64,000 nucleotides of DNA, taken from NCBI GenBank assembly GCA_900316845.1, contig ONEG01000016.1:46687-110686 (forward strand). The letters run 5' to 3'. Origin of the DNA: an uncultured Bacteroidales bacterium (lineage in GTDB: Bacteria; Bacteroidota; Bacteroidia; Bacteroidales; Paludibacteraceae). Shown piece after piece: positions 1 through 64,000 of the stretch. The notes under the pieces are model-generated. The model was given only the letters and a program-made list of their open reading frames with translations. It was not told the DNA's origin and did not search any database. The position numbers were made by a program, and so were the translations under genes. Numbering within the stretch: position 1 is the first letter of the stretch; each line of letters begins with the position of its first letter.

Positions 1-14
1 AATAATACTTTGTC

Positions 15-785
15 ATGAAAAAGATTTTATTCTTCGCCTTTGCGCTTGTAGCCGGCGCACTGGCATTCACCTCTTGTGACCCGAATGAAAAGGGGAACAC
101 CCCGGACAACCCGCAGGAGCAGGAAATCAAACCCGCCGAGCTCATTGGTAGCATGTGGCGCGCGGACAGTGTGTTTATCGGCGGAGAGAAGAGCCCCGGC
201 CCGCATTTTATCGTGGACGTTATTTCTATGGAAAAAGCAATACTGAACGGAGACACAGTTTCCTATCGTTTTGAGGACAAACACCTCATTATTGAAAGCC
301 GTGAAATGGATGTCGAAGTAACGGAATACACGGGTAATACCGCCAAACTGAAGATCACTAAGGATGGTATTGAGATGTATGTCTCCAAACTGCCCGAATG
401 GGACATGGAGAGCATGGTCTTAGAGCCCAAGACCGAAGATTTCGTCGGTACATGGAAACTGGCATACTACACGATGAATGCCGTTACTATCGAAGGAGCA
501 TGGAATACAATGGGCACGAACCCGGGCGTGGAGACTTGGGAGCTCCGCGCAGACGGTACCGCCACGTATCATAGCACCTTCTTCGACGAGACCGTAAACG
601 GCACTTGGAGCTATGAGTATGGCATGATCATGGTTAAGAATCCTGCGCAAAGTCACCTTCGTGACGAGGACGACCGCATCACAGTGCAGCCCCTCACCAA
701 GAACTGGATGGGCTTCGTCCGCGGAGAGGATTACGGCGGCGGCAGTGTTACCTATTATCAGTGGTATTTCGCCCGCGTGAAATAA
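15..785 (+). CDS. Lipocalin-like domain lipoprotein
   Basis: The 256-residue product begins with a lipoprotein signal peptide (basic MKK, hydrophobic core, lipobox ending FTSC at about residue 21), so it is probably anchored in the outer or inner membrane. The second half (about residues 142-255) has the lipocalin-like pattern of small Bacteroidales lipoproteins: VGTWKL, then WELRADGTATY, then a GTWSYEYG strand. The first half (residues 40-130) looks like a weaker copy of the same fold (IGSMWRADSV). Ligand and function are unknown. Only 14 bases lie upstream in the window, so its promoter and any operon partner cannot be seen. A strong terminator follows at 838. Confidence 0.75.
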   Translation: MKKILFFAFALVAGALAFTSCDPNEKGNTPDNPQEQEIKPAELIGSMWRADSVFIGGEKSPGPHFIVDVISMEKAILNGDTVSYRFEDKHLIIESREMDVEVTEYTGNTAKLKITKDGIEMYVSKLPEWDMESMVLEPKTEDFVGTWKLAYYTMNAVTIEGAWNTMGTNPGVETWELRADGTATYHSTFFDETVNGTWSYEYGMIMVKNPAQSHLRDEDDRITVQPLTKNWMGFVRGEDYGGGSVTYYQWYFARVK

Positions 786-837
786 CCAAACTCACTAATA
801 TCAGGAAAAACACATTTCCTAACTTACTCGCTTATGA

Positions 838-868
838 GCGCTCGCGAACAGCCGCGAGCGCTTTTTTC
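838..868 (+). terminator. Rho-independent terminator after the lipocalin-like gene
   Basis: GCGCTCGCG at 838-846 pairs perfectly with CGCGAGCGC at 853-861 over a 6-nt loop, followed at once by a T run. It separates the upstream lipoprotein gene from the next promoter. Confidence 0.85.
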
Positions 869-876
869 GTTTTTTA

Positions 877-908
877 TTTGCATATATCGTTTTTTTTGTG
901 TACCTTTG
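877..908 (+). promoter_or_regulatory. Bacteroidota promoter for the DUF1016 pseudogene
   Basis: TTTG at 877-880 and TACCTTTG at 901-908 are separated by 20 nt, which is the Bacteroidota housekeeping promoter pattern. The start of transcription would fall near 915, about 130 nt upstream of the DUF1016 start codon. Confidence 0.75.
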
Positions 909-987
909 CAGCCGAAAGTTGCAAAGACGATGAACGAGAGCCTGTTGCTATGCGCGAGCAAGCCTTGCAACTGGGAAATAGATGCAC

Positions 988-1020
988 AAACAAAAATCTG
1001 CCTATGGCATAAAACAACAG
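988..1020 (+). repeat. 33-bp direct repeat, left copy
   Basis: This segment is identical to 1592-1624 (both contain AAATCTGCCTATGGCATAAA). The two copies bracket the broken DUF1016 gene. Confidence 0.9.
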
Positions 1021-1047
1021 TAGGCGGAAAATAAAGATAACTACAAT

Positions 1048-1532
1048 ATGAAGTCCGAACTATCGAAAAACAATACTGCCGTTTTGTTTTCTGACGCAGA
1101 CTTGTCTGCGCTGGCAGATAAGATTGTGCAAGTGGTGGAGGAAGGCAAGCAGGCGTTAGCTATCAGCATCAACGAGACCATCAAAACGACCTATTGGAAC
1201 ATCGGACGATATATTGTGGAGTTTGAGCAAGAAGGCAACGCACGCGCCAAATACGGAACAGCTTTGTTGTCCAACCTCGCCAAAATACTGCGCGCAAGAA
1301 TAGGACGCGGTTACAGCCGCCCCAACCTGAACAACATGCGTAAGTATTATCTCCTATTCCCAAAATGTCAGACAACTGACAAATTGGTTGCAAATTTCCA
1401 GACATCTGACAAATTGACTTGGTCGCATATGCCACATACGGCATGGACAGCAACCTCTTTGTTTCCCAATACGAACTTTTCTTGCCCAACAAAGACGAAT
1501 TGCGCAAGATGGTAAAAAAGATATTATCGTAA
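1048..1532 (+). pseudogene. Degraded DUF1016 (YhcG-type) nuclease gene with internal deletion
   Basis: Residues 1-130 from the ATG at 1048 match the N-terminal DUF1016 domain (TYWNIGRYIVEFEQ, YGTALL, FSRPNL-like GYSRPNLNNMRKYYLLFP, then LTWSH). The reading frame then breaks. From about 1425 another frame reads AYATYGMDSNLFVSQYEL and FLPNKDELRKMVKKILS, ending at the stop 1530-1532; this is the typical C-terminus of the same family. The central part holding the PD-(D/E)XK nuclease core, roughly 180 residues judged from the family's usual length of about 340-380, is missing. Family members are often accessory genes near restriction systems or mobile DNA. Expression would give a 155-residue protein with an out-of-frame tail. 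The direct repeats on both sides suggest past recombination. Confidence 0.8.
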
Positions 1533-1591
1533 AATATACGTCCCTCTCCGAGCGATGCTATCGAGCAGTCCGGGAAAGGAGAAAGACAAAT

Positions 1592-1624
1592 AAACAAAAA
1601 TCTGCCTATGGCATAAAACAACAG
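1592..1624 (+). repeat. 33-bp direct repeat, right copy
   Basis: Identical to 988-1020. It lies 60 bp past the end of the pseudogene. Confidence 0.9.
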
Positions 1625-1664
1625 ACAAACAACATACATAAATAATAGCGTAAAAAGCCAAGTC

Positions 1665-1810
1665 TTGATTTGTTGTAAACCCTAGACAAGTTTTAAACAA
1701 GATCAAATGATGTTCAAGCATGGTTTTATGTACGCTCACGTTTTCAGCGTGAGTCTTCCATGCATAAATTTGAACATCAAAAGGTAAGTCTAGGACCTTC
1801 AACAAATCAA
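1665..1810. repeat. 146-bp long imperfect palindrome
   Basis: Nested complementary blocks run from both ends inward: TTGATTTGTTG 1665-1675 with CAACAAATCAA 1800-1810, CCTAGAC 1681-1687 with GTCTAGG 1788-1794, TGATGTTCAA 1708-1717 with TTGAACATCA 1770-1779, GCATGG 1718-1723 with CCATGC 1758-1763, and CTCACG 1735-1740 with CGTGAG 1748-1753. It contains no credible gene. It could be a structured RNA, a small non-autonomous mobile element, or a recombination site. It occupies much of the 616-bp gap 1533-2148; the rest of that gap holds a direct repeat, a promoter and a long leader. Confidence 0.75.
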
Positions 1811-1883
1811 ATGAAGCAGAGAAAGCGCACGCTTTTCTTATTTGTATGTGCTTGTTGATACGCTCGATAAAAAGTCCTTAGTA

Positions 1884-1915
1884 CTTGGTCTATTGGTACT
1901 TAAAATGTACTTTCG
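1884..1915 (+). promoter_or_regulatory. Candidate promoter for the BspA-like gene
   Basis: CTTG at 1884-1887 and TACTTTCG at 1908-1915 are 20 nt apart; the second box departs from TAnnTTTG at one base. The implied leader is about 225 nt and contains a CGGACAT/ATGTCCG inverted repeat (1925-1931 and 2010-2016). Confidence 0.5.
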
Positions 1916-2148
1916 TTAAGATTGCGGACATGTAGACAACACAAGCCCTTGACCGAGCGACAAGCGGGAGACAACCGAGAGATGACCGAAACAAGAAAGA
2001 GCTTAAAAAATGTCCGATTATTATGATTCAAACAATAAAACAACTACTATAATTAACTGCAAAACTCTGTTCTGTCTCTATTTAAGAGATGGTAAGAGAG
2101 AGGTCTTAAAACCGATGAGCCGACGGGATATAACCGGCACAAACTATC

Positions 2149-3384
2149 ATGAAAAAAATTCTTACTCTACTATTTGCCATGGTGACAAGTATAAACTTCA
2201 TCCATGCGGATTTTGTCCAAAGTGTTATTGGACCAACTCAAACCATAACTTACCATTTTTATACAGAAAGCCACACGGCTGAAGTCGTTGGATATGAAAT
2301 GGTAACAGGTTCAGCGGTTATTCCCGAACAGATTCTATGGGCTGATATATACTATACGGTTACGGGTATTGGGGAAGATGCTTTCTGGAATTGTACGGAC
2401 TTAACCTCTATCGCGATGCCTGATTTACTTGAAAGAATTGGAGATTTTGCTTTTGGGGGGTGCATAAATTTGACTAACATTACATTCCCTTTTAATAGAT
2501 TACAAAGTATCGGGAAAGGGGCTTTCAGTAATTGCATTCGTTTGACATCTCTAACGATTCCAAATAGCGTCACAAGCATTGGAGAGGGGGCTTTTTGGAA
2601 TTGTAGCAGTTTGACATCTCTAACGATTCCAAATAGCGTCACAAGCATTGAAAAAAGTGCTTTCTATGAATGCAGCGGTTTGACCTCTGTGACTATTCCC
2701 AATAGCGTCAAAAGCATTGGAGGATCTGCTTTCTCTGGTTGCAGCGGTTTGACCTCTGTGACTATTCCCAATAGCGTCAAAAGCATTGGAGAGGATGCTT
2801 TTGATGGATGCAATAGTCTAACAAGAGTGGACATAAACGATCTTGCTGCATGGTGTGCTATCAGTTTTGGAAGTAGTACAGCTAATCCTCTCTGGTATGC
2901 ACACAACTTATATGTTAATGAAGAACTGGTAACTGATTTGGTTATTCCTAATGGTGTCACAAGTATTGGAAATTATGCTTTCCAAGATTGCACCAGTTTG
3001 ACCTCTGTGACCATTCCCAATAGCGTGATAAGCATTGGAGAGTATGCTTTCATTCGCTGCTCTGGTTTGACATCCGCGGCGATTGGTAATAGCGTTACAA
3101 GCATTGGAAAAAATGCTTTCCGTAATTGCAGCAGTTTGACCTCAGTGACAATTCCCAACAGCGTCACCAGCATTGGAGATAGTGCTTTCCGTAATTGCAG
3201 CAGTTTGACCTCTATAGAGATTCCAAACAGCGTCACCAGCATTGGAGATTATGTTTTCTATGGTTGTACCGGTTTGACCTCTATAGAGATTCCAAACAGC
3301 GTCTATAGAGATTCCAAACAGCGTCACAAGCATTGGGATGCGTGCTTTCATGGAGTGCACCAATTTGGACTCTCTTGTCTTTGA
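2149..3384 (+). CDS. BspA-type leucine-rich-repeat protein, 5' part of a frameshifted gene
   Basis: The product starts with a signal peptide (MKKILTLLFAMVTSINFIHA) and continues with about 13 BspA/TpLRR repeats of about 23 residues (pattern SLTSVTIPNSVTSIGxxAF), interrupted by the insert typical of this family that contains LYVNEELVTDLVIPNG. Such proteins are surface adhesins in Bacteroidales. The frame is lost at 3302, where a 22-bp sequence is exactly duplicated, so this frame ends in an unrelated 30-residue tail at 3384. Removing one copy of the duplication joins it in frame to the following entry and gives one protein of 894 residues. The gene may be phase-variable, a pseudogene, or affected by an assembly error; the sequence alone cannot decide. 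Confidence 0.8.
   Translation: MKKILTLLFAMVTSINFIHADFVQSVIGPTQTITYHFYTESHTAEVVGYEMVTGSAVIPEQILWADIYYTVTGIGEDAFWNCTDLTSIAMPDLLERIGDFAFGGCINLTNITFPFNRLQSIGKGAFSNCIRLTSLTIPNSVTSIGEGAFWNCSSLTSLTIPNSVTSIEKSAFYECSGLTSVTIPNSVKSIGGSAFSGCSGLTSVTIPNSVKSIGEDAFDGCNSLTRVDINDLAAWCAISFGSSTANPLWYAHNLYVNEELVTDLVIPNGVTSIGNYAFQDCTSLTSVTIPNSVISIGEYAFIRCSGLTSAAIGNSVTSIGKNAFRNCSSLTSVTIPNSVTSIGDSAFRNCSSLTSIEIPNSVTSIGDYVFYGCTGLTSIEIPNSVYRDSKQRHKHWDACFHGVHQFGLSCL
3280..3323 (+). repeat. Exact 22-bp tandem duplication causing a frameshift
   Basis: Bases 3280-3301 and 3302-3323 are identical (each begins TCTATAGAGATTCC). Because 22 is not a multiple of 3, the extra copy shifts the BspA-like reading frame by one. The same words occur in neighbouring LRR units (for example near 3212), so slippage or unequal recombination within the array is plausible. 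Confidence 0.9.
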
Positions 3385-4855
3385 AAGCGAAAATCCTGCC
3401 ACATTAGGAGTGGGTGGCTTTGATTACACTAACAATTGTCCGATCGTTGTTCCTTGCTCAGCTGTTGATACCTACAAAACAGCATGGTCTGAATACGCAA
3501 ATAGAATAACCTGCTCGGGAACTCAAGGCACTACAGTTACCATCCCTACCGTGCAAGACCTTGCTACAGCCGGTTATGATGTAGCCAATAAAGTAGTGCT
3601 GTGTCTCTATTTCACGGACGATGCTACCGTTTGCAATGATATTTACGCGGTGGGTACATTCAATAACTGGGCGAAAGGAGAAGGAAACACAGAAGACTTT
3701 GCCAACTGCTCCAAGTTCGAGCCGCTTGCCGGCTTTGAAGGATGGTATGCCGTAGAATTCCCCTATTCGGACAATGTACAAGGCAAGCCGGTACAAGCCA
3801 AGAGCAACGGTGCTTTCTCTTGGGAATACCAAAGCGGTGATGCAGAGGCATGGACAAACAAAGGCGGTGCAGGTTCACAGACGGCTACTATATGGGCAGG
3901 ATATAATAACGAGGCGGATGTCTATTATCCCGCTCCGGGATGCTATATTTATGAATTGGCATATTGGAAGAGCCATAACAACCCCTGTGTAATTATACCT
4001 ACGCATAACTATACCATTCATCTTTATGCACCGGATGCCTGCGAGGAGATGAAGCCCGCTATCATCGGTAATTTCAATAACTGGACTACTGGTGTAGCTA
4101 TGTCCGAGACAACAGACGAACAGGGCAAAAAGATGTACACTATTACGATTGCCGATGAAGAAGGAAAGGCATTTAAGTTCCGCGATGCTGCGTATGACAA
4201 CTGGAGCAATGAATTGCAGGAATATCTTAGCGATGTTAAAGTCTGGGCAACGTTCAGTAATTTTGTGTTGCCGGCAGTAACAGCAGACACAACGATTGTC
4301 TTTGATTTTTCGGACAATAGCAAATATCGTTTCAAACTATGCGAAAAAGTAGAGGATGTTGTTGTTTGGTTGAAAGTCCCGACCGGAGCACCGGGCTATT
4401 ATAACGGAGCTATTGAAATGGTTGTATATTCTGCCGATGAACCGACTGCTATGCCTTTGCAGTACAATCAGGAAGATGAGTTATGGAGCGTAGAACTGCA
4501 AGCGAAGGGGAGCAATTATTTCTTCGTCAGGGAAGCAAACTCGGAAGGTAATTATATTCTCAATTATACGCATTATTACTATAGTGACGGCTCGGATGAA
4601 TATGTCTGGTCAACATGGGGTACTACTTTCCAATATTATTGGGAAGACGGTACAGGTGATTTTACAGGTTCTAAAATAATCATGCTGGATATAAGCAACC
4701 CATCTTATTACAAATGGGATGTTCCGGCTATAGGAACAGGCATCGAAGACGTACTAAGTGACCAAGTACAATGTACCAAGGTTATTCGCAACGGTCAAAT
4801 CTTCATCCTCCGTGGCGACAAGACCTATACCCTACAAGGTCAAGAGGTCAAGTAA
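3338..4855 (+). CDS. BspA-type protein, 3' part of a frameshifted gene, with T9SS-like tail
   Basis: This frame resumes the interrupted protein exactly (SVTSIG then MRAFMECTNLDSLVFES, the last LRR). The ATG at 3338 is an internal methionine rather than a demonstrated start. After the LRR cap come two beta-rich modules resembling starch-binding or CBM48/E-set folds, each with the hallmark FNNW: VYAVGTFNNW-like at about residue 110 and AIIGNFNNW at about residue 240. A further beta domain follows. The C-terminus (TKVIRNGQIFILRGDKTYTL then GQEVK) is a short sorting-tail type shared by several secreted proteins in this window and probably directs export through the type IX system. It has no signal peptide of its own, so it is functional only if the frame is restored. 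Confidence 0.75.
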   Translation: MRAFMECTNLDSLVFESENPATLGVGGFDYTNNCPIVVPCSAVDTYKTAWSEYANRITCSGTQGTTVTIPTVQDLATAGYDVANKVVLCLYFTDDATVCNDIYAVGTFNNWAKGEGNTEDFANCSKFEPLAGFEGWYAVEFPYSDNVQGKPVQAKSNGAFSWEYQSGDAEAWTNKGGAGSQTATIWAGYNNEADVYYPAPGCYIYELAYWKSHNNPCVIIPTHNYTIHLYAPDACEEMKPAIIGNFNNWTTGVAMSETTDEQGKKMYTITIADEEGKAFKFRDAAYDNWSNELQEYLSDVKVWATFSNFVLPAVTADTTIVFDFSDNSKYRFKLCEKVEDVVVWLKVPTGAPGYYNGAIEMVVYSADEPTAMPLQYNQEDELWSVELQAKGSNYFFVREANSEGNYILNYTHYYYSDGSDEYVWSTWGTTFQYYWEDGTGDFTGSKIIMLDISNPSYYKWDVPAIGTGIEDVLSDQVQCTKVIRNGQIFILRGDKTYTLQGQEVK

Positions 4856-4874
4856 AGTGACCAAGGGGTTGCCG

Positions 4875-4978
4875 GGTAGTTCTCGGAAGATGATCCCGTG
4901 ATGGTAAGGCGGATAGCAGCACATGCCAGTTACGGAGGAAGCACACGACCATCACGGGACCATGTCCCGGGAACGACC
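4875..4978. repeat. 31-bp imperfect inverted repeat downstream of the BspA-like gene
   Basis: Bases 4875-4905 pair with 4948-4978; the inner 11 bp (CCCGTGATGGT / ACCATCACGGG) are perfect, and the outer 20 positions are about three-quarters matched. The spacer is 42 nt. It begins 20 bp after the stop codon, so it may protect the mRNA 3' end or be a REP-like element. The gap 4856-5295 holds this, the next structure and the tyrS promoter. Confidence 0.65.
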
Positions 4979-5028
4979 TGATGAAGGCCGAAGGACAGCC
5001 TAAAAAATCTTCTAAAAAAATAGTCCGA

Positions 5029-5145
5029 CCGACCCCATGCCGCTTTAGCGGCGTCTTCACGCGCGTACGCGCAGTACCACCACCTTTATTTTTAAAGGTG
5101 GTAGACTACCACCTACGGTGGTGGTCGGGGTCGGGCTTTCTTTTT
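5029..5145. terminator. Multi-hairpin junction ending in a T-rich tract
   Basis: An outer stem, CCGACCCC 5029-5036 with GGGGTCGG 5127-5134, encloses four hairpins in a row: GCCGC/GCGGC (5039-5052), the self-complementary GCGCGTACGCGC (5061-5072), ACCACCTTT/AAAGGTGGT (5079-5102) and ACCACC/GGTGGT (5108-5122). A T-rich stretch follows. It could be a complex terminator for the gene upstream or a structured RNA. It lies about 100 bp before the tyrS promoter. Confidence 0.6.
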
Positions 5146-5235
5146 TATTATTCTTTTGGTTCTTTTCTTTTTCTTTTTTCTTTCTCCAGGGGAAAGGCTC
5201 CAAACCGCCGCAAATTTAAGAAAATCGCAATAAAA

Positions 5236-5267
5236 CTTGCATATGTCGTTTTTTTTGTGTACCTTTG
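5236..5267 (+). promoter_or_regulatory. Promoter of tyrS
   Basis: CTTG 5236-5239 and TACCTTTG 5260-5267 with a 20-nt spacer; the start codon follows 28 nt after the second box. Confidence 0.85.
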
Positions 5268-5295
5268 CACCCGCTTTTGAAATAATACTGAATCG

Positions 5296-6594
5296 ATGAC
5301 AAAGAATTTTGTAGAAGAATTGCGTTGGAGAGGCATGCTCCAGGATATCATGCCCGGAACGGAAGAACAGTTGATGAAAGAAGTGACGACCGCGTACGTG
5401 GGTATCGACCCGACGGCGGATAGTCTCCATATCGGCCACCTCTGCGGTATCATGATGTTGCGCCACTTGCAGGCCTGCGGTCATAAGCCTATCGCCCTCT
5501 TGGGCGGCGCAACGGGTATGATCGGCGACCCGAGCGGCAAGTCCGCCGAGCGTAACCTGCTTACCGAGGAGACACTGCGCCATAACGTAGCCTGCATCCG
5601 CGAGCAGCTGGAACACTTCCTGGATTTCAACAGCAACGAACCCAATGCCGCGGAGCTCGTGAACAACTACGACTGGATGAAGGACTACACCTTCCTCGAT
5701 TTCGCGCGCAACATCGGCAAACTCATCACCGTCAACTATATGATGGCGAAAGACTCCGTCAAGAAGCGTTTCAACGGCGAGTTCTCGCAGGGAATGTCGT
5801 TCACCGAGTTCACCTACCAGCTCCTCCAGGGTTACGATTTCGTGTACCTCAACGAGCATAAGAACTGCAAACTACAGATGGGCGGTTCGGACCAATGGGG
5901 AAATATCACCACCGGTACCGAGCTCATCAAGAAGATCACCGGCAACGAGGCTTTCGCCCTCACCTGTCCGCTCATCACCAAGGCTGACGGCGGCAAGTTC
6001 GGCAAGACCGAGTCCGGCAATGTCTGGCTCTCGAAGAAATACACCAGCCCGTATAAGTTCTACCAGTTCTGGATGAACGTCTCCGATGACGATGCCAAAC
6101 GCTATATTAAGATCTTCACCTCCCTCACCCGCGAGGAGATCGAAGCGCTCATCGCCGAGCATGATGCCGCTCCGCACCTCCGTGTGTTGCAGAAACGCCT
6201 CGCCAAAGAGGTGACCATCATGGTACACTCCGAGGAGGATTACAACGCAGCCGTTGAGGCATCGAATATCCTTTTCGGCAACGCAACGGCTGAGGCTTTG
6301 CGCGCGCTGGACGAAGAGACCTTCCTGCAGGTCTTCGAAGGCGTCGAGCGCTATGAGATCTCTCTCGACGAACTCAAAGCAGGCATCGCGCCGCTCGACC
6401 TCTTGGCTGAGAAGACAGCCATCTTCCCCTCCAAGGGCGAAGCGCGTAAGATGATCCAGGCAAACGGCTTCTCCATGAACAAAGAGAAACTCACCGACCC
6501 GGCTACTCCGCTGACAGACGCTGCTCTCCTCAACGGGAAATACCTGCTCTTCCAGAAAGGCAAAAAAAATTACTACCTGGTGGTTGCCAAGTAG
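5296..6594 (+). CDS. tyrS: Tyrosine--tRNA ligase
   Basis: The 432-residue protein charges tRNA-Tyr with tyrosine in the cytoplasm. The class I signatures are present: HIGH at residues 45-48 (SLHIGHLCG), and KFGKT at about residue 234 in place of KMSKS, the usual form in bacterial Tyr[10 protein letters not shown] and the C-terminal S4-like RNA-binding region ([19 protein letters not shown]) are intact. The length is normal. The ATG at 5296 is the first in-frame ATG after a textbook promoter. The next gene is convergent, with only 37 bp between. Confidence 0.97.
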
Positions 6595-6636
6595 TAATCG
6601 CTAATCGTTAACTCGTTAATCCGTTAACTCATTACA
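6595..6636. repeat. Degenerate octad repeat between convergent genes
   Basis: The words AATCGCTA, ATCGTTAA, CTCGTTAA, TCCGTTAA and CTCATTAC follow one another, giving a degenerate 8-nt period. It is one of several such tracts at gene junctions in this window and runs a few bases into the end of the acyl-CoA synthetase gene. Confidence 0.7.
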
Positions 6637-8542
6637 CCGCCGCGAGATTCTTCTCGTTGAAGAGTTCTTTTCCTTCCGCCGTATAGGCATAGTCGATACG
6701 GTCTTGGAAATACGTCTCCACCTTGCCACGCACCACTTTCATAGTGGAGTTGACGAGGTGGTTTTGTTCTGTCCAGGCCTCGCCTAAGACAGCTACCGCA
6801 CTCGGCAACCAAGCCTCCGGGAAGACACCCTCGTTCTTGCCGCCCGGGCGGTAGGAGTCGATCTCGCTCTGGATCTTGAGCAGCATGCACTCCTTGCCTT
6901 CGCGGCTCTCGGGATCCTTGCCTTGCGCCTTTGCCCATTCCTGCAGCGCGTCTTTGTTCGGCACCACCAATAGGATAGTGTACGGGTCCTGGTTATTATG
7001 CAGGATACACTGATCGACGTATATACTGCCGTCGGTCAGCGAGTCCTCAAAGCCCTCCGGGCTGTATTTCTCTCCGTCCGCACGGATGAGCAGCGACTTG
7101 AATCGTCCAACGACCCATAGATAACCCGGGTGCTCTTTGGTGACATAACCCATATCGCCCGTGTGCAGCCATCCGTCGATGATGGTCGAAGCGGTGCTCT
7201 CGGGGTTCTTCCAATAACCCGCCATGACGTTCTCGCCCTTGATGACGATCTCGCCGCGTTCGCCGTCCGGCACGATATTACCTTCCGCGTCGCAGATCTT
7301 CAGCTCCATCGGCTTGACAATCCTTCCCGACGAACCGAAGATGGCGCCGTCGAGCGAGTTGGAGCAGATGATCGGAGTCGCTTCGCTCAAGCCGTAGCCC
7401 TGGAACATCGGCATGCCTACCGCGCAGAAATAGCGTTGTAGCGCGATGTCTAACAGCGCGCCACCGCCTACGAAGAACTTCATCCGTCCGCCGAAATTCT
7501 CCCGTACCGCCTTGAAAATCAAGCGGTCGAAGAACTTCACCAACGGCCATCTCCACGCGTTCTGCCATCCGCCGCGGTTCCAGTACTCGCGGTTGTACGC
7601 GATGGCGTTGTTCAGAGCGAAGTTATAGAGTTTCTCTACTTTCGGACCCTTGGCTTTGATACCGGCCTCGATACTCTTCTTGAAGTTTCTTGCCAACGCC
7701 GGCACGGAGAGCATCACATGCGGACGCACCTCTTTGATGGCTATAGGGATGTTCTTCAGCGTTGCCAATGCGGTCTTGCCCACCGGTACGGTAGCTATCG
7801 ATCCGCCGTAGGACATCATCGTGTAGAAGCCCGCCACGTGCGCAAAACAGTGGTCGAGCGGCAGAATGATGAGCATCACGTCATCCAGATCGCAATGGAT
7901 CACCGACGCCCCTTGTTCCACGTTCGCCGTGTAGTTGCGATGAGTTAATAAGATACCTTTTGGGTCCGCCGTCGTGCCGGAGGTGTAGCTGATATTCGCA
8001 TAATCGTTCGGACCCACAGACTCGTAACGCGTCTTAAAAGAATCCGGATCTTTGGCTAACAACTGATCGCCAAGCGCAATCACTTCGTCGACGGAGATCT
8101 CCTTCTCCTCGTATTTCTCCAACGGGTCAAAGACAATCACTTTCTCTACCAGCGGGCACTCCGCAATAATCTTGCGGATCTTCGGCAACTGCTGCTCGGA
8201 GCACATGATAAACCGTGCGTCCGAGTGCTGGATACGGAACAGCAGATCGCTCGCTTCCTCCAACTTGATACTCAGCGGCACATTCACGCCGCCGGCGTAC
8301 AGGATACCTAACTCGCCTGTCACCCAGAGGTTTCTTCCCTGACTCAACAACGCCACGCGTTCGCCTTTCTTCAGTCCCAATGCCATCATGCCGGCACCTA
8401 TGCGATGCGCTTGTTCGCGCGTCTGAGCAAAAGTAGTCTCCGTCCACACGCCGTCCACCTTCTCGCGCAAAAATACATGCTCGCTGAACTCATGTGTGTA
8501 GTGCTCTACAAAATCAATAATTGTGGGTTTTTCTTTCATCAT
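6632..8542 (-). CDS. AMP-forming long-chain acyl-CoA synthetase
   Basis: This 636-residue member of the ANL superfamily activates a fatty acid (or similar carboxylate) to acyl-AMP and then acyl-CoA. The AMP-binding loop YTSGTTADPKG is at residues 186-196. GYGLSEATP, the HTGDMGYV motif and GRFKSLLIRADGEKYSP near the hinge are all visible. The length fits the FadD15/FAA1-like class of long-chain ligases. It is the last gene of a leftward operon, beginning 9 bp after the GH10-like gene. The second codon is also ATG, so the start may be one residue later. Confidence 0.9.
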   Translation of the reverse strand: MMKEKPTIIDFVEHYTHEFSEHVFLREKVDGVWTETTFAQTREQAHRIGAGMMALGLKKGERVALLSQGRNLWVTGELGILYAGGVNVPLSIKLEEASDLLFRIQHSDARFIMCSEQQLPKIRKIIAECPLVEKVIVFDPLEKYEEKEISVDEVIALGDQLLAKDPDSFKTRYESVGPNDYANISYTSGTTADPKGILLTHRNYTANVEQGASVIHCDLDDVMLIILPLDHCFAHVAGFYTMMSYGGSIATVPVGKTALATLKNIPIAIKEVRPHVMLSVPALARNFKKSIEAGIKAKGPKVEKLYNFALNNAIAYNREYWNRGGWQNAWRWPLVKFFDRLIFKAVRENFGGRMKFFVGGGALLDIALQRYFCAVGMPMFQGYGLSEATPIICSNSLDGAIFGSSGRIVKPMELKICDAEGNIVPDGERGEIVIKGENVMAGYWKNPESTASTIIDGWLHTGDMGYVTKEHPGYLWVVGRFKSLLIRADGEKYSPEGFEDSLTDGSIYVDQCILHNNQDPYTILLVVPNKDALQEWAKAQGKDPESREGKECMLLKIQSEIDSYRPGGKNEGVFPEAWLPSAVAVLGEAWTEQNHLVNSTMKVVRGKVETYFQDRIDYAYTAEGKELFNEKNLAAV

Positions 8543-8551
8543 ATATCATCT

Positions 8552-9748
8552 TCATTTATAATATGTACAAATACTGTCGCACACGCCTCTGGGGTTTCGC
8601 AACAACGGTCGGGTGGAGTAGAAACACTCGCCGCTGATCTCCGGGATGGTTCTGTTCAGGTCCATCTGCCGTTTGATCTCATTGCCGTTTGCCCAAGGAT
8701 TCGACTTTTGACTTTCGACTTTCGACTTTTGACTTTCGACTAACCTATACGGCGCCATGCCGATATAGAGTTTGCATTTCGTGCCGCGAACCTCGTTTGC
8801 CCACCAATGAGCGAGCACCTCGTAGTCCGCCACTTTCTTGCCGATCTCCCAGTAGAGTTGCGGCAGGATATAATCGATCCATCCCTCCTTGATCCACAGC
8901 CGCGTGTCGGCGTACAGGTCGTCGTAATTGGTGATGCCGGCTTGCGTCTTACTGCCCGTCGAATCAACGCTCGCGTTCCTCCAAACGCCGAAAGGAGAGA
9001 TACCGAACTCCACCGAGTCTTTGCACTCTTTGATAGTCCGGCTGATGGCCTGAATAGCGAGATTCACATTATCCCGCCGCCAGTCGTGAATATTGTCAAA
9101 TCCCCGCGGGTCTTTCTTAAACGACGCCTCGTCCGGCAGCTTCTTGCCTCCTGCCGGATACGGGTAGAAATAATCGTCCATATGAATCGCCTGAATATCG
9201 TACCGCGAGACAATGTCCTGAACGATCGTACAAATCCACTCGCGGGTCTCAGGTCGTGCCGGATCGAAGTACCACTGTTTGTTGTACTCCCAGAACCACT
9301 CCGGATGTTTCCGCCATATATGGTCGGCAGAGATCATCGAAGTGTCCGTCTTGGCGAGATTGACCCGATACGGATTGAGCCAAACATGCACCTCCATACC
9401 CCGTTGATGCGCCTCGCTGATAGTCCACTCCAACGGATCCCACGTCAGCGGAGCACCCTGTTTGCCTGTCAACCAATGCGAACTCGGCTCATACGCACTC
9501 TTATACAATGCGTCCGCCGTCGGCCGGACTTGCAGGATAATAGCGTTCATTCCTAGACCATACAGGGAGTCTAATAGGAACGTCATTTCTCTCTGCTGCG
9601 CCGCGGAGTCTCCCACAGCTTCTGCTGACGGCCAGTCGATATTGGCGACCGTCGCTATCCATGCCCCTCTGAACGCGATTTGCGCGTTCAAAGTACAAAG
9701 GGACAAAGTACAAAGTACAAGGGTTAATATGTTACGCAATTTGACCAT
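8552..9748 (-). CDS. Glycosyl-hydrolase-like GHL10 (YddW/YngK-type) secreted protein
   Basis: The 398-residue protein has a signal peptide followed by the GHL10 fold: FRGAWIATVANIDWPS, LGMNAIILQVRPTADALY, MEVHVWLNPYRVN and IHMDDYFYPYP. Homologues are suspected to act on cell-wall glycans; the substrate here is unknown. Two repeats sit in the gene in frame. The signal-peptide core (TLVLCTLSLCTLN) is encoded by a 7-nt-period tract at 9690-9726, and near residue 345 the segment VESQKSKVESQKSN is encoded by GACTTTC heptads at 8700-8740. Its start overlaps the end of recF by 17 bp, which points to one transcript. Confidence 0.85.
   Translation of the reverse strand: MVKLRNILTLVLCTLSLCTLNAQIAFRGAWIATVANIDWPSAEAVGDSAAQQREMTFLLDSLYGLGMNAIILQVRPTADALYKSAYEPSSHWLTGKQGAPLTWDPLEWTISEAHQRGMEVHVWLNPYRVNLAKTDTSMISADHIWRKHPEWFWEYNKQWYFDPARPETREWICTIVQDIVSRYDIQAIHMDDYFYPYPAGGKKLPDEASFKKDPRGFDNIHDWRRDNVNLAIQAISRTIKECKDSVEFGISPFGVWRNASVDSTGSKTQAGITNYDDLYADTRLWIKEGWIDYILPQLYWEIGKKVADYEVLAHWWANEVRGTKCKLYIGMAPYRLVESQKSKVESQKSNPWANGNEIKRQMDLNRTIPEISGECFYSTRPLLRNPRGVCDSICTYYK
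8700..8740. repeat. In-frame heptad repeat inside the GHL10 gene
   Basis: GACTTTC and GACTTTT words repeat with an exact 7-nt period; three units equal 21 nt, so the protein repeats every 7 residues (VESQKSK, VESQKSN). A related tract lies in the spacer at 22368-22400. Confidence 0.85.
9690..9726. repeat. Heptad repeat forming a signal-peptide core
   Basis: AAAGTAC-type words repeat with a 7-nt period on the plus strand. On the minus strand they encode the hydrophobic core of the GHL10 signal peptide. Confidence 0.75.
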
Positions 9749-10874
9749 TTTCTACATGAAAAATCTTCGCCTTCTCGTTCGGTTTTAATATCTCCGTGAG
9801 GTGTTGCCGGTCGGTGTCGGTGATAAAAATCTGACCGAACTTCTCACCCTGTACCATCTCCACAATTCGCTCCACACGCTGGCTGTCGAGCCTGTCAAAA
9901 ATATCATCCAACAACAAAATAGGCTTCTGCCCCGTAACCGGTAACCCGTTATCCGTTCCCCCTCCTAAGTACAAAGCCTGTGCCAGTTTCATCGCCAACA
10001 CAAATGTCCGCTGCTGGCCTTGACTCCCGACTTGCTTCAGAGGGAACTCGCCGAGTTTCATATCCAGGTCGTCTTTATGGATCCCCTGACTCGTCCATCC
10101 GAGTATCAGATCCCGCTGTCTCGTGCGAACGTACGCTTCCCGTAAATCCCGATCCTGAAGCTGGCTCACGTACCGAAGTACCGGAATCTCTTCTTCTCCT
10201 GCAATCCGCCGATAAACCGCTTCAAAATGCGGCTTAAACGCCTCGAAAAACTCCGTCCGGGCCCTAAAGATATACTGCGCCGGCTCCACCATCTGCCATT
10301 CCAATACCTCTAACAAATCATCTGGCGGATTTGGCGCGTCTGCATATTGTTTCAATAACGCGTTGCGCTGTTTGAGCAAAGCGTTATAGGTCGTCAGGCA
10401 ATCCAGATATTTGCGGTCGAGTTGACTGATCACGACGTCCATGAACCGCCTTCTCTCATCCGAACCGTCTTCTATCAGATCCTGATCCGCCGGCGAGATC
10501 ATCACCAACGGAATCAGTCCAATATGATCTATCAGTCGCGGATAATCCTTCTTGTCCTTCCGGAACTGCTTCTTCACGCCCCTTCTCAATCCGCAAGAGA
10601 TGGTCATCATTCCACCATTAAGCGAAGCGTCACCATTAATCATTCCATCATTATACACCCCTTGCACCATCGCCATCTCCTCACCGTGGGTGATATTCAG
10701 ACTATCCTGACTTGTGAAGGCCGATTTCGCAAAACTCAGCAGATAGATCGCGTCCAGTACATTCGTCTTGCCCTGACCGTTCAGCCCCACGAAGCAGTTG
10801 AGCTTGTCTCCAAACTCCAGACTCGCCTCGCGTATATTGCGATAATTGAGAATATGTAGGGATTGTAAAATCAT
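9732..10874 (-). CDS. recF: DNA replication/repair protein RecF
   Basis: RecF loads RecA at gapped DNA. The 380-residue product begins MILQSLHILNYRNI, the standard RecF start, with Walker A GLNGQGKTN at about residues 31-39 and C-terminal LLLDDIFDRLD (Walker B) plus GQIFITDTD. A longer reading of this frame starts upstream, but its extra 32 residues are not RecF-like. The ATG at 10874 overlaps the stop of the upstream regulator as ATGA, suggesting translational coupling. Near residue 85 the stretch NDGMINGDASLNGGMM is encoded by the dispersed 30-bp repeat, an in-frame insertion in a loop. Confidence 0.95.
   Translation of the reverse strand: MILQSLHILNYRNIREASLEFGDKLNCFVGLNGQGKTNVLDAIYLLSFAKSAFTSQDSLNITHGEEMAMVQGVYNDGMINGDASLNGGMMTISCGLRRGVKKQFRKDKKDYPRLIDHIGLIPLVMISPADQDLIEDGSDERRRFMDVVISQLDRKYLDCLTTYNALLKQRNALLKQYADAPNPPDDLLEVLEWQMVEPAQYIFRARTEFFEAFKPHFEAVYRRIAGEEEIPVLRYVSQLQDRDLREAYVRTRQRDLILGWTSQGIHKDDLDMKLGEFPLKQVGSQGQQRTFVLAMKLAQALYLGGGTDNGLPVTGQKPILLLDDIFDRLDSQRVERIVEMVQGEKFGQIFITDTDRQHLTEILKPNEKAKIFHVENGQIA
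10613..10642 (+). repeat. Dispersed 30-bp repeat, copy A (inside recF)
   Basis: Identical to 19995-20024 and 20540-20569. It is itself built from two CACCATTAA words around GCGAAGCGT. In recF it is translated on the minus strand as MINGDASLNG. Confidence 0.9.
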
Positions 10875-12031
10875 GCGTACGCCTCGACGTCCTCTTTGGT
10901 AATCTTCGGCCCGGCGAGGATAATCAACCGCTCGACGACGTTCCGCAGCTGGCGGATGTTTCCTGTCCATTGTATCTGCTGCAGCGCCTTGATAGCCGCC
11001 GGCTCGAACTCCTTCACGGCGATACCTTGCTCGCTGCAGATCTGTTCTGCAAAATAGCTAACCAGCAGCGGAATATCTTCGATACGGTCGTTGAGCGCCG
11101 GAACGGCGATAGGAATAACATTGAGCCTATGGAACAAGTCCTCACGGAAATTGCCTGCCTCGATCTCTTTCTGCAGGTCTTTGTTCGTTGCCGCCAGTAC
11201 ACGGACGTTCACTTTGATGGCTTTGTCGGATCCCACACGCGTGATCTCGCTCTCTTGCAAAGCCCGCAGCACTTTGGTCTGCGCAGCCAGACTCATGTCG
11301 CCTATCTCGTCCAGAAACAACGTACCGCCGTCAGCCTGTTCGAACTTGCCCGCTCTGTCTTTGACGGCCCCCGTGAACGAACCTTTCATGTGTCCGAAGA
11401 GTTCGGACTCGATGAGCTCTGAAGGAATGGCAGCGCAGTTGACCTCTACCATCGGACCGTTAGCACGCGCAGAGTTCTCGTGTATCAGGTGCGCCACCAC
11501 CTCTTTACCCGTCCCGTTCGGACCGGTAATCAGCACACGGGCCTCCGTCGGCGCCACCTTATTTATTATCTCGCGCACGCGCTCGATAGCCGCACTCTCG
11601 CCCACCATCGTAGCACCTTTCGCGGCTACTTTCTTGCGAAGCTGCTTAGTCTCCTGCCGCAGGTTCTTGGACTCCAAGGCGTTCTTCGTCGTGATCAGGA
11701 TGCGGTTCAGATCCAACGGCTTGACCAGAAAATCATACGCACCGGCTTTCAGCGCCTGTACTGCCGTCTCCACATCCCCGTGACCCGTAATCATCACTAC
11801 GGGACAATCGGCAGGTTCGTCTGCGTTCTTGAGTGCCGCGAGTACTTCCATACCATCCATCTCCGGCATCTTGATATCCGAGAAAATCAGGTCGTAAGCC
11901 TTTGTCTGCGCCATCTCCAGACCTTGTTTGCCGTTCTCTGCCACCTCTACTTCGTAACCCTCATCGGCAAGTATCTCGCGAAGCGTGTTCCGGATTCCGC
12001 GTTCGTCGTCTATAATTAACAGTTTTGCCAT
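10871..12031 (-). CDS. Sigma-54-dependent response regulator (NtrC family) lacking the Fis domain
   Basis: The 386-residue protein has a receiver domain (residues 1-120, phospho-acceptor D52 in FSDIKMPEMDG) and a sigma-54 AAA+ domain. The latter has Walker A GPNGTGKE, a GSFTGA variant of the GAFTGA loop, Walker B GGTLFLDEIGDM and an arginine-finger region (NFREDLFHRLNVIPI). It ends at TGNIRQLRNVVERL plus 20 residues, so the usual C-terminal Fis-type DNA-binding helix-turn-helix is absent. The start at 12031 (MAKLLIIDDE) is chosen over an upstream ATG because it begins the receiver fold and leaves room for the promoter at 12061. No sensor kinase is adjacent. It is the first gene of the recF operon. 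Confidence 0.9.
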   Translation of the reverse strand: MAKLLIIDDERGIRNTLREILADEGYEVEVAENGKQGLEMAQTKAYDLIFSDIKMPEMDGMEVLAALKNADEPADCPVVMITGHGDVETAVQALKAGAYDFLVKPLDLNRILITTKNALESKNLRQETKQLRKKVAAKGATMVGESAAIERVREIINKVAPTEARVLITGPNGTGKEVVAHLIHENSARANGPMVEVNCAAIPSELIESELFGHMKGSFTGAVKDRAGKFEQADGGTLFLDEIGDMSLAAQTKVLRALQESEITRVGSDKAIKVNVRVLAATNKDLQKEIEAGNFREDLFHRLNVIPIAVPALNDRIEDIPLLVSYFAEQICSEQGIAVKEFEPAAIKALQQIQWTGNIRQLRNVVERLIILAGPKITKEDVEAYA

Positions 12032-12060
12032 CTTTTTGGTCTTTTTACTAAAAAACGGCA

Positions 12061-12091
12061 CAAAGGTACAAAAAAATTTGCACATATCAAA
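12061..12091 (-). promoter_or_regulatory. Leftward promoter of the NtrC-recF operon
   Basis: On the minus strand TTTG (12091-12088) and TACCTTTG (12068-12061) are 19 nt apart. It interlocks with the rightward promoter at 12077-12108. Confidence 0.8.
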
Positions 12092-12108
12092 ATAAATTTG
12101 TAATTTTG
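12077..12108 (+). promoter_or_regulatory. Rightward promoter of the secreted-protein gene at 12196
   Basis: TTTG 12077-12080 and TAATTTTG 12101-12108 are 20 nt apart. Its upstream box lies inside the spacer of the leftward promoter, so the two divergent promoters cannot easily be occupied together. Confidence 0.75.
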
Positions 12109-12195
12109 CACCGAAAACGGAAATATAGAAAACTTTTATGTTATAGAACATATATTAACTAATTTTTTTATTTAATCTTTAAAACTTTTCAAATC

Positions 12196-13077
12196 ATGAA
12201 GAAATTTTTTACTTTCGTAGCAGTCGTGCTGTTTGCACTGCCGATTTTTGCGGATGACATTGTTGTCGTTTTGGACTCAATTGATTTCAAAGATCCGACT
12301 ATTGTTACCAAACAAGGAGCTGCAAGTCCGGGTAGCGAGGTGCTCGCAGTTAAGGACGGTGTGACTATCTCTATTGACAAAGGTCAAAATAAAGGCTTCT
12401 GCTTGACCGCTTTTGCTCATTCAAACGTTACGATTTCTGCAGAGCAGAATATCAAGCAACTGAATTTTGAGTTCGGTAAAGTTAGTGGTACTGCTAAGGA
12501 CGGCGGTTTGGATCCTCAGATTGCGGTAGGTGCTAACGAATGGTCGGCATCGGATCTTGCTTCGCAGGCTCGTTTCGCCAAGATTACCATTACCCTTGGA
12601 GAAGGATCTGGTGAGGGAACGACGCTGGATACCCTGAGTGCTCAGGATGCATTGGCTCGCGCACAGGCTCTCGAAGTCGGCGGTACCGAGAAAGTAGCGG
12701 TTCTTTGCTACATCGCAAGCATCAAGACTCCGTATGATGCTACTTATGGAAACGTAACCGTTTGGCTGAATGACGACATCACTTCGACTTATGGTAACAT
12801 CCAAGCTTACCGCGCTAAATGCTCGGCTGAGGATGGCGCTGCTCTCGCAGAGCACGACCGCGTATTGGTAGTTGGTAACCTCACCCACACCCAGAACGAA
12901 GAGGGTACCAAGGACTACTATGAGATCGCACAAGGTGCTCAGCTGACCCGTCTGTCCGGTCAGGGCATCGAGAATATCCTCCTTCAGGAGAATGTACAGA
13001 AAGTGATCGTTGACGGCGTTGTTTACGTAGTACGTGAAGGCAAGATGTTCAATCTCCAAGGCGTACAGGTTCGCTAA
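12196..13077 (+). CDS. Secreted protein with OB-fold-like region and short T9SS-like tail
   Basis: The 293-residue protein has a signal peptide (MKKFFTFVAVVLFALPIFA) and no lipobox cysteine. Residues 150-250 (TLSAQDALARAQAL, then AVLCYIASI, VTVWLNDD and DRVLVVGNLTHTQ) look like an OB-fold domain seen in secreted Bacteroidales proteins. The final 35 residues (GIENILLQENVQKVIVDG, then VVYVVREGKMFNLQGVQVR) match the tail of the BspA-like protein and of the proteins ending at 38578 and 58821, a probable type IX sorting tail. Function is unknown. It stands alone between its own promoter and a terminator. Confidence 0.75.
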   Translation: MKKFFTFVAVVLFALPIFADDIVVVLDSIDFKDPTIVTKQGAASPGSEVLAVKDGVTISIDKGQNKGFCLTAFAHSNVTISAEQNIKQLNFEFGKVSGTAKDGGLDPQIAVGANEWSASDLASQARFAKITITLGEGSGEGTTLDTLSAQDALARAQALEVGGTEKVAVLCYIASIKTPYDATYGNVTVWLNDDITSTYGNIQAYRAKCSAEDGAALAEHDRVLVVGNLTHTQNEEGTKDYYEIAQGAQLTRLSGQGIENILLQENVQKVIVDGVVYVVREGKMFNLQGVQVR

Positions 13078-13112
13078 TCACTTCTAATCCATCCGCCATA
13101 CGTGGCGAATAC

Positions 13113-13147
13113 AAGGGGACGCATTTACGTGCGGCCCCTTTAATTTT
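13113..13147 (+). terminator. Rho-independent terminator
   Basis: AAGGGG plus CGCA (13113-13123) pairs with TGCG plus CCCCTT (13130-13140) around a 6-nt loop with one opposed mismatch, followed by TAATTTTG. Confidence 0.75.
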
Positions 13148-13152
13148 GTAAC

Positions 13153-13184
13153 ATGGAAACTACAAAAGTGAAAAAAGTTTCCAT
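13153..13184 (+). promoter_or_regulatory. Possible operator upstream of the TetR gene
   Basis: ATGGAAAC 13153-13160 and GTTTCCAT 13177-13184 are perfect inverted 8-mers, 16 nt apart, ending 4 bp before the -33 box. Autoregulation by the TetR protein is possible; the spacing is wide for a TetR operator. Confidence 0.35.
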
Positions 13185-13188
13185 TTTT

Positions 13189-13220
13189 CTTGCATATATC
13201 AAAAAAAAGTCGTACCTTTG
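13189..13220 (+). promoter_or_regulatory. Promoter of the efflux operon
   Basis: CTTG 13189-13192 and TACCTTTG 13213-13220 with a 20-nt spacer. Confidence 0.85.
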
Positions 13221-13263
13221 CACCCGCTTTTGAAAAAGTGACTAAATAACTACTTGTCAAAAT

Positions 13264-13298
13264 AAATGGTACATGGTAAATGACCAAATGGTAAATAA
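13264..13298 (+). repeat. ATGGTAAATGACCAA repeat supplying the TetR start
   Basis: A degenerate ATGGTAAAT/TGACCAA tract spans the start codon of the TetR gene and encodes MVNDQMVNN. Related tracts are at 20301-20343 and 43386-43445. Confidence 0.7.
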
Positions 13299-13875
13299 CA
13301 TCATCAAGACGGCAGGCGACATGTTCTTTCGCCTCGGAATCCGTAGCGTCTCCATCGACGATATATGCCATGAGTTAGGCATGTCGAAGAAGACCTTCTA
13401 CGTCTATTTCGCGTCCAAAGATGAGCTGGTGGAGCAGCTGCTGCAGGCGAACATCAACTACATGGCGTCGAAGATGGAAAACCTCCTCAAGACCGGCGAT
13501 TTCAAGCAACTCGTAGCGAAATTCATTAAGCATCAGGAGGCGGAGAAGAACGACGTGCGCCGTGTGCCGCAGTTGGTCTATGACCTCAAGAAATACTACC
13601 CCAAGCAGTTTGCGCAGTTTCAGGTAAATTGCTTCAAGACCCAGAAGGAATACATCCGGCGCTATCTGGAGATGGGGCAGCATGCGGGCCTCGTGCGCGC
13701 GAACCTTAATATAGAATTAGTAGCGGTGCTCTTTGCCAAGATCCACAGCGACGCGATCAACGACTTTGAGGTGATCGAAGGCCACGGGCATAATATGCAC
13801 CAATTAGGCCACACGGCGATGGACGTCTTCGTACGCGGCGTGCTTTCCGAGGAAGGCCTGAAACTCTATAACTGA
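13273..13875 (+). CDS. TetR/AcrR family transcriptional regulator
   Basis: This 200-residue protein is the probable repressor of the downstream efflux genes. The N-terminal helix-turn-helix is clear (AGDMFFRLGIRSVSIDDICHELGMSKKTFYVYFASKDELV, about residues 14-53). The C-terminal ligand domain is typical in length. The start is uncertain because the first nine residues (MVNDQMVNN) come from a repeat with two in-frame ATGs. It is first in a TetR, TolC, membrane-fusion, RND, PII-like gene order. Confidence 0.9.
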   Translation: MVNDQMVNNIIKTAGDMFFRLGIRSVSIDDICHELGMSKKTFYVYFASKDELVEQLLQANINYMASKMENLLKTGDFKQLVAKFIKHQEAEKNDVRRVPQLVYDLKKYYPKQFAQFQVNCFKTQKEYIRRYLEMGQHAGLVRANLNIELVAVLFAKIHSDAINDFEVIEGHGHNMHQLGHTAMDVFVRGVLSEEGLKLYN

Positions 13876-13912
13876 CCCCGTAACCCCGTAATTACGTCAT
13901 CCCGTTATAACG
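13876..13912 (+). repeat. Octad repeat between tetR-like and tolC-like genes
   Basis: Degenerate 8-nt-period words (ACCCCGTA, ACCCCGTA, ATTACGTC, ATCCCGTT, ATAACGAA) start right after the TetR stop codon. Confidence 0.7.
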
Positions 13913-13931
13913 AAAAAAATAAATAATATAT

Positions 13932-15275
13932 ATGAAGAAACTTTTTTTAATTTTAGCCGCTTCGCTGATAAGTAGCGTTTCTCTCATGGCAGAGGACCAC
14001 GTGATGGCGGCGACGCGTAGTGCGCAACATTCGCAGGACAGCGTGCCGGCATTGTTGCGCCTCTCGCTCAAGGAGGCGCAGGATTTTGCGGTGAAGCAGA
14101 ACCGAACCCTCAAAAACGCATCCCTCGCGGTGCAGGAAGCCTACGCACAGCGTTGGCAGACGATCGCAGCGATGCTGCCGTCGGTGGACGGTAGTTACTC
14201 CTACAGCAACTATCTGGGCTATAGCGCCACGCTGTCCATGATGGGCAACGATGTGAAGATCAACATGCCGAACGTCGGCGCTTTGGGCGTGACGGCTACG
14301 GTAGGTATCAACGGTCAGGGGATCGTCGGGGCACTGCTTAATAACGTGGCGATCAAGATGAAGAAGATCGCCCTCGAGAAATCCGAGAACGAACTGCGCA
14401 GCAGCGTCATGAGCGCCTACGTCTCCGTCTTGGCGCTACAGAGTATAACCGGTCTTCTGGACTCCAGCCTTGTCAATATCCAGGGCCTCGAGCAGATGAC
14501 CCAGGATGCCGTCAATGTCGGGGCGGCCGAGCAGACTTCCGCGGATCAGATTCGCGTGCGTGTCAATACGCTCAAGAACAATATCAATGCCCAGAAACGA
14601 AACGTCGAACTTGCGACCAATAGTCTCAAGGTGTTGTTAGACGTGCCGGTAGAGACCGAACTCGTGCTTACGGAGAATATGGACGAGGTGCTTTCCCCCG
14701 AGCGCGTTTTGGATCTCCTGAGCCAGAACTTCGCTATTGAGAATAACCTCAACTACCAGCTCCTCCAGCAACAGGTCGAACTCGCCAAACGCAATGTCCA
14801 CATGGCAGGCTGGGCATATGGTCCGACGGTAGCCCTCGCCTATAACTACCAGAACCAGAAATACTACGGCGAGGGAGGTATGCGTATGACGCCGCCTAAC
14901 GTGGTACAAGTGACAGTCAAGATGCCCCTCTGGTCGTCCGGTAAACGTGCGGCAGCGGTGGTGGAGAAGAAGATCGCACTCGAGGAGGCGAAGAACACCC
15001 TCTCCGAGACTACCGACAATCTCGAGATTCAGTACCGCCAGCTCTGTTTCGACCTCACCAACGCCTACGAGACCTACCTCAACGAGAAAGACAATATCGA
15101 GGTCACTCAGCGCGTCTTCAACTCCGCTACGGAGAAATTCAAATGGGGCGCAGCGTCGAATATCGAGCTCACCAACGCCTCCAACGACCTCATCAATGCG
15201 CAATCGACCTACGTGCAGGCGATGCTCACCCTCATCAATGCGCAATCCGAACTCGAAGAGTTCCTCAATAAATAA
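13932..15275 (+). CDS. TolC-family outer-membrane efflux protein
   Basis: The 447-residue protein has a signal peptide and the two-fold TolC/OEP repeat: SLKEAQDFAVKQNRTLKNA near residue 45 and long coiled helices with LEEAKNTLSETTDNLEIQYRQL and GAASNIELTNASNDLINAQ in the second half. It would form the outer-membrane channel of the tripartite pump encoded by the next two genes. Length is normal. Confidence 0.93.
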   Translation: MKKLFLILAASLISSVSLMAEDHVMAATRSAQHSQDSVPALLRLSLKEAQDFAVKQNRTLKNASLAVQEAYAQRWQTIAAMLPSVDGSYSYSNYLGYSATLSMMGNDVKINMPNVGALGVTATVGINGQGIVGALLNNVAIKMKKIALEKSENELRSSVMSAYVSVLALQSITGLLDSSLVNIQGLEQMTQDAVNVGAAEQTSADQIRVRVNTLKNNINAQKRNVELATNSLKVLLDVPVETELVLTENMDEVLSPERVLDLLSQNFAIENNLNYQLLQQQVELAKRNVHMAGWAYGPTVALAYNYQNQKYYGEGGMRMTPPNVVQVTVKMPLWSSGKRAAAVVEKKIALEEAKNTLSETTDNLEIQYRQLCFDLTNAYETYLNEKDNIEVTQRVFNSATEKFKWGAASNIELTNASNDLINAQSTYVQAMLTLINAQSELEEFLNK

Positions 15276-15277
15276 CA

Positions 15278-15318
15278 TCGAAATACCGAAATATCGACAT
15301 ATCGAAATATCGAAAAAA
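15278..15318 (+). repeat. Octad repeat between tolC-like and MFP genes
   Basis: CGAAATAC, CGAAATAT, CGACATAT, CGAAATAT and CGAAAAAA follow one another with an 8-nt period and fill almost all of the spacer. Confidence 0.8.
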
Positions 15319-15330
15319 ATACTACCCAAT

Positions 15331-16371
15331 ATGAAGAACGAAGTTAATCGTGCCTTTATGGCTAAGAAAAAGATTTTTATTTACACCCTTGCTGCCCTGA
15401 CTCTCATGGCGTGCGGCAAGTCCAAAGAAACTGCAACTCAGGAAGAGGAACGCGTAGAGCAAGTCCGCACCACCGTCCTCCAGCCCCGCGAGATCGAGCG
15501 TGAGATATCCGTCTCGACGAACCTTCAAGGTTATATCACCCAGAACGTGGCACCCTCTCTGACGGGCAAGATCGAGCATATCTACCGTGAGGTAGGCGAT
15601 CGCGTCTCCGCCGGTAGCGACCTCGTGCGCATGGACCAGACCCAGTACAAGACTACGAAGATCTCCATGGCGAACCTCACCATCGAGAAGAACCGTATAG
15701 AGATGCTGCTCAAGACCGGTTCGGCTACCCAACAACAGTATGACCAGATCACGACCCAGTATAACTCCACCAAGGAGCAGCTGGAGTTCCTGGAGACCAA
15801 CACCTATGTCAAGGCACCGTTTGCAGGCGTCATCTCCGCCAAGAACTACGAGGACGGGGAGCTCTACGGCGGTCAGCCGATACTCGTTCTTACCCAGCTG
15901 GACCGCCTCAAAGCGCTTGTCGCTATCCCGGAGACCTATTTCCCGCTCTTCAAAGCCGGAATGAAACTGACTCTCGCGACGGAGATCTATCCGGGTCAGA
16001 CTTTCCCGGCGACGGTAGAGGTGGTCTATCCGACCATCGATCCCTCGTCCCATACCTTCCAGTGCAAGATCGTCATCCCGAACTCCAGGAATCTCTTGCG
16101 TCCGGGTATGTACGTGACGACGACCATCGGTCTGGGCAAAGCGAACGCCCTCATCATTCCTTATCAGGCGGTGGAGAAACTCGTCGGCGCGAATGACCGT
16201 TATGTGTTCGTCGTGGAGGACGGACGCGCCAAACGCGTAGCCGTCACCCTCGGTCAGCGTTTTGACCAGGATATAGAGATCATCGCCCCGGAGATCGTTC
16301 CCGGCGTCGAAGTGGTCACCACCGGCCAGCACAAACTCGTCGATGGCGTCAAAGTGAACGTGGTAAAATAA
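15331..16371 (+). CDS. RND efflux periplasmic adaptor (membrane fusion protein)
   Basis: The lipoprotein adaptor links the RND pump to the TolC channel. The signal peptide ends in a lipobox (LTLMAC), followed by the lipoyl/hairpin pattern (VAPSLTGKIEHIYREVGDRVSAG near residue 75, AKNYEDGELYGGQPIL after the helix pair) and the beta-barrel region. The ATG at 15331 gives 346 residues; a second in-frame ATG at 15358 (MAKKKIFIYTLAALTLMAC) gives a more compact signal peptide and may be the true start. Twelve bases separate it from the pump gene. Confidence 0.93.
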   Translation: MKNEVNRAFMAKKKIFIYTLAALTLMACGKSKETATQEEERVEQVRTTVLQPREIEREISVSTNLQGYITQNVAPSLTGKIEHIYREVGDRVSAGSDLVRMDQTQYKTTKISMANLTIEKNRIEMLLKTGSATQQQYDQITTQYNSTKEQLEFLETNTYVKAPFAGVISAKNYEDGELYGGQPILVLTQLDRLKALVAIPETYFPLFKAGMKLTLATEIYPGQTFPATVEVVYPTIDPSSHTFQCKIVIPNSRNLLRPGMYVTTTIGLGKANALIIPYQAVEKLVGANDRYVFVVEDGRAKRVAVTLGQRFDQDIEIIAPEIVPGVEVVTTGQHKLVDGVKVNVVK

Positions 16372-16383
16372 TCCCGAAAAATT

Positions 16384-19300
16384 ATGGCTATATATAAATC
16401 AGCAATCGAAAAACCGGTAACGACCGCCCTGATCTTTGTGGCGGTGATCGTGATCGGTATATACAGTTTCCTGAAACTGCCGATAGACCAGTTCCCGGAG
16501 ATGGACCCGCCGTATATCACGGTGATGACCACCTATCCGGGTGCATCGGCTTCCGAGATGGAGACCAACGTGACGAAGATCATGGAGAACGCCTTGACCT
16601 CCGTCGATCACCTCAAACACATCACTTCGCAGAGCAAGGATAACATCTCCGTAGTGACCCTGGAATTGGAGTGGGGTGAGAACATGGACGAAGCCGTCAA
16701 CGACGTCCGTTCGTTCGTGGATATGGCGGCGAACAACCTGCCGGACAACTGCGCCAAGCCGGTGATCTTCAAACTCTCCACGAGTTCGATGCCTATCTGC
16801 CAGTACTCCATCACGGCGGACGAGACGTATGCGGGTCTGGACAAGATCCTCAACGACGAGGTGGTGCCGCAGTTGAACCATATTGACGGTATCGGAAACA
16901 TTTCCCTCTCGGGTGCGCCGGACCGCTATGTCTATGTCAATATCGACCAGGAGAAACTCGATGCCTACGGTATTACCCTGGAGCAGGTGGGTCAAGTCGT
17001 TACGGCGAATAACCTCAACCTCTCGTCGGGTACGATCAAGATGCCGCAGGAGCAATACCAGATGCAGGTGCGGAGCGAGTATATCGAGTCCTCGGAGATC
17101 GAGAACCTGATGGTTGCCATGTCGCCGCAAGGTCAGCAGGTCTTCATCCGCGATATAGCGACGGTCAAGGATACTATCAAGGACCTCTCGCTGGACGAGA
17201 AGACCAACGGCCGTGAGGCGGTGCGTCTGATCATCGCCAAGCAGACCGGAGCCAACACCGTGCAGGTCTGCCGCGACGTGCGTGCCGAACTGGCGAAGAT
17301 ACAGAAACAGCTGCCTACGGATGTGAAGATAGAGAAGATCTACGACTCCTCGGAGAATATCCAGAACTCCATCAACTCCCTCGAAGAGTCGGTGCTTTAC
17401 GCCCTCCTCTTCGTCGTGCTCGTCGTGCTCTTCTTCCTCGGCAAATGGCGTGCTACCATCATCATCGGTATTACTATTCCTATTGCCCTGATCGTGGCGT
17501 TTATCTACCTCGGTTTGGCGGATTCGAGCCTCAATATCATCTCGCTTTGTTCACTGACTATCGCGATCGGTATGGTGGTGGATGACGCGATCGTGGTGCT
17601 GGAGAATATCACCCGTCACGTGGAGCGTGGCGAGGATCCGCATGAGGCGTCTATCTACGCGACCAACGAGGTATGGGTATCCGTCATCGCGACGACCCTC
17701 GTGCTCGTGGCGGTGTTCGTGCCCCTGACGATGCTGAACGGTATGGCGGGTATCATGTTCCACGAACTCGGATGGATCGTCACCGTCGTATGCTGTACCT
17801 CGACGCTCGTGGCTATCTCCCTTACCCCGATGCTCTGTTCCAAGCTGCTCAAGGCGAAGAAAGTGCACGTGGACGAGCACGGAAACCTGGTGGACGACGA
17901 GGCAGGCAAGAAGGGCTGGTACGAGCGTACCGTCGTTCGTGCGCTGGACGTCATCGATGAGTATTACGCGAGGTCGTTAGGATGGTGCCTCAATCATAAA
18001 TTCGTCACCTTCCTTATCCTCATCGCGTTCTTCGCCGCTTCTCTGATTCCTGTCTTTGCAGGCAAGATCGGTACGGACTTTATGCAACAACAGGATAACG
18101 GCCGTCTCTCCGTGACCATCAAACTGCAGCGCGGTACGCGTATTGAGGAGACCCTCAAGACCGCACGTCATCTGGAGGCACGGTTTGTGGAACTCGTTCC
18201 GGAGATCCAGCTGATCAACACCTCCGCCGGTTCCAACGACGACGCTACCATCGCGGCGCTCTTCTCGTCCACGATGAACAACAAGATCCAGATGACCATC
18301 CGTCTGCCTAAGAAATGGGAGCGCGACCGCGATATATGGACCATCGCAGAGATTCTCCGCCAGGAGATGGCATCCTATCCGGAGATCAACGAGTACCAGT
18401 GCGTCGTCTCCTCCGGCGGCCCCGGTGGTAACGGCAACACGGTCGATCTGGAGATCTACGGTTATGATTTCGATAAGACCTCCCAGTTGGCGGAGCAGTG
18501 CCGTCAGTTGATTTCGCAACTGCCCGGTGCCCGCGACGTGAATATCAGCCGTGAGGACGACCGTCCGGATATCAAGATCACCGTCGATAAGGAGAAAGCC
18601 TCCCGTCTCGGTTTGAGTTCTGCTACGATCTCCACCTACCTCCGTAACCGCGTAGCGGGTATGTCCTGCGGTTACCTCAAGGATGACGGCTCGGAGTACG
18701 ATATCGTCGTGCGTCTCGAGGAGGAGGACCGCAACTCCATCTCGGATATCCTCAACCTCTCCATCCCAACTGCTACCGGCAAGTCCGTCAAACTGACTGA
18801 AGTAGCTTCCGTCGGTGAGTACTGGGCGCCGCCTACCATCGAGCGTAAGGCGCGTCAGCGTATCGTCACCGTCAAGGCTACGCCGTACAACACGACGTTA
18901 GGAGAACTGGCTAATGCGATCACTTCAGAGGTGGTGCCGCAACTGGATCTGCCTGTAGGCTATTCTACCCATATCGGCGGTAATGTCGAGACCCAGCAGG
19001 ACACGTTCCACGACATGATCCTTCTCGGTCTGATGATTATCATGCTTGTGTATATCGTCATGGCCTCGCAGTTCGAGTCCCTCCGTATGCCGGCGATCAT
19101 CATGTTCACGATTCCGTTTGCCCTCTCGGGTGTCATCATCGCCCTTTGGCTCACCGGCCGTTCGCTGGATATGATCGGTGCGCTCGGTCTGGTGCTTCTG
19201 GTGGGTATCGTCGTCAAGAACGGTATCGTGCTCGTGGACTATATCAACCTCATGCGTGAGCGTGGCTACGAGCTTAATCAGGCTATCCAGATGTCGGGCC

Positions 19301-19560
19301 GGAGCCGTATCCGTCCGGTGCTCATGACGGCGTTCACTACCATCCTCGGTATGATCCCGATGGCGGTGTCGTCCGGTGAAGGTGCCGAGATGTGGCAACC
19401 GTTAGGTATCGTCGTCATCGGCGGTCTGACCGTCTCGACCTTCCTGACCTTGTATGTCGTGCCTGTCCTCTACGGCGTTATGTCCCGTCACGGCGACCGC
19501 GACAAGCAGGAAGCCCTCCGCAAGAAATTCATCTTTATGGACCTCAAAGTTAAGAAATAA
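16384..19560 (+). CDS. RND multidrug efflux transporter (HAE1/AcrB type)
   Basis: The 1058-residue inner-membrane proton antiporter has the duplicated RND layout: an N-terminal membrane helix (TALIFVAVIVIGIYSFL), a large periplasmic loop (PPYITVMTTYPGASASEMET), a helix block at about 340-530 containing the proton-relay motif GMVVDDAIVVLENI, a second loop, and a second helix block from about 870 (GALGLVLLVGIVVKNGIVLVDY). It completes the tripartite pump. The substrate is unknown. Confidence 0.96.
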   Translation: MAIYKSAIEKPVTTALIFVAVIVIGIYSFLKLPIDQFPEMDPPYITVMTTYPGASASEMETNVTKIMENALTSVDHLKHITSQSKDNISVVTLELEWGENMDEAVNDVRSFVDMAANNLPDNCAKPVIFKLSTSSMPICQYSITADETYAGLDKILNDEVVPQLNHIDGIGNISLSGAPDRYVYVNIDQEKLDAYGITLEQVGQVVTANNLNLSSGTIKMPQEQYQMQVRSEYIESSEIENLMVAMSPQGQQVFIRDIATVKDTIKDLSLDEKTNGREAVRLIIAKQTGANTVQVCRDVRAELAKIQKQLPTDVKIEKIYDSSENIQNSINSLEESVLYALLFVVLVVLFFLGKWRATIIIGITIPIALIVAFIYLGLADSSLNIISLCSLTIAIGMVVDDAIVVLENITRHVERGEDPHEASIYATNEVWVSVIATTLVLVAVFVPLTMLNGMAGIMFHELGWIVTVVCCTSTLVAISLTPMLCSKLLKAKKVHVDEHGNLVDDEAGKKGWYERTVVRALDVIDEYYARSLGWCLNHKFVTFLILIAFFAASLIPVFAGKIGTDFMQQQDNGRLSVTIKLQRGTRIEETLKTARHLEARFVELVPEIQLINTSAGSNDDATIAALFSSTMNNKIQMTIRLPKKWERDRDIWTIAEILRQEMASYPEINEYQCVVSSGGPGGNGNTVDLEIYGYDFDKTSQLAEQCRQLISQLPGARDVNISREDDRPDIKITVDKEKASRLGLSSATISTYLRNRVAGMSCGYLKDDGSEYDIVVRLEEEDRNSISDILNLSIPTATGKSVKLTEVASVGEYWAPPTIERKARQRIVTVKATPYNTTLGELANAITSEVVPQLDLPVGYSTHIGGNVETQQDTFHDMILLGLMIIMLVYIVMASQFESLRMPAIIMFTIPFALSGVIIALWLTGRSLDMIGALGLVLLVGIVVKNGIVLVDYINLMRERGYELNQAIQMSGRSRIRPVLMTAFTTILGMIPMAVSSGEGAEMWQPLGIVVIGGLTVSTFLTLYVVPVLYGVMSRHGDRDKQEALRKKFIFMDLKVKK

Positions 19561-19700
19561 TTTATAATTCACAATGTACAATTTACAAAGCGTCCTATCA
19601 GCTTTGGTACAAACATCATAGAAAGTACGTATCTTAAAACGTTGTACTATACTCGTAGAGCCCTTTGTTAATTGATAATTGATAATTGTTAATTGATTAT
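19561..19700 (+). repeat. Two heptad tracts in the spacer after the RND gene
   Basis: From 19561 the words AATTTAT, AATTCAC, AATGTAC and AATTTAC follow with a 7-nt period. From 19666 to 19698 TTAATTG, ATAATTG, ATAATTG and TTAATTG do the same and run up to the start codon of the next gene. Confidence 0.75.
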
Positions 19701-19992
19701 GAAATCAGTAATGATCGTTTTTAATCAGGCCAATACCGGCCGTGTCGAATATATGTTAGATGTCCTGGGCATCAAGGGCTTCACGTTCTTTGAGCAGGTC
19801 CAAGGCCGTGGTACCAATGGCGGTGAACCCCGTCGCGGTACTCACGCCTGGCCGGAGATGAACTCCTGTGTCATCACCGTCGTGGAAGAGGAACAGCTCC
19901 CTGCGCTCCTTGAGTCCATCAAGAAACTCGACCTCCGTAACGAAGAAGTCGGCGTCCGCGCCTTCGTCTGGGATGTGATAGCCACGGTGTAA
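19699..19992 (+). CDS. PII-like signalling protein linked to the efflux operon
   Basis: The 97-residue protein (MKSVMIVFNQANTGRVEYML then DVLGIKGFTFFEQVQGRG) has the beta-alpha-beta start of the PII/CutA-like superfamily and the usual length. Small PII-like proteins after RND pumps are a familiar arrangement in Bacteroidota; their role is thought to be regulatory but is not established here. The ATG at 19699 is preferred to a TTG two codons upstream. Confidence 0.7.
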   Translation: MKSVMIVFNQANTGRVEYMLDVLGIKGFTFFEQVQGRGTNGGEPRRGTHAWPEMNSCVITVVEEEQLPALLESIKKLDLRNEEVGVRAFVWDVIATV

Positions 19993-19994
19993 TT

Positions 19995-20024
19995 CACCAT
20001 TAAGCGAAGCGTCACCATTAATCA
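19995..20024 (+). repeat. Dispersed 30-bp repeat, copy B (intergenic)
   Basis: Identical to copies A and C. It lies two bases after the PII-like stop codon, and the 13 further bases up to the next ATG continue the ATCAATCCACCATTAAT theme. Confidence 0.9.
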
Positions 20025-20037
20025 ATCCACCATTAAT

Positions 20038-20727
20038 ATGGTCTCCCTACAACATATATCCAAGTCTTTCGGCTCGCAGAAGGTGCTGAACGACGTCTCC
20101 CTGGAGATCCCCGCAGGCCAGATAGTTGGTCTGCTGGGACCTAACGGTGCCGGCAAATCGACCCTCATGAAGATCCTCATCGGTCTCTGGTCAGCCGACT
20201 CCGGTACCGTCTCCGCCCCCTCTCGTATCGGTTACCTGCCGGAGAACAACCCCCTCTACGAAGACATGTACGTCTCCGAGTACCTCGCTTTTATGGCAAA
20301 AATGACCAATGACCAAATGGTAAATGACCAAATGATAAATGAGCTCGTAGAGCTTGTGGGTCTCTCCCCCGAGCGCCACAAACATATCCGCGAACTCTCC
20401 AAAGGCTACCGCCAACGTGTAGGGCTCGCCCAAGCGCTCCTCGGCGACCCCGAGCTCCTCATCCTCGATGAACCTACCACCGGCCTCGACCCCAACCAAC
20501 TCGTCGAGATCCGTGCCCTCATCCGCAGTCTGATCAATCCACCATTAAGCGAAGCGTCACCATTAATCAATCCCTCTATCATCCTCTCCACCCACATCCT
20601 CCAGGAGGTCCGCGAGATGTGCGACCGAGTCATCATCCTCGACCACGGTACCATCAAGGCCGACCTACCCATCGACCAAATCAAAAATTTGGAAACCCTC
20701 TTCCACGAGGCAACCCTTTCGAAATAA
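20038..20727 (+). CDS. ABC transporter ATPase, GldA-like
   Basis: The 229-residue ATPase has Walker A GPNGAGKST, signature LSKGYRQRVGLAQALL and Walker B LLILDEPTTGLDP. The ENNPLYEDMYVSEYL stretch is characteristic of GldA, the ATPase of the gliding-motility-associated transporter. It is shorter than usual GldA (about 300 residues), ending at LFHEATLSK, and no permease gene is adjacent. Two loops are made of repeats: MTNDQMVNDQMINE at about residue 90 and INPPLSEASPLINPS at about residue 165. These positions vary in the family, so the core fold is intact. Confidence 0.85.
   Translation: MVSLQHISKSFGSQKVLNDVSLEIPAGQIVGLLGPNGAGKSTLMKILIGLWSADSGTVSAPSRIGYLPENNPLYEDMYVSEYLAFMAKMTNDQMVNDQMINELVELVGLSPERHKHIRELSKGYRQRVGLAQALLGDPELLILDEPTTGLDPNQLVEIRALIRSLINPPLSEASPLINPSIILSTHILQEVREMCDRVIILDHGTIKADLPIDQIKNLETLFHEATLSK
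20301..20343 (+). repeat. AATGACCAAATGGTAA repeat inside the ABC ATPase gene
   Basis: In-frame tract encoding MTNDQMVNDQMINE, the same words that start the TetR gene. Confidence 0.8.
20540..20569 (+). repeat. Dispersed 30-bp repeat, copy C (inside the ABC ATPase gene)
   Basis: Identical to copies A and B, but translated in the other direction from recF, as PPLSEASPLI. Confidence 0.9.
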
Positions 20728-20757
20728 CGTAATCACGTAATATCGTCATAACGACAT
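20727..20757 (+). repeat. Octad repeat between the ABC ATPase gene and ruvB
   Basis: GTAATCAC, GTAATATC, GTCATAAC and GACATGTC follow with an 8-nt period; the last word contains the ruvB start codon. Confidence 0.75.
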
Positions 20758-21772
20758 GTCCGAATTCGACATTAGAAACCAAATGAACGAGAAGGAGCAA
20801 GACTCCGCGCTCCGACCTTTATGCTTCGCCGACTTCGCCGGCCAGAGCAAAGTGACATCTAACCTCAAGATCTTCGTGGAGGCAGCCAAACTGCGCCACG
20901 AGTCCCTCGACCACGTGCTGCTCTTCGGCCCTCCGGGACTCGGTAAGACCACCCTCGCGAACATTATCGCCAACGAGCTCGGCGTAGGCTTTAAGATCAC
21001 CTCCGGACCGGTCCTCGACAAGCCCGGTGACCTCGCCGGACTCCTCACTTCGCTCGAGCCCAACGACGTCCTCTTCATCGATGAGATCCATCGTCTCTCC
21101 CCGATCGTCGAGGAGTACCTCTACTCCGCTATGGAGGACTACCGCATCGATATCATGATCGATAAGGGTCCCTCGGCGCGCACGATCCAGATCGACCTCA
21201 ACCCATTCACCCTCATCGGCGCCACCACCCGTTCGGGACTCTTGACCTCGCCGCTCCGGGCACGTTTTGGCATCAACTGCCATCTCGAGTACTACGACGC
21301 GGATATCCTCTCGGGTATCGTCGCGCGCTCGGCGGGACTCCTCGGCGTGGAGATCAACTCCAAGGCGGCCGGAGAGATTGCCCGGCGTTCACGCGGTACG
21401 CCCCGTATAGCCAATGCCCTCTTGCGACGCGTGCGCGACTTCGCCCAGGTCAAAGGCGACGGCACTATTGATCTCGACATCGCCCAATACGCTCTCGAGG
21501 CGCTGAATATCGACACTTTCGGTCTCGATCAGATAGATAACAAACTCCTCACGACCATCATTGATAAGTTCCGCGGCGGACCTGTCGGACTCAACACCAT
21601 CGCTACCGCCATGGGCGAAGATGCCGGCACGATTGAGGATGTCTATGAGCCGTACCTCATCAAGGAAGGATTCATCAAACGTACCCCGCGCGGACGCGAG
21701 GCAACGCCGCTGGCATACGAGCATCTGGGCAAGACTCCGCTTGCGCCTGATGGCCAGCAATCGATCTTCTGA
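20756..21772 (+). CDS. ruvB: Holliday junction branch migration helicase RuvB
   Basis: The 338-residue AAA+ motor drives branch migration with RuvA. Walker [12 protein letters not shown], Walker [10 protein letters not shown], sensor 1 GATTRSG and the arginine finger region RARFGI are present, as is the winged-helix C-terminus ([19 protein letters not shown]). Full length. It converges on lemA with a 2-bp gap. Confidence 0.97.
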
Positions 21773-21774
21773 AA

Positions 21775-22362
21775 TCAGAACGCTACTTTCGGCGCTTTGT
21801 TGGAACCCTCTTCGGCCTCGAAGTAGGGTTTCTTTTCGAATCCGAACATGCCTGCCAGCAGGTTATTCGGGAATCGGCGGATCAGGGTGTTGTAAGCCCG
21901 AGCCTCTTCGTTGAAGAGCTGGCGCGCTACCGTGATGCGGTTCTCCGTGCCCTCTAACTGTTGCTGCAGGTCGCGGAAGTTCTCGTTAGCCTTTAGATCC
22001 GGATAATTCTCCGCTACGGCTAACAACCGCCCTAATGCCTGACTCAGATCTCCTTGAGCTGCCTGATAAGCGGCTAACTGCTCCGGCGTGGCTGTACTCG
22101 GATCGATGGTGATCTGAGTAGCGCGAGCGCGAGCAGACACTACGGCATCCAGCGTCTCCTGCTCATGCGAAGCGTAACCCTTGACCGTCTCCACCAAGTT
22201 CGGGATCAGGTCGGCACGACGCTGATATTGGTTCTCTACTTGTGCCCACGCGGACTCCACCTGCTCTTCAGCAGTCACAAAACGGTTGTACACACCTGCG
22301 CACCATAATACGATGATTGCCAGTACTCCCAGTACCGCAATCCACGGCATTAATTTTTTCAT
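21775..22362 (-). CDS. LemA family protein
   Basis: The 195-residue protein has an N-terminal membrane segment (PWIAVLGVLAIIVLWCAGVY) and the LemA helical domain (AWAQVENQYQRRADLIPNLV, RQLFNEEARAYNTLIRRFP). LemA proteins are membrane proteins of unclear function. The gene follows the TPM-domain gene on the same strand, the usual pairing. Confidence 0.93.
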   Translation of the reverse strand: MKKLMPWIAVLGVLAIIVLWCAGVYNRFVTAEEQVESAWAQVENQYQRRADLIPNLVETVKGYASHEQETLDAVVSARARATQITIDPSTATPEQLAAYQAAQGDLSQALGRLLAVAENYPDLKANENFRDLQQQLEGTENRITVARQLFNEEARAYNTLIRRFPNNLLAGMFGFEKKPYFEAEEGSNKAPKVAF

Positions 22363-22367
22363 ATATC

Positions 22368-22400
22368 TTTCTACTTTCTACTTTCGACTTTCGACTCTCT
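22368..22400. repeat. Heptad repeat between the TPM gene and lemA
   Basis: TTTCTAC, TTTCTAC, TTTCGAC, TTTCGAC words with a 7-nt period, related to the in-gene tract at 8700-8740. Confidence 0.75.
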
Positions 22401-23340
22401 ACCATTTCCCTCCTGCGCCGCCTCCGCTGGTTGAGCCGCCGCCCCAGGAACCGCCGCTACTGCCGCCCGACGACCATCTGCCGCCGCGCGACGAACCCGA
22501 CGACCTGGACTCATGTACCAGCTTGGGTATGCGTTCCTCTAAGGTGAACTCATGCCCGCAGTTCTTGCATTTGTACGTCACCAGCGCTTTCCCGTCATAG
22601 TCATACGTCGCGTATTCCAATGTCTCGCGGTGGATCTCATGCCCCTTGCGCTTATGGCATTTGGGGCATCGCTTGATCGACTCTATCCAACCCAATAAGA
22701 AAAGACCCAGGACAAACAGGATCGCACCGCCAATCATAACCCTCTCCGTCACGGACCATCCGAACCATTCCTCCTCCTCTTCTTCTCCGTACCGCCCGCG
22801 GTTGGTTACGCTCCTCACCGCCTGCAGCTCCTCCGGCGTCTCTCCGTCGGTGCATACGTCGTAGATGGCTAATACGCCTAAGCATATTCCCATGTCATAG
22901 TCGCCCTCGCGGAAAGAAGGGAACATCTCCTCGTACATGATCTTCGAGCAGATACCGTCCGTCAGCACCCCTTCTATACCTGTGCCGGTCATGATACGCA
23001 GGTCGTGACTCTCTCCCGCAAAGAGGATCAGCACGCCTGTGTTCTTCCCTTTCTGACCGATGCCCCATCGCTGGAAGAGCTCGTAGGCGAAATCGAATGC
23101 ATCCTCCTCGCCGATGGACTCTAATACCACGACGCACAACTCCACCTCCGTCTCTTGCTCCAACCGCGCCGCGCAGCCGTTGACCCAATTCACCGTCGAG
23201 TCCGATAGGATCCCGTCCGGGTTGGATACATAGTACTCCTGACCCTGACTCTTGGGGTTCGGTACTTCTTCCGGAGTATACACCTCCGCATAACTGATCG
23301 TCGCGAAAAACAGCGCAAGAATAATTCCTATTCGTCTCAT
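22399..23340 (-). CDS. TPM-domain membrane protein with zinc-ribbon and glycine/serine tail
   Basis: The 313-residue protein has a signal peptide, a TPM (YgcG) domain (VSNPDGILSDSTVNWVNGCA then RWGIGQKGKNTGVLIL), a membrane helix near residue 205 (MIGGAILFVLGLFLLGWI), a zinc ribbon (RCPKCHKRKGH and YKCKNCGHEF) and a low-complexity Gly/Ser/Trp tail (SGGSWGGGSTSGGGAGG). TPM proteins pair with LemA and are linked to envelope maintenance; the exact role is unknown. Confidence 0.9.
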   Translation of the reverse strand: MRRIGIILALFFATISYAEVYTPEEVPNPKSQGQEYYVSNPDGILSDSTVNWVNGCAARLEQETEVELCVVVLESIGEEDAFDFAYELFQRWGIGQKGKNTGVLILFAGESHDLRIMTGTGIEGVLTDGICSKIMYEEMFPSFREGDYDMGICLGVLAIYDVCTDGETPEELQAVRSVTNRGRYGEEEEEEWFGWSVTERVMIGGAILFVLGLFLLGWIESIKRCPKCHKRKGHEIHRETLEYATYDYDGKALVTYKCKNCGHEFTLEERIPKLVHESRSSGSSRGGRWSSGGSSGGSWGGGSTSGGGAGGKW

Positions 23341-23358
23341 GGCATACTAATTTGGGCG

Positions 23359-23390
23359 CAAAGGTACAACTTTTTTTGCATATATGCAAG
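23359..23390 (-). promoter_or_regulatory. Promoter of the TPM-lemA operon
   Basis: On the minus strand CTTG (23390-23387) and TACCTTTG (23366-23359) with a 20-nt spacer; the ATG follows 18 nt later. Confidence 0.8.
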
Positions 23391-23416
23391 CGCGCCCACG
23401 ATTTTCTCCGATTTTT

Positions 23417-23448
23417 CTTGCGTATCTCATTTTTTTGTTGTACCTTTG
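23417..23448 (+). promoter_or_regulatory. Promoter of the fructan-locus sensor gene
   Basis: CTTG 23417-23420 and TACCTTTG 23441-23448 with a 20-nt spacer. A single TGTTGCA word at 23462-23468 lies between it and the ATG, possibly a weak autoregulatory half-site. Confidence 0.8.
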
Positions 23449-23470
23449 CACCCGAAAAAAATGTTGCACT

Positions 23471-24982
23471 ATGAGAAACATCATTGTTAGTATTCTGGCG
23501 TTATGCTTGTTAATGACGGGTTGTAACTCGCGTACGCCGCAGTACCGCATCGGCGTAAGCCAGTGTCTGGACGATGCGTGGCGGCAGAAGATGAACTATG
23601 AGATGGAGCGGGAGTTGCTGCTCCATCCGGACATGTCTCTTTCGCGCCGTATTGCCTACGGCAGCAATGAGTTGCAGTGTGCCCAGATCGATAGTTTTAT
23701 CAAAGAGCGCGTAGATCTGCTGATTGTCAGTCCCAACGAGGCGAAGCAGGTACAACCCGCTGTGACGAGGGCTTATCGGGCAGGTATTCCTGTGATTGTA
23801 GCCGACCGCCGTGTCCCCGGTGACGAATGGACCGCTTTCATCGGAGGCGACAACTACAAAGTCGGCCGACTGATGGCGCAATGGGTGACGGGGAAGGCGA
23901 AAAGTGAAAGGTTAAAGGCGAAAAGGGAGCCGTTCGTCGTACTGGAGGTAGCCGGTCTGCCGGGCTCGACGCCTGCCACGTTGCGCCACAAGGGTATGAT
24001 GGAAGGTATCGAAGAGGCGAAAGGCGAAGGGTTAGAGGCTAAAGTAGAGGTGCAGAGCGTGATGGGAAGATGGTACCAGGAGAATGCCTATGAGGTTGTC
24101 TCTGCTTATCTGGAGAATCACCCCTTGCCGGATGTCATCGTGGCGCATAACGACCTTATGGCGATCGGGGCTGCCGAGGCTGTGGCCTACTATCAAACCT
24201 CCCATCTCAAGTCTCAACGATATGTTCCTATCATGGGTGTGGACGGTATTCATCCGGGGCTGCAGGCTATCGTTGACGGTATGATCGAATGCTCCGCTAC
24301 GTACTCCTCACGGGGCGATATGCTGATTGATGCCGCCGCGCACATATTACATAAGGAATCGTACGTGCGCGATACGGTGCTGGAAACGGCGCTTGTGGAT
24401 GTCACCGCTGCGTACCTCATGCTCAAGCAGGACGAGGCTATCACCCGCGATCTGGAGACCCTGCATATCGTACAGACACAGGCGGAGAGCAAATGGAAAC
24501 AGCAACGCTTTGACCGAGTTGTACTGACCCTCTTTGTGGTGTTTTTCTTTATCCTGTTCGTTATCACTTTAGCCTATGTCTTCATCAAGCAGCGTAGGAT
24601 GCAGACAGAGATCAAGCACGATATTATTCCCCAACTGGAGGACATGCAGGAGGCTATCCAGCTCAGCAAGAAAGATGAGGCCTTTGCTGAGAGACTGCGT
24701 CAAGTGGTGGATGATTATCTGACAGATCCGAATCTGACCGTAGAGTTCTTAGGTAGTAAACTGCAACTAAGCCGCACGCAGCTCTTCCGACGAGTGAAAG
24801 CAGTTGCCGGAAAAGGACCGCTGGATTATATCCGTGAGCGGAGACTGGCACGAGCAGACGAATTGCTTCGAACAACCGATATGACTATCCAGCAAGTAGC
24901 CTTAGAACTATGCTTCTCCAGCCCAGGCTATTTCACCAAATGCTATAAGGAATACTTCGGGCATCTGCCCAGTGCGCGCTAA
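23471..24982 (+). CDS. Membrane-anchored sugar sensor: periplasmic-binding domain plus AraC-type DNA-binding domain
   Basis: The 503-residue protein begins with a lipoprotein-like leader (LALCLLMTGC), then a type I periplasmic sugar-binding domain (residues 25-320: IDSFIKERVDLLIVSPNEA, GGDNYKVGRL, VIVAHNDLMAIGA, MGVDGIHPGLQAI). A membrane helix follows (about 350-373, LTLFVVFFFILFVITLAYVF) and a C-terminal AraC helix-turn-helix pair (410-503, LSRTQLFRRVKAVAGKGPLD and FSSPGYFTKCYKEYFGHLP). In the hybrid two-component sensors that control Bacteroides fructan loci, a kinase and receiver lie between these parts; here they are absent. It likely senses a fructan sugar and activates the locus next door. 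Two 7-nt-period repeats are translated within the binding domain. The start is the ATG at 23471, after the promoter. Confidence 0.88.
   Translation: MRNIIVSILALCLLMTGCNSRTPQYRIGVSQCLDDAWRQKMNYEMERELLLHPDMSLSRRIAYGSNELQCAQIDSFIKERVDLLIVSPNEAKQVQPAVTRAYRAGIPVIVADRRVPGDEWTAFIGGDNYKVGRLMAQWVTGKAKSERLKAKREPFVVLEVAGLPGSTPATLRHKGMMEGIEEAKGEGLEAKVEVQSVMGRWYQENAYEVVSAYLENHPLPDVIVAHNDLMAIGAAEAVAYYQTSHLKSQRYVPIMGVDGIHPGLQAIVDGMIECSATYSSRGDMLIDAAAHILHKESYVRDTVLETALVDVTAAYLMLKQDEAITRDLETLHIVQTQAESKWKQQRFDRVVLTLFVVFFFILFVITLAYVFIKQRRMQTEIKHDIIPQLEDMQEAIQLSKKDEAFAERLRQVVDDYLTDPNLTVEFLGSKLQLSRTQLFRRVKAVAGKGPLDYIRERRLARADELLRTTDMTIQQVALELCFSSPGYFTKCYKEYFGHLPSAR
23896..23927 (+). repeat. In-frame heptad repeat 1 in the sensor gene
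   Basis: GCGAAAA, GTGAAAG, GTTAAAG, GCGAAAA with a 7-nt period, translated as KAKSERLKAKRE in a loop of the binding domain. Confidence 0.8.
24016..24049 (+). repeat. In-frame heptad repeat 2 in the sensor gene
   Basis: GGCGAAA, GGCGAAG, GGTTAGA, GGCTAAA with a 7-nt period, translated as EAKGEGLEAKVE. Confidence 0.8.
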
Positions 24983-25006
24983 AATGAAACATTTATAAAT
25001 ACTAAT

Positions 25007-25066
25007 TTTGTTGCAAAATATGTTACATTTGTTGCATTGAAACATTTGTGGTATATTTTGCAACAT
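25007..25066 (+). promoter_or_regulatory. 60-bp conserved operator candidate, copy 1 (before susC)
   Basis: It matches 41902-41961 at 54 of 60 positions. It contains TGTTGCA at 25009-25015 and again 21 bp later at 25030-25036, and the inverted TGCAACA at 25059-25065, 6 bp before the promoter. Half-sites two helical turns apart suit an AraC-family activator. Confidence 0.75.
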
Positions 25067-25071
25067 TATTA

Positions 25072-25103
25072 TTTGTGCATATGTATAAATAGATGTACTT
25101 TTG
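25072..25103 (+). promoter_or_regulatory. Promoter of the fructan susCD operon
   Basis: TTTG 25072-25075 and TACTTTTG 25096-25103 with a 20-nt spacer, 49 nt before the susC-like start codon. Confidence 0.8.
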
Positions 25104-25152
25104 CAGCGGAATTTGTAAACAATGGATGTTGAAATAACTAAAATTTGGTAAC

Positions 25153-28100
25153 ATGAAAAGGAAAGTACTTTTCTTAATGACCTCTATTCTGCTGTGTTTG
25201 GGAACGATGCAAGTTTACTCTCAATCACGTGTTTCAGGCGTCGTTACAGATGCCGCTACCGGTGATCCGATTATTGGAGCATCCGTATTGGAAGACGGGA
25301 CAACGAACGGAACTATTACCGATTTGAATGGACAATTTGAGATGAGTGTTGCGGATGGGGCTAAAGTGGTCATCTCCTATGTCGGATATAAATCCCAAGT
25401 TCTCACTGCTTCGGCTATTATGCGAGTAGTTATGAGCGAGGATTCCGAGATATTGGAAGAGGTGGTAGTTACCGGTTATACGACCCAGCGCAAAGCTGAT
25501 TTGACGGGTGCTGTGGCTGTATTAGACATGTCAAAGGTGACTGCGGAGAGCAACCCTAACATGGTTGGTTCATTGCAAGGACGTCTTCCCGGTGTACAAA
25601 TTACCACGGACGCCGCCCCAGGATCGGGAGGATCGAGTATCAGAATACGCGGAATGGGTACGATGAACTCGTGTGAACCGCTGTACATCATAGATGGTGT
25701 TCCTTCTCAAGAGAACCTCAATTCGTTAAACCCGTCCGATATAGAATCGATACAGGTGCTGAAGGATGCGGCATCGGCTTCTATCTATGGTTCCCGTGCC
25801 GCCAACGGAGTCGTGATTATCACTACGAAGAACGCCAAGGGAGAAAAGGTCAGTGTCGATCTCGGGTATTCCGCGACTGCTAATACGGTAGCCCGAACGT
25901 ATAAGATGCTCAATGCCGAGCAGTGGGGAGAGGCATATTGGATGGCCTATCGGAATGCCGGAATGATTCCTTCGCATCCGTTTTATTCCGAGTATGCAGG
26001 AAAAGTGAGTTTGCTGCCCTATATAGATGAAGAGGGGAAAGTTAAGTCCGCTAATACGGACTGGCAGGATGCTGTTTACCGAACCGCATGGTCGCATAAT
26101 GTGAATGCCAGTGTATCGTTAAACACGAAATCGGGCGGAGTGCTCTTCTCCGGCAATTATATGAACCAGCAGGGCATGATGAAGGAGACCTATTACGAGC
26201 GTTTCTCTGCGCGTTTAAACTCTCATTTTAACATAGGTAAATGGGTAAAAGTAGGTGAAAACCTGATGGTAGCCAAATGGAAGAGTAATGGTTTTGGTAC
26301 CAATTCGGACGGCGGCATTCCATTTACCGCAATGCGTCAGCATCCGGCTATTCCGGTGACGGATATGGACGGGAACTATACCAGTCCGTTACTTCTCGCC
26401 AATTCGGATATTGCGAACCCAGTTCATGTGCTGGCTAACGGCAAAGACAATAGTTCGGACTCATGGCGTATATTCGGCAATGCGTATGTGGAAGTTAATC
26501 CGTGGGTAAAAGGACTGAATCTTAAGAGCAATATTGGTATAGAACATATTCAATATCTGAATGATAATCTCAATCGCCGTCTAAATGCTTCGGATATCGC
26601 CTCGGTGGGTCGCGATTACGGAACCGGAGACACCTGGACTTGGTCCAATACTTTGTCCTATTCTAACGTGTTTAAAGACAAGTATCACGTTAGCGCGTTG
26701 CTTGGAACGGAGGCGATTGGATACAAATATCAGTCGATCGGTGCATCTCGTCAGTCGTACATCTTTGAGACAGATCATTTTATGACTATTGATGCAGGAG
26801 ACCAAACCACCTCCACCAACGGAGGAGGGAAGCAGACATGGGCGTTATTCTCCGTCTTCGCCAAGGCAGATTATAACTACGCAGACCGATATCTAATCAG
26901 CGCTACTATCCGTCGTGATGCCACATCCCGATTGGCAAAGGAGAATAATGCCGGTATTTTTCCGGCTGTTTCTGCTGCGTGGCGTTTCACAGCCGAACCC
27001 TTCTTTCCTGAGAACCCGTGGCTGACAGATGCCAAGATCCGTGTCAGCTGGGGACAGAATGGTAATGCAGCAATCAGTAATAATTATGCTTCCTATAGTA
27101 CGTACGTGTATGCGGGGAATGCTTTTTACGATTTGAACGGAGACAACGAAACGCCCATTGCCGGTATCGCTTTGGCCTCTACAGGCAATAAGAACCTGCG
27201 ATGGGAGACCACCACTCAGACGAATGTGGGTATGGATTTGGGATTATTCAACAACTCGCTCACCATCAATTTTGATTGGTACTTGAAAAATACGAAGGAT
27301 ATGATTACGGCTCCTCCGGTACTATCAACGGCAGGGGAAGGAGCATCTTATCTCGCCAATACCGGCGATATGCGCAATATGGGATTTGAGTTGAATGTGG
27401 ATTATCACAGCCCTGATTATCACGGATTTTCATGGAATGGTAATTTCAACCTTGGACATTATGAAAACAAAGTGGTCAAACTTAATGATTTTGTAAATTC
27501 TATCGGAGGAGATATTCGTCTGATGGAGGGTCAGCCGATGGGAGTATATTATGGTTATGTAGCGGACGGATTATTCTGCTCGATGGAGGAAGTGGCGAAT
27601 CATGCCGAGCAAACCGGTAAGGGCTTGGGACGAATCCGTTATCGCGATATAGACGGGAATGGTCTGATCGATGAGAGAGACCAATGTATAATCGGCAATC
27701 CGAATCCTAATGTGTCAATGGGTTTGAATCTGGAATTCCGTTATAAAGGCTTGTCTCTTTCGACGTTCTTTTATTCCGAGTTGGGATTTGACATCATCAA
27801 TTCCACCAAGCGTCAGTTGCAGTTCATGAGTTATGGAGACCGCAGTTCAAACCGCAGTGCTGAGATCCTGAACGCATGGTCAACCTCAAACCAGGATGCC
27901 ACTATCCCGGCAATCAGCGCGACGGATGTCAATAATGAGGTACGCATGTCTACATATTTTGTAGAGAACGGCAGTTACATGAAGATGAAATATCTAAAGT
28001 TGTCCTACGACATGCCCAAGATAGTGACAAACGCTATCCGTGCGCAGCGATTCAATATCTATGCGCAAGTGGAGAATGTATTTACCATCACGCGCTATTC

Positions 28101-28206
28101 CGGTTTGGATCCGGAACTTCCATTAGGAGGCTATGGTGCTCGTGTTGACAACGGTCCGTATCCTCGAAGCCGGAACTTCTTGATGGGTATTAATTTTACT
28201 TTTTAA
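25153..28206 (+). CDS. SusC-family TonB-dependent transporter (fructan locus)
   Basis: The 1017-residue outer-membrane barrel imports oligosaccharides with the SusD-like lipoprotein that follows. After the signal peptide there is a carboxypeptidase-regulatory-like domain (VSGVVTDAATGDPIIGASVL), the TonB-box region EEVVVTGYTTQRKADLTGAV, the plug with RIRGMGT and LYIIDGVPSQ, and SIQVLKDAASASIYGSRAAN typical of SusC. It ends in an aromatic barrel strand (FLMGINFTF). It is first in an operon that probably runs to 38578. Confidence 0.96.
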   Translation: MKRKVLFLMTSILLCLGTMQVYSQSRVSGVVTDAATGDPIIGASVLEDGTTNGTITDLNGQFEMSVADGAKVVISYVGYKSQVLTASAIMRVVMSEDSEILEEVVVTGYTTQRKADLTGAVAVLDMSKVTAESNPNMVGSLQGRLPGVQITTDAAPGSGGSSIRIRGMGTMNSCEPLYIIDGVPSQENLNSLNPSDIESIQVLKDAASASIYGSRAANGVVIITTKNAKGEKVSVDLGYSATANTVARTYKMLNAEQWGEAYWMAYRNAGMIPSHPFYSEYAGKVSLLPYIDEEGKVKSANTDWQDAVYRTAWSHNVNASVSLNTKSGGVLFSGNYMNQQGMMKETYYERFSARLNSHFNIGKWVKVGENLMVAKWKSNGFGTNSDGGIPFTAMRQHPAIPVTDMDGNYTSPLLLANSDIANPVHVLANGKDNSSDSWRIFGNAYVEVNPWVKGLNLKSNIGIEHIQYLNDNLNRRLNASDIASVGRDYGTGDTWTWSNTLSYSNVFKDKYHVSALLGTEAIGYKYQSIGASRQSYIFETDHFMTIDAGDQTTSTNGGGKQTWALFSVFAKADYNYADRYLISATIRRDATSRLAKENNAGIFPAVSAAWRFTAEPFFPENPWLTDAKIRVSWGQNGNAAISNNYASYSTYVYAGNAFYDLNGDNETPIAGIALASTGNKNLRWETTTQTNVGMDLGLFNNSLTINFDWYLKNTKDMITAPPVLSTAGEGASYLANTGDMRNMGFELNVDYHSPDYHGFSWNGNFNLGHYENKVVKLNDFVNSIGGDIRLMEGQPMGVYYGYVADGLFCSMEEVANHAEQTGKGLGRIRYRDIDGNGLIDERDQCIIGNPNPNVSMGLNLEFRYKGLSLSTFFYSELGFDIINSTKRQLQFMSYGDRSSNRSAEILNAWSTSNQDATIPAISATDVNNEVRMSTYFVENGSYMKMKYLKLSYDMPKIVTNAIRAQRFNIYAQVENVFTITRYSGLDPELPLGGYGARVDNGPYPRSRNFLMGINFTF

Positions 28207-28239
28207 GAATAGAAATTATTGATGATAAGGAATAAGCAT

Positions 28240-29889
28240 ATGAAAAAGTATCGTTACCTATTAGCCGGTTTGCTGGCAATGAGTATGGCATCTTGCGATA
28301 GTCTGCTTAACCAAACACCGTACGGTTCCTTTACCGCCGATCAATTGGACGACCAATCGGTAGAAGGACTTTTGGCGGCGGCGTACGCCGGTTTGAATGC
28401 GCACTATTTCGGAAACAACGAAGCGTTCGCCGGACCGAGTACAAACTGGATTTTTGATGTCCGCTCCGACGATGCATATAAGGGGGGAGGTGCGGTAACC
28501 ATGGAGGCTAATATTCACCAATTGGAGATTGGCGTTATCAACAGCGATAATATCAGTTTGGAGAATAAATGGCAGAATGATTTTTACGGTATTACACGTG
28601 TGCACAAAGCGATGAAAGCCTTGGATGAGATAGAAAATATTTCTCATCGCGAGCAGATGAAGGGAGAGTTAACTATTTTGCGTTCATGGTTCTATTTTGA
28701 TATGGTGCGTATCTTCAAGCACGTACCCTATTTTCGTTACACAGATGATCCGAGTACTGTGCGCAATGATGTATTCACACAAGACAGCATCATGCGTATG
28801 CTTCAGTCTGACCTGGTCGAAGCCTATGAATCCATGGAAGAGGCATCCCTTTCTCCGGCTCGTTTCAACCGCTATACCGCTGCCGCATTAATGGCAAAGA
28901 TAAGTGCGCAACTTAGTGATTGGCCGAATGTAGAGAAATACGCACAGATAGTGATTCAATCCGGAAAATACGAGTTGTATCCGAACTATCTGGACATGTC
29001 CAAGATAGAGAATGATAACTTATATGAATCCATCATAGCGTTGCAATGCGTAGTGACCAGCGACTTCGGTCAGATCAATTGGTCGAACCTGCTTAATACG
29101 ACTTATTCAGAGGGTAATTTGTATGGTACCGGTGATGATTTCTTTATCGCTTCCCAGAATCTGGCTGACTGTTTTCGAACGGATGCTAACGGTCTTCCGT
29201 ATCTGGACGAGAGTTTGGCTCCAACCGGAGATGGCAACCGCATGAATGGAGGTTATCGCGGGAATATGGATCCGCGTGTAGATTTCACCATGGCACGTAT
29301 CGGTCTCCCCTTCCGGGGACACTTGTACACCCGCAGATGGTGTCGTGCTTATGATACATATGGTGAGTTCAGTGGAAAGAAATGGCTGGTGGAACCGGAA
29401 AATGACCAGATGGTGAAGGGTTTCCCATGGGGAGCCAGCAACCTCAACTTCATCTTCCTTCGTTACGCAGATATCATCCTGCTCTATGCAGAAGCGCTCA
29501 TTGAGCAGAACAAAAACTTGGATATAGCTCGCCAATATATCAATATGATTCGTGAAAAGGCGGCGCGCTCCGTAGATCCGTACTATTCGCCGGTTGATGT
29601 CAATCCAATGATCAGCACCTATAAGGTTGGAGAATACATGTCTGCCGGCTGGACTCAAGATTATGCCCGTAAAGCGGTTCGTATGGAGCGGCGGCTGGAA
29701 TTAGCCATGGAAGGTCATCGTTGGTTTGATTTGTGCCGTTGGGGAATCGCTGTTGAGACTATGAATGAATATTATCGTACAGAATGCGGACTTCGCTCAT
29801 ACTTACAGGGTGCTATGCTTTCTGAGCAAGATGTCTATATGCCTACGCCGTATGCTGAGGTGCGCACGGCAGACGGGTTGTATAAATAA
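28240..29889 (+). CDS. SusD-family glycan-binding lipoprotein (fructan locus)
   Basis: The 549-residue surface lipoprotein (lipobox MSMASC) has SusD hallmarks: an N-terminal DSLLNQTPYGSF, TPR-like helices (REQMKGELTILRSWFYFDMV), and the C-terminal RMERRLELAMEGHRWFDLCRWG. It caps the SusC transporter and binds the substrate. The ATG at 28240 (MKKYRYLLAG) is chosen because it starts the signal peptide; ATGs further upstream add seven poorly conserved residues. Confidence 0.95.
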   Translation: MKKYRYLLAGLLAMSMASCDSLLNQTPYGSFTADQLDDQSVEGLLAAAYAGLNAHYFGNNEAFAGPSTNWIFDVRSDDAYKGGGAVTMEANIHQLEIGVINSDNISLENKWQNDFYGITRVHKAMKALDEIENISHREQMKGELTILRSWFYFDMVRIFKHVPYFRYTDDPSTVRNDVFTQDSIMRMLQSDLVEAYESMEEASLSPARFNRYTAAALMAKISAQLSDWPNVEKYAQIVIQSGKYELYPNYLDMSKIENDNLYESIIALQCVVTSDFGQINWSNLLNTTYSEGNLYGTGDDFFIASQNLADCFRTDANGLPYLDESLAPTGDGNRMNGGYRGNMDPRVDFTMARIGLPFRGHLYTRRWCRAYDTYGEFSGKKWLVEPENDQMVKGFPWGASNLNFIFLRYADIILLYAEALIEQNKNLDIARQYINMIREKAARSVDPYYSPVDVNPMISTYKVGEYMSAGWTQDYARKAVRMERRLELAMEGHRWFDLCRWGIAVETMNEYYRTECGLRSYLQGAMLSEQDVYMPTPYAEVRTADGLYK

Positions 29890-29908
29890 TTGAGAAAGGG
29901 TATTGGCT

Positions 29909-31093
29909 ATGAGAAACTTCTTAACAATAGTATTAATCGCCTTGACGGCGGGATGGTTTGCGTCATGCAATACGGTAGAGCCAGAGATGTCCGCCAGCAA
30001 GGGAAGGAAGAAAGTATATAATCTGCGTTATACCAACGAAGGGCGAACGCTGTATCTGACGTGGAATCTTGATGCGGATTCTACTATGTCGGGCATTCAG
30101 ATTGCCCGTAATGGTGAGAACCCCGTTACGATTGACAGCCTTCTTACCTCTTATACTGTCCGTCACGTTACCCCTAATCAGGATGTGCTCTATACGGTCA
30201 AGATCTTCTACCGGGACTCTGTGGTGTCGGAGGGAGTTTCTGTACGCGTACATATCAAATATGACCAGCCGGTCTATGCGGGTTATGTGCTTAGTACCGG
30301 TTCGATTGCCGAATTACCGGATGATGATGAGCGGGCTGCCGCTGAATGGTTCGATCGTGAGTACGTGCAGAAAAACAGAGGACGGTTCATCCCTATCTGG
30401 GAGGTGGGTAATGTAAACTTGGATGAAGTGGCATGCCTCTGGGTGCATATTGACCGGCAGGGTATGCCGGCAGGTTGGCAAAACCTGACAGGTGGATTTA
30501 GCGATCCAGTATTTGTTGCTAACCTGAAAAGCTATGTGGAGGAGGGAGGAAATCTGTACTTGTCCACGCATGCTACGCAGCTGTTGGTAGCTATCGGTCG
30601 TATCACTGAGGCGCAAAGTCCCAACGAGATATCTACAGGAGAGGGCGGCTACGGACCCGACGTATGGACTATGAATGCGTACCTCGGTGCCGGTTCCACT
30701 CCCAGCTATGACCATCGGGGGTATGAGTTCTTCAAGGATATGAAACTGGATATATACAATAATTACGAGTATACTTCTTTCCCGATGGTTTCTCCGGGTA
30801 TCCGAGAGGATCATAACTGTCTGTGGAGGCTATCCGACATCAAATTCCCCTCCGGTTCGGATAAAGTACGCGGCTGGGAGTTAGCTACCAAATCTACAGC
30901 CTTGGCTACATGGGGACAGAATACGGAGCTGAACTATATCGGACTTGTGGATTTCGCTATCATGGGTAACTATCGAGGACGTATTGTGGCGATGGGTCTC
31001 GGATGCTATGAATGGGCGCTCCATGATGGAAACGCCTACCAGTATCAAATTGAGAAATTGACAGAGAATATTATTGAAAGTTTGCGCAAATAA
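29909..31093 (+). CDS. DUF4960 surface glycan-binding lipoprotein
   Basis: The 394-residue lipoprotein (lipobox ending ASC near residue 20) has a fibronectin-like domain (about 32-115, VYNLRYTNEGRTLYLTWNLD) followed by a DUF4960 domain (about 118-390). The latter shows ERAAAEWF, VACLWVHIDRQG, YVEEGGNLYLSTHATQLLVA and a late REDHNCLW motif. This is the layout of the surface fructan-binding protein found beside SusD in the B. thetaiotaomicron levan locus, so it probably binds fructan on the surface. It begins 19 bp after the SusD-like gene. Confidence 0.85.
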   Translation: MRNFLTIVLIALTAGWFASCNTVEPEMSASKGRKKVYNLRYTNEGRTLYLTWNLDADSTMSGIQIARNGENPVTIDSLLTSYTVRHVTPNQDVLYTVKIFYRDSVVSEGVSVRVHIKYDQPVYAGYVLSTGSIAELPDDDERAAAEWFDREYVQKNRGRFIPIWEVGNVNLDEVACLWVHIDRQGMPAGWQNLTGGFSDPVFVANLKSYVEEGGNLYLSTHATQLLVAIGRITEAQSPNEISTGEGGYGPDVWTMNAYLGAGSTPSYDHRGYEFFKDMKLDIYNNYEYTSFPMVSPGIREDHNCLWRLSDIKFPSGSDKVRGWELATKSTALATWGQNTELNYIGLVDFAIMGNYRGRIVAMGLGCYEWALHDGNAYQYQIEKLTENIIESLRK

Positions 31094-31094
31094 G

Positions 31095-33605
31095 ATGTTT
31101 AAACATTGTTTATACAGTATTTCCGTTTTATTGTCGGCGTCAATGATCTGTTCAGCACAGGTCTATATGCCGCTTGAGATACAAAACGGCACCACTCAAG
31201 AGATGACCAGCGGAACGCGAGTGACGGTACATGGAGCCCGTACTCCAATTAGTATTCCGGCTGCCGTGGGAAACGGGTTCCGCACAGACGGATACTCAAG
31301 TTATATCCAGATGCCGATAAACGGTCTGATAAAGAACAATGCCTTGGGTGTGAACATGAAGGACTCCGTAGTCTCCACCTTAACCATCAGTTTCTGGTGC
31401 GCTATTGAGACCTATCCGATGATGACGGAGGCTACTATGACCCCGTTACGACAGTATTATACCGATATTCTTGGGAATATTGACGACGAGAAACATACCG
31501 GTTTTGCCTTCGAACTGAGTAATCAGGGCCGGTTCCGGTTCCGTTGTTATTCCAGTGGATGGGAAGTAGTGTGCGACGGCGGTGATGCGAAGTTATGGTG
31601 GAACCAATGGCATCACTTGGTAGCGACCATTGACGGTTATAATCAGGAAATCCACTTTTACGACAATGGCATGGAAGTGGCAGGAACAGGGTGTATGTAT
31701 GATGCCACGGTTGGTGAGAAAGACTTGGTTATCGGCAAGAGTGTGAATGATACGGTGATGTCTGGTATGTTCAATCTGAATTACTTTAATGGTATTATCG
31801 ATGAGGTACGCATTGATACAGGTATCTGGGCGATGAGTGATATTATGGAGACTATCCCTCAGAATGAGGTGGATTTCAACATCCCGATAGATGCCTATGC
31901 CAATGATCTCTGCCGTCCTCGGTACCATGGTATGCCTGCGCAAGGGTGGACAAATGAGTCACACGGTATGGCATATAGCGACGGTAGATACCATCTGTTC
32001 TTCCAGAAAAACGGGAATGGGCCTTACATGGCGCGTCTGCACTGGGGACATATCTCTTCTCCGGATCTATGTCATTGGCGCGAAGAAGTAGTAGCGCTGA
32101 TGCCTGATCAGGATTATGATATCAAGGGATGCTGGTCCGGATGTATTGTTCGCGATGATGAGATAACCGGTGGTCAACCATGGGCGCTCTATTCGGCGAT
32201 TGGTAACCGGGAGAGTTTCAATCCGGAGAATCCGGAAGACGGTAGTCACTGCGAACTCATGTTCGCTTCGCCCAAAGATGGCGGACTTAAATATTGGCAC
32301 AAGCAGGCGCAGCCGGGTATCTGTTGCCCGTTTAGGGATGATTTCCGTGACCCATATTTCTTCCGAGCCAACGGCAGACCCTATATCATTGCGGGGTGTA
32401 GTGATGGCGGTCTGGGTATCGCTACTTTGCATCGTTATGAAGGCGATAACCGGTGGAGCAGCGATGGAGATGTCTTCTTTCGCGAAGGACCCTTGGCGGA
32501 TGCGGGTAATTTCTGGGAAATGCCCAACGTGACACCCTTTGGCGATAACCGTTGGGTGTTTACCTGCACACCTATGTCCACCTCGTATGGCGTACGTTGT
32601 CTGTACTGGGTAGGCGGGATTGACGGAAATGGCCATTTTAATGCTTGGCAGGGACCGAACACGATCGAACTGCCCGGAATGGCGAAGGACGGCTTCGGCT
32701 TACTGTCTCCGACGATCTTACAGCACGGTGGCAAGACCATTGCGCTGGGTATCGTTCCCGACAAAGCCAGCACTACGCTTAACTACACCTTAGGCTATGC
32801 CCACCTGTATTGTTTTCCCCGTGAGTGGTGGTTGGATGGCGAGGGTAATTTGCACCAAGTACCTTTCGAAGGCCTATATGCGCTGAGAACGCAGGAACGA
32901 TTCGTAAAAAGCAATCTGACTCTTCCTCAGGACACCATCATGAATCTTTCTCCTATTGAGGGGCGGTCCGTAGAACTATGCACCACCTTTGAGGTCGGTG
33001 AAGCGGAAGTGGGCTTCTCTCTTCTTAAAAACTCCTACGGAGACATGAAGGTCTATATCGATCCTCAGGAGCAGAAATTAGTGGTGGACATGACCTCTAT
33101 AGGCCGTCGGGCGAATGATATTGGCGTGTTCGATGGTTATTACAGTTCTATCATTCCTTCGGGTCTTCCGCAAGGATCGGTCTGCAAACTCGATGTATTC
33201 TTCGATCATTCGATTCTGGATATCTTCATAAATGACCGGTATGCGACTTCCATCCGCGTCTTCCCGTATGACTATTCCGCTAAAGGATGTGAGTTTTTTA
33301 CAAAAGGCGGTGAGACGATGGTGCACACTCTGGAGGCATACGGACTTGGGGAGATTACCCACGACACACCGGCGCAGGGTGTAGAAACTCCGCAAGCGGA
33401 ATCACCGATTACCGTTAAAGCGGACAAGATCTATTATGACCTTTCCCTTCCTTCCGTACTTCGCGTGTATGATAATTTGGGCCGCATCTTGCAGGCACAT
33501 CAGGTACGCGGGAAAGGCACTTTGACTATTGCGCACAAGGGGTATGTCCTTGTGAGTATTGAAAATGCAATTCAACATTTTACAAAATCCGCAGTGATAT
33601 TATGA
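31095..33605 (+). CDS. GH32 family glycosidase with N-terminal LamG domain and T9SS-like tail
   Basis: The 836-residue enzyme has a signal peptide, a concanavalin/LamG domain (about 25-250, LTISFWCAIE and KLWWNQWHHLVATIDG) and a GH32 five-blade propeller plus beta-sandwich (about 265-740). The family motifs are divergent: the usual WMNDPNG reads WTNESHG (E288 in place of the nucleophile aspartate), RDP is intact (FRDPYF, D419), and WECP reads WEMP (E475 kept). The C-terminus (LRVYDNLGRILQAHQVRGKG then GYVLVSI) is a type-A T9SS sorting domain, implying surface delivery. The start at 31095 is one base after the preceding stop. It probably attacks fructan chains outside the cell, but specificity cannot be read. 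Confidence 0.87.
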   Translation: MFKHCLYSISVLLSASMICSAQVYMPLEIQNGTTQEMTSGTRVTVHGARTPISIPAAVGNGFRTDGYSSYIQMPINGLIKNNALGVNMKDSVVSTLTISFWCAIETYPMMTEATMTPLRQYYTDILGNIDDEKHTGFAFELSNQGRFRFRCYSSGWEVVCDGGDAKLWWNQWHHLVATIDGYNQEIHFYDNGMEVAGTGCMYDATVGEKDLVIGKSVNDTVMSGMFNLNYFNGIIDEVRIDTGIWAMSDIMETIPQNEVDFNIPIDAYANDLCRPRYHGMPAQGWTNESHGMAYSDGRYHLFFQKNGNGPYMARLHWGHISSPDLCHWREEVVALMPDQDYDIKGCWSGCIVRDDEITGGQPWALYSAIGNRESFNPENPEDGSHCELMFASPKDGGLKYWHKQAQPGICCPFRDDFRDPYFFRANGRPYIIAGCSDGGLGIATLHRYEGDNRWSSDGDVFFREGPLADAGNFWEMPNVTPFGDNRWVFTCTPMSTSYGVRCLYWVGGIDGNGHFNAWQGPNTIELPGMAKDGFGLLSPTILQHGGKTIALGIVPDKASTTLNYTLGYAHLYCFPREWWLDGEGNLHQVPFEGLYALRTQERFVKSNLTLPQDTIMNLSPIEGRSVELCTTFEVGEAEVGFSLLKNSYGDMKVYIDPQEQKLVVDMTSIGRRANDIGVFDGYYSSIIPSGLPQGSVCKLDVFFDHSILDIFINDRYATSIRVFPYDYSAKGCEFFTKGGETMVHTLEAYGLGEITHDTPAQGVETPQAESPITVKADKIYYDLSLPSVLRVYDNLGRILQAHQVRGKGTLTIAHKGYVLVSIENAIQHFTKSAVIL

Positions 33606-34678
33606 TAAAGCATATTGTATGGTATATTTTTGTATTTGTTGCGGTGTTGCTCAATGCCTGCACAGCTCACGTTGATCCGGTGGAACCCGATACTCCGGGA
33701 GCGGATTCGACATGGGATATTCCCACAACATTGCCTTACGCAGAAGAAAACCGGATAGCTTTTCTTTCGCTATATACTACCCCTGATCAACTGATTGCAG
33801 AAGGAGATGACGATGAGGCGTGCGCATGGTTATGGATGCATGAGACTTTTCCTAAAGCTGTTTTTCTCCCCTTTGAGCAGATCGGGGAGCATACCCTTGA
33901 CTCTATGCGGGTGTTGTTTTGGCTTCGCGATGTCGAGACCGGTAAGATAGAGGATGTCACCACCATCCCCGAAAGCGCCATGACTGCGGCGCCTTTTATC
34001 CGGGAGTGGTATATAGCCGGTGGTAATATCATCCTCTGGGGACATGCTGTGCTCTATATAGAGACTTTGGGACGCTTGCCCGAAGGTACCTATACTGCTC
34101 CCAAACATGAATGGATATGCGGATGCGGGAGTGGCAATTTGGATATGGGGCATTGGCTGATGTCGGTGCAGTTATTTCCCGGACGCAAATTCAAAAAAGA
34201 CCATTCCACACATCCGCTCTTCAAGGGTATATCTATCTATACGAATAATGATATCCGTGGCTTCATGGTCAAAGGTCCGGGATGGACGGAGGATCATAAC
34301 TGCGTTTTTTTCAATTACCCCTCGGAGATCACAGGACGCAGTTGGCAAGCAGAGATATGCTATACGCTGCTTAAAGATTATTATGGTATCACTCCTTTGG
34401 CTACATGGGATTCACAAATATCATGGGTGTCTCAGTTGAATGTATATGAGTTAAAAAAGGGGAATACCGAATACCAAGGTCGCGCTATCTGTATAGGTAA
34501 CGGAGGGTGCGAGTTTTCAATGAAGAACTATCGTCAGACAGGTACTGATGGAGGAGGACACCCTATCTATGAGACATCCAGCGATCTCTCTGCTCATCCT
34601 CACAATAACTGCTATCAAGACAATATTTTACTCATGGCGCGCAATGCCATCAATTATATGCGACACGGAAATGAATAA
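33602..34678 (+). CDS. DUF4960 lipoprotein, second copy
   Basis: The 358-residue lipoprotein (lipobox LLNAC) has a single DUF4960 domain without the fibronectin-like module: ENRIAFLSLYTTPDQLIAEG, CAWLWMHETFP, LFWLRDVETG, WYIAGGNIILWGHAVLYIET and TEDHNCVFFNYP. It overlaps the preceding GH32 stop as ATGA and the next gene by 8 bp, so it belongs to the same transcript. It is probably another surface fructan-binding protein. It is quite divergent from the first copy. Confidence 0.8.
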   Translation: MIKHIVWYIFVFVAVLLNACTAHVDPVEPDTPGADSTWDIPTTLPYAEENRIAFLSLYTTPDQLIAEGDDDEACAWLWMHETFPKAVFLPFEQIGEHTLDSMRVLFWLRDVETGKIEDVTTIPESAMTAAPFIREWYIAGGNIILWGHAVLYIETLGRLPEGTYTAPKHEWICGCGSGNLDMGHWLMSVQLFPGRKFKKDHSTHPLFKGISIYTNNDIRGFMVKGPGWTEDHNCVFFNYPSEITGRSWQAEICYTLLKDYYGITPLATWDSQISWVSQLNVYELKKGNTEYQGRAICIGNGGCEFSMKNYRQTGTDGGGHPIYETSSDLSAHPHNNCYQDNILLMARNAINYMRHGNE

Positions 34679-36203
34679 AACTAATCTCATCGTATTGCTT
34701 TTTGCGACAGGATTGCTTGCCTGCGCCGGACCGAAACCGGAAGATGAACCGGTGGTTCCTCCTCAAGAGGACACCACCCAAGCGGAACCGAAGGTATCCC
34801 CGACAACGCGTCCTGATCTCTATCGCCCTCAAATCCATTATACCCCACTTCATAATTGGAGCAATGACCCCAACGGACTGTTTTATAAAGACGGGGTATG
34901 GCATCTCTATTACCAGTTCAATCCGAATGGTATCGAGTGCGATTTCGGAGGAATGAGTTGGGGACACGCTTCCTCATCCGACCTCATGCATTGGCAGGAA
35001 CATAGCCCGGTGCTTTACCCCGATCATATGGGAGCGATGTACTCCGGATGCTCCGTGGTGGATCATGATAATGTAGCAGGGTTTGGACACGGCGCGGTAT
35101 TGGCATATTATACAGCCTCCGGAGAGAAACAGCTTATCTGTCTCGCGATCAGCACCGATGGCGGAGAAACATTCCGAAAACATGACCATAATCCCATTGT
35201 GCCCTCAACGGGACTGAGTAATTTCCGGGATCCCAAAGTGGTGTACGATGCCAAACGGGGACGATGGACCATGCTGGTCTCCAGAGGATGGGATCTCGGC
35301 GCAGAGATATGGCATAGCTATAATCTGATGCAGTGGGATTTTGACGGTATCTTCCGAGTAGATATAGAGCGCTGCAATATGAGTCAGTGGGAGTGTTGTG
35401 ACTTACTGTATTTTGAGCAAGCCGATAAATGGGTTGCTATCGTCAGTATAAACCCGAACGGATATATCACCGGCTCATCTACCATGTATTTCGTGGGACA
35501 GTTTGATGGTGTCACTTTTACGCCCGATAACGATGATTATCCCCGTTGGTTGGATTATGGAGCAGATTGCTATGCCGGTGTTACCTTTGACAATGCGCCG
35601 GACAATCGCAAGATCCTGATAGCATGGATGAATAACTGGGATTATGCGCCTGCTTGTCCGCCCTCCGCGTGGAAAGGGGCATATACCATCCCTCGAGAAC
35701 TATCCTTGCGCTACATAGGAGCGCATTGGGTATTGTGCTCTGAACCTGTCAAAGAGTTGACTAAGCTGGCAGGAGAATGGTCTGAGGTGACGGACGAGAT
35801 AGAAAATATAGGTGGCGATTATGCAGATGCGTGGGAAGCGCAGATAACGCTCTCGCTTACGGAGAATGCTACCATCACGCTATATAACAAGTACGGCAAC
35901 GAATATACGATTACGGTTAATGCCACTCAGCGCCGTATCTATTGCAACCGTGGAGGCAAGACCGGAGAGTTTAATTTCAGTACCCTGTTTGCTGTACCTT
36001 CCATGAGTGCTCCGATTGAGGGGGATGAGCAATCAATCGTACTTGATATCATCGTGGACCAAAGCAGTGTGGAACTGTTTGCCGGAGAAGGCAGTACCTG
36101 CTTCACCAATAATGTATATCCGCGTACGATTTATCGTAATATGCGCGTGGACGGTGTAGTGAAGGAGATGAAAGTGCGGACTTTGGAAACCATCTGGAAA
36201 TAA
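34671..36203 (+). CDS. GH32 fructanase lipoprotein
   Basis: The 510-residue lipoprotein (MNKTNLIVLLFATGLLAC) is a complete GH32 enzyme that cleaves beta-fructosidic bonds. WSNDPNG carries the nucleophile (D66), FRDPKV the transition-state aspartate (D187), and WECCDL the acid/base (E241); the C-terminal beta-sandwich ends with the sequence VELFAGEGSTCFTNNVYP. A longer frame begins upstream, but the ATG at 34671 starts the signal peptide. Endo- or exo-action on levan or inulin cannot be decided. Confidence 0.93.
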   Translation: MNKTNLIVLLFATGLLACAGPKPEDEPVVPPQEDTTQAEPKVSPTTRPDLYRPQIHYTPLHNWSNDPNGLFYKDGVWHLYYQFNPNGIECDFGGMSWGHASSSDLMHWQEHSPVLYPDHMGAMYSGCSVVDHDNVAGFGHGAVLAYYTASGEKQLICLAISTDGGETFRKHDHNPIVPSTGLSNFRDPKVVYDAKRGRWTMLVSRGWDLGAEIWHSYNLMQWDFDGIFRVDIERCNMSQWECCDLLYFEQADKWVAIVSINPNGYITGSSTMYFVGQFDGVTFTPDNDDYPRWLDYGADCYAGVTFDNAPDNRKILIAWMNNWDYAPACPPSAWKGAYTIPRELSLRYIGAHWVLCSEPVKELTKLAGEWSEVTDEIENIGGDYADAWEAQITLSLTENATITLYNKYGNEYTITVNATQRRIYCNRGGKTGEFNFSTLFAVPSMSAPIEGDEQSIVLDIIVDQSSVELFAGEGSTCFTNNVYPRTIYRNMRVDGVVKEMKVRTLETIWK

Positions 36204-36223
36204 TAATTAAAATTATAACTATC

Positions 36224-38578
36224 ATGAAAAAATCTATCTTTTTATCGCTTGTCCTTGGCATCTGCATGATGGCACAGGCTAAAGTGGCATTTCTCGTTCC
36301 TGCCGGTAATACCGACATCAATTCACTGCCGTTTGAGGAGTATACGACCAATGATGACGGTATCTTCAGACAACATGAACAGAGTCCGGAGCGTAGAGCC
36401 TGGATATGGTTCAACGAAGCCTATGTGGCTTTCGGGTTGGGACAGTTTATCTGCTTTGATGACTTGAACAACATCCCGTCGGACATCCATGCTATCTGGA
36501 TCTACGTGGACCGTGTAAACTTCAACGCTGAGGCTTTTGATGCATTGTTTGCGGATCATATCAGCGAACTGCAGGCTTTCGTCAATGCAGGTGGTAACCT
36601 CTTCCTTTGCAAGCAAGCCACCCGTCTGCAGAAAGATCTCGTAGGCGCTACGATGGCTAACGGAGAAATCATCGTTCCTGACTACAACGACGGCGGTTAC
36701 CAAGGCGCTGCTATCTGGGGCGTGGACTTTAAGTTTGAGTTTGCGGAGGATAACGTATGGTCCAACGGGGATCATCCGATGTTCCAGTATGCACCGCACA
36801 GAAATGATAATTACGCCGAGCTCATCTGGACTAACGGCGGTATGATGACCGACCATAACTGCGGTATAGGTATCGGTGCGATGGATATGACCAGCATCAC
36901 TGACGCAGCCGGACTGACGACTTTCCAAACCCGTAATAACTGCCGTCTGCTCGGCTGTTGGGCAAACGGTGACGGCTGCCACTACGGCGGCGCCATCGAG
37001 TTCTATCCTACCGGCGCTCGTCAGGGTACCGTCATCACGATGGGACTCGCTGCTTATTCGTATATCAATAACAATGCAGGTTTCGGCTGGGATAACACCC
37101 TGGCACTGACCTGGAATACCCTTAACTACCTCGATCACAAGCAAGCGACTACGCAACAAAACCGTATCGCTTACCTGCTGCCTTCTACCATCCTCACCTT
37201 GCCCGGTGGCGAACAACCGGAATACAACGCTGCTATCTGGTTCCGCGATAACTATATCAATGCTCAGCAACAAGGCTGCTTCGTGACGATTGAAGACCTG
37301 CCGACCCTTTACAGCAAAGGCGTCACCACCCTTTGGGTCAACATTGAGCGCGTAGGTATCACTGCCGAAGATCCATTCTTCGCTATCTACGCAGACAAGT
37401 TGCGCGATTACATCCAAGCCGGCGGTAACGTACTGCTTACCAAACAGGCTGTTTATTTCACTTACGCTATGGGCCGTATCGGTTATGCACCGGCACTCGA
37501 TTCATATGATTATACGACCGAGGACCGCGGACAACTCCGCAGCATGCAGACCGTCATGGGTCTGAGCGACTGTGTCGCAGAAGATGAGCATCTGGATATG
37601 AGCGCACACCGTATATTCAACAATATGCTCAGTTACTGGGATACCAAGAGCATGTTCTTTGTTGCTCCGGGTTGCCTGAAGACCTATAATTATTGTTCGT
37701 GGATGGATTATCTCCGCGCATCCGAGGAAGAGACGCATTACGATAACTGCCTGATTCAACGTCTGCGTGATTTCGAAAGCGACTGGAGTGCAACCGTGCT
37801 TGCAGGTCGTGGCGGTATCGGCGACTACTGCTTGCCGGATATCATTGAGTTCAACGCTACCAACGAATGGCAGGGACGCATCCTGACCATCGGTTCGGCA
37901 GCATATCAGTGGGGAACCGCCAATAACAATGTGGAGCGTCGAAACCTGACGACTCTTACCGCTAACTGCCTTGCTTATCTCGCGAACGAACCGGTTCAGG
38001 AACAAACCTTTACCCGTACGGCAACAGCAGGTCAGTTCGGAACGATATGCTTCGAGTATGCCGTAGCGGCAGATAAGATCGAAGGCGCTGAGATGTATGA
38101 GATCCATTCGTTTGATACAACGGGCGATTCAGTTATTTTGACCAAGACAGACAATATGGAGGCAGGAAAACCGTATATCTATTATGCTACGGCTTCGCTA
38201 ATCCAACTCAGCTATACCGGAATGAAAGAGGAAGCCAAAAGTCATAACGGTCTGATTGGTTTCATCGGCTGGTCGGAGACCGATACCCATGAAGTGGAAG
38301 CCGGCTATTATGCATTGGCAGACGATGTGCTCAAAACGGTCAGTGCACAGAACCCGGTAGTGCTCTCGCCGCGATATGCGTATGTGGATACGCTTGAGAT
38401 CCCGGCTTATACACAGATGCCGCAAGGAGCATGCAAGAAGATCCGATTGATCAAAGACACTGCGTCGGCTATCGGCGAAACGATGCAGAAAGAGTCCGCT
38501 ACCAAATACATCCAAAACGGTATGTTATTCATCGAGCGGAACGGCAAAAAATATACGGTCATTGGAAACCGATTGTAA
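36224..38578 (+). CDS. Secreted protein with two DUF4960 domains and short T9SS-like tail
   Basis: The 784-residue protein has an ordinary signal peptide (no lipobox) and two DUF4960 domains, about 20-305 (AWIWFNEAYVAFGLGQF, AIWIYVDRVNF, FVNAGGNLFLCKQATRL) and 311-590 (AAIWFRDNYIN, TLWVNIERVG, YIQAGGNVLLTKQAVYF). A beta domain follows (about 595-735, GTICFEYAVAADKIEGAEMY and MEAGKPYIYYA), then the short tail (ATKYIQNGMLFIERNGKKYT then VIGNRL). Export is probably by the type IX system rather than as a lipoprotein. Last gene of the operon that starts at 25153. Confidence 0.82.
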   Translation: MKKSIFLSLVLGICMMAQAKVAFLVPAGNTDINSLPFEEYTTNDDGIFRQHEQSPERRAWIWFNEAYVAFGLGQFICFDDLNNIPSDIHAIWIYVDRVNFNAEAFDALFADHISELQAFVNAGGNLFLCKQATRLQKDLVGATMANGEIIVPDYNDGGYQGAAIWGVDFKFEFAEDNVWSNGDHPMFQYAPHRNDNYAELIWTNGGMMTDHNCGIGIGAMDMTSITDAAGLTTFQTRNNCRLLGCWANGDGCHYGGAIEFYPTGARQGTVITMGLAAYSYINNNAGFGWDNTLALTWNTLNYLDHKQATTQQNRIAYLLPSTILTLPGGEQPEYNAAIWFRDNYINAQQQGCFVTIEDLPTLYSKGVTTLWVNIERVGITAEDPFFAIYADKLRDYIQAGGNVLLTKQAVYFTYAMGRIGYAPALDSYDYTTEDRGQLRSMQTVMGLSDCVAEDEHLDMSAHRIFNNMLSYWDTKSMFFVAPGCLKTYNYCSWMDYLRASEEETHYDNCLIQRLRDFESDWSATVLAGRGGIGDYCLPDIIEFNATNEWQGRILTIGSAAYQWGTANNNVERRNLTTLTANCLAYLANEPVQEQTFTRTATAGQFGTICFEYAVAADKIEGAEMYEIHSFDTTGDSVILTKTDNMEAGKPYIYYATASLIQLSYTGMKEEAKSHNGLIGFIGWSETDTHEVEAGYYALADDVLKTVSAQNPVVLSPRYAYVDTLEIPAYTQMPQGACKKIRLIKDTASAIGETMQKESATKYIQNGMLFIERNGKKYTVIGNRL

Positions 38579-38582
38579 GAAA

Positions 38583-38610
38583 TGTTGCGAAATGTGCTAC
38601 TTTTGTTGCA
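38583..38610 (+). promoter_or_regulatory. Half copy of the fructan-locus operator
   Basis: Matches the first 28 bp (from TGTTGCA) of the 60-bp element at 24 of 28 positions, with TGTTGCG 38583-38589 and TGTTGCA 38604-38610, again 21 bp apart. It lies 14 bp before the -33 box of the next promoter. Confidence 0.65.
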
Positions 38611-38624
38611 GCGCGCGTATTTAG

Positions 38625-38656
38625 TTTGCGCATGTGCGATAAAAGTAGTACCTTTG
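38625..38656 (+). promoter_or_regulatory. Promoter of the second DUF4960 secreted-protein gene
   Basis: TTTG 38625-38628 and TACCTTTG 38649-38656 with a 20-nt spacer, 39 nt before the ATG. Confidence 0.85.
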
Positions 38657-38695
38657 CATCGCAAAAACGAAAACACAAACAAAATCTTTAATACA

Positions 38696-41600
38696 ATGAA
38701 AAAGTTTTTATCTTTATTTTTTGCTTCGGTATTTACCTTGAGCCTCTCGGCGCAGGTGTACTACTTGTTGCCAAATTCTGCTGATGCCAACTGTGAGAAT
38801 ATTACGAACCAGTATGATCATCCCACAGAAGGAAACCGCCTGCAATGGGAAACAAGTGAAGGTGATGTTTACCAATGTCCTGAGCGAAATGCGTTTGACT
38901 GGTTCGCTCGCTCTTACTGCGATGCCTCTATTCCTTGGATTCATAATGAAGGAGACCACCAAATTCGCCGCATCGTAACGTTCAAAGACCTTACTGATGG
39001 ACGCTTGGCTGCAGAAGGGAATATGTTCAATGACGTCAAAGTTATCTGGGTCAATGTGGACCGTAATATGACTGAAGCAGCCTTTGATGCTATGTTTCCA
39101 ACGGATGTACGCACAGCTCTCGCTAATTACGTGAAAGCCGGCGGTAACTTGTACTTGTCAACTTTTGCGGCTCGTTTGGCATATCTTATAGGACGAACTC
39201 CGGAACCTGGATTCTCGGAAAATAATGGTTTTGCTTCTGCCGGTGACGAATGGAAACTGACAGCACATTTCAAGAAAGGAGGAGATGGATCTTACGATGT
39301 GGATAAACATGGGCACGCTATATTCAAATACCTGAGAGATAACGACCTGTATGCAGAAGACTATCATTTCCACATGCAAAAGGGAACTCCCCGTACAAAT
39401 CGTAACTGTCTTTGGGATATTGACGATAATATAACCGCCTTCAACAACTTCCAAAACGATAACACATGTGGTATCTTAGGCAGTTGGGGACATACGGCGG
39501 AATTTCTCTGTGCTGGATTAGTAGAATTCTATCCTGTAGGAGACTGGAAAGGAACGATTATCACCAATGGTTTGGCTGCCTGCTCTTTCGCTTCTGCCAA
39601 CACCGATCGCTTCTGTGTAGAACACTTGACCAGTGGTATCTTGGATTACCTCAAAGCCCGTCCATGTGCTGGTAATAACACCACTCCGATGGAGACAAAA
39701 CTGGAGGAAAACGGCTTTTATCCTTCAGAAACGCAAAGCTTCCTCAAGCTGCATCCGGTCTGCGAAGGACTGAGTGCTACTTATACACTGACCAGCAATC
39801 CGGATGGAAAAGCTCGTATTCAGGGGGGTGTGATAGTAGGTGAAAATACGATCACTCAACTCCAGTTCAAAGAAGCCGGTACGGTGACTCTGCATATCAC
39901 ATTGACGGAGAACCGTGAGTTTATGAACTGGCCTAAGGGTACCTATGAGTACGACCGTGCGATTACGTTCGCGTATGCGGATGAAGCAGCTGCGCAAGCA
40001 GGTCCCGGCCTTGCTTGGCCGCATCACTTCGAGACCGGTGCCGTAGGACCGAATAGTGTCATTACGCTGCCGGAAGGCGCAAGCTATACCGTAGAAGGAA
40101 ATGCAACGCTGAGCGAGAACGTATTGACACTCGCTAACGTAGCTTCCGGTACGGTAACTGTGCACGCATCGGTAACTGAGACCGGTTACCACGAGGCATG
40201 GCCCGCAGGTGTTTATAACTACAACAACTCCCTCTCTTTCCATGCTGCAGAAGTTGGTTACCTCCTGCCGGCGGCTGAGTCGATTGACCATCTGAAGTTC
40301 ACAGCAGATGAGAATTATCAAGGCCAGCAGCCGGAATACAATGCGGCGAAGTGGTTTGAAGATAATTATATCACCTGTGCTAACCCCAAGGGACGTTTCG
40401 TAACGGTAGATGAGTTACCGACGCTGTTTGCAAAAGGTATCAAGGCTCTCTGGGTAAACATCGAGCGCGTCAATATTGACAATGCCGATGGTCTGTTAAC
40501 TGCTTGCTTGACAGATGATGGCCTTAAGACTTACATCCAAGCCGGTGGTAATGTGCTGCTTACCAAACAGGCAACCTATCTCGCTTACACCATGGACCGT
40601 ATCGGTTATGCTCCGGAATTCAATGCAGGTGGGTATGAGACCGACAATTTTGGTGCTCAACGTAGTATATCAACACGTATGGGTACACATAACGAAGTGG
40701 ATGAGGCACTGGATATGAGCAATCATCGACTCTATGCGGATATGTTGAGTTGGACGGATAGCAAGAATGTCTATCTCGTAGGCGAGACCTGCAAGAAGAC
40801 CTATAACTACTGCTCATGGCAAGACTTTATGCGTAAAGAAGGCGAGGAAGCGCATTATAACAATAAAAAGATCCAGCGCGTACGAGACTTCGAAGCCGAC
40901 TGGAATGCAACCGTCTTTGGTATCCGTGGCGATATCGTCGACTACTGCTTGAGTAATATCATTGAGTTCAATGCTACCGGCAATTGGCTGGGACGCATCC
41001 TGACCATCGGTTCAGCAGCTTATCAGTGGGGTAGCGAAAACCCGACAGCAGAGCTCGATAATGTGAAGAAACTCACGGCTAACTCCCTCTCTTACCTCTT
41101 GGACGAGCCGCTTGCTGACAAGGTTTATACGCGTCCTGACTTGACCCCGGGTATATATGGTACTATCTGCTTTGACTATGCGGTAGAAGCCGGACATATC
41201 GAGGGCGCCGAGATCTATGAGTTGACTTCCTTCAATGCTACCAACGACGGTGTTATCCTCACTCAGGTGGATGCTATGGTAGCCGGTCGTCCGTACTTCT
41301 TCTTGGCTACGGCTAACGAACTGCGTCTTACCTACAACGGTCAACGCGTAGCTGCCGGTTCGTACCACGGTTTGGTAGGACATATCGGTGAAACGACCCT
41401 GCATATCACGCCGAATGACAACAACTATATCCTCTATAACAACGAGTTGTTGCTCGTCAATACGAATGATGTCGAATTGCCTTCTTACCGCGCGTATATC
41501 AATAAGTATGATGAGATTCCGGCCTACTCGGAGCCTACATCCAACGCACCGCGCCGTATCATGGCAATCGAGCCGCCGCATAATGCACCGACAGCGGTAG

Positions 41601-41719
41601 AGGCTGTTGATATGCAGGCTGCACAAGGCGTCTATGATATCATGGGTCGCAAACTCAGTGCTCCGCAAGGAAATGGCTTCTATATCATCAATGGCCAAAA
41701 AGTGATCATCACCCAATAA
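38696..41719 (+). CDS. Large secreted protein with two DUF4960 domains, Ig-like middle and T9SS tail
   Basis: The 1007-residue protein has a signal peptide (MKKFLSLFFASVFTLSLSAQ), a first DUF4960 domain (about 20-330, NAFDWFARSYCD, VIWVNVDRNMT, YVKAGGNLYLSTFAARLAYL), two Ig-like stretches (about 335-515), a second DUF4960 domain (about 520-830), a beta domain (GTICFDYAVEAGHIEGAEIY) and a type-A sorting domain (VYDIMGRKLSAPQGNGFYII then NGQKVI). Its second half is closely similar to the second half of the preceding protein, so one arose by duplication. The start is the ATG after the promoter, not an upstream in-frame start. Confidence 0.83.
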   Translation: MKKFLSLFFASVFTLSLSAQVYYLLPNSADANCENITNQYDHPTEGNRLQWETSEGDVYQCPERNAFDWFARSYCDASIPWIHNEGDHQIRRIVTFKDLTDGRLAAEGNMFNDVKVIWVNVDRNMTEAAFDAMFPTDVRTALANYVKAGGNLYLSTFAARLAYLIGRTPEPGFSENNGFASAGDEWKLTAHFKKGGDGSYDVDKHGHAIFKYLRDNDLYAEDYHFHMQKGTPRTNRNCLWDIDDNITAFNNFQNDNTCGILGSWGHTAEFLCAGLVEFYPVGDWKGTIITNGLAACSFASANTDRFCVEHLTSGILDYLKARPCAGNNTTPMETKLEENGFYPSETQSFLKLHPVCEGLSATYTLTSNPDGKARIQGGVIVGENTITQLQFKEAGTVTLHITLTENREFMNWPKGTYEYDRAITFAYADEAAAQAGPGLAWPHHFETGAVGPNSVITLPEGASYTVEGNATLSENVLTLANVASGTVTVHASVTETGYHEAWPAGVYNYNNSLSFHAAEVGYLLPAAESIDHLKFTADENYQGQQPEYNAAKWFEDNYITCANPKGRFVTVDELPTLFAKGIKALWVNIERVNIDNADGLLTACLTDDGLKTYIQAGGNVLLTKQATYLAYTMDRIGYAPEFNAGGYETDNFGAQRSISTRMGTHNEVDEALDMSNHRLYADMLSWTDSKNVYLVGETCKKTYNYCSWQDFMRKEGEEAHYNNKKIQRVRDFEADWNATVFGIRGDIVDYCLSNIIEFNATGNWLGRILTIGSAAYQWGSENPTAELDNVKKLTANSLSYLLDEPLADKVYTRPDLTPGIYGTICFDYAVEAGHIEGAEIYELTSFNATNDGVILTQVDAMVAGRPYFFLATANELRLTYNGQRVAAGSYHGLVGHIGETTLHITPNDNNYILYNNELLLVNTNDVELPSYRAYINKYDEIPAYSEPTSNAPRRIMAIEPPHNAPTAVEAVDMQAAQGVYDIMGRKLSAPQGNGFYIINGQKVIITQ

Positions 41720-41738
41720 TAAGGAAAGGAGTAGTCTT

Positions 41739-41888
41739 ATGAAAAAGTATATTATTCCCAACACCGCTGTAATCATCCTCTTAGGCGCTTCTTTGATGGA
41801 TACCCAGACAGGGAGCGTACAACAAGAAAATAGTATTAAAATAGGAGGAAAGACAAGCGATATAACCGGACCTATAGTTCCGTTCTAA
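41739..41888 (+). CDS. Small peptide gene (49 residues) after the DUF4960 gene
   Basis: ATG at 41739 follows a GAAAGGAG purine stretch, a rare Shine-Dalgarno-like signal here. It encodes MKKYIIPNTAVIILLGASLM followed by a polar 29-residue tail ending in GPIVPF. The basic start and short hydrophobic run could be a leader or a single membrane helix. Similar short MKKYIxP peptides are familiar beside Bacteroidales surface-protein genes but have no known function. It lies 19 bp after the DUF4960 gene, probably on the same transcript. Confidence 0.55.
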   Translation: MKKYIIPNTAVIILLGASLMDTQTGSVQQENSIKIGGKTSDITGPIVPF

Positions 41889-41901
41889 AGGAATATTCTA
41901 A

Positions 41902-41961
41902 TTTGTTGCAAAATATGTCATATTTGTTGTAGTGAAACATTCGTGGCATATTTTGCAACAT
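41902..41961 (+). promoter_or_regulatory. 60-bp conserved operator candidate, copy 2 (before GH32-MFS)
   Basis: 54 of 60 positions match 25007-25066. It has TGTTGCA 41904-41910, TGTTGTA 41925-41931 and inverted TGCAACA 41954-41960. No clean TAnnTTTG box lies between it and the gene; TTTG 41923-41926 with ATATTTTG 41948-41955 inside the element is the nearest approximation. Confidence 0.75.
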
Positions 41962-41983
41962 GCTGTTCCAAATCATCAAACCC

Positions 41984-43387
41984 ATGAAAATAATAGTATC
42001 TTCTTTTTGGCTCGCATTGCTGTTTGCTGTCACCAGTTGCTCATCGGTTGCTAACCATGCGACCGACGAGCCATTCCGCTCGGTCTATCACCATACCCCG
42101 GAGGCGAACTGGATGAATGATCCGAATGGCATGTTCTACGACGAAGCGAACGATATCTGGCATCTCTACTATCAGTATTACCCGGATGGAACGGTTTGGG
42201 GACCCATGCATTGGGGACACTCCACTTCGCATGATCTGATTCATTGGGAGCACCAGCCTATCGCTATCTATCCCGATGCGAACGGAATGATCTTCTCCGG
42301 CTCGGCAGTCATCGACAAAAATAACACCGCCGGATTCGGGGAGAACGCGATTGTCGCTATCTATACCTCCGCGGATAAGGCGCAGAACCAATCGATCTCT
42401 TATAGCTTGGATGGAGGGCAGACCTTTACGGCTTACGAAGGCAACCCTGTCCTCATCGGTGACATCGCGGATTTCCGTGACCCGAAAGTGTTCTGGGACG
42501 AGCTGTCGAACCAATGGACGATGGCACTCGCTTGCCAGCAGGAGATCCGTTTTTATGGTTCGCCCAACTTGAAGGACTGGACTTATCTCTCCTCTTTTGG
42601 CGAGGGATACGGTGCGCATGGTGGCGTTTGGGAATGCCCGGATTTAGTGAAGATAGATGACCGGTACGTTCTCCTTGTCAACCTTAACCCCGGTGGACCA
42701 TTCGGCGGCTCCGCTACCCAGTATTTTATAGGCGACTGGGACGGCAAGGAGTTTAAATGTGAAAATGAACAAATGAATTGGCTCGACTACGGCAAAGACC
42801 ACTATGCTACTGTCACATGGGCGTATGCGCCGGATAACCGAACCGTTGCTATCGGATGGATGTCCAATTGGCAGTATGCTACCCAGCTGCCTACCGTCGC
42901 TTTCCGCTCGCAAAACACTATCGCCCGCGATCTGTCGCTTTATCAGGATGATGAAGGACAATACCGCGTAGCCGTCAAACCCTCTCCGGAGTCTTTGGCG
43001 CTTCGCGGAGAAGATACCAAGAACCTGCCGGATGCCGGTATCGTCGAACTGACTCTTGACGGCTCGCGCGATGCGCTCATCACTCTCTCCAACGACAAAG
43101 GAGAGAAAGTGGTCATGAATCTGGACGTGCACCGACGTACCTTCTCCATGGATCGTACCGCTTCGGGGGATTGCTCTTTCTCCCATGATTTTGCCGCACG
43201 CACGGTAGCGCCGCTCTTCATCAAACGCGATACCTATAAGGTTCTTCTCTTTATCGATCATTGTTCTATCGAAGCTTTCGACGCCGAAGGCGCTTGGTCG
43301 ATGACCAACCTCGTCTTCCCTTCCGAACCCTACAACCATCTCGATGTACAAGGTGGAGAAGCGAAAATCTACAATGTAAAAATCTAA
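41984..43387 (+). CDS. GH32 fructosidase lipoprotein
   Basis: The 467-residue lipoprotein (lipobox FAVTSC) has all GH32 catalytic motifs: WMNDPNG (D46), FRDPKV (D166) and WECPDL (E217), plus the C-terminal sandwich (VLLFIDHCSIEAFDAEGAW). This is the most canonical of the three GH32 enzymes here and resembles periplasmic exo-acting fructosidases that release fructose. An ATG at 41960 would add eight residues, but the signal peptide starts at 41984. It is followed after 28 bp by the sugar transporter gene. Confidence 0.93.
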   Translation: MKIIVSSFWLALLFAVTSCSSVANHATDEPFRSVYHHTPEANWMNDPNGMFYDEANDIWHLYYQYYPDGTVWGPMHWGHSTSHDLIHWEHQPIAIYPDANGMIFSGSAVIDKNNTAGFGENAIVAIYTSADKAQNQSISYSLDGGQTFTAYEGNPVLIGDIADFRDPKVFWDELSNQWTMALACQQEIRFYGSPNLKDWTYLSSFGEGYGAHGGVWECPDLVKIDDRYVLLVNLNPGGPFGGSATQYFIGDWDGKEFKCENEQMNWLDYGKDHYATVTWAYAPDNRTVAIGWMSNWQYATQLPTVAFRSQNTIARDLSLYQDDEGQYRVAVKPSPESLALRGEDTKNLPDAGIVELTLDGSRDALITLSNDKGEKVVMNLDVHRRTFSMDRTASGDCSFSHDFAARTVAPLFIKRDTYKVLLFIDHCSIEAFDAEGAWSMTNLVFPSEPYNHLDVQGGEAKIYNVKI

Positions 43388-43445
43388 ATTGTTAAATGTC
43401 TAAATAAATGAACAAATGGAAAATGACAAAATGGTAAATAAATGG
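43386..43445 (+). repeat. AAATGGTAAAT-type repeat spanning the MFS start
   Basis: A degenerate 7-8-nt-period tract (AAATGTCT, AAATAAAT, GAACAAAT, GGAAAATG, ACAAAATG, GTAAATAA) fills the spacer and supplies the first codons of the transporter gene. Confidence 0.65.
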
Positions 43446-44576
43446 GCCCTTTTGCCCGTGATGCTCTGTTTCTTCACTATGGGCTTTGTGGACCTCGTGG
43501 GTATCGCTTCCAACTACGTGCAGCAGGACCTCGGACTGACGCATGCGCAGGCGAACATCATGCCCTCGCTCGTCTTCTTCTGGTTCCTCATCTTCTCCGT
43601 GCCAACGGGAATGTTGATGAATAAGATCGGTCGTAAGAAGACCGTCCTTCTCTCAATCCTCGTCACCGTCCTCTCGCTGATCCTGCCGCTGTGCGGCGAG
43701 AGTTACGCGTTGATGCTCTGCGCCTTCTCGCTCCTCGGTATCGGTAACGCCCTCATGCAGACTTCGCTCAATCCGCTGGTATCGAATATCGTGACGGGTA
43801 ACCTCTCCTCGACGCTGACCTTTGGTCAGTTCGTTAAGGCGATCGCCTCTTTCCTCGCGCCGTATATCGCCATGTGGGGTGCAACGGCGGCGATCCCTCA
43901 CATGGGCTTGGGCTGGAAAGTGCTCTTCCCGATCTATGCCATCATCGGTATCGTGGCTATCCTTGCGCTGGCGTTCACGTCCATCCATGAGGAACCGGTA
44001 GCGAAAGGCTCGTCTTTCGCGCAGTGTTTCAAACTGCTTGGCAACCCGTTTATCCTCCTCTGTTTCTTAGGCATCATGTGTCATGTGGGCATCGATGTAG
44101 GTACCAACACTACTGCGCCGAAGATCCTCATGGAGCGGCTCGGAATGGACTTGGCGGCTGCCGGATTTGCCACCTCGCTCTACTTCATCTTCCGTACCAT
44201 CGGTTGCCTCTCCGGCTCGGCTATCCTGCGGCTCATCCCCGAGAAAGTGTTCTTCGCTATCTCCGTGTGCATGATCATTGCAGCAATGATCCTTCTCGCA
44301 GTGAGCCATTCGCAGGCTGCACTCTATACCGGTATCGCCCTCGTCGGATTCGGTAACTCGAATATCTTCTCTATCTGCTTTGCCCAGGCGCTCAACCATG
44401 ACCCCGAGCACAAGAACGAGATCTCCGGTCTGATGATCATGGGTCTTTTCGGAGGAACCATCTTCCCGCTTTGCATGGGCGTTATGTCCGATATCATGGG
44501 CTCTCTCGGCGCTGTCCTCGTCATGGCTGTCGGTGCCGCATACCTCACCTTCTTCACCCTGAAGATGAAGAAATAA
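43416..44576 (+). CDS. MFS sugar transporter, FucP-like (probable fructose importer)
   Basis: The 386-residue inner-membrane protein has 12 predicted helices and the FucP/glucose-galactose transporter pattern: FFTMGFVDLVGIASNYVQQD, GMLMNKIGRKKTVLLS after helix 2, and LGIGNALMQTSLNPLV. Its place between a GH32 fructosidase and a fructokinase matches the fructose-import step of Bacteroides fructan loci. The first residues (MENDKM) come from a repeat; the start could be the ATG at 43431. Confidence 0.88.
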   Translation: MENDKMVNKWALLPVMLCFFTMGFVDLVGIASNYVQQDLGLTHAQANIMPSLVFFWFLIFSVPTGMLMNKIGRKKTVLLSILVTVLSLILPLCGESYALMLCAFSLLGIGNALMQTSLNPLVSNIVTGNLSSTLTFGQFVKAIASFLAPYIAMWGATAAIPHMGLGWKVLFPIYAIIGIVAILALAFTSIHEEPVAKGSSFAQCFKLLGNPFILLCFLGIMCHVGIDVGTNTTAPKILMERLGMDLAAAGFATSLYFIFRTIGCLSGSAILRLIPEKVFFAISVCMIIAAMILLAVSHSQAALYTGIALVGFGNSNIFSICFAQALNHDPEHKNEISGLMIMGLFGGTIFPLCMGVMSDIMGSLGAVLVMAVGAAYLTFFTLKMKK

Positions 44577-44588
44577 TTTTGTGTTTTA

Positions 44589-44989
44589 AATCGAAAATGC
44601 GCAGCCTACCGAGCCTGATGGCTCTCAAGCCCAAGGACCTGTAAGCCGGTCAGTAAGCAAGCTTCCTTACCGTCCTCCATGCCCTCGGCCTCAATCGATT
44701 GCCTTGATAGGCACTCGCTTGGCTGCTTCCGAAAATACGGGATTTCATCCCTCACAAAAATATAGAAAATAGCCATGCGGCACGGGTTTTATTGGTCCAA
44801 AATAATCCCCCCAAAATATTTTCTTAATTTTTGTAAGCGAAGCGCATTTTTGTAAGGCGGAAGTACGGCACTATCGAGTGCCGGACGATGGATAAGCGGA
44901 CAAAGGCGGGCATTGGGCTTGCACAAACGAACGGCTTTGGGCGATTAGACAAAGGCGCATCAAGCGCCGAAACCGCCGCATTTTCGATT
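44589..44989. repeat. 401-bp segment bounded by perfect 13-bp inverted repeats
   Basis: AATCGAAAATGCG at 44589-44601 is exactly complementary to CGCATTTTCGATT at 44977-44989. It contains no gene. Inside are strong local structures: GCAGCC/GGCTGC closing 44601-44726 with CGAG/CTCG, hairpins CGGCACT/AGTGCCG near 44869 and GGCGC/GCGCC near 44955, and the palindrome CAATCGATTG. It may be a non-autonomous mobile element (MITE-like) or a structured RNA; it fills the gap between the transporter and fructokinase genes. Confidence 0.6.
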
Positions 44990-45049
44990 AAATAATAAAT
45001 AATAAAGGAAATAACTAAACGTAGTAACGGTCTTTAATCTTAAAATTAT

Positions 45050-45955
45050 ATGAAAAAATACGTTATTGGTATCGGCGAGGCGCTCTTTGACTGCCTCCCG
45101 GAAGGACGCAAACTCGGTGGCGCGCCCGCAAACTTCGCTTATCATGTATCCCAATTCGGACTCAACGGATGTGCTATCTCCGCTATCGGCGCTGACGAAC
45201 TCGGCGATGAGATTGTAGATACCTTCGAGAAAGTGCACCTCAATCATATCTTACCTGTCGTAGAACAACCTACCGGCACGGTCAAGGTCACCCTCGACGA
45301 CAAAGGTGTACCGCAATACGAGATTTGCCTCGGCGTAGCCTGGGATAACATCCCTCTCACCAACAGCATGTTAGAGGTCGCGCATCAGGCGCAGGCCGCG
45401 TGCTTTGGTTCACTCGCGCAGCGTTCTCAAACCAGCCGAGAGACCATCCAGGCGATTCTTGACGCTATGCCGGAGGATGCACTCAAGGTCTTTGACATTA
45501 ACCTCCGTCAGTCTTGGTACACCGCCGAAGTGATCGCGGAATCCCTTCAGCGGGCGAATGTGCTCAAGATCAATGACGAGGAACTCGATGTCGTAGCGAC
45601 CATGCTTCTTGGCGAACCTACCATTCCCGGCAAACTCATCGCCGAGGACCCTGAGAAGACCCGCCGTATCTGCCGCGAACTCATTGCGCGTTACGAGCTG
45701 GACATGCTCATCCTCACCTGTGGTGCCATCGGCTCTTATGTCTTTACCGCTTCCAAGGAGAGTTATGTAGCTACTCCCAAAGTACAGGTGGCTGACACCG
45801 TCGGTGCCGGAGATAGCTTCACCGCTACTTTCGTAGCCCAGCTCCTCCTCGGCAAGACCATCCGCGAGGCGCATGAGAAAGCCGTAGCCGTCTCTGCCTA
45901 CGTCTGCACCCAGCGCGGCGCCATGCCTCTCCTCCCTGCGGAACTCAAGGCATAA
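45050..45955 (+). CDS. PfkB-family fructokinase
   Basis: The 301-residue cytoplasmic kinase phosphorylates fructose released from fructan. PfkB signatures are present: GEALFDCLPEGRKLGGAPAN at the N-terminus and DTVGAGDSFTATF near residue 250 with the catalytic aspartate. No promoter of the usual pattern is evident upstream; transcription may come through the 401-bp segment from the transporter operon. A perfect terminator follows. Confidence 0.93.
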   Translation: MKKYVIGIGEALFDCLPEGRKLGGAPANFAYHVSQFGLNGCAISAIGADELGDEIVDTFEKVHLNHILPVVEQPTGTVKVTLDDKGVPQYEICLGVAWDNIPLTNSMLEVAHQAQAACFGSLAQRSQTSRETIQAILDAMPEDALKVFDINLRQSWYTAEVIAESLQRANVLKINDEELDVVATMLLGEPTIPGKLIAEDPEKTRRICRELIARYELDMLILTCGAIGSYVFTASKESYVATPKVQVADTVGAGDSFTATFVAQLLLGKTIREAHEKAVAVSAYVCTQRGAMPLLPAELKA

Positions 45956-45977
45956 CCCCATGCCCTGCAACCCATTC

Positions 45978-46006
45978 AGGCTCACTATTAAGTGAGCCTT
46001 TTTTTG
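45978..46006 (+). terminator. Rho-independent terminator of the fructan locus
   Basis: AGGCTCACT 45978-45986 and AGTGAGCCT 45991-45999 form a perfect 9-bp stem with a 4-nt loop, followed by seven Ts. Confidence 0.93.
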
Positions 46007-46206
46007 TGTTTAATCAACTAATTTACTATATTGTCTCCTGGGGCTCCATCAAAAAACCGATGAGTATGAGCCGCTTAGAGATGGTGCTCCAGCAGGCAGG
46101 CTTCCAGAGCAAGCGGATCGGGAAAGCCCGTACACGCGGATGGTTGGTACGCGAAAGAGGCATGGAAGAGGTCAACGCAAACCGCAATATAGAGGGTCGG
46201 GGGTGA
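46006..46206 (+). pseudogene. Possible remnant of a mobile-element helicase/primase gene (VapE/DUF3874-like C-terminus)
   Basis: A 66-codon frame, most credible from about 46060, encodes MSMSRLEMVLQQAGFQSKRI then GKARTRGWLVRERG. This looks like the last residues of the VapE/DUF3874 proteins of Bacteroidales mobile elements, but the assignment rests on a short stretch. It has no promoter, its first codons overlap the fructokinase terminator, and the rest of such a gene is missing. A long GGGTGACA inverted repeat starts at its end. It may also be non-coding. Confidence 0.35.
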
Positions 46207-46299
46207 CAGGGTGACGGGGTGACACCCTTTTCCTAATATACACACCCGCGCGTGTGTGAGATATATAAACAAGGGTGTCACCCTGTCACCCCGTCACCC
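46201..46299. repeat. GGGTGACA-repeat inverted pair with nested hairpin
   Basis: Bases 46201-46229 and 46271-46299 are inverted copies (27 of 29 positions). Each arm is built of GGGTGACA/GGGTGACG octads. The loop holds CACAC/GTGTG. Downstream to 46470 there are further 11-nt-period repeats (CTGCCTAATTA-type at 46395-46430, ACCGCGACGTG-type at 46438-46470) and a CGGAT/ATCCG hairpin. The gap 46207-46546 contains nothing else but the next promoter. Confidence 0.8.
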
Positions 46300-46490
46300 T
46301 AAAAACTTTCGTCCATTGCGTCGCATGCTATGCGGCAGAAACATCGTTCATTAGGTCGGATGTTATCCGACATCCGCCCGACATCCACCCTATAACTGCC
46401 TAATTACTGCCTATTTGAGGCCTATTTACGGCTCAAAACCGCGATATGACCGCGACGTGACCGCGACCTCTACGTAAAATTCCGATTTTC

Positions 46491-46522
46491 CTTGCATATA
46501 TCAAAAAAAAGTCGTACCTTTG
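46491..46522 (+). promoter_or_regulatory. Promoter of the SusR-like regulator
   Basis: CTTG 46491-46494 and TACCTTTG 46515-46522 with a 20-nt spacer, 24 nt before the ATG at 46547. Confidence 0.85.
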
Positions 46523-46546
46523 CTCCGAAATTCATATAAAATACTT

Positions 46547-48133
46547 ATGCGGCACCAATCATTCACACGGTTATTTTTCTGTACATGCTTGGTAATGAGC
46601 ATTCTGTCATCGTGCAACTACGAAAGGGATCGAGAATCTCAATTATTACATGAGTTGGATGAATGTATTGAGAGTCGGTCGCAGTATCATGCCCTTCGCG
46701 AGCACCGGATAGACTCGATAAAAAACAAGCTCCGGAATTGTATAACGGATAGTGCCTATTTCGAAGAGTGCGGACGGTTGGTGGAGGAATATAGGTCCTA
46801 CGACTTGGATAGTCAGCTCTATTATACAGAAGAACGTTTACGGATAGCGTCCACTCCTTTTGAGAAGCAAGTATCGCTTCTCAACTATTCGGAGGTTATG
46901 ATGCGTAGCGGTATGTATCACGAAACCATTTTATATATGGACTCAGCACTCTTTCATCCCCTTGATCCCGTGTTAGATCCTTATTACAGCCATTTGCGTC
47001 GTACCTTATATGGCTTAATGGCTGATTTCTCCATATCGGTTAAAGAAAAGCAACATTATACAGCAATCACTCAGCAGAACCGTCTATTGATGATGTCGGT
47101 TCATCCAGAGGGCTCATTTCTCCACGAACTCGTGCGCGCAGACTATTTGCGGGTTGCTGAGTTATATGATTCCGCACTCCATGTGATGGACTCCTACGAG
47201 GCACAACATCCGGTAACAGGGCAGGATGAAGAACCTTTATTCGCTATTACGCGCGCACAAATATATCATAAGATAGGAGATAAGCAACAGGAGAAGCACT
47301 ATCTGATCATTTCCGCTCTTGCGGACCTACGAAACTCTATCAGAGAGTATATCGCGCTACGCGAATTGGCTATCCTTCTCTACGAAGAGGGGAACATTGA
47401 CCATGCTTACCGCTATATGCAGTGCGCTATGGAAGACGCTTCGGAGGCAAGTGCACGTGTGCGGTCGATAGAAATGAATACTGTATTCCCGGTAGTAGAA
47501 CAAGCATATTTGCAGCAAGTGCATCGCAGACAATACTGGATGTTGACAGGAATAATTAGTAGTTTCATATTATTGATTGTTTTAATTATTTTCTTCCTCT
47601 ATGTGACCCAAAAAGGCAAGCAATTATCCATTCTTAACGAGCGTTTGGAGAATAACAATGAGGAACTAAGAGAGAGTAATCGTATCAAGGATGCCTATGT
47701 AGGACGGTATATGGAGACAACATCGCTTCTGATTGATCGTTTTGATAATTATCGTAAGCAACTTAAATCATTAGCGCATAAACAGCAGTTCAAACAACTA
47801 ACAGATATTGTTGACTCACAACGTTTCACGCAAGAGCAACTCAATGCCTTTTATGCGGATTTCGACGAGGCCTTCTTAGAGCTTTTCCCGAATTTTGTAA
47901 ATGACGTAAAGTCTCTATTGGTTCCTGAGGCCGATATACATATAAAAGAAGGTGAACGACTAAATACTGATTTACGCGTTTTAGCGCTCATCCGTTTGGG
48001 TATTACGGATAGCAAACAGATTGCAAACTTTTTGCGCTATTCGCTATCTACAATCTACAATAGTCGTACCCGTATGCGAAACCTTTATAAAGGAGAAAGA
48101 GAACAATTTGAGAGAAATATCACAATTTTATAA
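46547..48133 (+). CDS. SusR-like membrane transcription regulator (DUF6377 type)
   Basis: The 528-residue protein has a hydrophobic leader (ending ILSSC), a helical TPR-like periplasmic region (about 25-325), one membrane helix (about 331-355, MLTGIISSFILLIVLIIFFLYV), a coiled coil (LNERLENNNEELRESNRIKD) and a C-terminal DNA-binding domain (about 483-508, LALIRLGITDSKQIANFLRY then STIYNSRTRMRN). This layout matches SusR, the maltose-responsive activator of the starch system, and DUF6377 proteins. It probably senses an alpha-glucan sugar and activates the dextran locus that follows. An in-frame TTG at 46520 overlaps the promoter and is rejected as the start. Confidence 0.87.
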   Translation: MRHQSFTRLFFCTCLVMSILSSCNYERDRESQLLHELDECIESRSQYHALREHRIDSIKNKLRNCITDSAYFEECGRLVEEYRSYDLDSQLYYTEERLRIASTPFEKQVSLLNYSEVMMRSGMYHETILYMDSALFHPLDPVLDPYYSHLRRTLYGLMADFSISVKEKQHYTAITQQNRLLMMSVHPEGSFLHELVRADYLRVAELYDSALHVMDSYEAQHPVTGQDEEPLFAITRAQIYHKIGDKQQEKHYLIISALADLRNSIREYIALRELAILLYEEGNIDHAYRYMQCAMEDASEASARVRSIEMNTVFPVVEQAYLQQVHRRQYWMLTGIISSFILLIVLIIFFLYVTQKGKQLSILNERLENNNEELRESNRIKDAYVGRYMETTSLLIDRFDNYRKQLKSLAHKQQFKQLTDIVDSQRFTQEQLNAFYADFDEAFLELFPNFVNDVKSLLVPEADIHIKEGERLNTDLRVLALIRLGITDSKQIANFLRYSLSTIYNSRTRMRNLYKGEREQFERNITIL

Positions 48134-48172
48134 TCTTACATCCACTACTTTTTTCTATAATATTTTATTTTG

Positions 48173-48209
48173 CAAATCGCTAGAAATAAGCGATTTGTAA
48201 TTTTTTTTA
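48173..48209 (+). terminator. Terminator of the SusR-like gene
   Basis: CAAATCGCT 48173-48181 and AGCGATTTG 48189-48197 form a 9-bp stem with a 7-nt loop, followed by TAA and eight Ts. Confidence 0.85.
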
Positions 48210-48227
48210 TGCTACTAACGCTACTTT

Positions 48228-48258
48228 TTCACATTCACATATTGTGTATTTTTGTGAA
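48228..48258 (+). promoter_or_regulatory. Possible regulator site before the dextran susC gene
   Basis: TTCACA 48228-48233 and TGTGAA 48253-48258 are inverted and surround the -33 region, next to direct repeats GCTACT-AAC-GCTACT (48211-48225) and CACATTCACAT. The SusR-like protein is a candidate binder. No second copy was found for comparison. Confidence 0.3.
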
Positions 48259-48272
48259 TTGTAGTACCTTTG
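48241..48272 (+). promoter_or_regulatory. Promoter of the dextran susCD operon
   Basis: ATTG 48241-48244 and TACCTTTG 48265-48272 with a 20-nt spacer; the ATG follows at 48319. Confidence 0.75.
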
Positions 48273-48318
48273 CAGCGCAAAAGTTTTAAAACTGAGTATT
48301 AACCCTTTTAATTTTACT

Positions 48319-51294
48319 ATGGAATCGTACACGCGCATATGTGTTTGGTTGGTAGGGGTATTATTCCCTCTCAGCGGTATTGCACAGACCGCCATTAACG
48401 GTACAGTAACCGATGTGTCGGGCGAGCCGGTCATCGGTGCTACTATCTTGCAGCAAGGCACGTCCAACGGAACAATCACTGATTTCGACGGTAATTTCAG
48501 CCTGCAGGTGCCGGAAGGCGCCATGCTGGAGATTAGTTATGTAGGTTATGCCTCGCAGACTCTGGCAGCCGCTACTGGCATGAAAGTAGTGCTAAAGGAG
48601 GATACCGAGGTATTGGAAGAAGTGGTCGTCGTAGGTTATGGTGTCCAGAAGAAAAGTGATCTGACAGGATCTATTGCCCAAGTGAATGACAAAGATCTCC
48701 AAAAGATGCCTGCGCCTTCTTTAGGTGCAGCGCTGGAGGGACGTGCAGCCGGACTGCAGGTAACGGGATCCGGTGCCCCGGGTAGCAATGTAAGTCTCAA
48801 CATTCGTGGTATAGGTAGTATCAATAACTCCCAACCGCTGATTGTCATTGATGGTGTGCCTACCGACGTGCCGCTGAATATGATCAATATGGATGATGTA
48901 GCGAGTATCGATGTGCTCAAAGATGCTTCAGCTACTGCTATATATGGATCGCGCGGCGCGTACGGAGTAGTGATCATCACCACCAAGAAAGGGGAGAACG
49001 AGAAAGGGCATATCTCTCTCAAGGGCTCGTTCGGCTTCGACCAAATACAACGTACTCTCCCTTTATTGAGTGCCTCGCAGTTCGCTTCCTTGCATAATGA
49101 GATGATGGCTGCTGCCGGACAGCCGCAATATACCGCTTATGCTGATCCTACTGCCCTGGGAGAAGGAACGGATTGGTTGTCACAATTATGGCAGTTTGCG
49201 CCTACACAGAACTATGCCCTCAGTTATTCAGGAGGCACACAGAAATCCAATTTCTATGTCTCAGGTGCATATTTTGATCAAAGAGGTATTGTCAAAAAGA
49301 CAGATTATAAACGCATCACTCTGCAGTTCAATCATGATACACAACTCTTTAATTGGCTGCGTTTCGGGCATAAGTTAAGCCTGAACCATGACATCAAATC
49401 GTCGGGGGAGTATAACATCCAAAATACCATGCGTGCGCTGCCAACTCAGCCCATCTATAATCCCGATGGGACGTGGTCAGGACCGGTCGGATTAGCGATG
49501 TACGTAGGTGACATCACGAACCCTATCGGTAAGATGAACGAGAATAGCAGCACGACCAAGGGTTATAACCTGTTGGGCAATATCTACGCGGAACTCAAAC
49601 CGCTCGATTGGTTAATCTTCAAGACCACCTTTGGTATGCAGGTCATGTATTGGGATACGGAAGGATGGTCTCCGGCATACGATTGGAAACCTATCGCACA
49701 ACCCGAGAGTCAGGTCTCTCGTCAGTTCGATAAGTCCATCACCTGGCTTTGGGATAACACCCTGACTTTCATCAAAACCTTTAAGCAGAAACACTCTTTC
49801 TCTGCCATGATAGGTTCGTCTATGCAGGCCAATAACTATGAATACATGAGTGGTGCAATCCAAGGATTCATCTCTGCAGAAGCTCGCCAACTCAGTAATG
49901 GTCTCTTGGAGCCTACCATGAGCGGCAACAAGTCCGATTGGGCATTACTCTCCTTCATGGGACGTGTAACATACGGATATGACAACCGGTATCTCCTTAC
50001 CGCTACTTTCCGTGCTGATGGTTCCAGTCGTTTTGCAAAGAAGAACCGATGGGGCTATTTCCCTTCTGTAGCCATTGCGTGGCGCATGAGCGAGGAGCAT
50101 TGGTTTGAGAAGACCTTCGCTCTCTCCGATCTCAAACTACGTGCAGGTTATGGCTTGACCGGCAACCAGGCATCGGTAGGCAATTATGCGTATGCTTCGC
50201 AGCTTCAAACAGTGCAATATCTCTTTGGAGGCACACAAGTAGCCGGTTTGGCACCGTGGGTACTGCCGAATCCCAATGTACGATGGGAGACGGTGGAGCA
50301 ATATAATGTCGGTATTGACCTTGCGCTTTTGAATCAGCGCCTCCATGCTACTATCGATGGGTACATCAAGAATACCAACGATATGTTAGTGCCGATGTCT
50401 GTACCTATCAGCAGCGGTTATTCCGATGAAGCTGTACCCAGTATCAATGCCGGACGGATGCGGAATATGGGTATTGAAGTCAGCCTCAATAGCATGAATA
50501 TCAAGAAGACCAATTTCACTTGGACCACTACGGTTAATGTAGCTTATAATCATAACCGCATACTCTCCCTGAACGATGACGTACCGATGTACTTCGATTG
50601 TAATATCCATAAGGTTGGATACCCCGTTGCTGCCTTCTACGGGTATGTGACGGATGGTATTTTCCAATCCCAGGAGGAGATAGATGCGCACGCTATCCAG
50701 ACAATCGGTTCGGATGCCTATACCTCCACCCAACCGGGTGATATCCGCTTTAAGGATCTCAATAATGACGGCGTCATCAATGAGGATGATCGTACTATCC
50801 TCGGTACACCCACGCCTTCATGGACCTTCTCTATGAATAACCGATTTGAGTTCTATGGCGTGGACATTGAGATATACCTGCAAGGAGCAGCGGGCAATAA
50901 GATCTATAATGGTAACCGTGCCACTCTCGAGGCTATGTCTGTGGCGCAGAACCAGATGACCACTGTCTTAGATCGCTGGCGTCCGGACTATCACTCTACC
51001 ACGATGCCGAGAGCCGTATTCTCCGACCCCAATAAGAATAACCGCACTTCTGATCGGTTCTTGGAGCCCGGAGACTACCTCCGTCTCAAAAACATCACCA
51101 TCGGCTATACGCTGCCGAAGCACCTGACGAAAAAAGCACTGATGGAGGAGGTTCGTTTCTCCGTCTCGGGACAGAACCTTTATACGCTAACCCGCTACAG
51201 AGGTTTGGATCCCGAAGTGGGCGGGTCCGGTATTGATAGTAATGTCTATCCCATCACGCGTAATTTTACTTTTGGTCTTAATATCATGTTCTAA
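48319..51294 (+). CDS. SusC-family TonB-dependent transporter (dextran locus)
   Basis: The 991-residue outer-membrane transporter has the carboxypeptidase-regulatory-like domain (INGTVTDVSGEPVIGATILQ), TonB-box region EEVVVVGYGVQKKSDLTGSI, plug (LNIRGIGSINNSQPLIVIDG) and a C-terminal barrel ending FTFGLNIMF. It is distinct from the fructan SusC and probably imports alpha-1,6-linked glucan fragments made by the GH66 enzyme. First gene of a tight operon to at least 57949. Confidence 0.96.
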   Translation: MESYTRICVWLVGVLFPLSGIAQTAINGTVTDVSGEPVIGATILQQGTSNGTITDFDGNFSLQVPEGAMLEISYVGYASQTLAAATGMKVVLKEDTEVLEEVVVVGYGVQKKSDLTGSIAQVNDKDLQKMPAPSLGAALEGRAAGLQVTGSGAPGSNVSLNIRGIGSINNSQPLIVIDGVPTDVPLNMINMDDVASIDVLKDASATAIYGSRGAYGVVIITTKKGENEKGHISLKGSFGFDQIQRTLPLLSASQFASLHNEMMAAAGQPQYTAYADPTALGEGTDWLSQLWQFAPTQNYALSYSGGTQKSNFYVSGAYFDQRGIVKKTDYKRITLQFNHDTQLFNWLRFGHKLSLNHDIKSSGEYNIQNTMRALPTQPIYNPDGTWSGPVGLAMYVGDITNPIGKMNENSSTTKGYNLLGNIYAELKPLDWLIFKTTFGMQVMYWDTEGWSPAYDWKPIAQPESQVSRQFDKSITWLWDNTLTFIKTFKQKHSFSAMIGSSMQANNYEYMSGAIQGFISAEARQLSNGLLEPTMSGNKSDWALLSFMGRVTYGYDNRYLLTATFRADGSSRFAKKNRWGYFPSVAIAWRMSEEHWFEKTFALSDLKLRAGYGLTGNQASVGNYAYASQLQTVQYLFGGTQVAGLAPWVLPNPNVRWETVEQYNVGIDLALLNQRLHATIDGYIKNTNDMLVPMSVPISSGYSDEAVPSINAGRMRNMGIEVSLNSMNIKKTNFTWTTTVNVAYNHNRILSLNDDVPMYFDCNIHKVGYPVAAFYGYVTDGIFQSQEEIDAHAIQTIGSDAYTSTQPGDIRFKDLNNDGVINEDDRTILGTPTPSWTFSMNNRFEFYGVDIEIYLQGAAGNKIYNGNRATLEAMSVAQNQMTTVLDRWRPDYHSTTMPRAVFSDPNKNNRTSDRFLEPGDYLRLKNITIGYTLPKHLTKKALMEEVRFSVSGQNLYTLTRYRGLDPEVGGSGIDSNVYPITRNFTFGLNIMF

Positions 51295-51299
51295 CAACT

Positions 51300-52832
51300 A
51301 TGAAAACAAATATATCTTATAGCGCACTGCGCGGTCTTGCAGCAAAGTGGTCTTGTAGGCTATTTTTAGCCGGTCTTATAGCGTCAGCGGTCTGCTCGTG
51401 TAATTTCCTGGAGCGCAAGCCTTGGGATTCGGTCGATACGACGAATGGATTTCAGACCGAGGCGGACGCTATCGCTGCGGTTAATGCGTGCTATCAGCCT
51501 CTTCAGTGGCCGAAACTATACAACATGCGCATCTGGACGCTCGACATCATTGCCGGAGAGAGCGTGGTCGGCGCCGGCGGTGGAACCGATGGTCTGGAGA
51601 CAGTAGAAATGGCGAATTTTATTGCCACCTCGGATAATTTCGCTGCATTGGATCTATGGAGAGGTCCGTCTCCGGGAATACTGAGATGTAATTTCGTTTT
51701 GGCGAATGTGCCCCAGATGGATATCGATAATGATATCAAGGCGAGGCTTTTAGGCGAAGCACGGTTCCTGCGCGCGCATTACTATTTTATTTTAGTGCGT
51801 CTCTTTGGCGGAGTACCGATGCCGACAGAACCACTTACTGCCGATAGCGAACTGAAGATGCCGAGGGCTTCTGAGGATGAGGTCTATGCGCTTATTATCG
51901 AGGACCTCAAGCAAGCCATCTCGCTCCTTCCTACCCGTAGTAAGTATGGTAGTAAAGATATCGGCCGTGCTACCAAGGAAGCCGCTATGGCGGAGTTGGC
52001 ACGGGTCTATCTGACCTATCATCCCTCCACCGCCAACTACAACGAGGTAGTGCGCCTTTGTACGGAGATAGGAGACATGGGCTATCAGTTGGCTCCTAAC
52101 TATGCGGATAACTACAACCCCGCAAAGCAGAATGGGGTAGAGTCCATCTTTGAGGTGCAGTATTATGGTAAGACGAATAAGGATTTCTGGTCCAATGAGA
52201 ACCAAGCTTCCTGGATCAGCACCTATCAGGGCCCGCGTAACTCCGGCATGGCTGCCGGCTGCTATGGATGGAACCAACCCACTCCGGAGTTCGTAAGCCA
52301 GTATGAACCCGGTGACCTTAGAAAGGATATCACAATATTCTATACCGGCTGCCCTACTTTTGATGGATATACTTATTCCGGTACATGGTCCACTACGGGA
52401 TACAATGTCCGTAAGTTCCTCTTAACCAAGGCGCAGTCGCCGGATTATAATACTTCTAACCAAAACTGGATCGTCACTCGCTATGCGGATGTACTGCTCA
52501 TGAAGGCGGAGGCACTCAATGAGTTAGGTCGTACCACAGAGGCGGAAGAACCGCTTTATCAAGTGCGTAAACGCGCCGGACTGACCAGTCGCGCGCAGAT
52601 AGAAGGACTTACACAAGCGCAGATGAGGGATAAAATCATCCATGAGCGCAGGGTCGAACTCGCTTTTGAAGGACATCGGTGGTTTGATATGTTACGCTAT
52701 CCCAATAACTACGCACTGACTTTCCTGCACTCCATCGGAAAGACCGCTGCTACTTCTAAGCATCTGCTCTTCCCTATCCCCATGCAGGAGCGCGAAGCCA
52801 ATAATCTATTAACCCAAAACCCAGGATGGTAA
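51300..52832 (+). CDS. SusD-family glycan-binding lipoprotein (dextran locus)
   Basis: The 510-residue lipoprotein (lipobox SAVCSC) has CNFLERKPWDSVDTTNGFQT at its start, EARFLRAHYYFILVRLFGGV in the TPR region and HERRVELAFEGHRWFDMLRY near the end, all SusD family features. It starts 5 bp after the SusC-like gene and is its obligate partner. Confidence 0.95.
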   Translation: MKTNISYSALRGLAAKWSCRLFLAGLIASAVCSCNFLERKPWDSVDTTNGFQTEADAIAAVNACYQPLQWPKLYNMRIWTLDIIAGESVVGAGGGTDGLETVEMANFIATSDNFAALDLWRGPSPGILRCNFVLANVPQMDIDNDIKARLLGEARFLRAHYYFILVRLFGGVPMPTEPLTADSELKMPRASEDEVYALIIEDLKQAISLLPTRSKYGSKDIGRATKEAAMAELARVYLTYHPSTANYNEVVRLCTEIGDMGYQLAPNYADNYNPAKQNGVESIFEVQYYGKTNKDFWSNENQASWISTYQGPRNSGMAAGCYGWNQPTPEFVSQYEPGDLRKDITIFYTGCPTFDGYTYSGTWSTTGYNVRKFLLTKAQSPDYNTSNQNWIVTRYADVLLMKAEALNELGRTTEAEEPLYQVRKRAGLTSRAQIEGLTQAQMRDKIIHERRVELAFEGHRWFDMLRYPNNYALTFLHSIGKTAATSKHLLFPIPMQEREANNLLTQNPGW

Positions 52833-52833
52833 T

Positions 52834-53960
52834 ATGAAAAAGAATCTTTCTATTTTGAGCGTAAGCGGTCTTTTGTTTTTGAGCATGCTTGCATGCGGTC
52901 TGCTTTCTTGCGAGAACCACGTAGAACCCGTAGTAGATCAGCCGCTCACGATTACCTTATCGCAGGACTCGGTTCTCTGTCTGCCGATATATAAAGATCT
53001 GGCGGCATTGGAGCTATCTTGGACTCCGGGAACCAACCATGGTTCCGGTTCAGCTATCGCCTATACCGTGGAGATGGATAAAGAGGGTAATAACTTTGCC
53101 GAGGGCTTGAAATGGGAGATAGGTCGTACCGCTAACAGAACGCTGCTCTTTTCGCATCAACATTTGGCTGACACCCTACATCAAACTTATCCGGAGGTAG
53201 AGGAAGGCGAGTATATGGTATTCGAATGTCGTGTGCGTGCGAAGATTATTCAGACTGGCGAAGAACAGGTTTCCAACGTAGCAAAAGTAGCTATCGCCTG
53301 GAATGCCACTATGATGACGGACTTGTATCTCGTAGGAGATGCGATGCCTCATGGATGGGATCTGGAACGCGCTACGGCGATGATCATGGACATGGATCAT
53401 TTTTCTACGTTCTCCTGGAGCGGGACAATGCATAAGGGAGAGTTCAAACTCATAGTCAATACGGAGGATTGGTTCCCTTGTTTCGTCAAGGATTCTACCG
53501 ATGAGGCCAAGATGGTATATCGCGATTCCGAGGAGAGTTATCCGGATTTCAAATGGACAATCGCTAAGACCGGAAACTACCGCATCACCGCCGATGTAGA
53601 GGCATTAACCATAGAGGTCGCCTATCTTGGTGGCGAAGCCTACAGCCACATCTATATGATTGGCGATGCTACTCCCGGTGGTTGGAGTTGGGATAACCTC
53701 ACGCAGATGCAACATCCTGAGAGCGGTATCTTTACGTATGAGGGACATCTGAATACCGGTCAGATCAAGTTCCCTACAGAGATCCGTTCCGATTGGTCGG
53801 GGGAGATGCTTTATGCGCCTACGCCCGATTGTGCGCCAACCTTGAACGGCTCCTTTGACGCACATGCCGGTGAGCCGGATAATAAATGGATTATTCCGGA
53901 GAGCGGTGAGTGGTCCATTCGAATCAATATCAATGACACAACCATATCTTTTACTAAATT

Positions 53961-53964
<4 letters not shown>
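52834..53964 (+). CDS. SusE-like glycan-binding lipoprotein
   Basis: The 376-residue lipoprotein has two leader cysteines (MLACGLLSC) either of which could be lipidated. Residues 35-150 are a SusE N-terminal domain (PLTITLSQDSVLCLPIYKD, ALELSWTPGTN), followed by two starch-binding-like modules (DLYLVGDAMPHGWDLERATA at about 165 and HIYMIGDATPGGWSWDNLTQ at about 270). It probably holds alpha-glucan at the surface. Its leader DNA resembles that of the next gene, sharing TTTTGAGCGTAAGCGGTCTT-like words. Confidence 0.88.
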
Positions 53965-57949
<3,985 letters not shown>

Positions 57950-57993
57950 ACTATAATTAACCCATTTTATTAACCATAAAAAAACATTGTATT

Positions 57994-58821
57994 ATGCGAA
58001 AGATTTTTTCCTTTTTCGTAGCAGTGATGGCAGTAAGCAGCCTCTCTGCTAAAAGCATTTACCTGCAAGTGAACGACGATTGGAAGTCCTTCGGGGCAGT
58101 GTTCTTTGTTCACTCTTGGGGAGGAGCCGCAGATGCGGATGCCAAGTTAGCTCTCGTAGAAGGCGAGGAATATCTGTTCTCTGCAGAAATTCCTGATGAC
58201 AACAACAGCTTGCTTTTTGTCCGTGCACAGGGCGAAAGCGAGTCTATCCCATGGGACTCTGAGAACCTCTGGACTCAAACCGCAGATCTTGTGCTTCCTG
58301 ACGGAAAAGACTGCTACTATCTGGTCGGTTGGACGGACGGCGCATGGCTGTCACATGGCGATAGCCCCGCTATCTCTATCGTAGGTAATTTTGCCGGTGA
58401 CGAATCATGGGGTTCCGGCGCGCACCCGATGACCATTGCGGAGGATAAAGCAAGCGCCAGCGTGACGTTTGCTCTGGAGGCAGGTTCCTATGAGATGAAG
58501 GTATGGCTCGAAGGCTTCTATCTCAGCCTTAACGGTGAGGGCGAAACCCTGTACCAAATCCACCGTGACTGGGGTCATGCGGATAATGTCAATATTGTGA
58601 ATAGTGGTCGTAATTTCGAATTCGTTGCTGACCAAGCCGGTGATTACACCTTCACATGGACTTTAGCAAGCCAGAACCTTGTTGTTGCTTTCCCGGAAAT
58701 TCCTTCGGCGGTGGAGACTATCCAGACGGAAGGCAAGTCCGTTAAACGTATCGTCAACGGCGAACTGCGTATCCTACGTGACGGCAAGACCTTCAATGCC
58801 TTGGGCGCTGAAGTAAAATAA
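57994..58821 (+). CDS. Secreted two-module beta protein with short T9SS-like tail
   Basis: The 275-residue protein has a signal peptide (IFSFFVAVMAVSSLSAKSIY) and two beta modules (about 20-125, YLQVNDDWKSFGAVFFVHSW; 127-235, ISIVGNFAGDESWGSGAHPM) resembling SusE/SusF-type starch-binding folds. The C-terminus (VKRIVNGELRILRDGKTFNA then LGAEVK) is the short tail shared with three other proteins here. It lies 44 bp after the GH97 gene and may be a surface alpha-glucan-binding accessory of the dextran locus. This is inferred from context and fold only. Confidence 0.7.
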   Translation: MRKIFSFFVAVMAVSSLSAKSIYLQVNDDWKSFGAVFFVHSWGGAADADAKLALVEGEEYLFSAEIPDDNNSLLFVRAQGESESIPWDSENLWTQTADLVLPDGKDCYYLVGWTDGAWLSHGDSPAISIVGNFAGDESWGSGAHPMTIAEDKASASVTFALEAGSYEMKVWLEGFYLSLNGEGETLYQIHRDWGHADNVNIVNSGRNFEFVADQAGDYTFTWTLASQNLVVAFPEIPSAVETIQTEGKSVKRIVNGELRILRDGKTFNALGAEVK

Positions 58822-58827
58822 TCTTTT

Positions 58828-58871
58828 AGGGCTTTTGCCCTTATACCGGCCTTGCGGCGTTGGCTCGCCGC
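58828..58871 (+). other. Two hairpins before the giant repeat-protein gene
   Basis: AGGGC/GCCCT (58828-58841) and GCGGCG/CGCCGC (58854-58859 with 58866-58871) are strong stems 7 bp after a stop codon and 30 bp before the next ATG. They could terminate or attenuate transcription between the two genes; no T run follows the second. Confidence 0.5.
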
Positions 58872-58901
58872 AGGGTTACTAATTTTAAAATCCAATACAT
58901 C

Positions 58902-61900
58902 ATGAGACATAGTTTTTTTAGAATTGGTATCTTTTTTGCTCTCCTCATTACTATGGGAACCGGTACTGCGTGGGCGAATACTACGCATCCGGTTTATTGT
59001 GCGATAAAGTCTTCTTCTTTGGGTTCTGGTACACTCAAGATCAATGTGCATAAAGGAAGTACAAAGGATGGAGGTGTTTGGTTTCGTACGACGATGGAAA
59101 AAATGCCAACAACTATCCATAAAGCAGAAACAGGAGAAACAAAAGATTTGTATTATGGAATGATTGAATATGTGGAAGAAGGTCTACAAGAAATACAATT
59201 TGAAATATGGGATGGGGATGATAAACGGGAATGGCATTCGGCTTTTTCTGGTTGGTGGACCTCACCCGGTTATACCAAACCGGTATATGATTATGAGAAT
59301 AAGAATTTTACTACCTATCCGGCTAGTTTGTCAGAAAAATCATCGTACATCTATTTTAATGCGGCCGATTGGACAGATGCTTATATACAATTAGGCGTTG
59401 GTCATGGATTATATCAAGGATATAATCAATTATCGCATTTAGAAAACACCACATTGTATTATGGACATCCATCTCTAAATTATGGAGATGCTGTTCATAT
59501 TACATTTTTGGGGCATCATGAGAACTTCGGAACGGGAAATAATTGGCTTACAGATTTAACATCCCACGCTAATCATTACGCTGGTTTTTTGCATTACTCC
59601 CTAGTTGAAAATAATTTTTACTATTTTAGTAGAAACTCAGGAGATGCTAATGGAACAGCGCTGTCGTATTCTCATTTAGGAAGTGAATCTACATCCTATC
59701 AGAGTTTGAATAAAACTCAAACCGTCCAAGCGCGTGTTAAGGCAACAGGCACTACGTATTCTGATGCAGCCTATGCATCATGGCCAGGTTCTGTAAGTGT
59801 TGCAAGAACATACATGAGTAGTGCATCTGCAACCACTACACCGTCCTCTGCCAACATGACTTCTGCTACTACAGATGCAGTTCTAACATCATCTATCACA
59901 CTTACAGCTTCCGCTAATTCCGGCTATTATTTTGAAGGTTGGGGCGATGCTTCAGATTCAAATCCAACGGATGGAACAACTGCTAAAACATATTCAGTCA
60001 CCGATACCAAAACGTCATACGCATTCTTTTCACAAACATACACCCTGACCTATGATCGAAAGGGTGATTATAGTACAAGCACATTGAGTGTATATTCCGT
60101 AGATAATTTTAGCGGCTCAACTTCCAGTGGCAGCTCTATCCCTACGGGACACCTCATTACCCTTGTCGCGACACCTGCTACAGGCTATGAAGTGGAAGGA
60201 TGGTATAGTGATGCTGCTTGTACCTCACCTTATACAAATGGTTCGGGTGGTGTGACTATTGAAGGCAATACCTTTAAACTCGCAAGTCTGAATGCCAATA
60301 CGGAAGTGTATTGTAAATTTAGACCGATTACCTATACCGTAACATTGGAAGGTATGGAAGCAGATGGCGGGAGTGTGCCTATTCAGGTAAACGTAACCTA
60401 CGATGACGTGCTACCATCGCTTGAGACCAAGCATACAAAAGCACATTATGACTTGCTCGGTTACTGGGCGGCGAGTGATAATGAGGGATTGGATAAGACG
60501 GACCAACTCATTGACGCCGACGGCAACTGGATTCCGAACGTTCCAGGCTATACCGGCAACGACGGCGAAGGTCATCCTACTTGGATACACGATGGTATTG
60601 ATTTATCCCTCTTCGCCGACTGGACGGAACACCCTTACACGGTCACGACCTCCGTATACCCTGCCGGAGCAGGAACACTGTCTTGCGGCTCTTCTGTTAC
60701 TGCCAAATGGGTGACGCCAAGTGAACTCATTACCGCGACTGCAAACCCCGCATGGAAATTCGTAAGATGGGAGTATGGGGAAAATGTAGGACCGGCTACG
60801 GATACCGGCTCGGACAATACCGTTCGGATAAAAGCTTCTGTAAATGGCACCCTCACCGCTGTCTTTGAACCCCGCTTCTGTCTGGTCGGCTCTATACATA
60901 ATGATTCCGGCAACGGAGGTATGCCCGGGTGGAGCGACTATACGGCCGATTTTATAGTCAATAGCTATACGGACTTATCTACTATGAACTTGACCTGTGT
61001 ACGATCGTTAGATCCCAATACTACCTATAAGTTTGAGGTGCATGATAAGGTCAAAGGACAAAATCTCGGATTTGCACCAGCCGGTACCTATATAGGAGAC
61101 CAATCGTTGCTTTTCAATACGCAGACCAATGATGTATTTTTGCGGGTAAACGGGCATGGACCGTGTACGTTCACCATCTCTTCCTTGACTTCCGGCGATC
61201 TTTACCCGACCGTTTCTGTCGCTATTCCGGCTTCCCATCAGTTGAATCTGGAATGGGCGGATGTGGACATTGATAATAATTGGAATAGAACCAGCCGGGA
61301 AACAGGAGGTACTGTCAGCGCGCTGACAACCGAGAGCGAACGCCATTTCGCTATTCATAACGACGAGTATGTCGCGCATGGCGGAGCAATCACCTATACC
61401 GCTACGCCGGCTACCGGTTATACGTTCGAGGGATGGTATAATACAGACTATAGCTATCTGTTCAGCACCACGAATCCGTTTATATCCGAAAATATAAATG
61501 AAACACAAAATGTGGAAGCCAAGTTCGTGGAGAAAGCCACTGCGGTCACTCTCTCCAACGACGGACACGGGCATGTGGAGATAGGCGGTGTGACAGCGGC
61601 AAGCACCACCGTCGGTGTCACCACCCACCGCGATCTTACCGCTGTGCCCGATGAGGGATATAAATTTGACTCGTGGACCAAAGTCTCAGGGGATGATATT
61701 ACCCTTTCTTCTACCTCTGAGAACCCGACAACCCTTTCTGGACTCGGTGCCGGTGCTGCTTCCGGGCAAGAAGTATGTGCTAACTTCGACTACCGATGGG
61801 CATTAAAAGCCGAATCAGAGGGATGGGGTCATGCAGAATTCATCATTGGAAATATTTCGACCAACGCATCCGGCGATGTAATCGGCTATGTGGATATAAC

Positions 61901-63011
61901 TCTTGCTGCAAATACAAACTATGAATTCACCATAACGGATAAACAAGAGAGTCAAACATACAAAAGCGGCTCCGATCGAGTCTATTACATGACCAATGGC
62001 AATAGCCATAACTGGTCTTTTGCTACCGACAAGACCTGGAACTGCGGTATCACTACCGCCGGTGCCGGGACTTATCGCTTTATATGGAATATCACGGACA
62101 AAAAGATGACCGTCACTTATCCCAATTTCGTCATCTATCGCAACGGCGACAAGGCGGACGACCCGCGTGCTCAAAACACAGACGTTGAGTCCTACGGAGG
62201 AGGTACGATAGAGAAGGCTATCGAGTTCCGCATGAAGGTACGCGAGCGGGATACATGGTACACCCTCTGCCTGCCGTTCACCGTCAGTGCTGTCAAGGTA
62301 TGGGATAACGAGGACGGCGAATACTATGACATCAAGCCTTTCTACCGTTCCGGAGGTACGTTCTATACCGGACATTATATCATCCGTAAGCCCGAGACGG
62401 TTACCAACTATGCCATTGAGACCTTTGAGGAGAGATGGGTAGATCCTGAAAATAGTGGTGTACTTCCCGAGAAAAATATCCCCTATATCATCCAATGGCA
62501 TGATCCGTACTTCCTCGGCAAGTATATCTCTTTCTTCGGTTCCACCAATCAGGCTATCCCCTCTGTCTTCTCCGCCGGCGAAGCGCCTTCTGCGGACGAT
62601 GTGGTCAATGTCTTTGGCAATAATACCATGCATAGCGGTACCGTCATGGATGCATACCTGCTGGATAAAGATTATGGACCCTCCGGCGCTTGGCTGCGTG
62701 AAGAAATTGGTACGAACCGAACGATTCTTCCTTTCGAATGCTTCATCCGTGCCAGTCAGCAAGGAACAGCGCGTTATCGGATCATACGACGGGGAATGGA
62801 GATAGATACGCCTACCGCACTGGAGCAAATCAGCAACCTTCAATCACCAATGACCATAAGGGTCTATACCATTACAGGTGTACTTATCGGAGAATATAAC
62901 GATTGCTCGTTCCCAGATGCGGCGCATCGCATCGCTACAGACCACAACGAAGGAATCTATATACTTCGCTCTGAAAAAGAGAGTGTCAAACTAATGATTG
63001 GAGGAAAATAA
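58902..63011 (+). CDS. Giant secreted repeat protein with InlB-type B repeats and T9SS sorting domain
   Basis: The 1369-residue protein has a signal peptide (to AWA near residue 27), a unique N-terminal region (30-290) and several divergent InlB B-repeat modules: SGYYFEGWGDASDSNPTDGT, ATGYEVEGWYSDAACTSPYT, AHYDLLGYWAASD, NPAWKFVRWEYGENVGPATD, ATGYTFEGWYNTDYSYLFST, and GYKFDSWTKVSGDDITLSS. Between and after these are SusE-like strands (NTTYKFEVHDKVKGQ, TYRFIWNITDKKMTV). The C-terminus (IRVYTITGVLIGEYND then GIYILRSEKESVKLMIGG) is a type-A T9SS domain. It is probably a surface adhesin or binding protein. The first 1.4 kb are visibly richer in A+T than the rest, suggesting a transferred or shuffled N-terminal half. 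The start follows the hairpins at 58828-58871. Confidence 0.8.
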   Translation: MRHSFFRIGIFFALLITMGTGTAWANTTHPVYCAIKSSSLGSGTLKINVHKGSTKDGGVWFRTTMEKMPTTIHKAETGETKDLYYGMIEYVEEGLQEIQFEIWDGDDKREWHSAFSGWWTSPGYTKPVYDYENKNFTTYPASLSEKSSYIYFNAADWTDAYIQLGVGHGLYQGYNQLSHLENTTLYYGHPSLNYGDAVHITFLGHHENFGTGNNWLTDLTSHANHYAGFLHYSLVENNFYYFSRNSGDANGTALSYSHLGSESTSYQSLNKTQTVQARVKATGTTYSDAAYASWPGSVSVARTYMSSASATTTPSSANMTSATTDAVLTSSITLTASANSGYYFEGWGDASDSNPTDGTTAKTYSVTDTKTSYAFFSQTYTLTYDRKGDYSTSTLSVYSVDNFSGSTSSGSSIPTGHLITLVATPATGYEVEGWYSDAACTSPYTNGSGGVTIEGNTFKLASLNANTEVYCKFRPITYTVTLEGMEADGGSVPIQVNVTYDDVLPSLETKHTKAHYDLLGYWAASDNEGLDKTDQLIDADGNWIPNVPGYTGNDGEGHPTWIHDGIDLSLFADWTEHPYTVTTSVYPAGAGTLSCGSSVTAKWVTPSELITATANPAWKFVRWEYGENVGPATDTGSDNTVRIKASVNGTLTAVFEPRFCLVGSIHNDSGNGGMPGWSDYTADFIVNSYTDLSTMNLTCVRSLDPNTTYKFEVHDKVKGQNLGFAPAGTYIGDQSLLFNTQTNDVFLRVNGHGPCTFTISSLTSGDLYPTVSVAIPASHQLNLEWADVDIDNNWNRTSRETGGTVSALTTESERHFAIHNDEYVAHGGAITYTATPATGYTFEGWYNTDYSYLFSTTNPFISENINETQNVEAKFVEKATAVTLSNDGHGHVEIGGVTAASTTVGVTTHRDLTAVPDEGYKFDSWTKVSGDDITLSSTSENPTTLSGLGAGAASGQEVCANFDYRWALKAESEGWGHAEFIIGNISTNASGDVIGYVDITLAANTNYEFTITDKQESQTYKSGSDRVYYMTNGNSHNWSFATDKTWNCGITTAGAGTYRFIWNITDKKMTVTYPNFVIYRNGDKADDPRAQNTDVESYGGGTIEKAIEFRMKVRERDTWYTLCLPFTVSAVKVWDNEDGEYYDIKPFYRSGGTFYTGHYIIRKPETVTNYAIETFEERWVDPENSGVLPEKNIPYIIQWHDPYFLGKYISFFGSTNQAIPSVFSAGEAPSADDVVNVFGNNTMHSGTVMDAYLLDKDYGPSGAWLREEIGTNRTILPFECFIRASQQGTARYRIIRRGMEIDTPTALEQISNLQSPMTIRVYTITGVLIGEYNDCSFPDAAHRIATDHNEGIYILRSEKESVKLMIGGK

Positions 63012-63012
63012 T

Positions 63013-63384
63013 ATGAGACGGATTCTAACGATTGCCTTGTGTTTCTTCGGCGTCTCGTTATATGCCGTGGGATACACACCGATTATTCCCCAAACGCAGC
63101 CTCCTGCCATCAATATGCAGCCTGTCAATAATACTGCTTTCATGTCATCGGGAAGCACTTATTCACCTGCGGTATATGAGGTAGGGGCGTATAGCCCTGC
63201 TAAACCATCCATCCGAAAGGCACCACCATCCACAGGAGGAGTATCTGATTACGATCCCAATAACCCGCAGTTTGCACCCCTTACGGACGCACTGATACCT
63301 TTGTTTTTGTTCGCATTAGGATATCTGATGTACATCCTGTATAGGAAACGTCAAGAAAAAAAACGGAATATTCGCATAACCTAA
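63013..63384 (+). CDS. Small exported protein with C-terminal membrane anchor
   Basis: The 123-residue protein has a signal peptide (MRRILTIALCFFGVSLYAVG), a proline-rich polar middle, and a C-terminal helix followed by basic residues (ALIPLFLFALGYLMYILYRK then RQEKKR). This signal-anchor layout resembles sortase-like or PEP-CTERM-like anchors, but no LPXTG or PEP motif is present. It starts one base after the stop of the giant protein gene, so it is likely co-expressed and might help place or anchor that protein. Function unknown. Confidence 0.65.
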   Translation: MRRILTIALCFFGVSLYAVGYTPIIPQTQPPAINMQPVNNTAFMSSGSTYSPAVYEVGAYSPAKPSIRKAPPSTGGVSDYDPNNPQFAPLTDALIPLFLFALGYLMYILYRKRQEKKRNIRIT

Positions 63385-63409
63385 GCCTTCAATAGTGCAT
63401 AATTTTTGA

Positions 63410-63446
63410 GCCCCTTTTGCGCGTGAGCGTATCAGGGGCATTTTTG
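63410..63446 (+). terminator. Probable terminator
   Basis: GCCCCT 63410-63415 pairs with AGGGGC 63434-63439 around an inner GCGC/GCGT stem, followed by ATTTTTG. Confidence 0.65.
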
Positions 63447-63504
63447 TCTATAGGCAGAGCCCGCAGGGCATGGTGCTCACGGTTTTTCCTGCCCGTTAGA
63501 CAAA

Positions 63505-63663
63505 ATGTACACCGAATTGGATTTATTCTTGCTGGATGCAGCCAAAGGCTACATCCGGTCGCTCTCTGATGAGCAGTTGGTGACAGCGGATGTTTTTTTG
63601 TGCTCAAAAGACAACATTAAGTATTTTGTGAACAAAAAGGGTAAAATTTTCCCTCGTTGCTAA
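63505..63663 (+). CDS. Small hypothetical protein (52 residues)
   Basis: An ATG frame encodes MYTELDLFLLDAAKGYIRSL then SDEQLVTADVF and ends in KYFVNKKGKIFPRC. The mixed charged and hydrophobic sequence looks coding, but no Shine-Dalgarno, promoter or homologue is recognised. It lies in the otherwise non-coding 432-bp gap between the small exported protein and the gene at the window edge. Confidence 0.35.
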   Translation: MYTELDLFLLDAAKGYIRSLSDEQLVTADVFLCSKDNIKYFVNKKGKIFPRC

Positions 63664-63743
63664 TTCTAAAAGCAGTACCTTTGTCGCCGGAATTGAAAAA
63701 GAAAGCTAATAAGAAAAAAGAACCAAAAAAGAATTAATAAAGA

Positions 63744-63797
63744 AAGGTGTTACGTAAAGGTGTTACGTAACACGTACCACCACCTTTTGTACCACCA
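63744..63797 (+). repeat. Repeat-dense leader before the edge gene
   Basis: A 13-bp tandem direct repeat (AAGGTGTTACGTA at 63744-63756 and 63757-63769), a perfect 14-bp palindrome GTGTTACGTAACAC at 63760-63773, and GTACCACCA at 63774-63782 and 63789-63797 lie within 54 bp. They could be operator or iteron-type sites. A possible -7 box TACCTTTG is at 63676-63683 without a good -33 partner. Confidence 0.75.
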
Positions 63798-63816
63798 ATA
63801 ATTAAATTGTAGGTTT

Positions 63817-64000
63817 ATGAGTTTATTTAATGATTTATGGCAGCTGCTCCGTGCACACGGATCGAGCGCCAAACGGGAAACAGAATGTGCCGCCCTATGG
63901 TCCACCTATCCGCCTCAAACGCAGCAACGGATTTACGACACCATCCGTACCAAACTGGAGCAGAACAAGTTTGTGCACTATGATCCCTTGCGGGCAATAG
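63817..64000 (+). CDS. Unknown protein, truncated by the window end
   Basis: The visible 61 codons read MSLFNDLWQLLRAHGSSAKR, then ETECAALWSTYPPQTQQRIY, then DTIRTKLEQNKFVHYDPLRA and I, with no stop. The helical WSTYPPQTQQ/KFVHYDP pattern recalls small proteins of Bacteroidales mobile elements and phages, but no family is recognised with confidence. The repeat-dense leader just upstream also suggests accessory DNA. Confidence 0.6.
   Translation, partial: MSLFNDLWQLLRAHGSSAKRETECAALWSTYPPQTQQRIYDTIRTKLEQNKFVHYDPLRAI

Follow-up and report, generated by a model that had tools for sequence, protein, structure and literature searches.

Control of a fructan locus by HTCS_Fru (BT1754) is already known from the fructan PUL of Bacteroides thetaiotaomicron, and the system described here is probably a version of this control. 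HTCS regulators carry AraC-type domains at their end, and the motif form given for them in the accessible part of the published account is that of 21-bp direct repeats (PMC3878776). ChIP enrichment of BT1754 peaked, in the accessible part of the respective report, over the 3' region of the BT1754 gene (PMC3404733), i.e., at a place equivalent to that of the first operator copy presented below, and it was therefore counted in favor of an operator at this position. A literature search of titles and abstract openings retrieved none naming the regulator or the operator considered here, which is no claim of their absence in print.

The window, i.e., the whole stretch of 64,000 nucleotides that was analyzed, originates from an uncultured member of the Paludibacteraceae, probably one of the rumen type. 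We regard it as quite probable that a 57-bp element in this window represents the operator of the adjoining sensor, that its copies coordinate the fructan locus and that the regulator works without a phosphorelay.

Fructan locus and its probable regulator

The locus comprises the regulator gene, a susCD pair, three GH32 enzymes, DUF4960 proteins, a transporter and a sugar kinase.

23462-23468, + strand: single TGTTGCA within the regulator's short leader, 2 bp ahead of the conserved ATG (23471)
23471-24982, + strand: regulator gene (ORF listed from 23384), assigned by Pfam, alignments, PDB 2x7x and a model with fold search
25153-28206, + strand: susC, TonB-dependent transporter
28219-29889, + strand: susD
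29903-31093, + strand: DUF4960 protein
31074-33605, + strand: GH32 enzyme with Laminin_G_3
33602-34678, + strand: DUF4960 protein
34548-36203, + strand: GH32 enzyme
36224-38578, + strand: DUF4960 protein
38696-41719, + strand: DUF4960 protein (ORF listed from 38582)
41984-43387, + strand: GH32 lipoprotein-like enzyme, ATG 23 bases past operator copy 2
43416-44576, + strand: MFS transporter
45050-45955, + strand: PfkB sugar kinase, fructokinase-like

The regulator consists of a lipobox-like Cys47, a periplasmic sugar-binding domain, one membrane stretch within a long helix and an AraC HTH. Its sensor domain is of the HTCS kind (Peripla_BP_4, E=1.7e-37) and has the fructose sensor BT1754 as its top PDB match (2x7x, E=8.8e-63; Foldseek E=5.9e-24), and the C-terminal HTH (HTH_18, E=2e-19; PF12833 and PF00165) is common to HTCS and AraC/XylS-family proteins. 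The kinase domains of an HTCS, HisKA and HATPase_c, were not found in the Pfam search, nor was its receiver domain. Histidine kinase and receiver are both present in the homologues L125 and L119, and the sampled homologues from other genera of the family have the size of kinase sensors. The kinase relay customary for such sensors has apparently been lost here, and a good candidate for a sugar switch of simplified design results. The TGTTGCA that the sequence-only reading had noticed in the leader of the sensor gene was recovered, and it is exact in 16 of the 32 usable ortholog leaders (window included, L070 left out) and conserved as TGTTG(C/T)A in 19 of them.

Sequence and symmetry of the operator

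Two full copies and one half copy of the element are present in the locus, and promoters follow two of them.

25009-25065, + strand: full operator copy 1; + half-sites 25009-25015 and 25030-25036, - half-sites 25038-25044 and 25059-25065
25072-25075, + strand: -33 box TTTG, 6 bp past operator copy 1
25096-25104, + strand: -7 box TACTTTTGC, TA 30 bp past operator copy 1
38583-38610, + strand: half operator, a single + module 14 bp ahead of -33, a spacing also found in L070
38625-38657, + strand: half-copy promoter with TTTG (38625-38628) and TACCTTTGC (38649-38657)
41904-41960, + strand: full operator copy 2; no canonical promoter follows

Recomputation gave exactly the agreement claimed before for the shared 60-bp element, i.e., 54 of 60 positions between 25007-25066 and 41902-41961 and 24 of 28 between the half copy and 25009-25036; the half copy matches the second copy at 21 of 28 positions. 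Among 20 first-order Markov windows, the top + strand match to the 60-mer reached 33 positions. The TGTTGCA-type half-sites start 21 bp apart in all three copies, and an inverted TGCAACA is found in both full copies (25059-25065 and 41954-41960), as had been reported; copy 1 has an additional inverted half-site, TGAAACA (25038-25044). The full copies are 57-bp imperfect palindromes composed of two inverted 28-bp modules, each of the form TGTTGCA-N14-TGTTGCA, and the reverse strand matches the query around copy 1 at 75%. As in HTCS-type operators, two sites stand in direct repetition at a distance of about 21 bp. The half copy, with its single module, is an unusual arrangement. The module pattern has seven matches with at most one mismatch in the own genome, five of which are the modules of the three copies; at three or fewer mismatches it is uninformative, since both strands yielded 371 matches vs 278 for the reversed control.

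Promoters and spacing

Among 70 distinct instances of the element in the fetched relatives, a canonical Bacteroidota promoter lies behind 65. The -7 TA is located exactly 30 bp from the element in all of these 65, the gap between operator and -33 box is 6 bp in 64 and 7 bp in one, and in each of the 65, all full instances, the inverted module adjoins the -33 box. The sequence-only reading had stated that the second half-site lies 21 bp closer to the -33 box in the half copy and that helical phase is kept. The difference holds against copy 1 (35 bp to TTTG vs 14 bp in the half copy) but not against copy 2, which lacks a promoter, so that it rests on one full copy. The single + module at 14 bp from -33, to which the phase argument refers, occurred nowhere but in the window and L070, while in the promoter-bearing full instances it is the inverted module that borders the promoter. 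Between copy 2 and the ATG of the GH32 gene at 41984, no TTTG-N19..21-TAnnTTTG promoter was found, and control of this gene by copy 2 is therefore uncertain.

The symmetry of the element might also be read as that of an RNA, either a hairpin terminator of the sensor gene or a leader structure. The predicted strand fold is strong (-24.9 kcal/mol, z -5.63, equaled by 0 of 200 shuffles), and both sides are changed in 10 of 23 pairs, a number reached by 0 of 500 shuffles. However, symmetric change would also result from a two-fold protein site, and the pairs from 15/43 through 19/39 are disrupted in between 9 and 28 of the 37 sequences. The element moreover stands upstream of the -33 box at fixed spacing in the 65 promoter-bearing instances, hence outside the transcript of that promoter, and no matched sensor gene precedes it in G020, G021, G105 and at one site of G034. 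An action as RNA is accordingly very unlikely.

Distribution in the assembly and among relatives

The genome search proposed with the sequence-only reading, which had named many copies ahead of unrelated genes as evidence against itself, found the 2.34-Mb assembly to contain three copies at E<=1e-3, all inside the fructan locus; the next-best match had E 0.05. The first recognizable gene within 1.8 kb was susC (42), GH32 (23) or DUF4960 (4) in 69 of the 70 distinct instances from the relatives. A partial site in G105 (C41) has no recognized fructan genes close by. Copies of 90% identity ahead of nonhomologous genes are what a MITE-like palindromic repeat that landed in the locus by chance would leave behind, but such an origin is already contradicted by the mere three copies, by the constant register to the promoter and by the fructan-locus genes that follow nearly every instance, and it is barely credible.

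At E<=1e-6, the element was present in 35 of 52 genus genomes with a regulator match vs 0 of 69 without one, counts for which Fisher's p is not an independent-sample probability because the searched genomes are related. Weak matches appeared in three of the 69 regulator-less genomes at E<=1e-3. The palindrome goes along with the membrane sugar sensor across dozens of related species. Where the regulator has at least 60% identity, the element was located at most 94 bp past the sensor stop in 33 of 39 loci; no element was found behind the regulator in the other six, one of which ends there. Regulator and element lie on separate contigs in G020, G021 and G105, where the element still precedes susC and in G021 also GH32. 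Among the 17 regulator-bearing genus genomes in which no element was found at E<=1e-6, 13 have diverged regulators (34-51%) and three have fragments only (G051, G110 and G116); in G010, which is 68% complete, none was found in spite of a 64% regulator. These same loci served to train both the model and the matrix, so that diverged operators are missed. Repeats behind the diverged regulators are visible by eye, and the one scorable promoter had a palindrome score of 0.53, which falls inside the range of the shuffles (mean 0.49, highest 0.63).

A different regulator, e.g., a catabolite regulator or another AraC protein, might bind the element, the sensor then being linked by position alone. The double inverted module, which is unlike the single direct repeats of HTCS regulators in the accessible part of the published account (PMC3878776), would fit such a protein. 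The co-occurrence with the sensor even on separate contigs, the close placement behind its stop and a copy number unlike that expected of a global regulator argue against it, and we judge it distinctly unlikely. The comparative evidence supports the 57-bp element as a real operator, with the regulator as its likely binder, and co-occurrence and gene context together speak for the earlier proposal that the element controls the fructan locus, with the reservation made for copy 2.

Other genera and families

A 58-bp version of the palindrome precedes susC at the kinase-bearing homologue L125 of another family (G128; model E=2.0e-6), with TAATTTTG 30 bp past it (spacing by eye). No clear operator emerged from a promoter scan of nine outgroup loci; that of L125 was found by inspection near susC. 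Of the 39 genomes searched in other genera of the own family, all with kinase-sized homologues, none had the element at E<=1e-6, and five had matches at E<=0.01. Behind the kinase-sized homologues of 16 genomes of other genera, one canonical promoter (L235) and no clear operator by eye were found. At the weak model matches in other families (L208-L210), nothing matched the fructan genes of the window, and they were taken as chance.

Proposed mechanism and comparison with known systems

Judging from its likeness to BT1754, the periplasmic sugar-binding domain would sense fructose or a close relative, and the single long helix would, without any phosphorelay, carry the signal across the membrane to the paired AraC domains of a dimer. 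One module may hold one dimer on its two TGTTGCA-type half-sites, 21 bp or two turns apart, and the full operator would then be formed by two inverted modules with an overlapping shared center, the outer half-site of the inverted module being locked 6 bp ahead of -33 and 30 bp ahead of -7. Binding would most likely activate transcription, as for BT1754. A further-reading scenario, which is possible but rather doubtful, is that a kinase-less descendant signaling via one continuous helix has replaced the fructose HTCS in this rumen-type Paludibacteraceae genus, and that the double operator is a two-state switch: since its + and - modules overlap at the center, a dimer would occupy only one of them at once, the promoter being activated in one state and silenced in the other.

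If the proposal is true, a gut-bacterial sugar sensor can do without its phosphorelay and keep its DNA-binding logic, and the operator offers both a candidate for a compact fructan-responsive promoter module and an annotation marker for fructan loci of uncultured rumen bacteria. L125 with its kinase and the window regulator without one, both with similar operators, make a natural comparison for working out what the relay contributes.

XylR is a soluble cytoplasmic protein, whereas the window regulator has a lipobox-like Cys and a membrane stretch. According to the accessible part of the source, XylR of Escherichia coli and XylRA of Vibrio resemble the window regulator in the fusion of a sugar-binding domain, there of the LacI type, to an AraC domain without a kinase, and their sites are two direct repeats, as in the window module (PMC12125979). 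SusR-type regulators of Bacteroidota likewise exert one-protein control of a susCD locus via direct repeats, but they belong to another family, and the accessible text gives a motif spacing of 67 or 77 bp for SusR (PMC3878776). Compared with HTCS_Fru, the window regulator lacks HisKA, HATPase and receiver, and its operator is a double inverted module instead of the one direct repeat of the published HTCS motif form. Both nevertheless have the sensor family and the AraC-type output in common, and both adjoin susCD/GH32 genes.

Results

The fructan locus carries sites built on a 28-bp module, TGTTGCA-N14-TGTTGCA; a full element (57 bp) joins such a + module to an inverted (-) module.

23471-24982, regulator (sensor) gene
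25009-25065, copy 1, full element before susC
38583-38610, half copy, single + module ahead of the promoter of a DUF4960 gene (38696-41719)
41904-41960, copy 2, full element before a GH32 gene (41984)

The three sites had been proposed in a sequence-only reading, and recounting returned the same positions and identities (54/60 between the full copies, 24/28 for the half copy). These are far above chance: across 20 Markov windows, no stretch matched the 60-mer at more than 33 positions. The distances from the second half-site to the -33 box (copy 1, 35 bp; half copy, 14 bp) were likewise reproduced. Overlooked at that time was that the full copy is an imperfect palindrome, in which positions 1-7 and 22-28 of the element hold the + half-sites, and 30-36 and 51-57 the - half-sites; it matches its own reverse strand at 75%, and the - module is picked up by the same pattern. 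The genome search for further copies suggested by that reading was performed with R1, a sequence-only model built from 37 elements, on the 2.34-Mb assembly (96.6% complete, 37 contigs): three sites were found at E<=1e-3 (2.1e-18, 6.1e-18, and 7.5e-5), all within the fructan locus, with no fourth at this threshold (next-best E = 0.05). Because R1 had been trained on both full window copies, their scores carry no information; what the search adds is the absence of further copies.

Among 121 genomes of the genus, including that of the window, the element at E<=1e-6 was present in 35 of the 52 that have a regulator match and in 0 of the 69 that have none (Fisher p = 7e-18, with genomes treated as unrelated). 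At E<=1e-3 the counts were 37/52 and 3/69, and one of these three, G029, has a regulator C-terminus (52%) at the contig edge ahead of the site. The 79 genomes of other families yielded one match at 2.0e-6 (G128) and three weak ones near 1e-4, the filters having been stricter in the genus search and many genus genomes having contributed training sequences. In three genomes (G020, G021, and G105) the element was absent within 18 kb behind the regulator and located on another contig, ahead of susC and, in G021, GH32, at sites outside the training set, which suggests that regulator and element are linked in trans. G105 also has a second, partial site, with no recognised fructan gene nearby.

The element follows the regulator stop in 33 of 39 loci with a regulator of at least 60% identity (window counted); it was not found in L122 (sequence ends), L099 (1.3 kb examined), or L080, L085, L094, and L095 (18 kb examined). 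Across all fetched loci, 65 of 70 distinct instances are followed by a promoter, TTTG-N19..21-TAnnTTTG, starting at 6 bp (64) or 7 bp (1), and its -7 TA lies exactly 30 bp past the element in 65/65. This spacing is an independent result because the instances were selected by the element matrix and not by promoter. The five promoter-less instances are copy 2 and its L104 counterpart, L177, and two whose -33 box is a near-miss (L157 and L098). Of the four half-sites, the outer - one varies least, reading exactly TGTTGCA in 52 of 55 distinct sequences; next come the two + half-sites (43 and 43), and the inner - half-site is exact in 10 and mostly reads TGTTTCA (30). Within 1.8 kb of the element, susC is the first gene recognised in 42 instances, GH32 in 23, and DUF4960 in 4, with none in one case. 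Behind the diverged regulators of L112, L114, and L115 (39-43% identity), different but related-looking repeated motifs follow the stop (by eye), perhaps co-diverged operators.

The fetched DNA contains 210 distinct canonical promoters, of which 141 lack any module, 58 carry the + module at gap 35 together with the - module at gap 6, four have the - module alone at gap 6, and six are variants, e.g., the + module alone at gap 34 in L107. The half copy is the single case of a + module alone at gap 14. L070 shares this 14-bp layout with CTTG replacing TTTG, and in L104 a full element occupies roughly the corresponding position ahead of a DUF4960 gene; a single + module is thus rare, yet retained in two species. 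The GH32 start is almost abutted by copy 2 and by its L104 counterpart; the promoter is kept by the similarly spaced copy of L070 and by the L068 GH32 copy. It appears to have been lost behind copy 2 and the L104 counterpart, and the GH32 gene may be transcribed from the half-copy promoter upstream or, alternatively, from a weak candidate promoter, TTTG-N20-(T/C)ATATTTTG, within the element. The interval separating copy 2 from the DUF4960 gene holds a 50-codon frame (41739-41888) whose start resembles a leader; this frame is near-identical in L104, and L070 has a different short frame there.

The locus contains four DUF4960-bearing proteins (29903-41719), two with two matched domain stretches; speculatively, they are perhaps surface fructan-binding proteins. 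The next locus encodes, within 46520-48319, a SusR-family regulator (NF058541, 434 bits, under the cut-off of 480), at whose gene end, before a long ORF at 48319, a 28-nt direct repeat of 71% identity occurs (48126-48153 and 48202-48229). Its 76-bp spacing resembles that reported for SusR motifs (67 or 77 bp; PMC3878776), and a two-copy repeat can be chance.

Discussion

The regulator encoded ahead of copy 1 has a sugar-binding Peripla_BP_4 domain at residues 63-320 and, at 458-531, an AraC-type HTH; Pfam detects neither a kinase nor a receiver domain. Ortholog alignments place its start at Met30 (23471) and show an invariant Cys47 in a lipobox-like context. In the predicted structure (mean pLDDT 83.5, pTM 0.60), a single helix (340-444) spans a hydrophobic stretch at ~379-402 and runs towards the AraC domain. 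Both by sequence (E=8.8e-63) and by fold, the closest solved structure is that of the BT1754 fructose-binding domain (2x7x); BT1754 is HTCS_Fru of Bacteroides thetaiotaomicron.

By record title, 63 loci belong to metagenome genomes of Bacteroidales or Paludibacteraceae, several of them rumen-derived; the 51 complete frames among these loci, from a search biased to close relatives, all have 478-516 residues. In the family sample, 103 of 300 genomes match the regulator, 62 in the genus of the window and 41 in other genera, of which 39 have an open frame of 908-979 residues. The frames of the other two, G356 and G362 (432 and 472 residues), align with the kinase-bearing sensor of L125 over almost its entire length, across a broken frame; their loci (L237 and L238) hold kinase-bearing homologues, in another genus, split in two ORFs. 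Among four relatives examined, Pfam found HisKA, HATPase_c, and receiver domains in L125 (another family) and L119 (same genus) and none of them in L183 and L162. Long frames (899-960) also occur in the genus members G009, G024, and G366. This distribution suggests loss of an ancestral kinase, as opposed to its original absence. Five genomes (G063, G075, G120, G007, and G034) each have two kinase-less regulator genes, and 55-56% paralogs in L102 and L103 have mainly the inverted module retained behind them.

In G128, with a kinase-bearing sensor (949-residue frame), a 58-bp palindrome of similar half-sites precedes susC, with TAATTTTG 30 bp behind and no TTTG at -33, and L119, a kinase-bearing paralog within the genus, retains an inverted module at the same 30 bp (both counted by eye). 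The operator form is therefore not tied to kinase loss; nor is it general, since none of 39 searched genomes with kinase-sized homologues from other genera of the family has the element at E<=1e-6.

Published HTCS motifs (PMC3878776) are direct repeats ~21 bp apart, interpreted as sites for a dimer that sits on one face of the DNA. For BT1754, PMC3404733 reports that enrichment was greatest in the 3' part of the gene encoding it, which corresponds to the position of copy 1. In the simplest reading, each module would take one regulator dimer. If an AraC domain covers ~19 bp, as the pattern TGTTGCA-N5-TGNNACA suggests, the inner half-sites of the two modules would overlap, and both modules may not be occupied at once. 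By analogy with BT1754, the regulator would act as an activator. An exact TGTTGCA immediately ahead of the regulator start in 16 of 32 ortholog leaders (TGTTG[C/T]A in 19) may mark autoregulation.

Overall, the element is real and conserved and most probably forms an operator system. Its kind is known, namely HTCS_Fru control of fructan loci. New are the kinase-less regulator, confined among the sampled family genomes to the genus of the window, and the double palindrome locked to the promoter.
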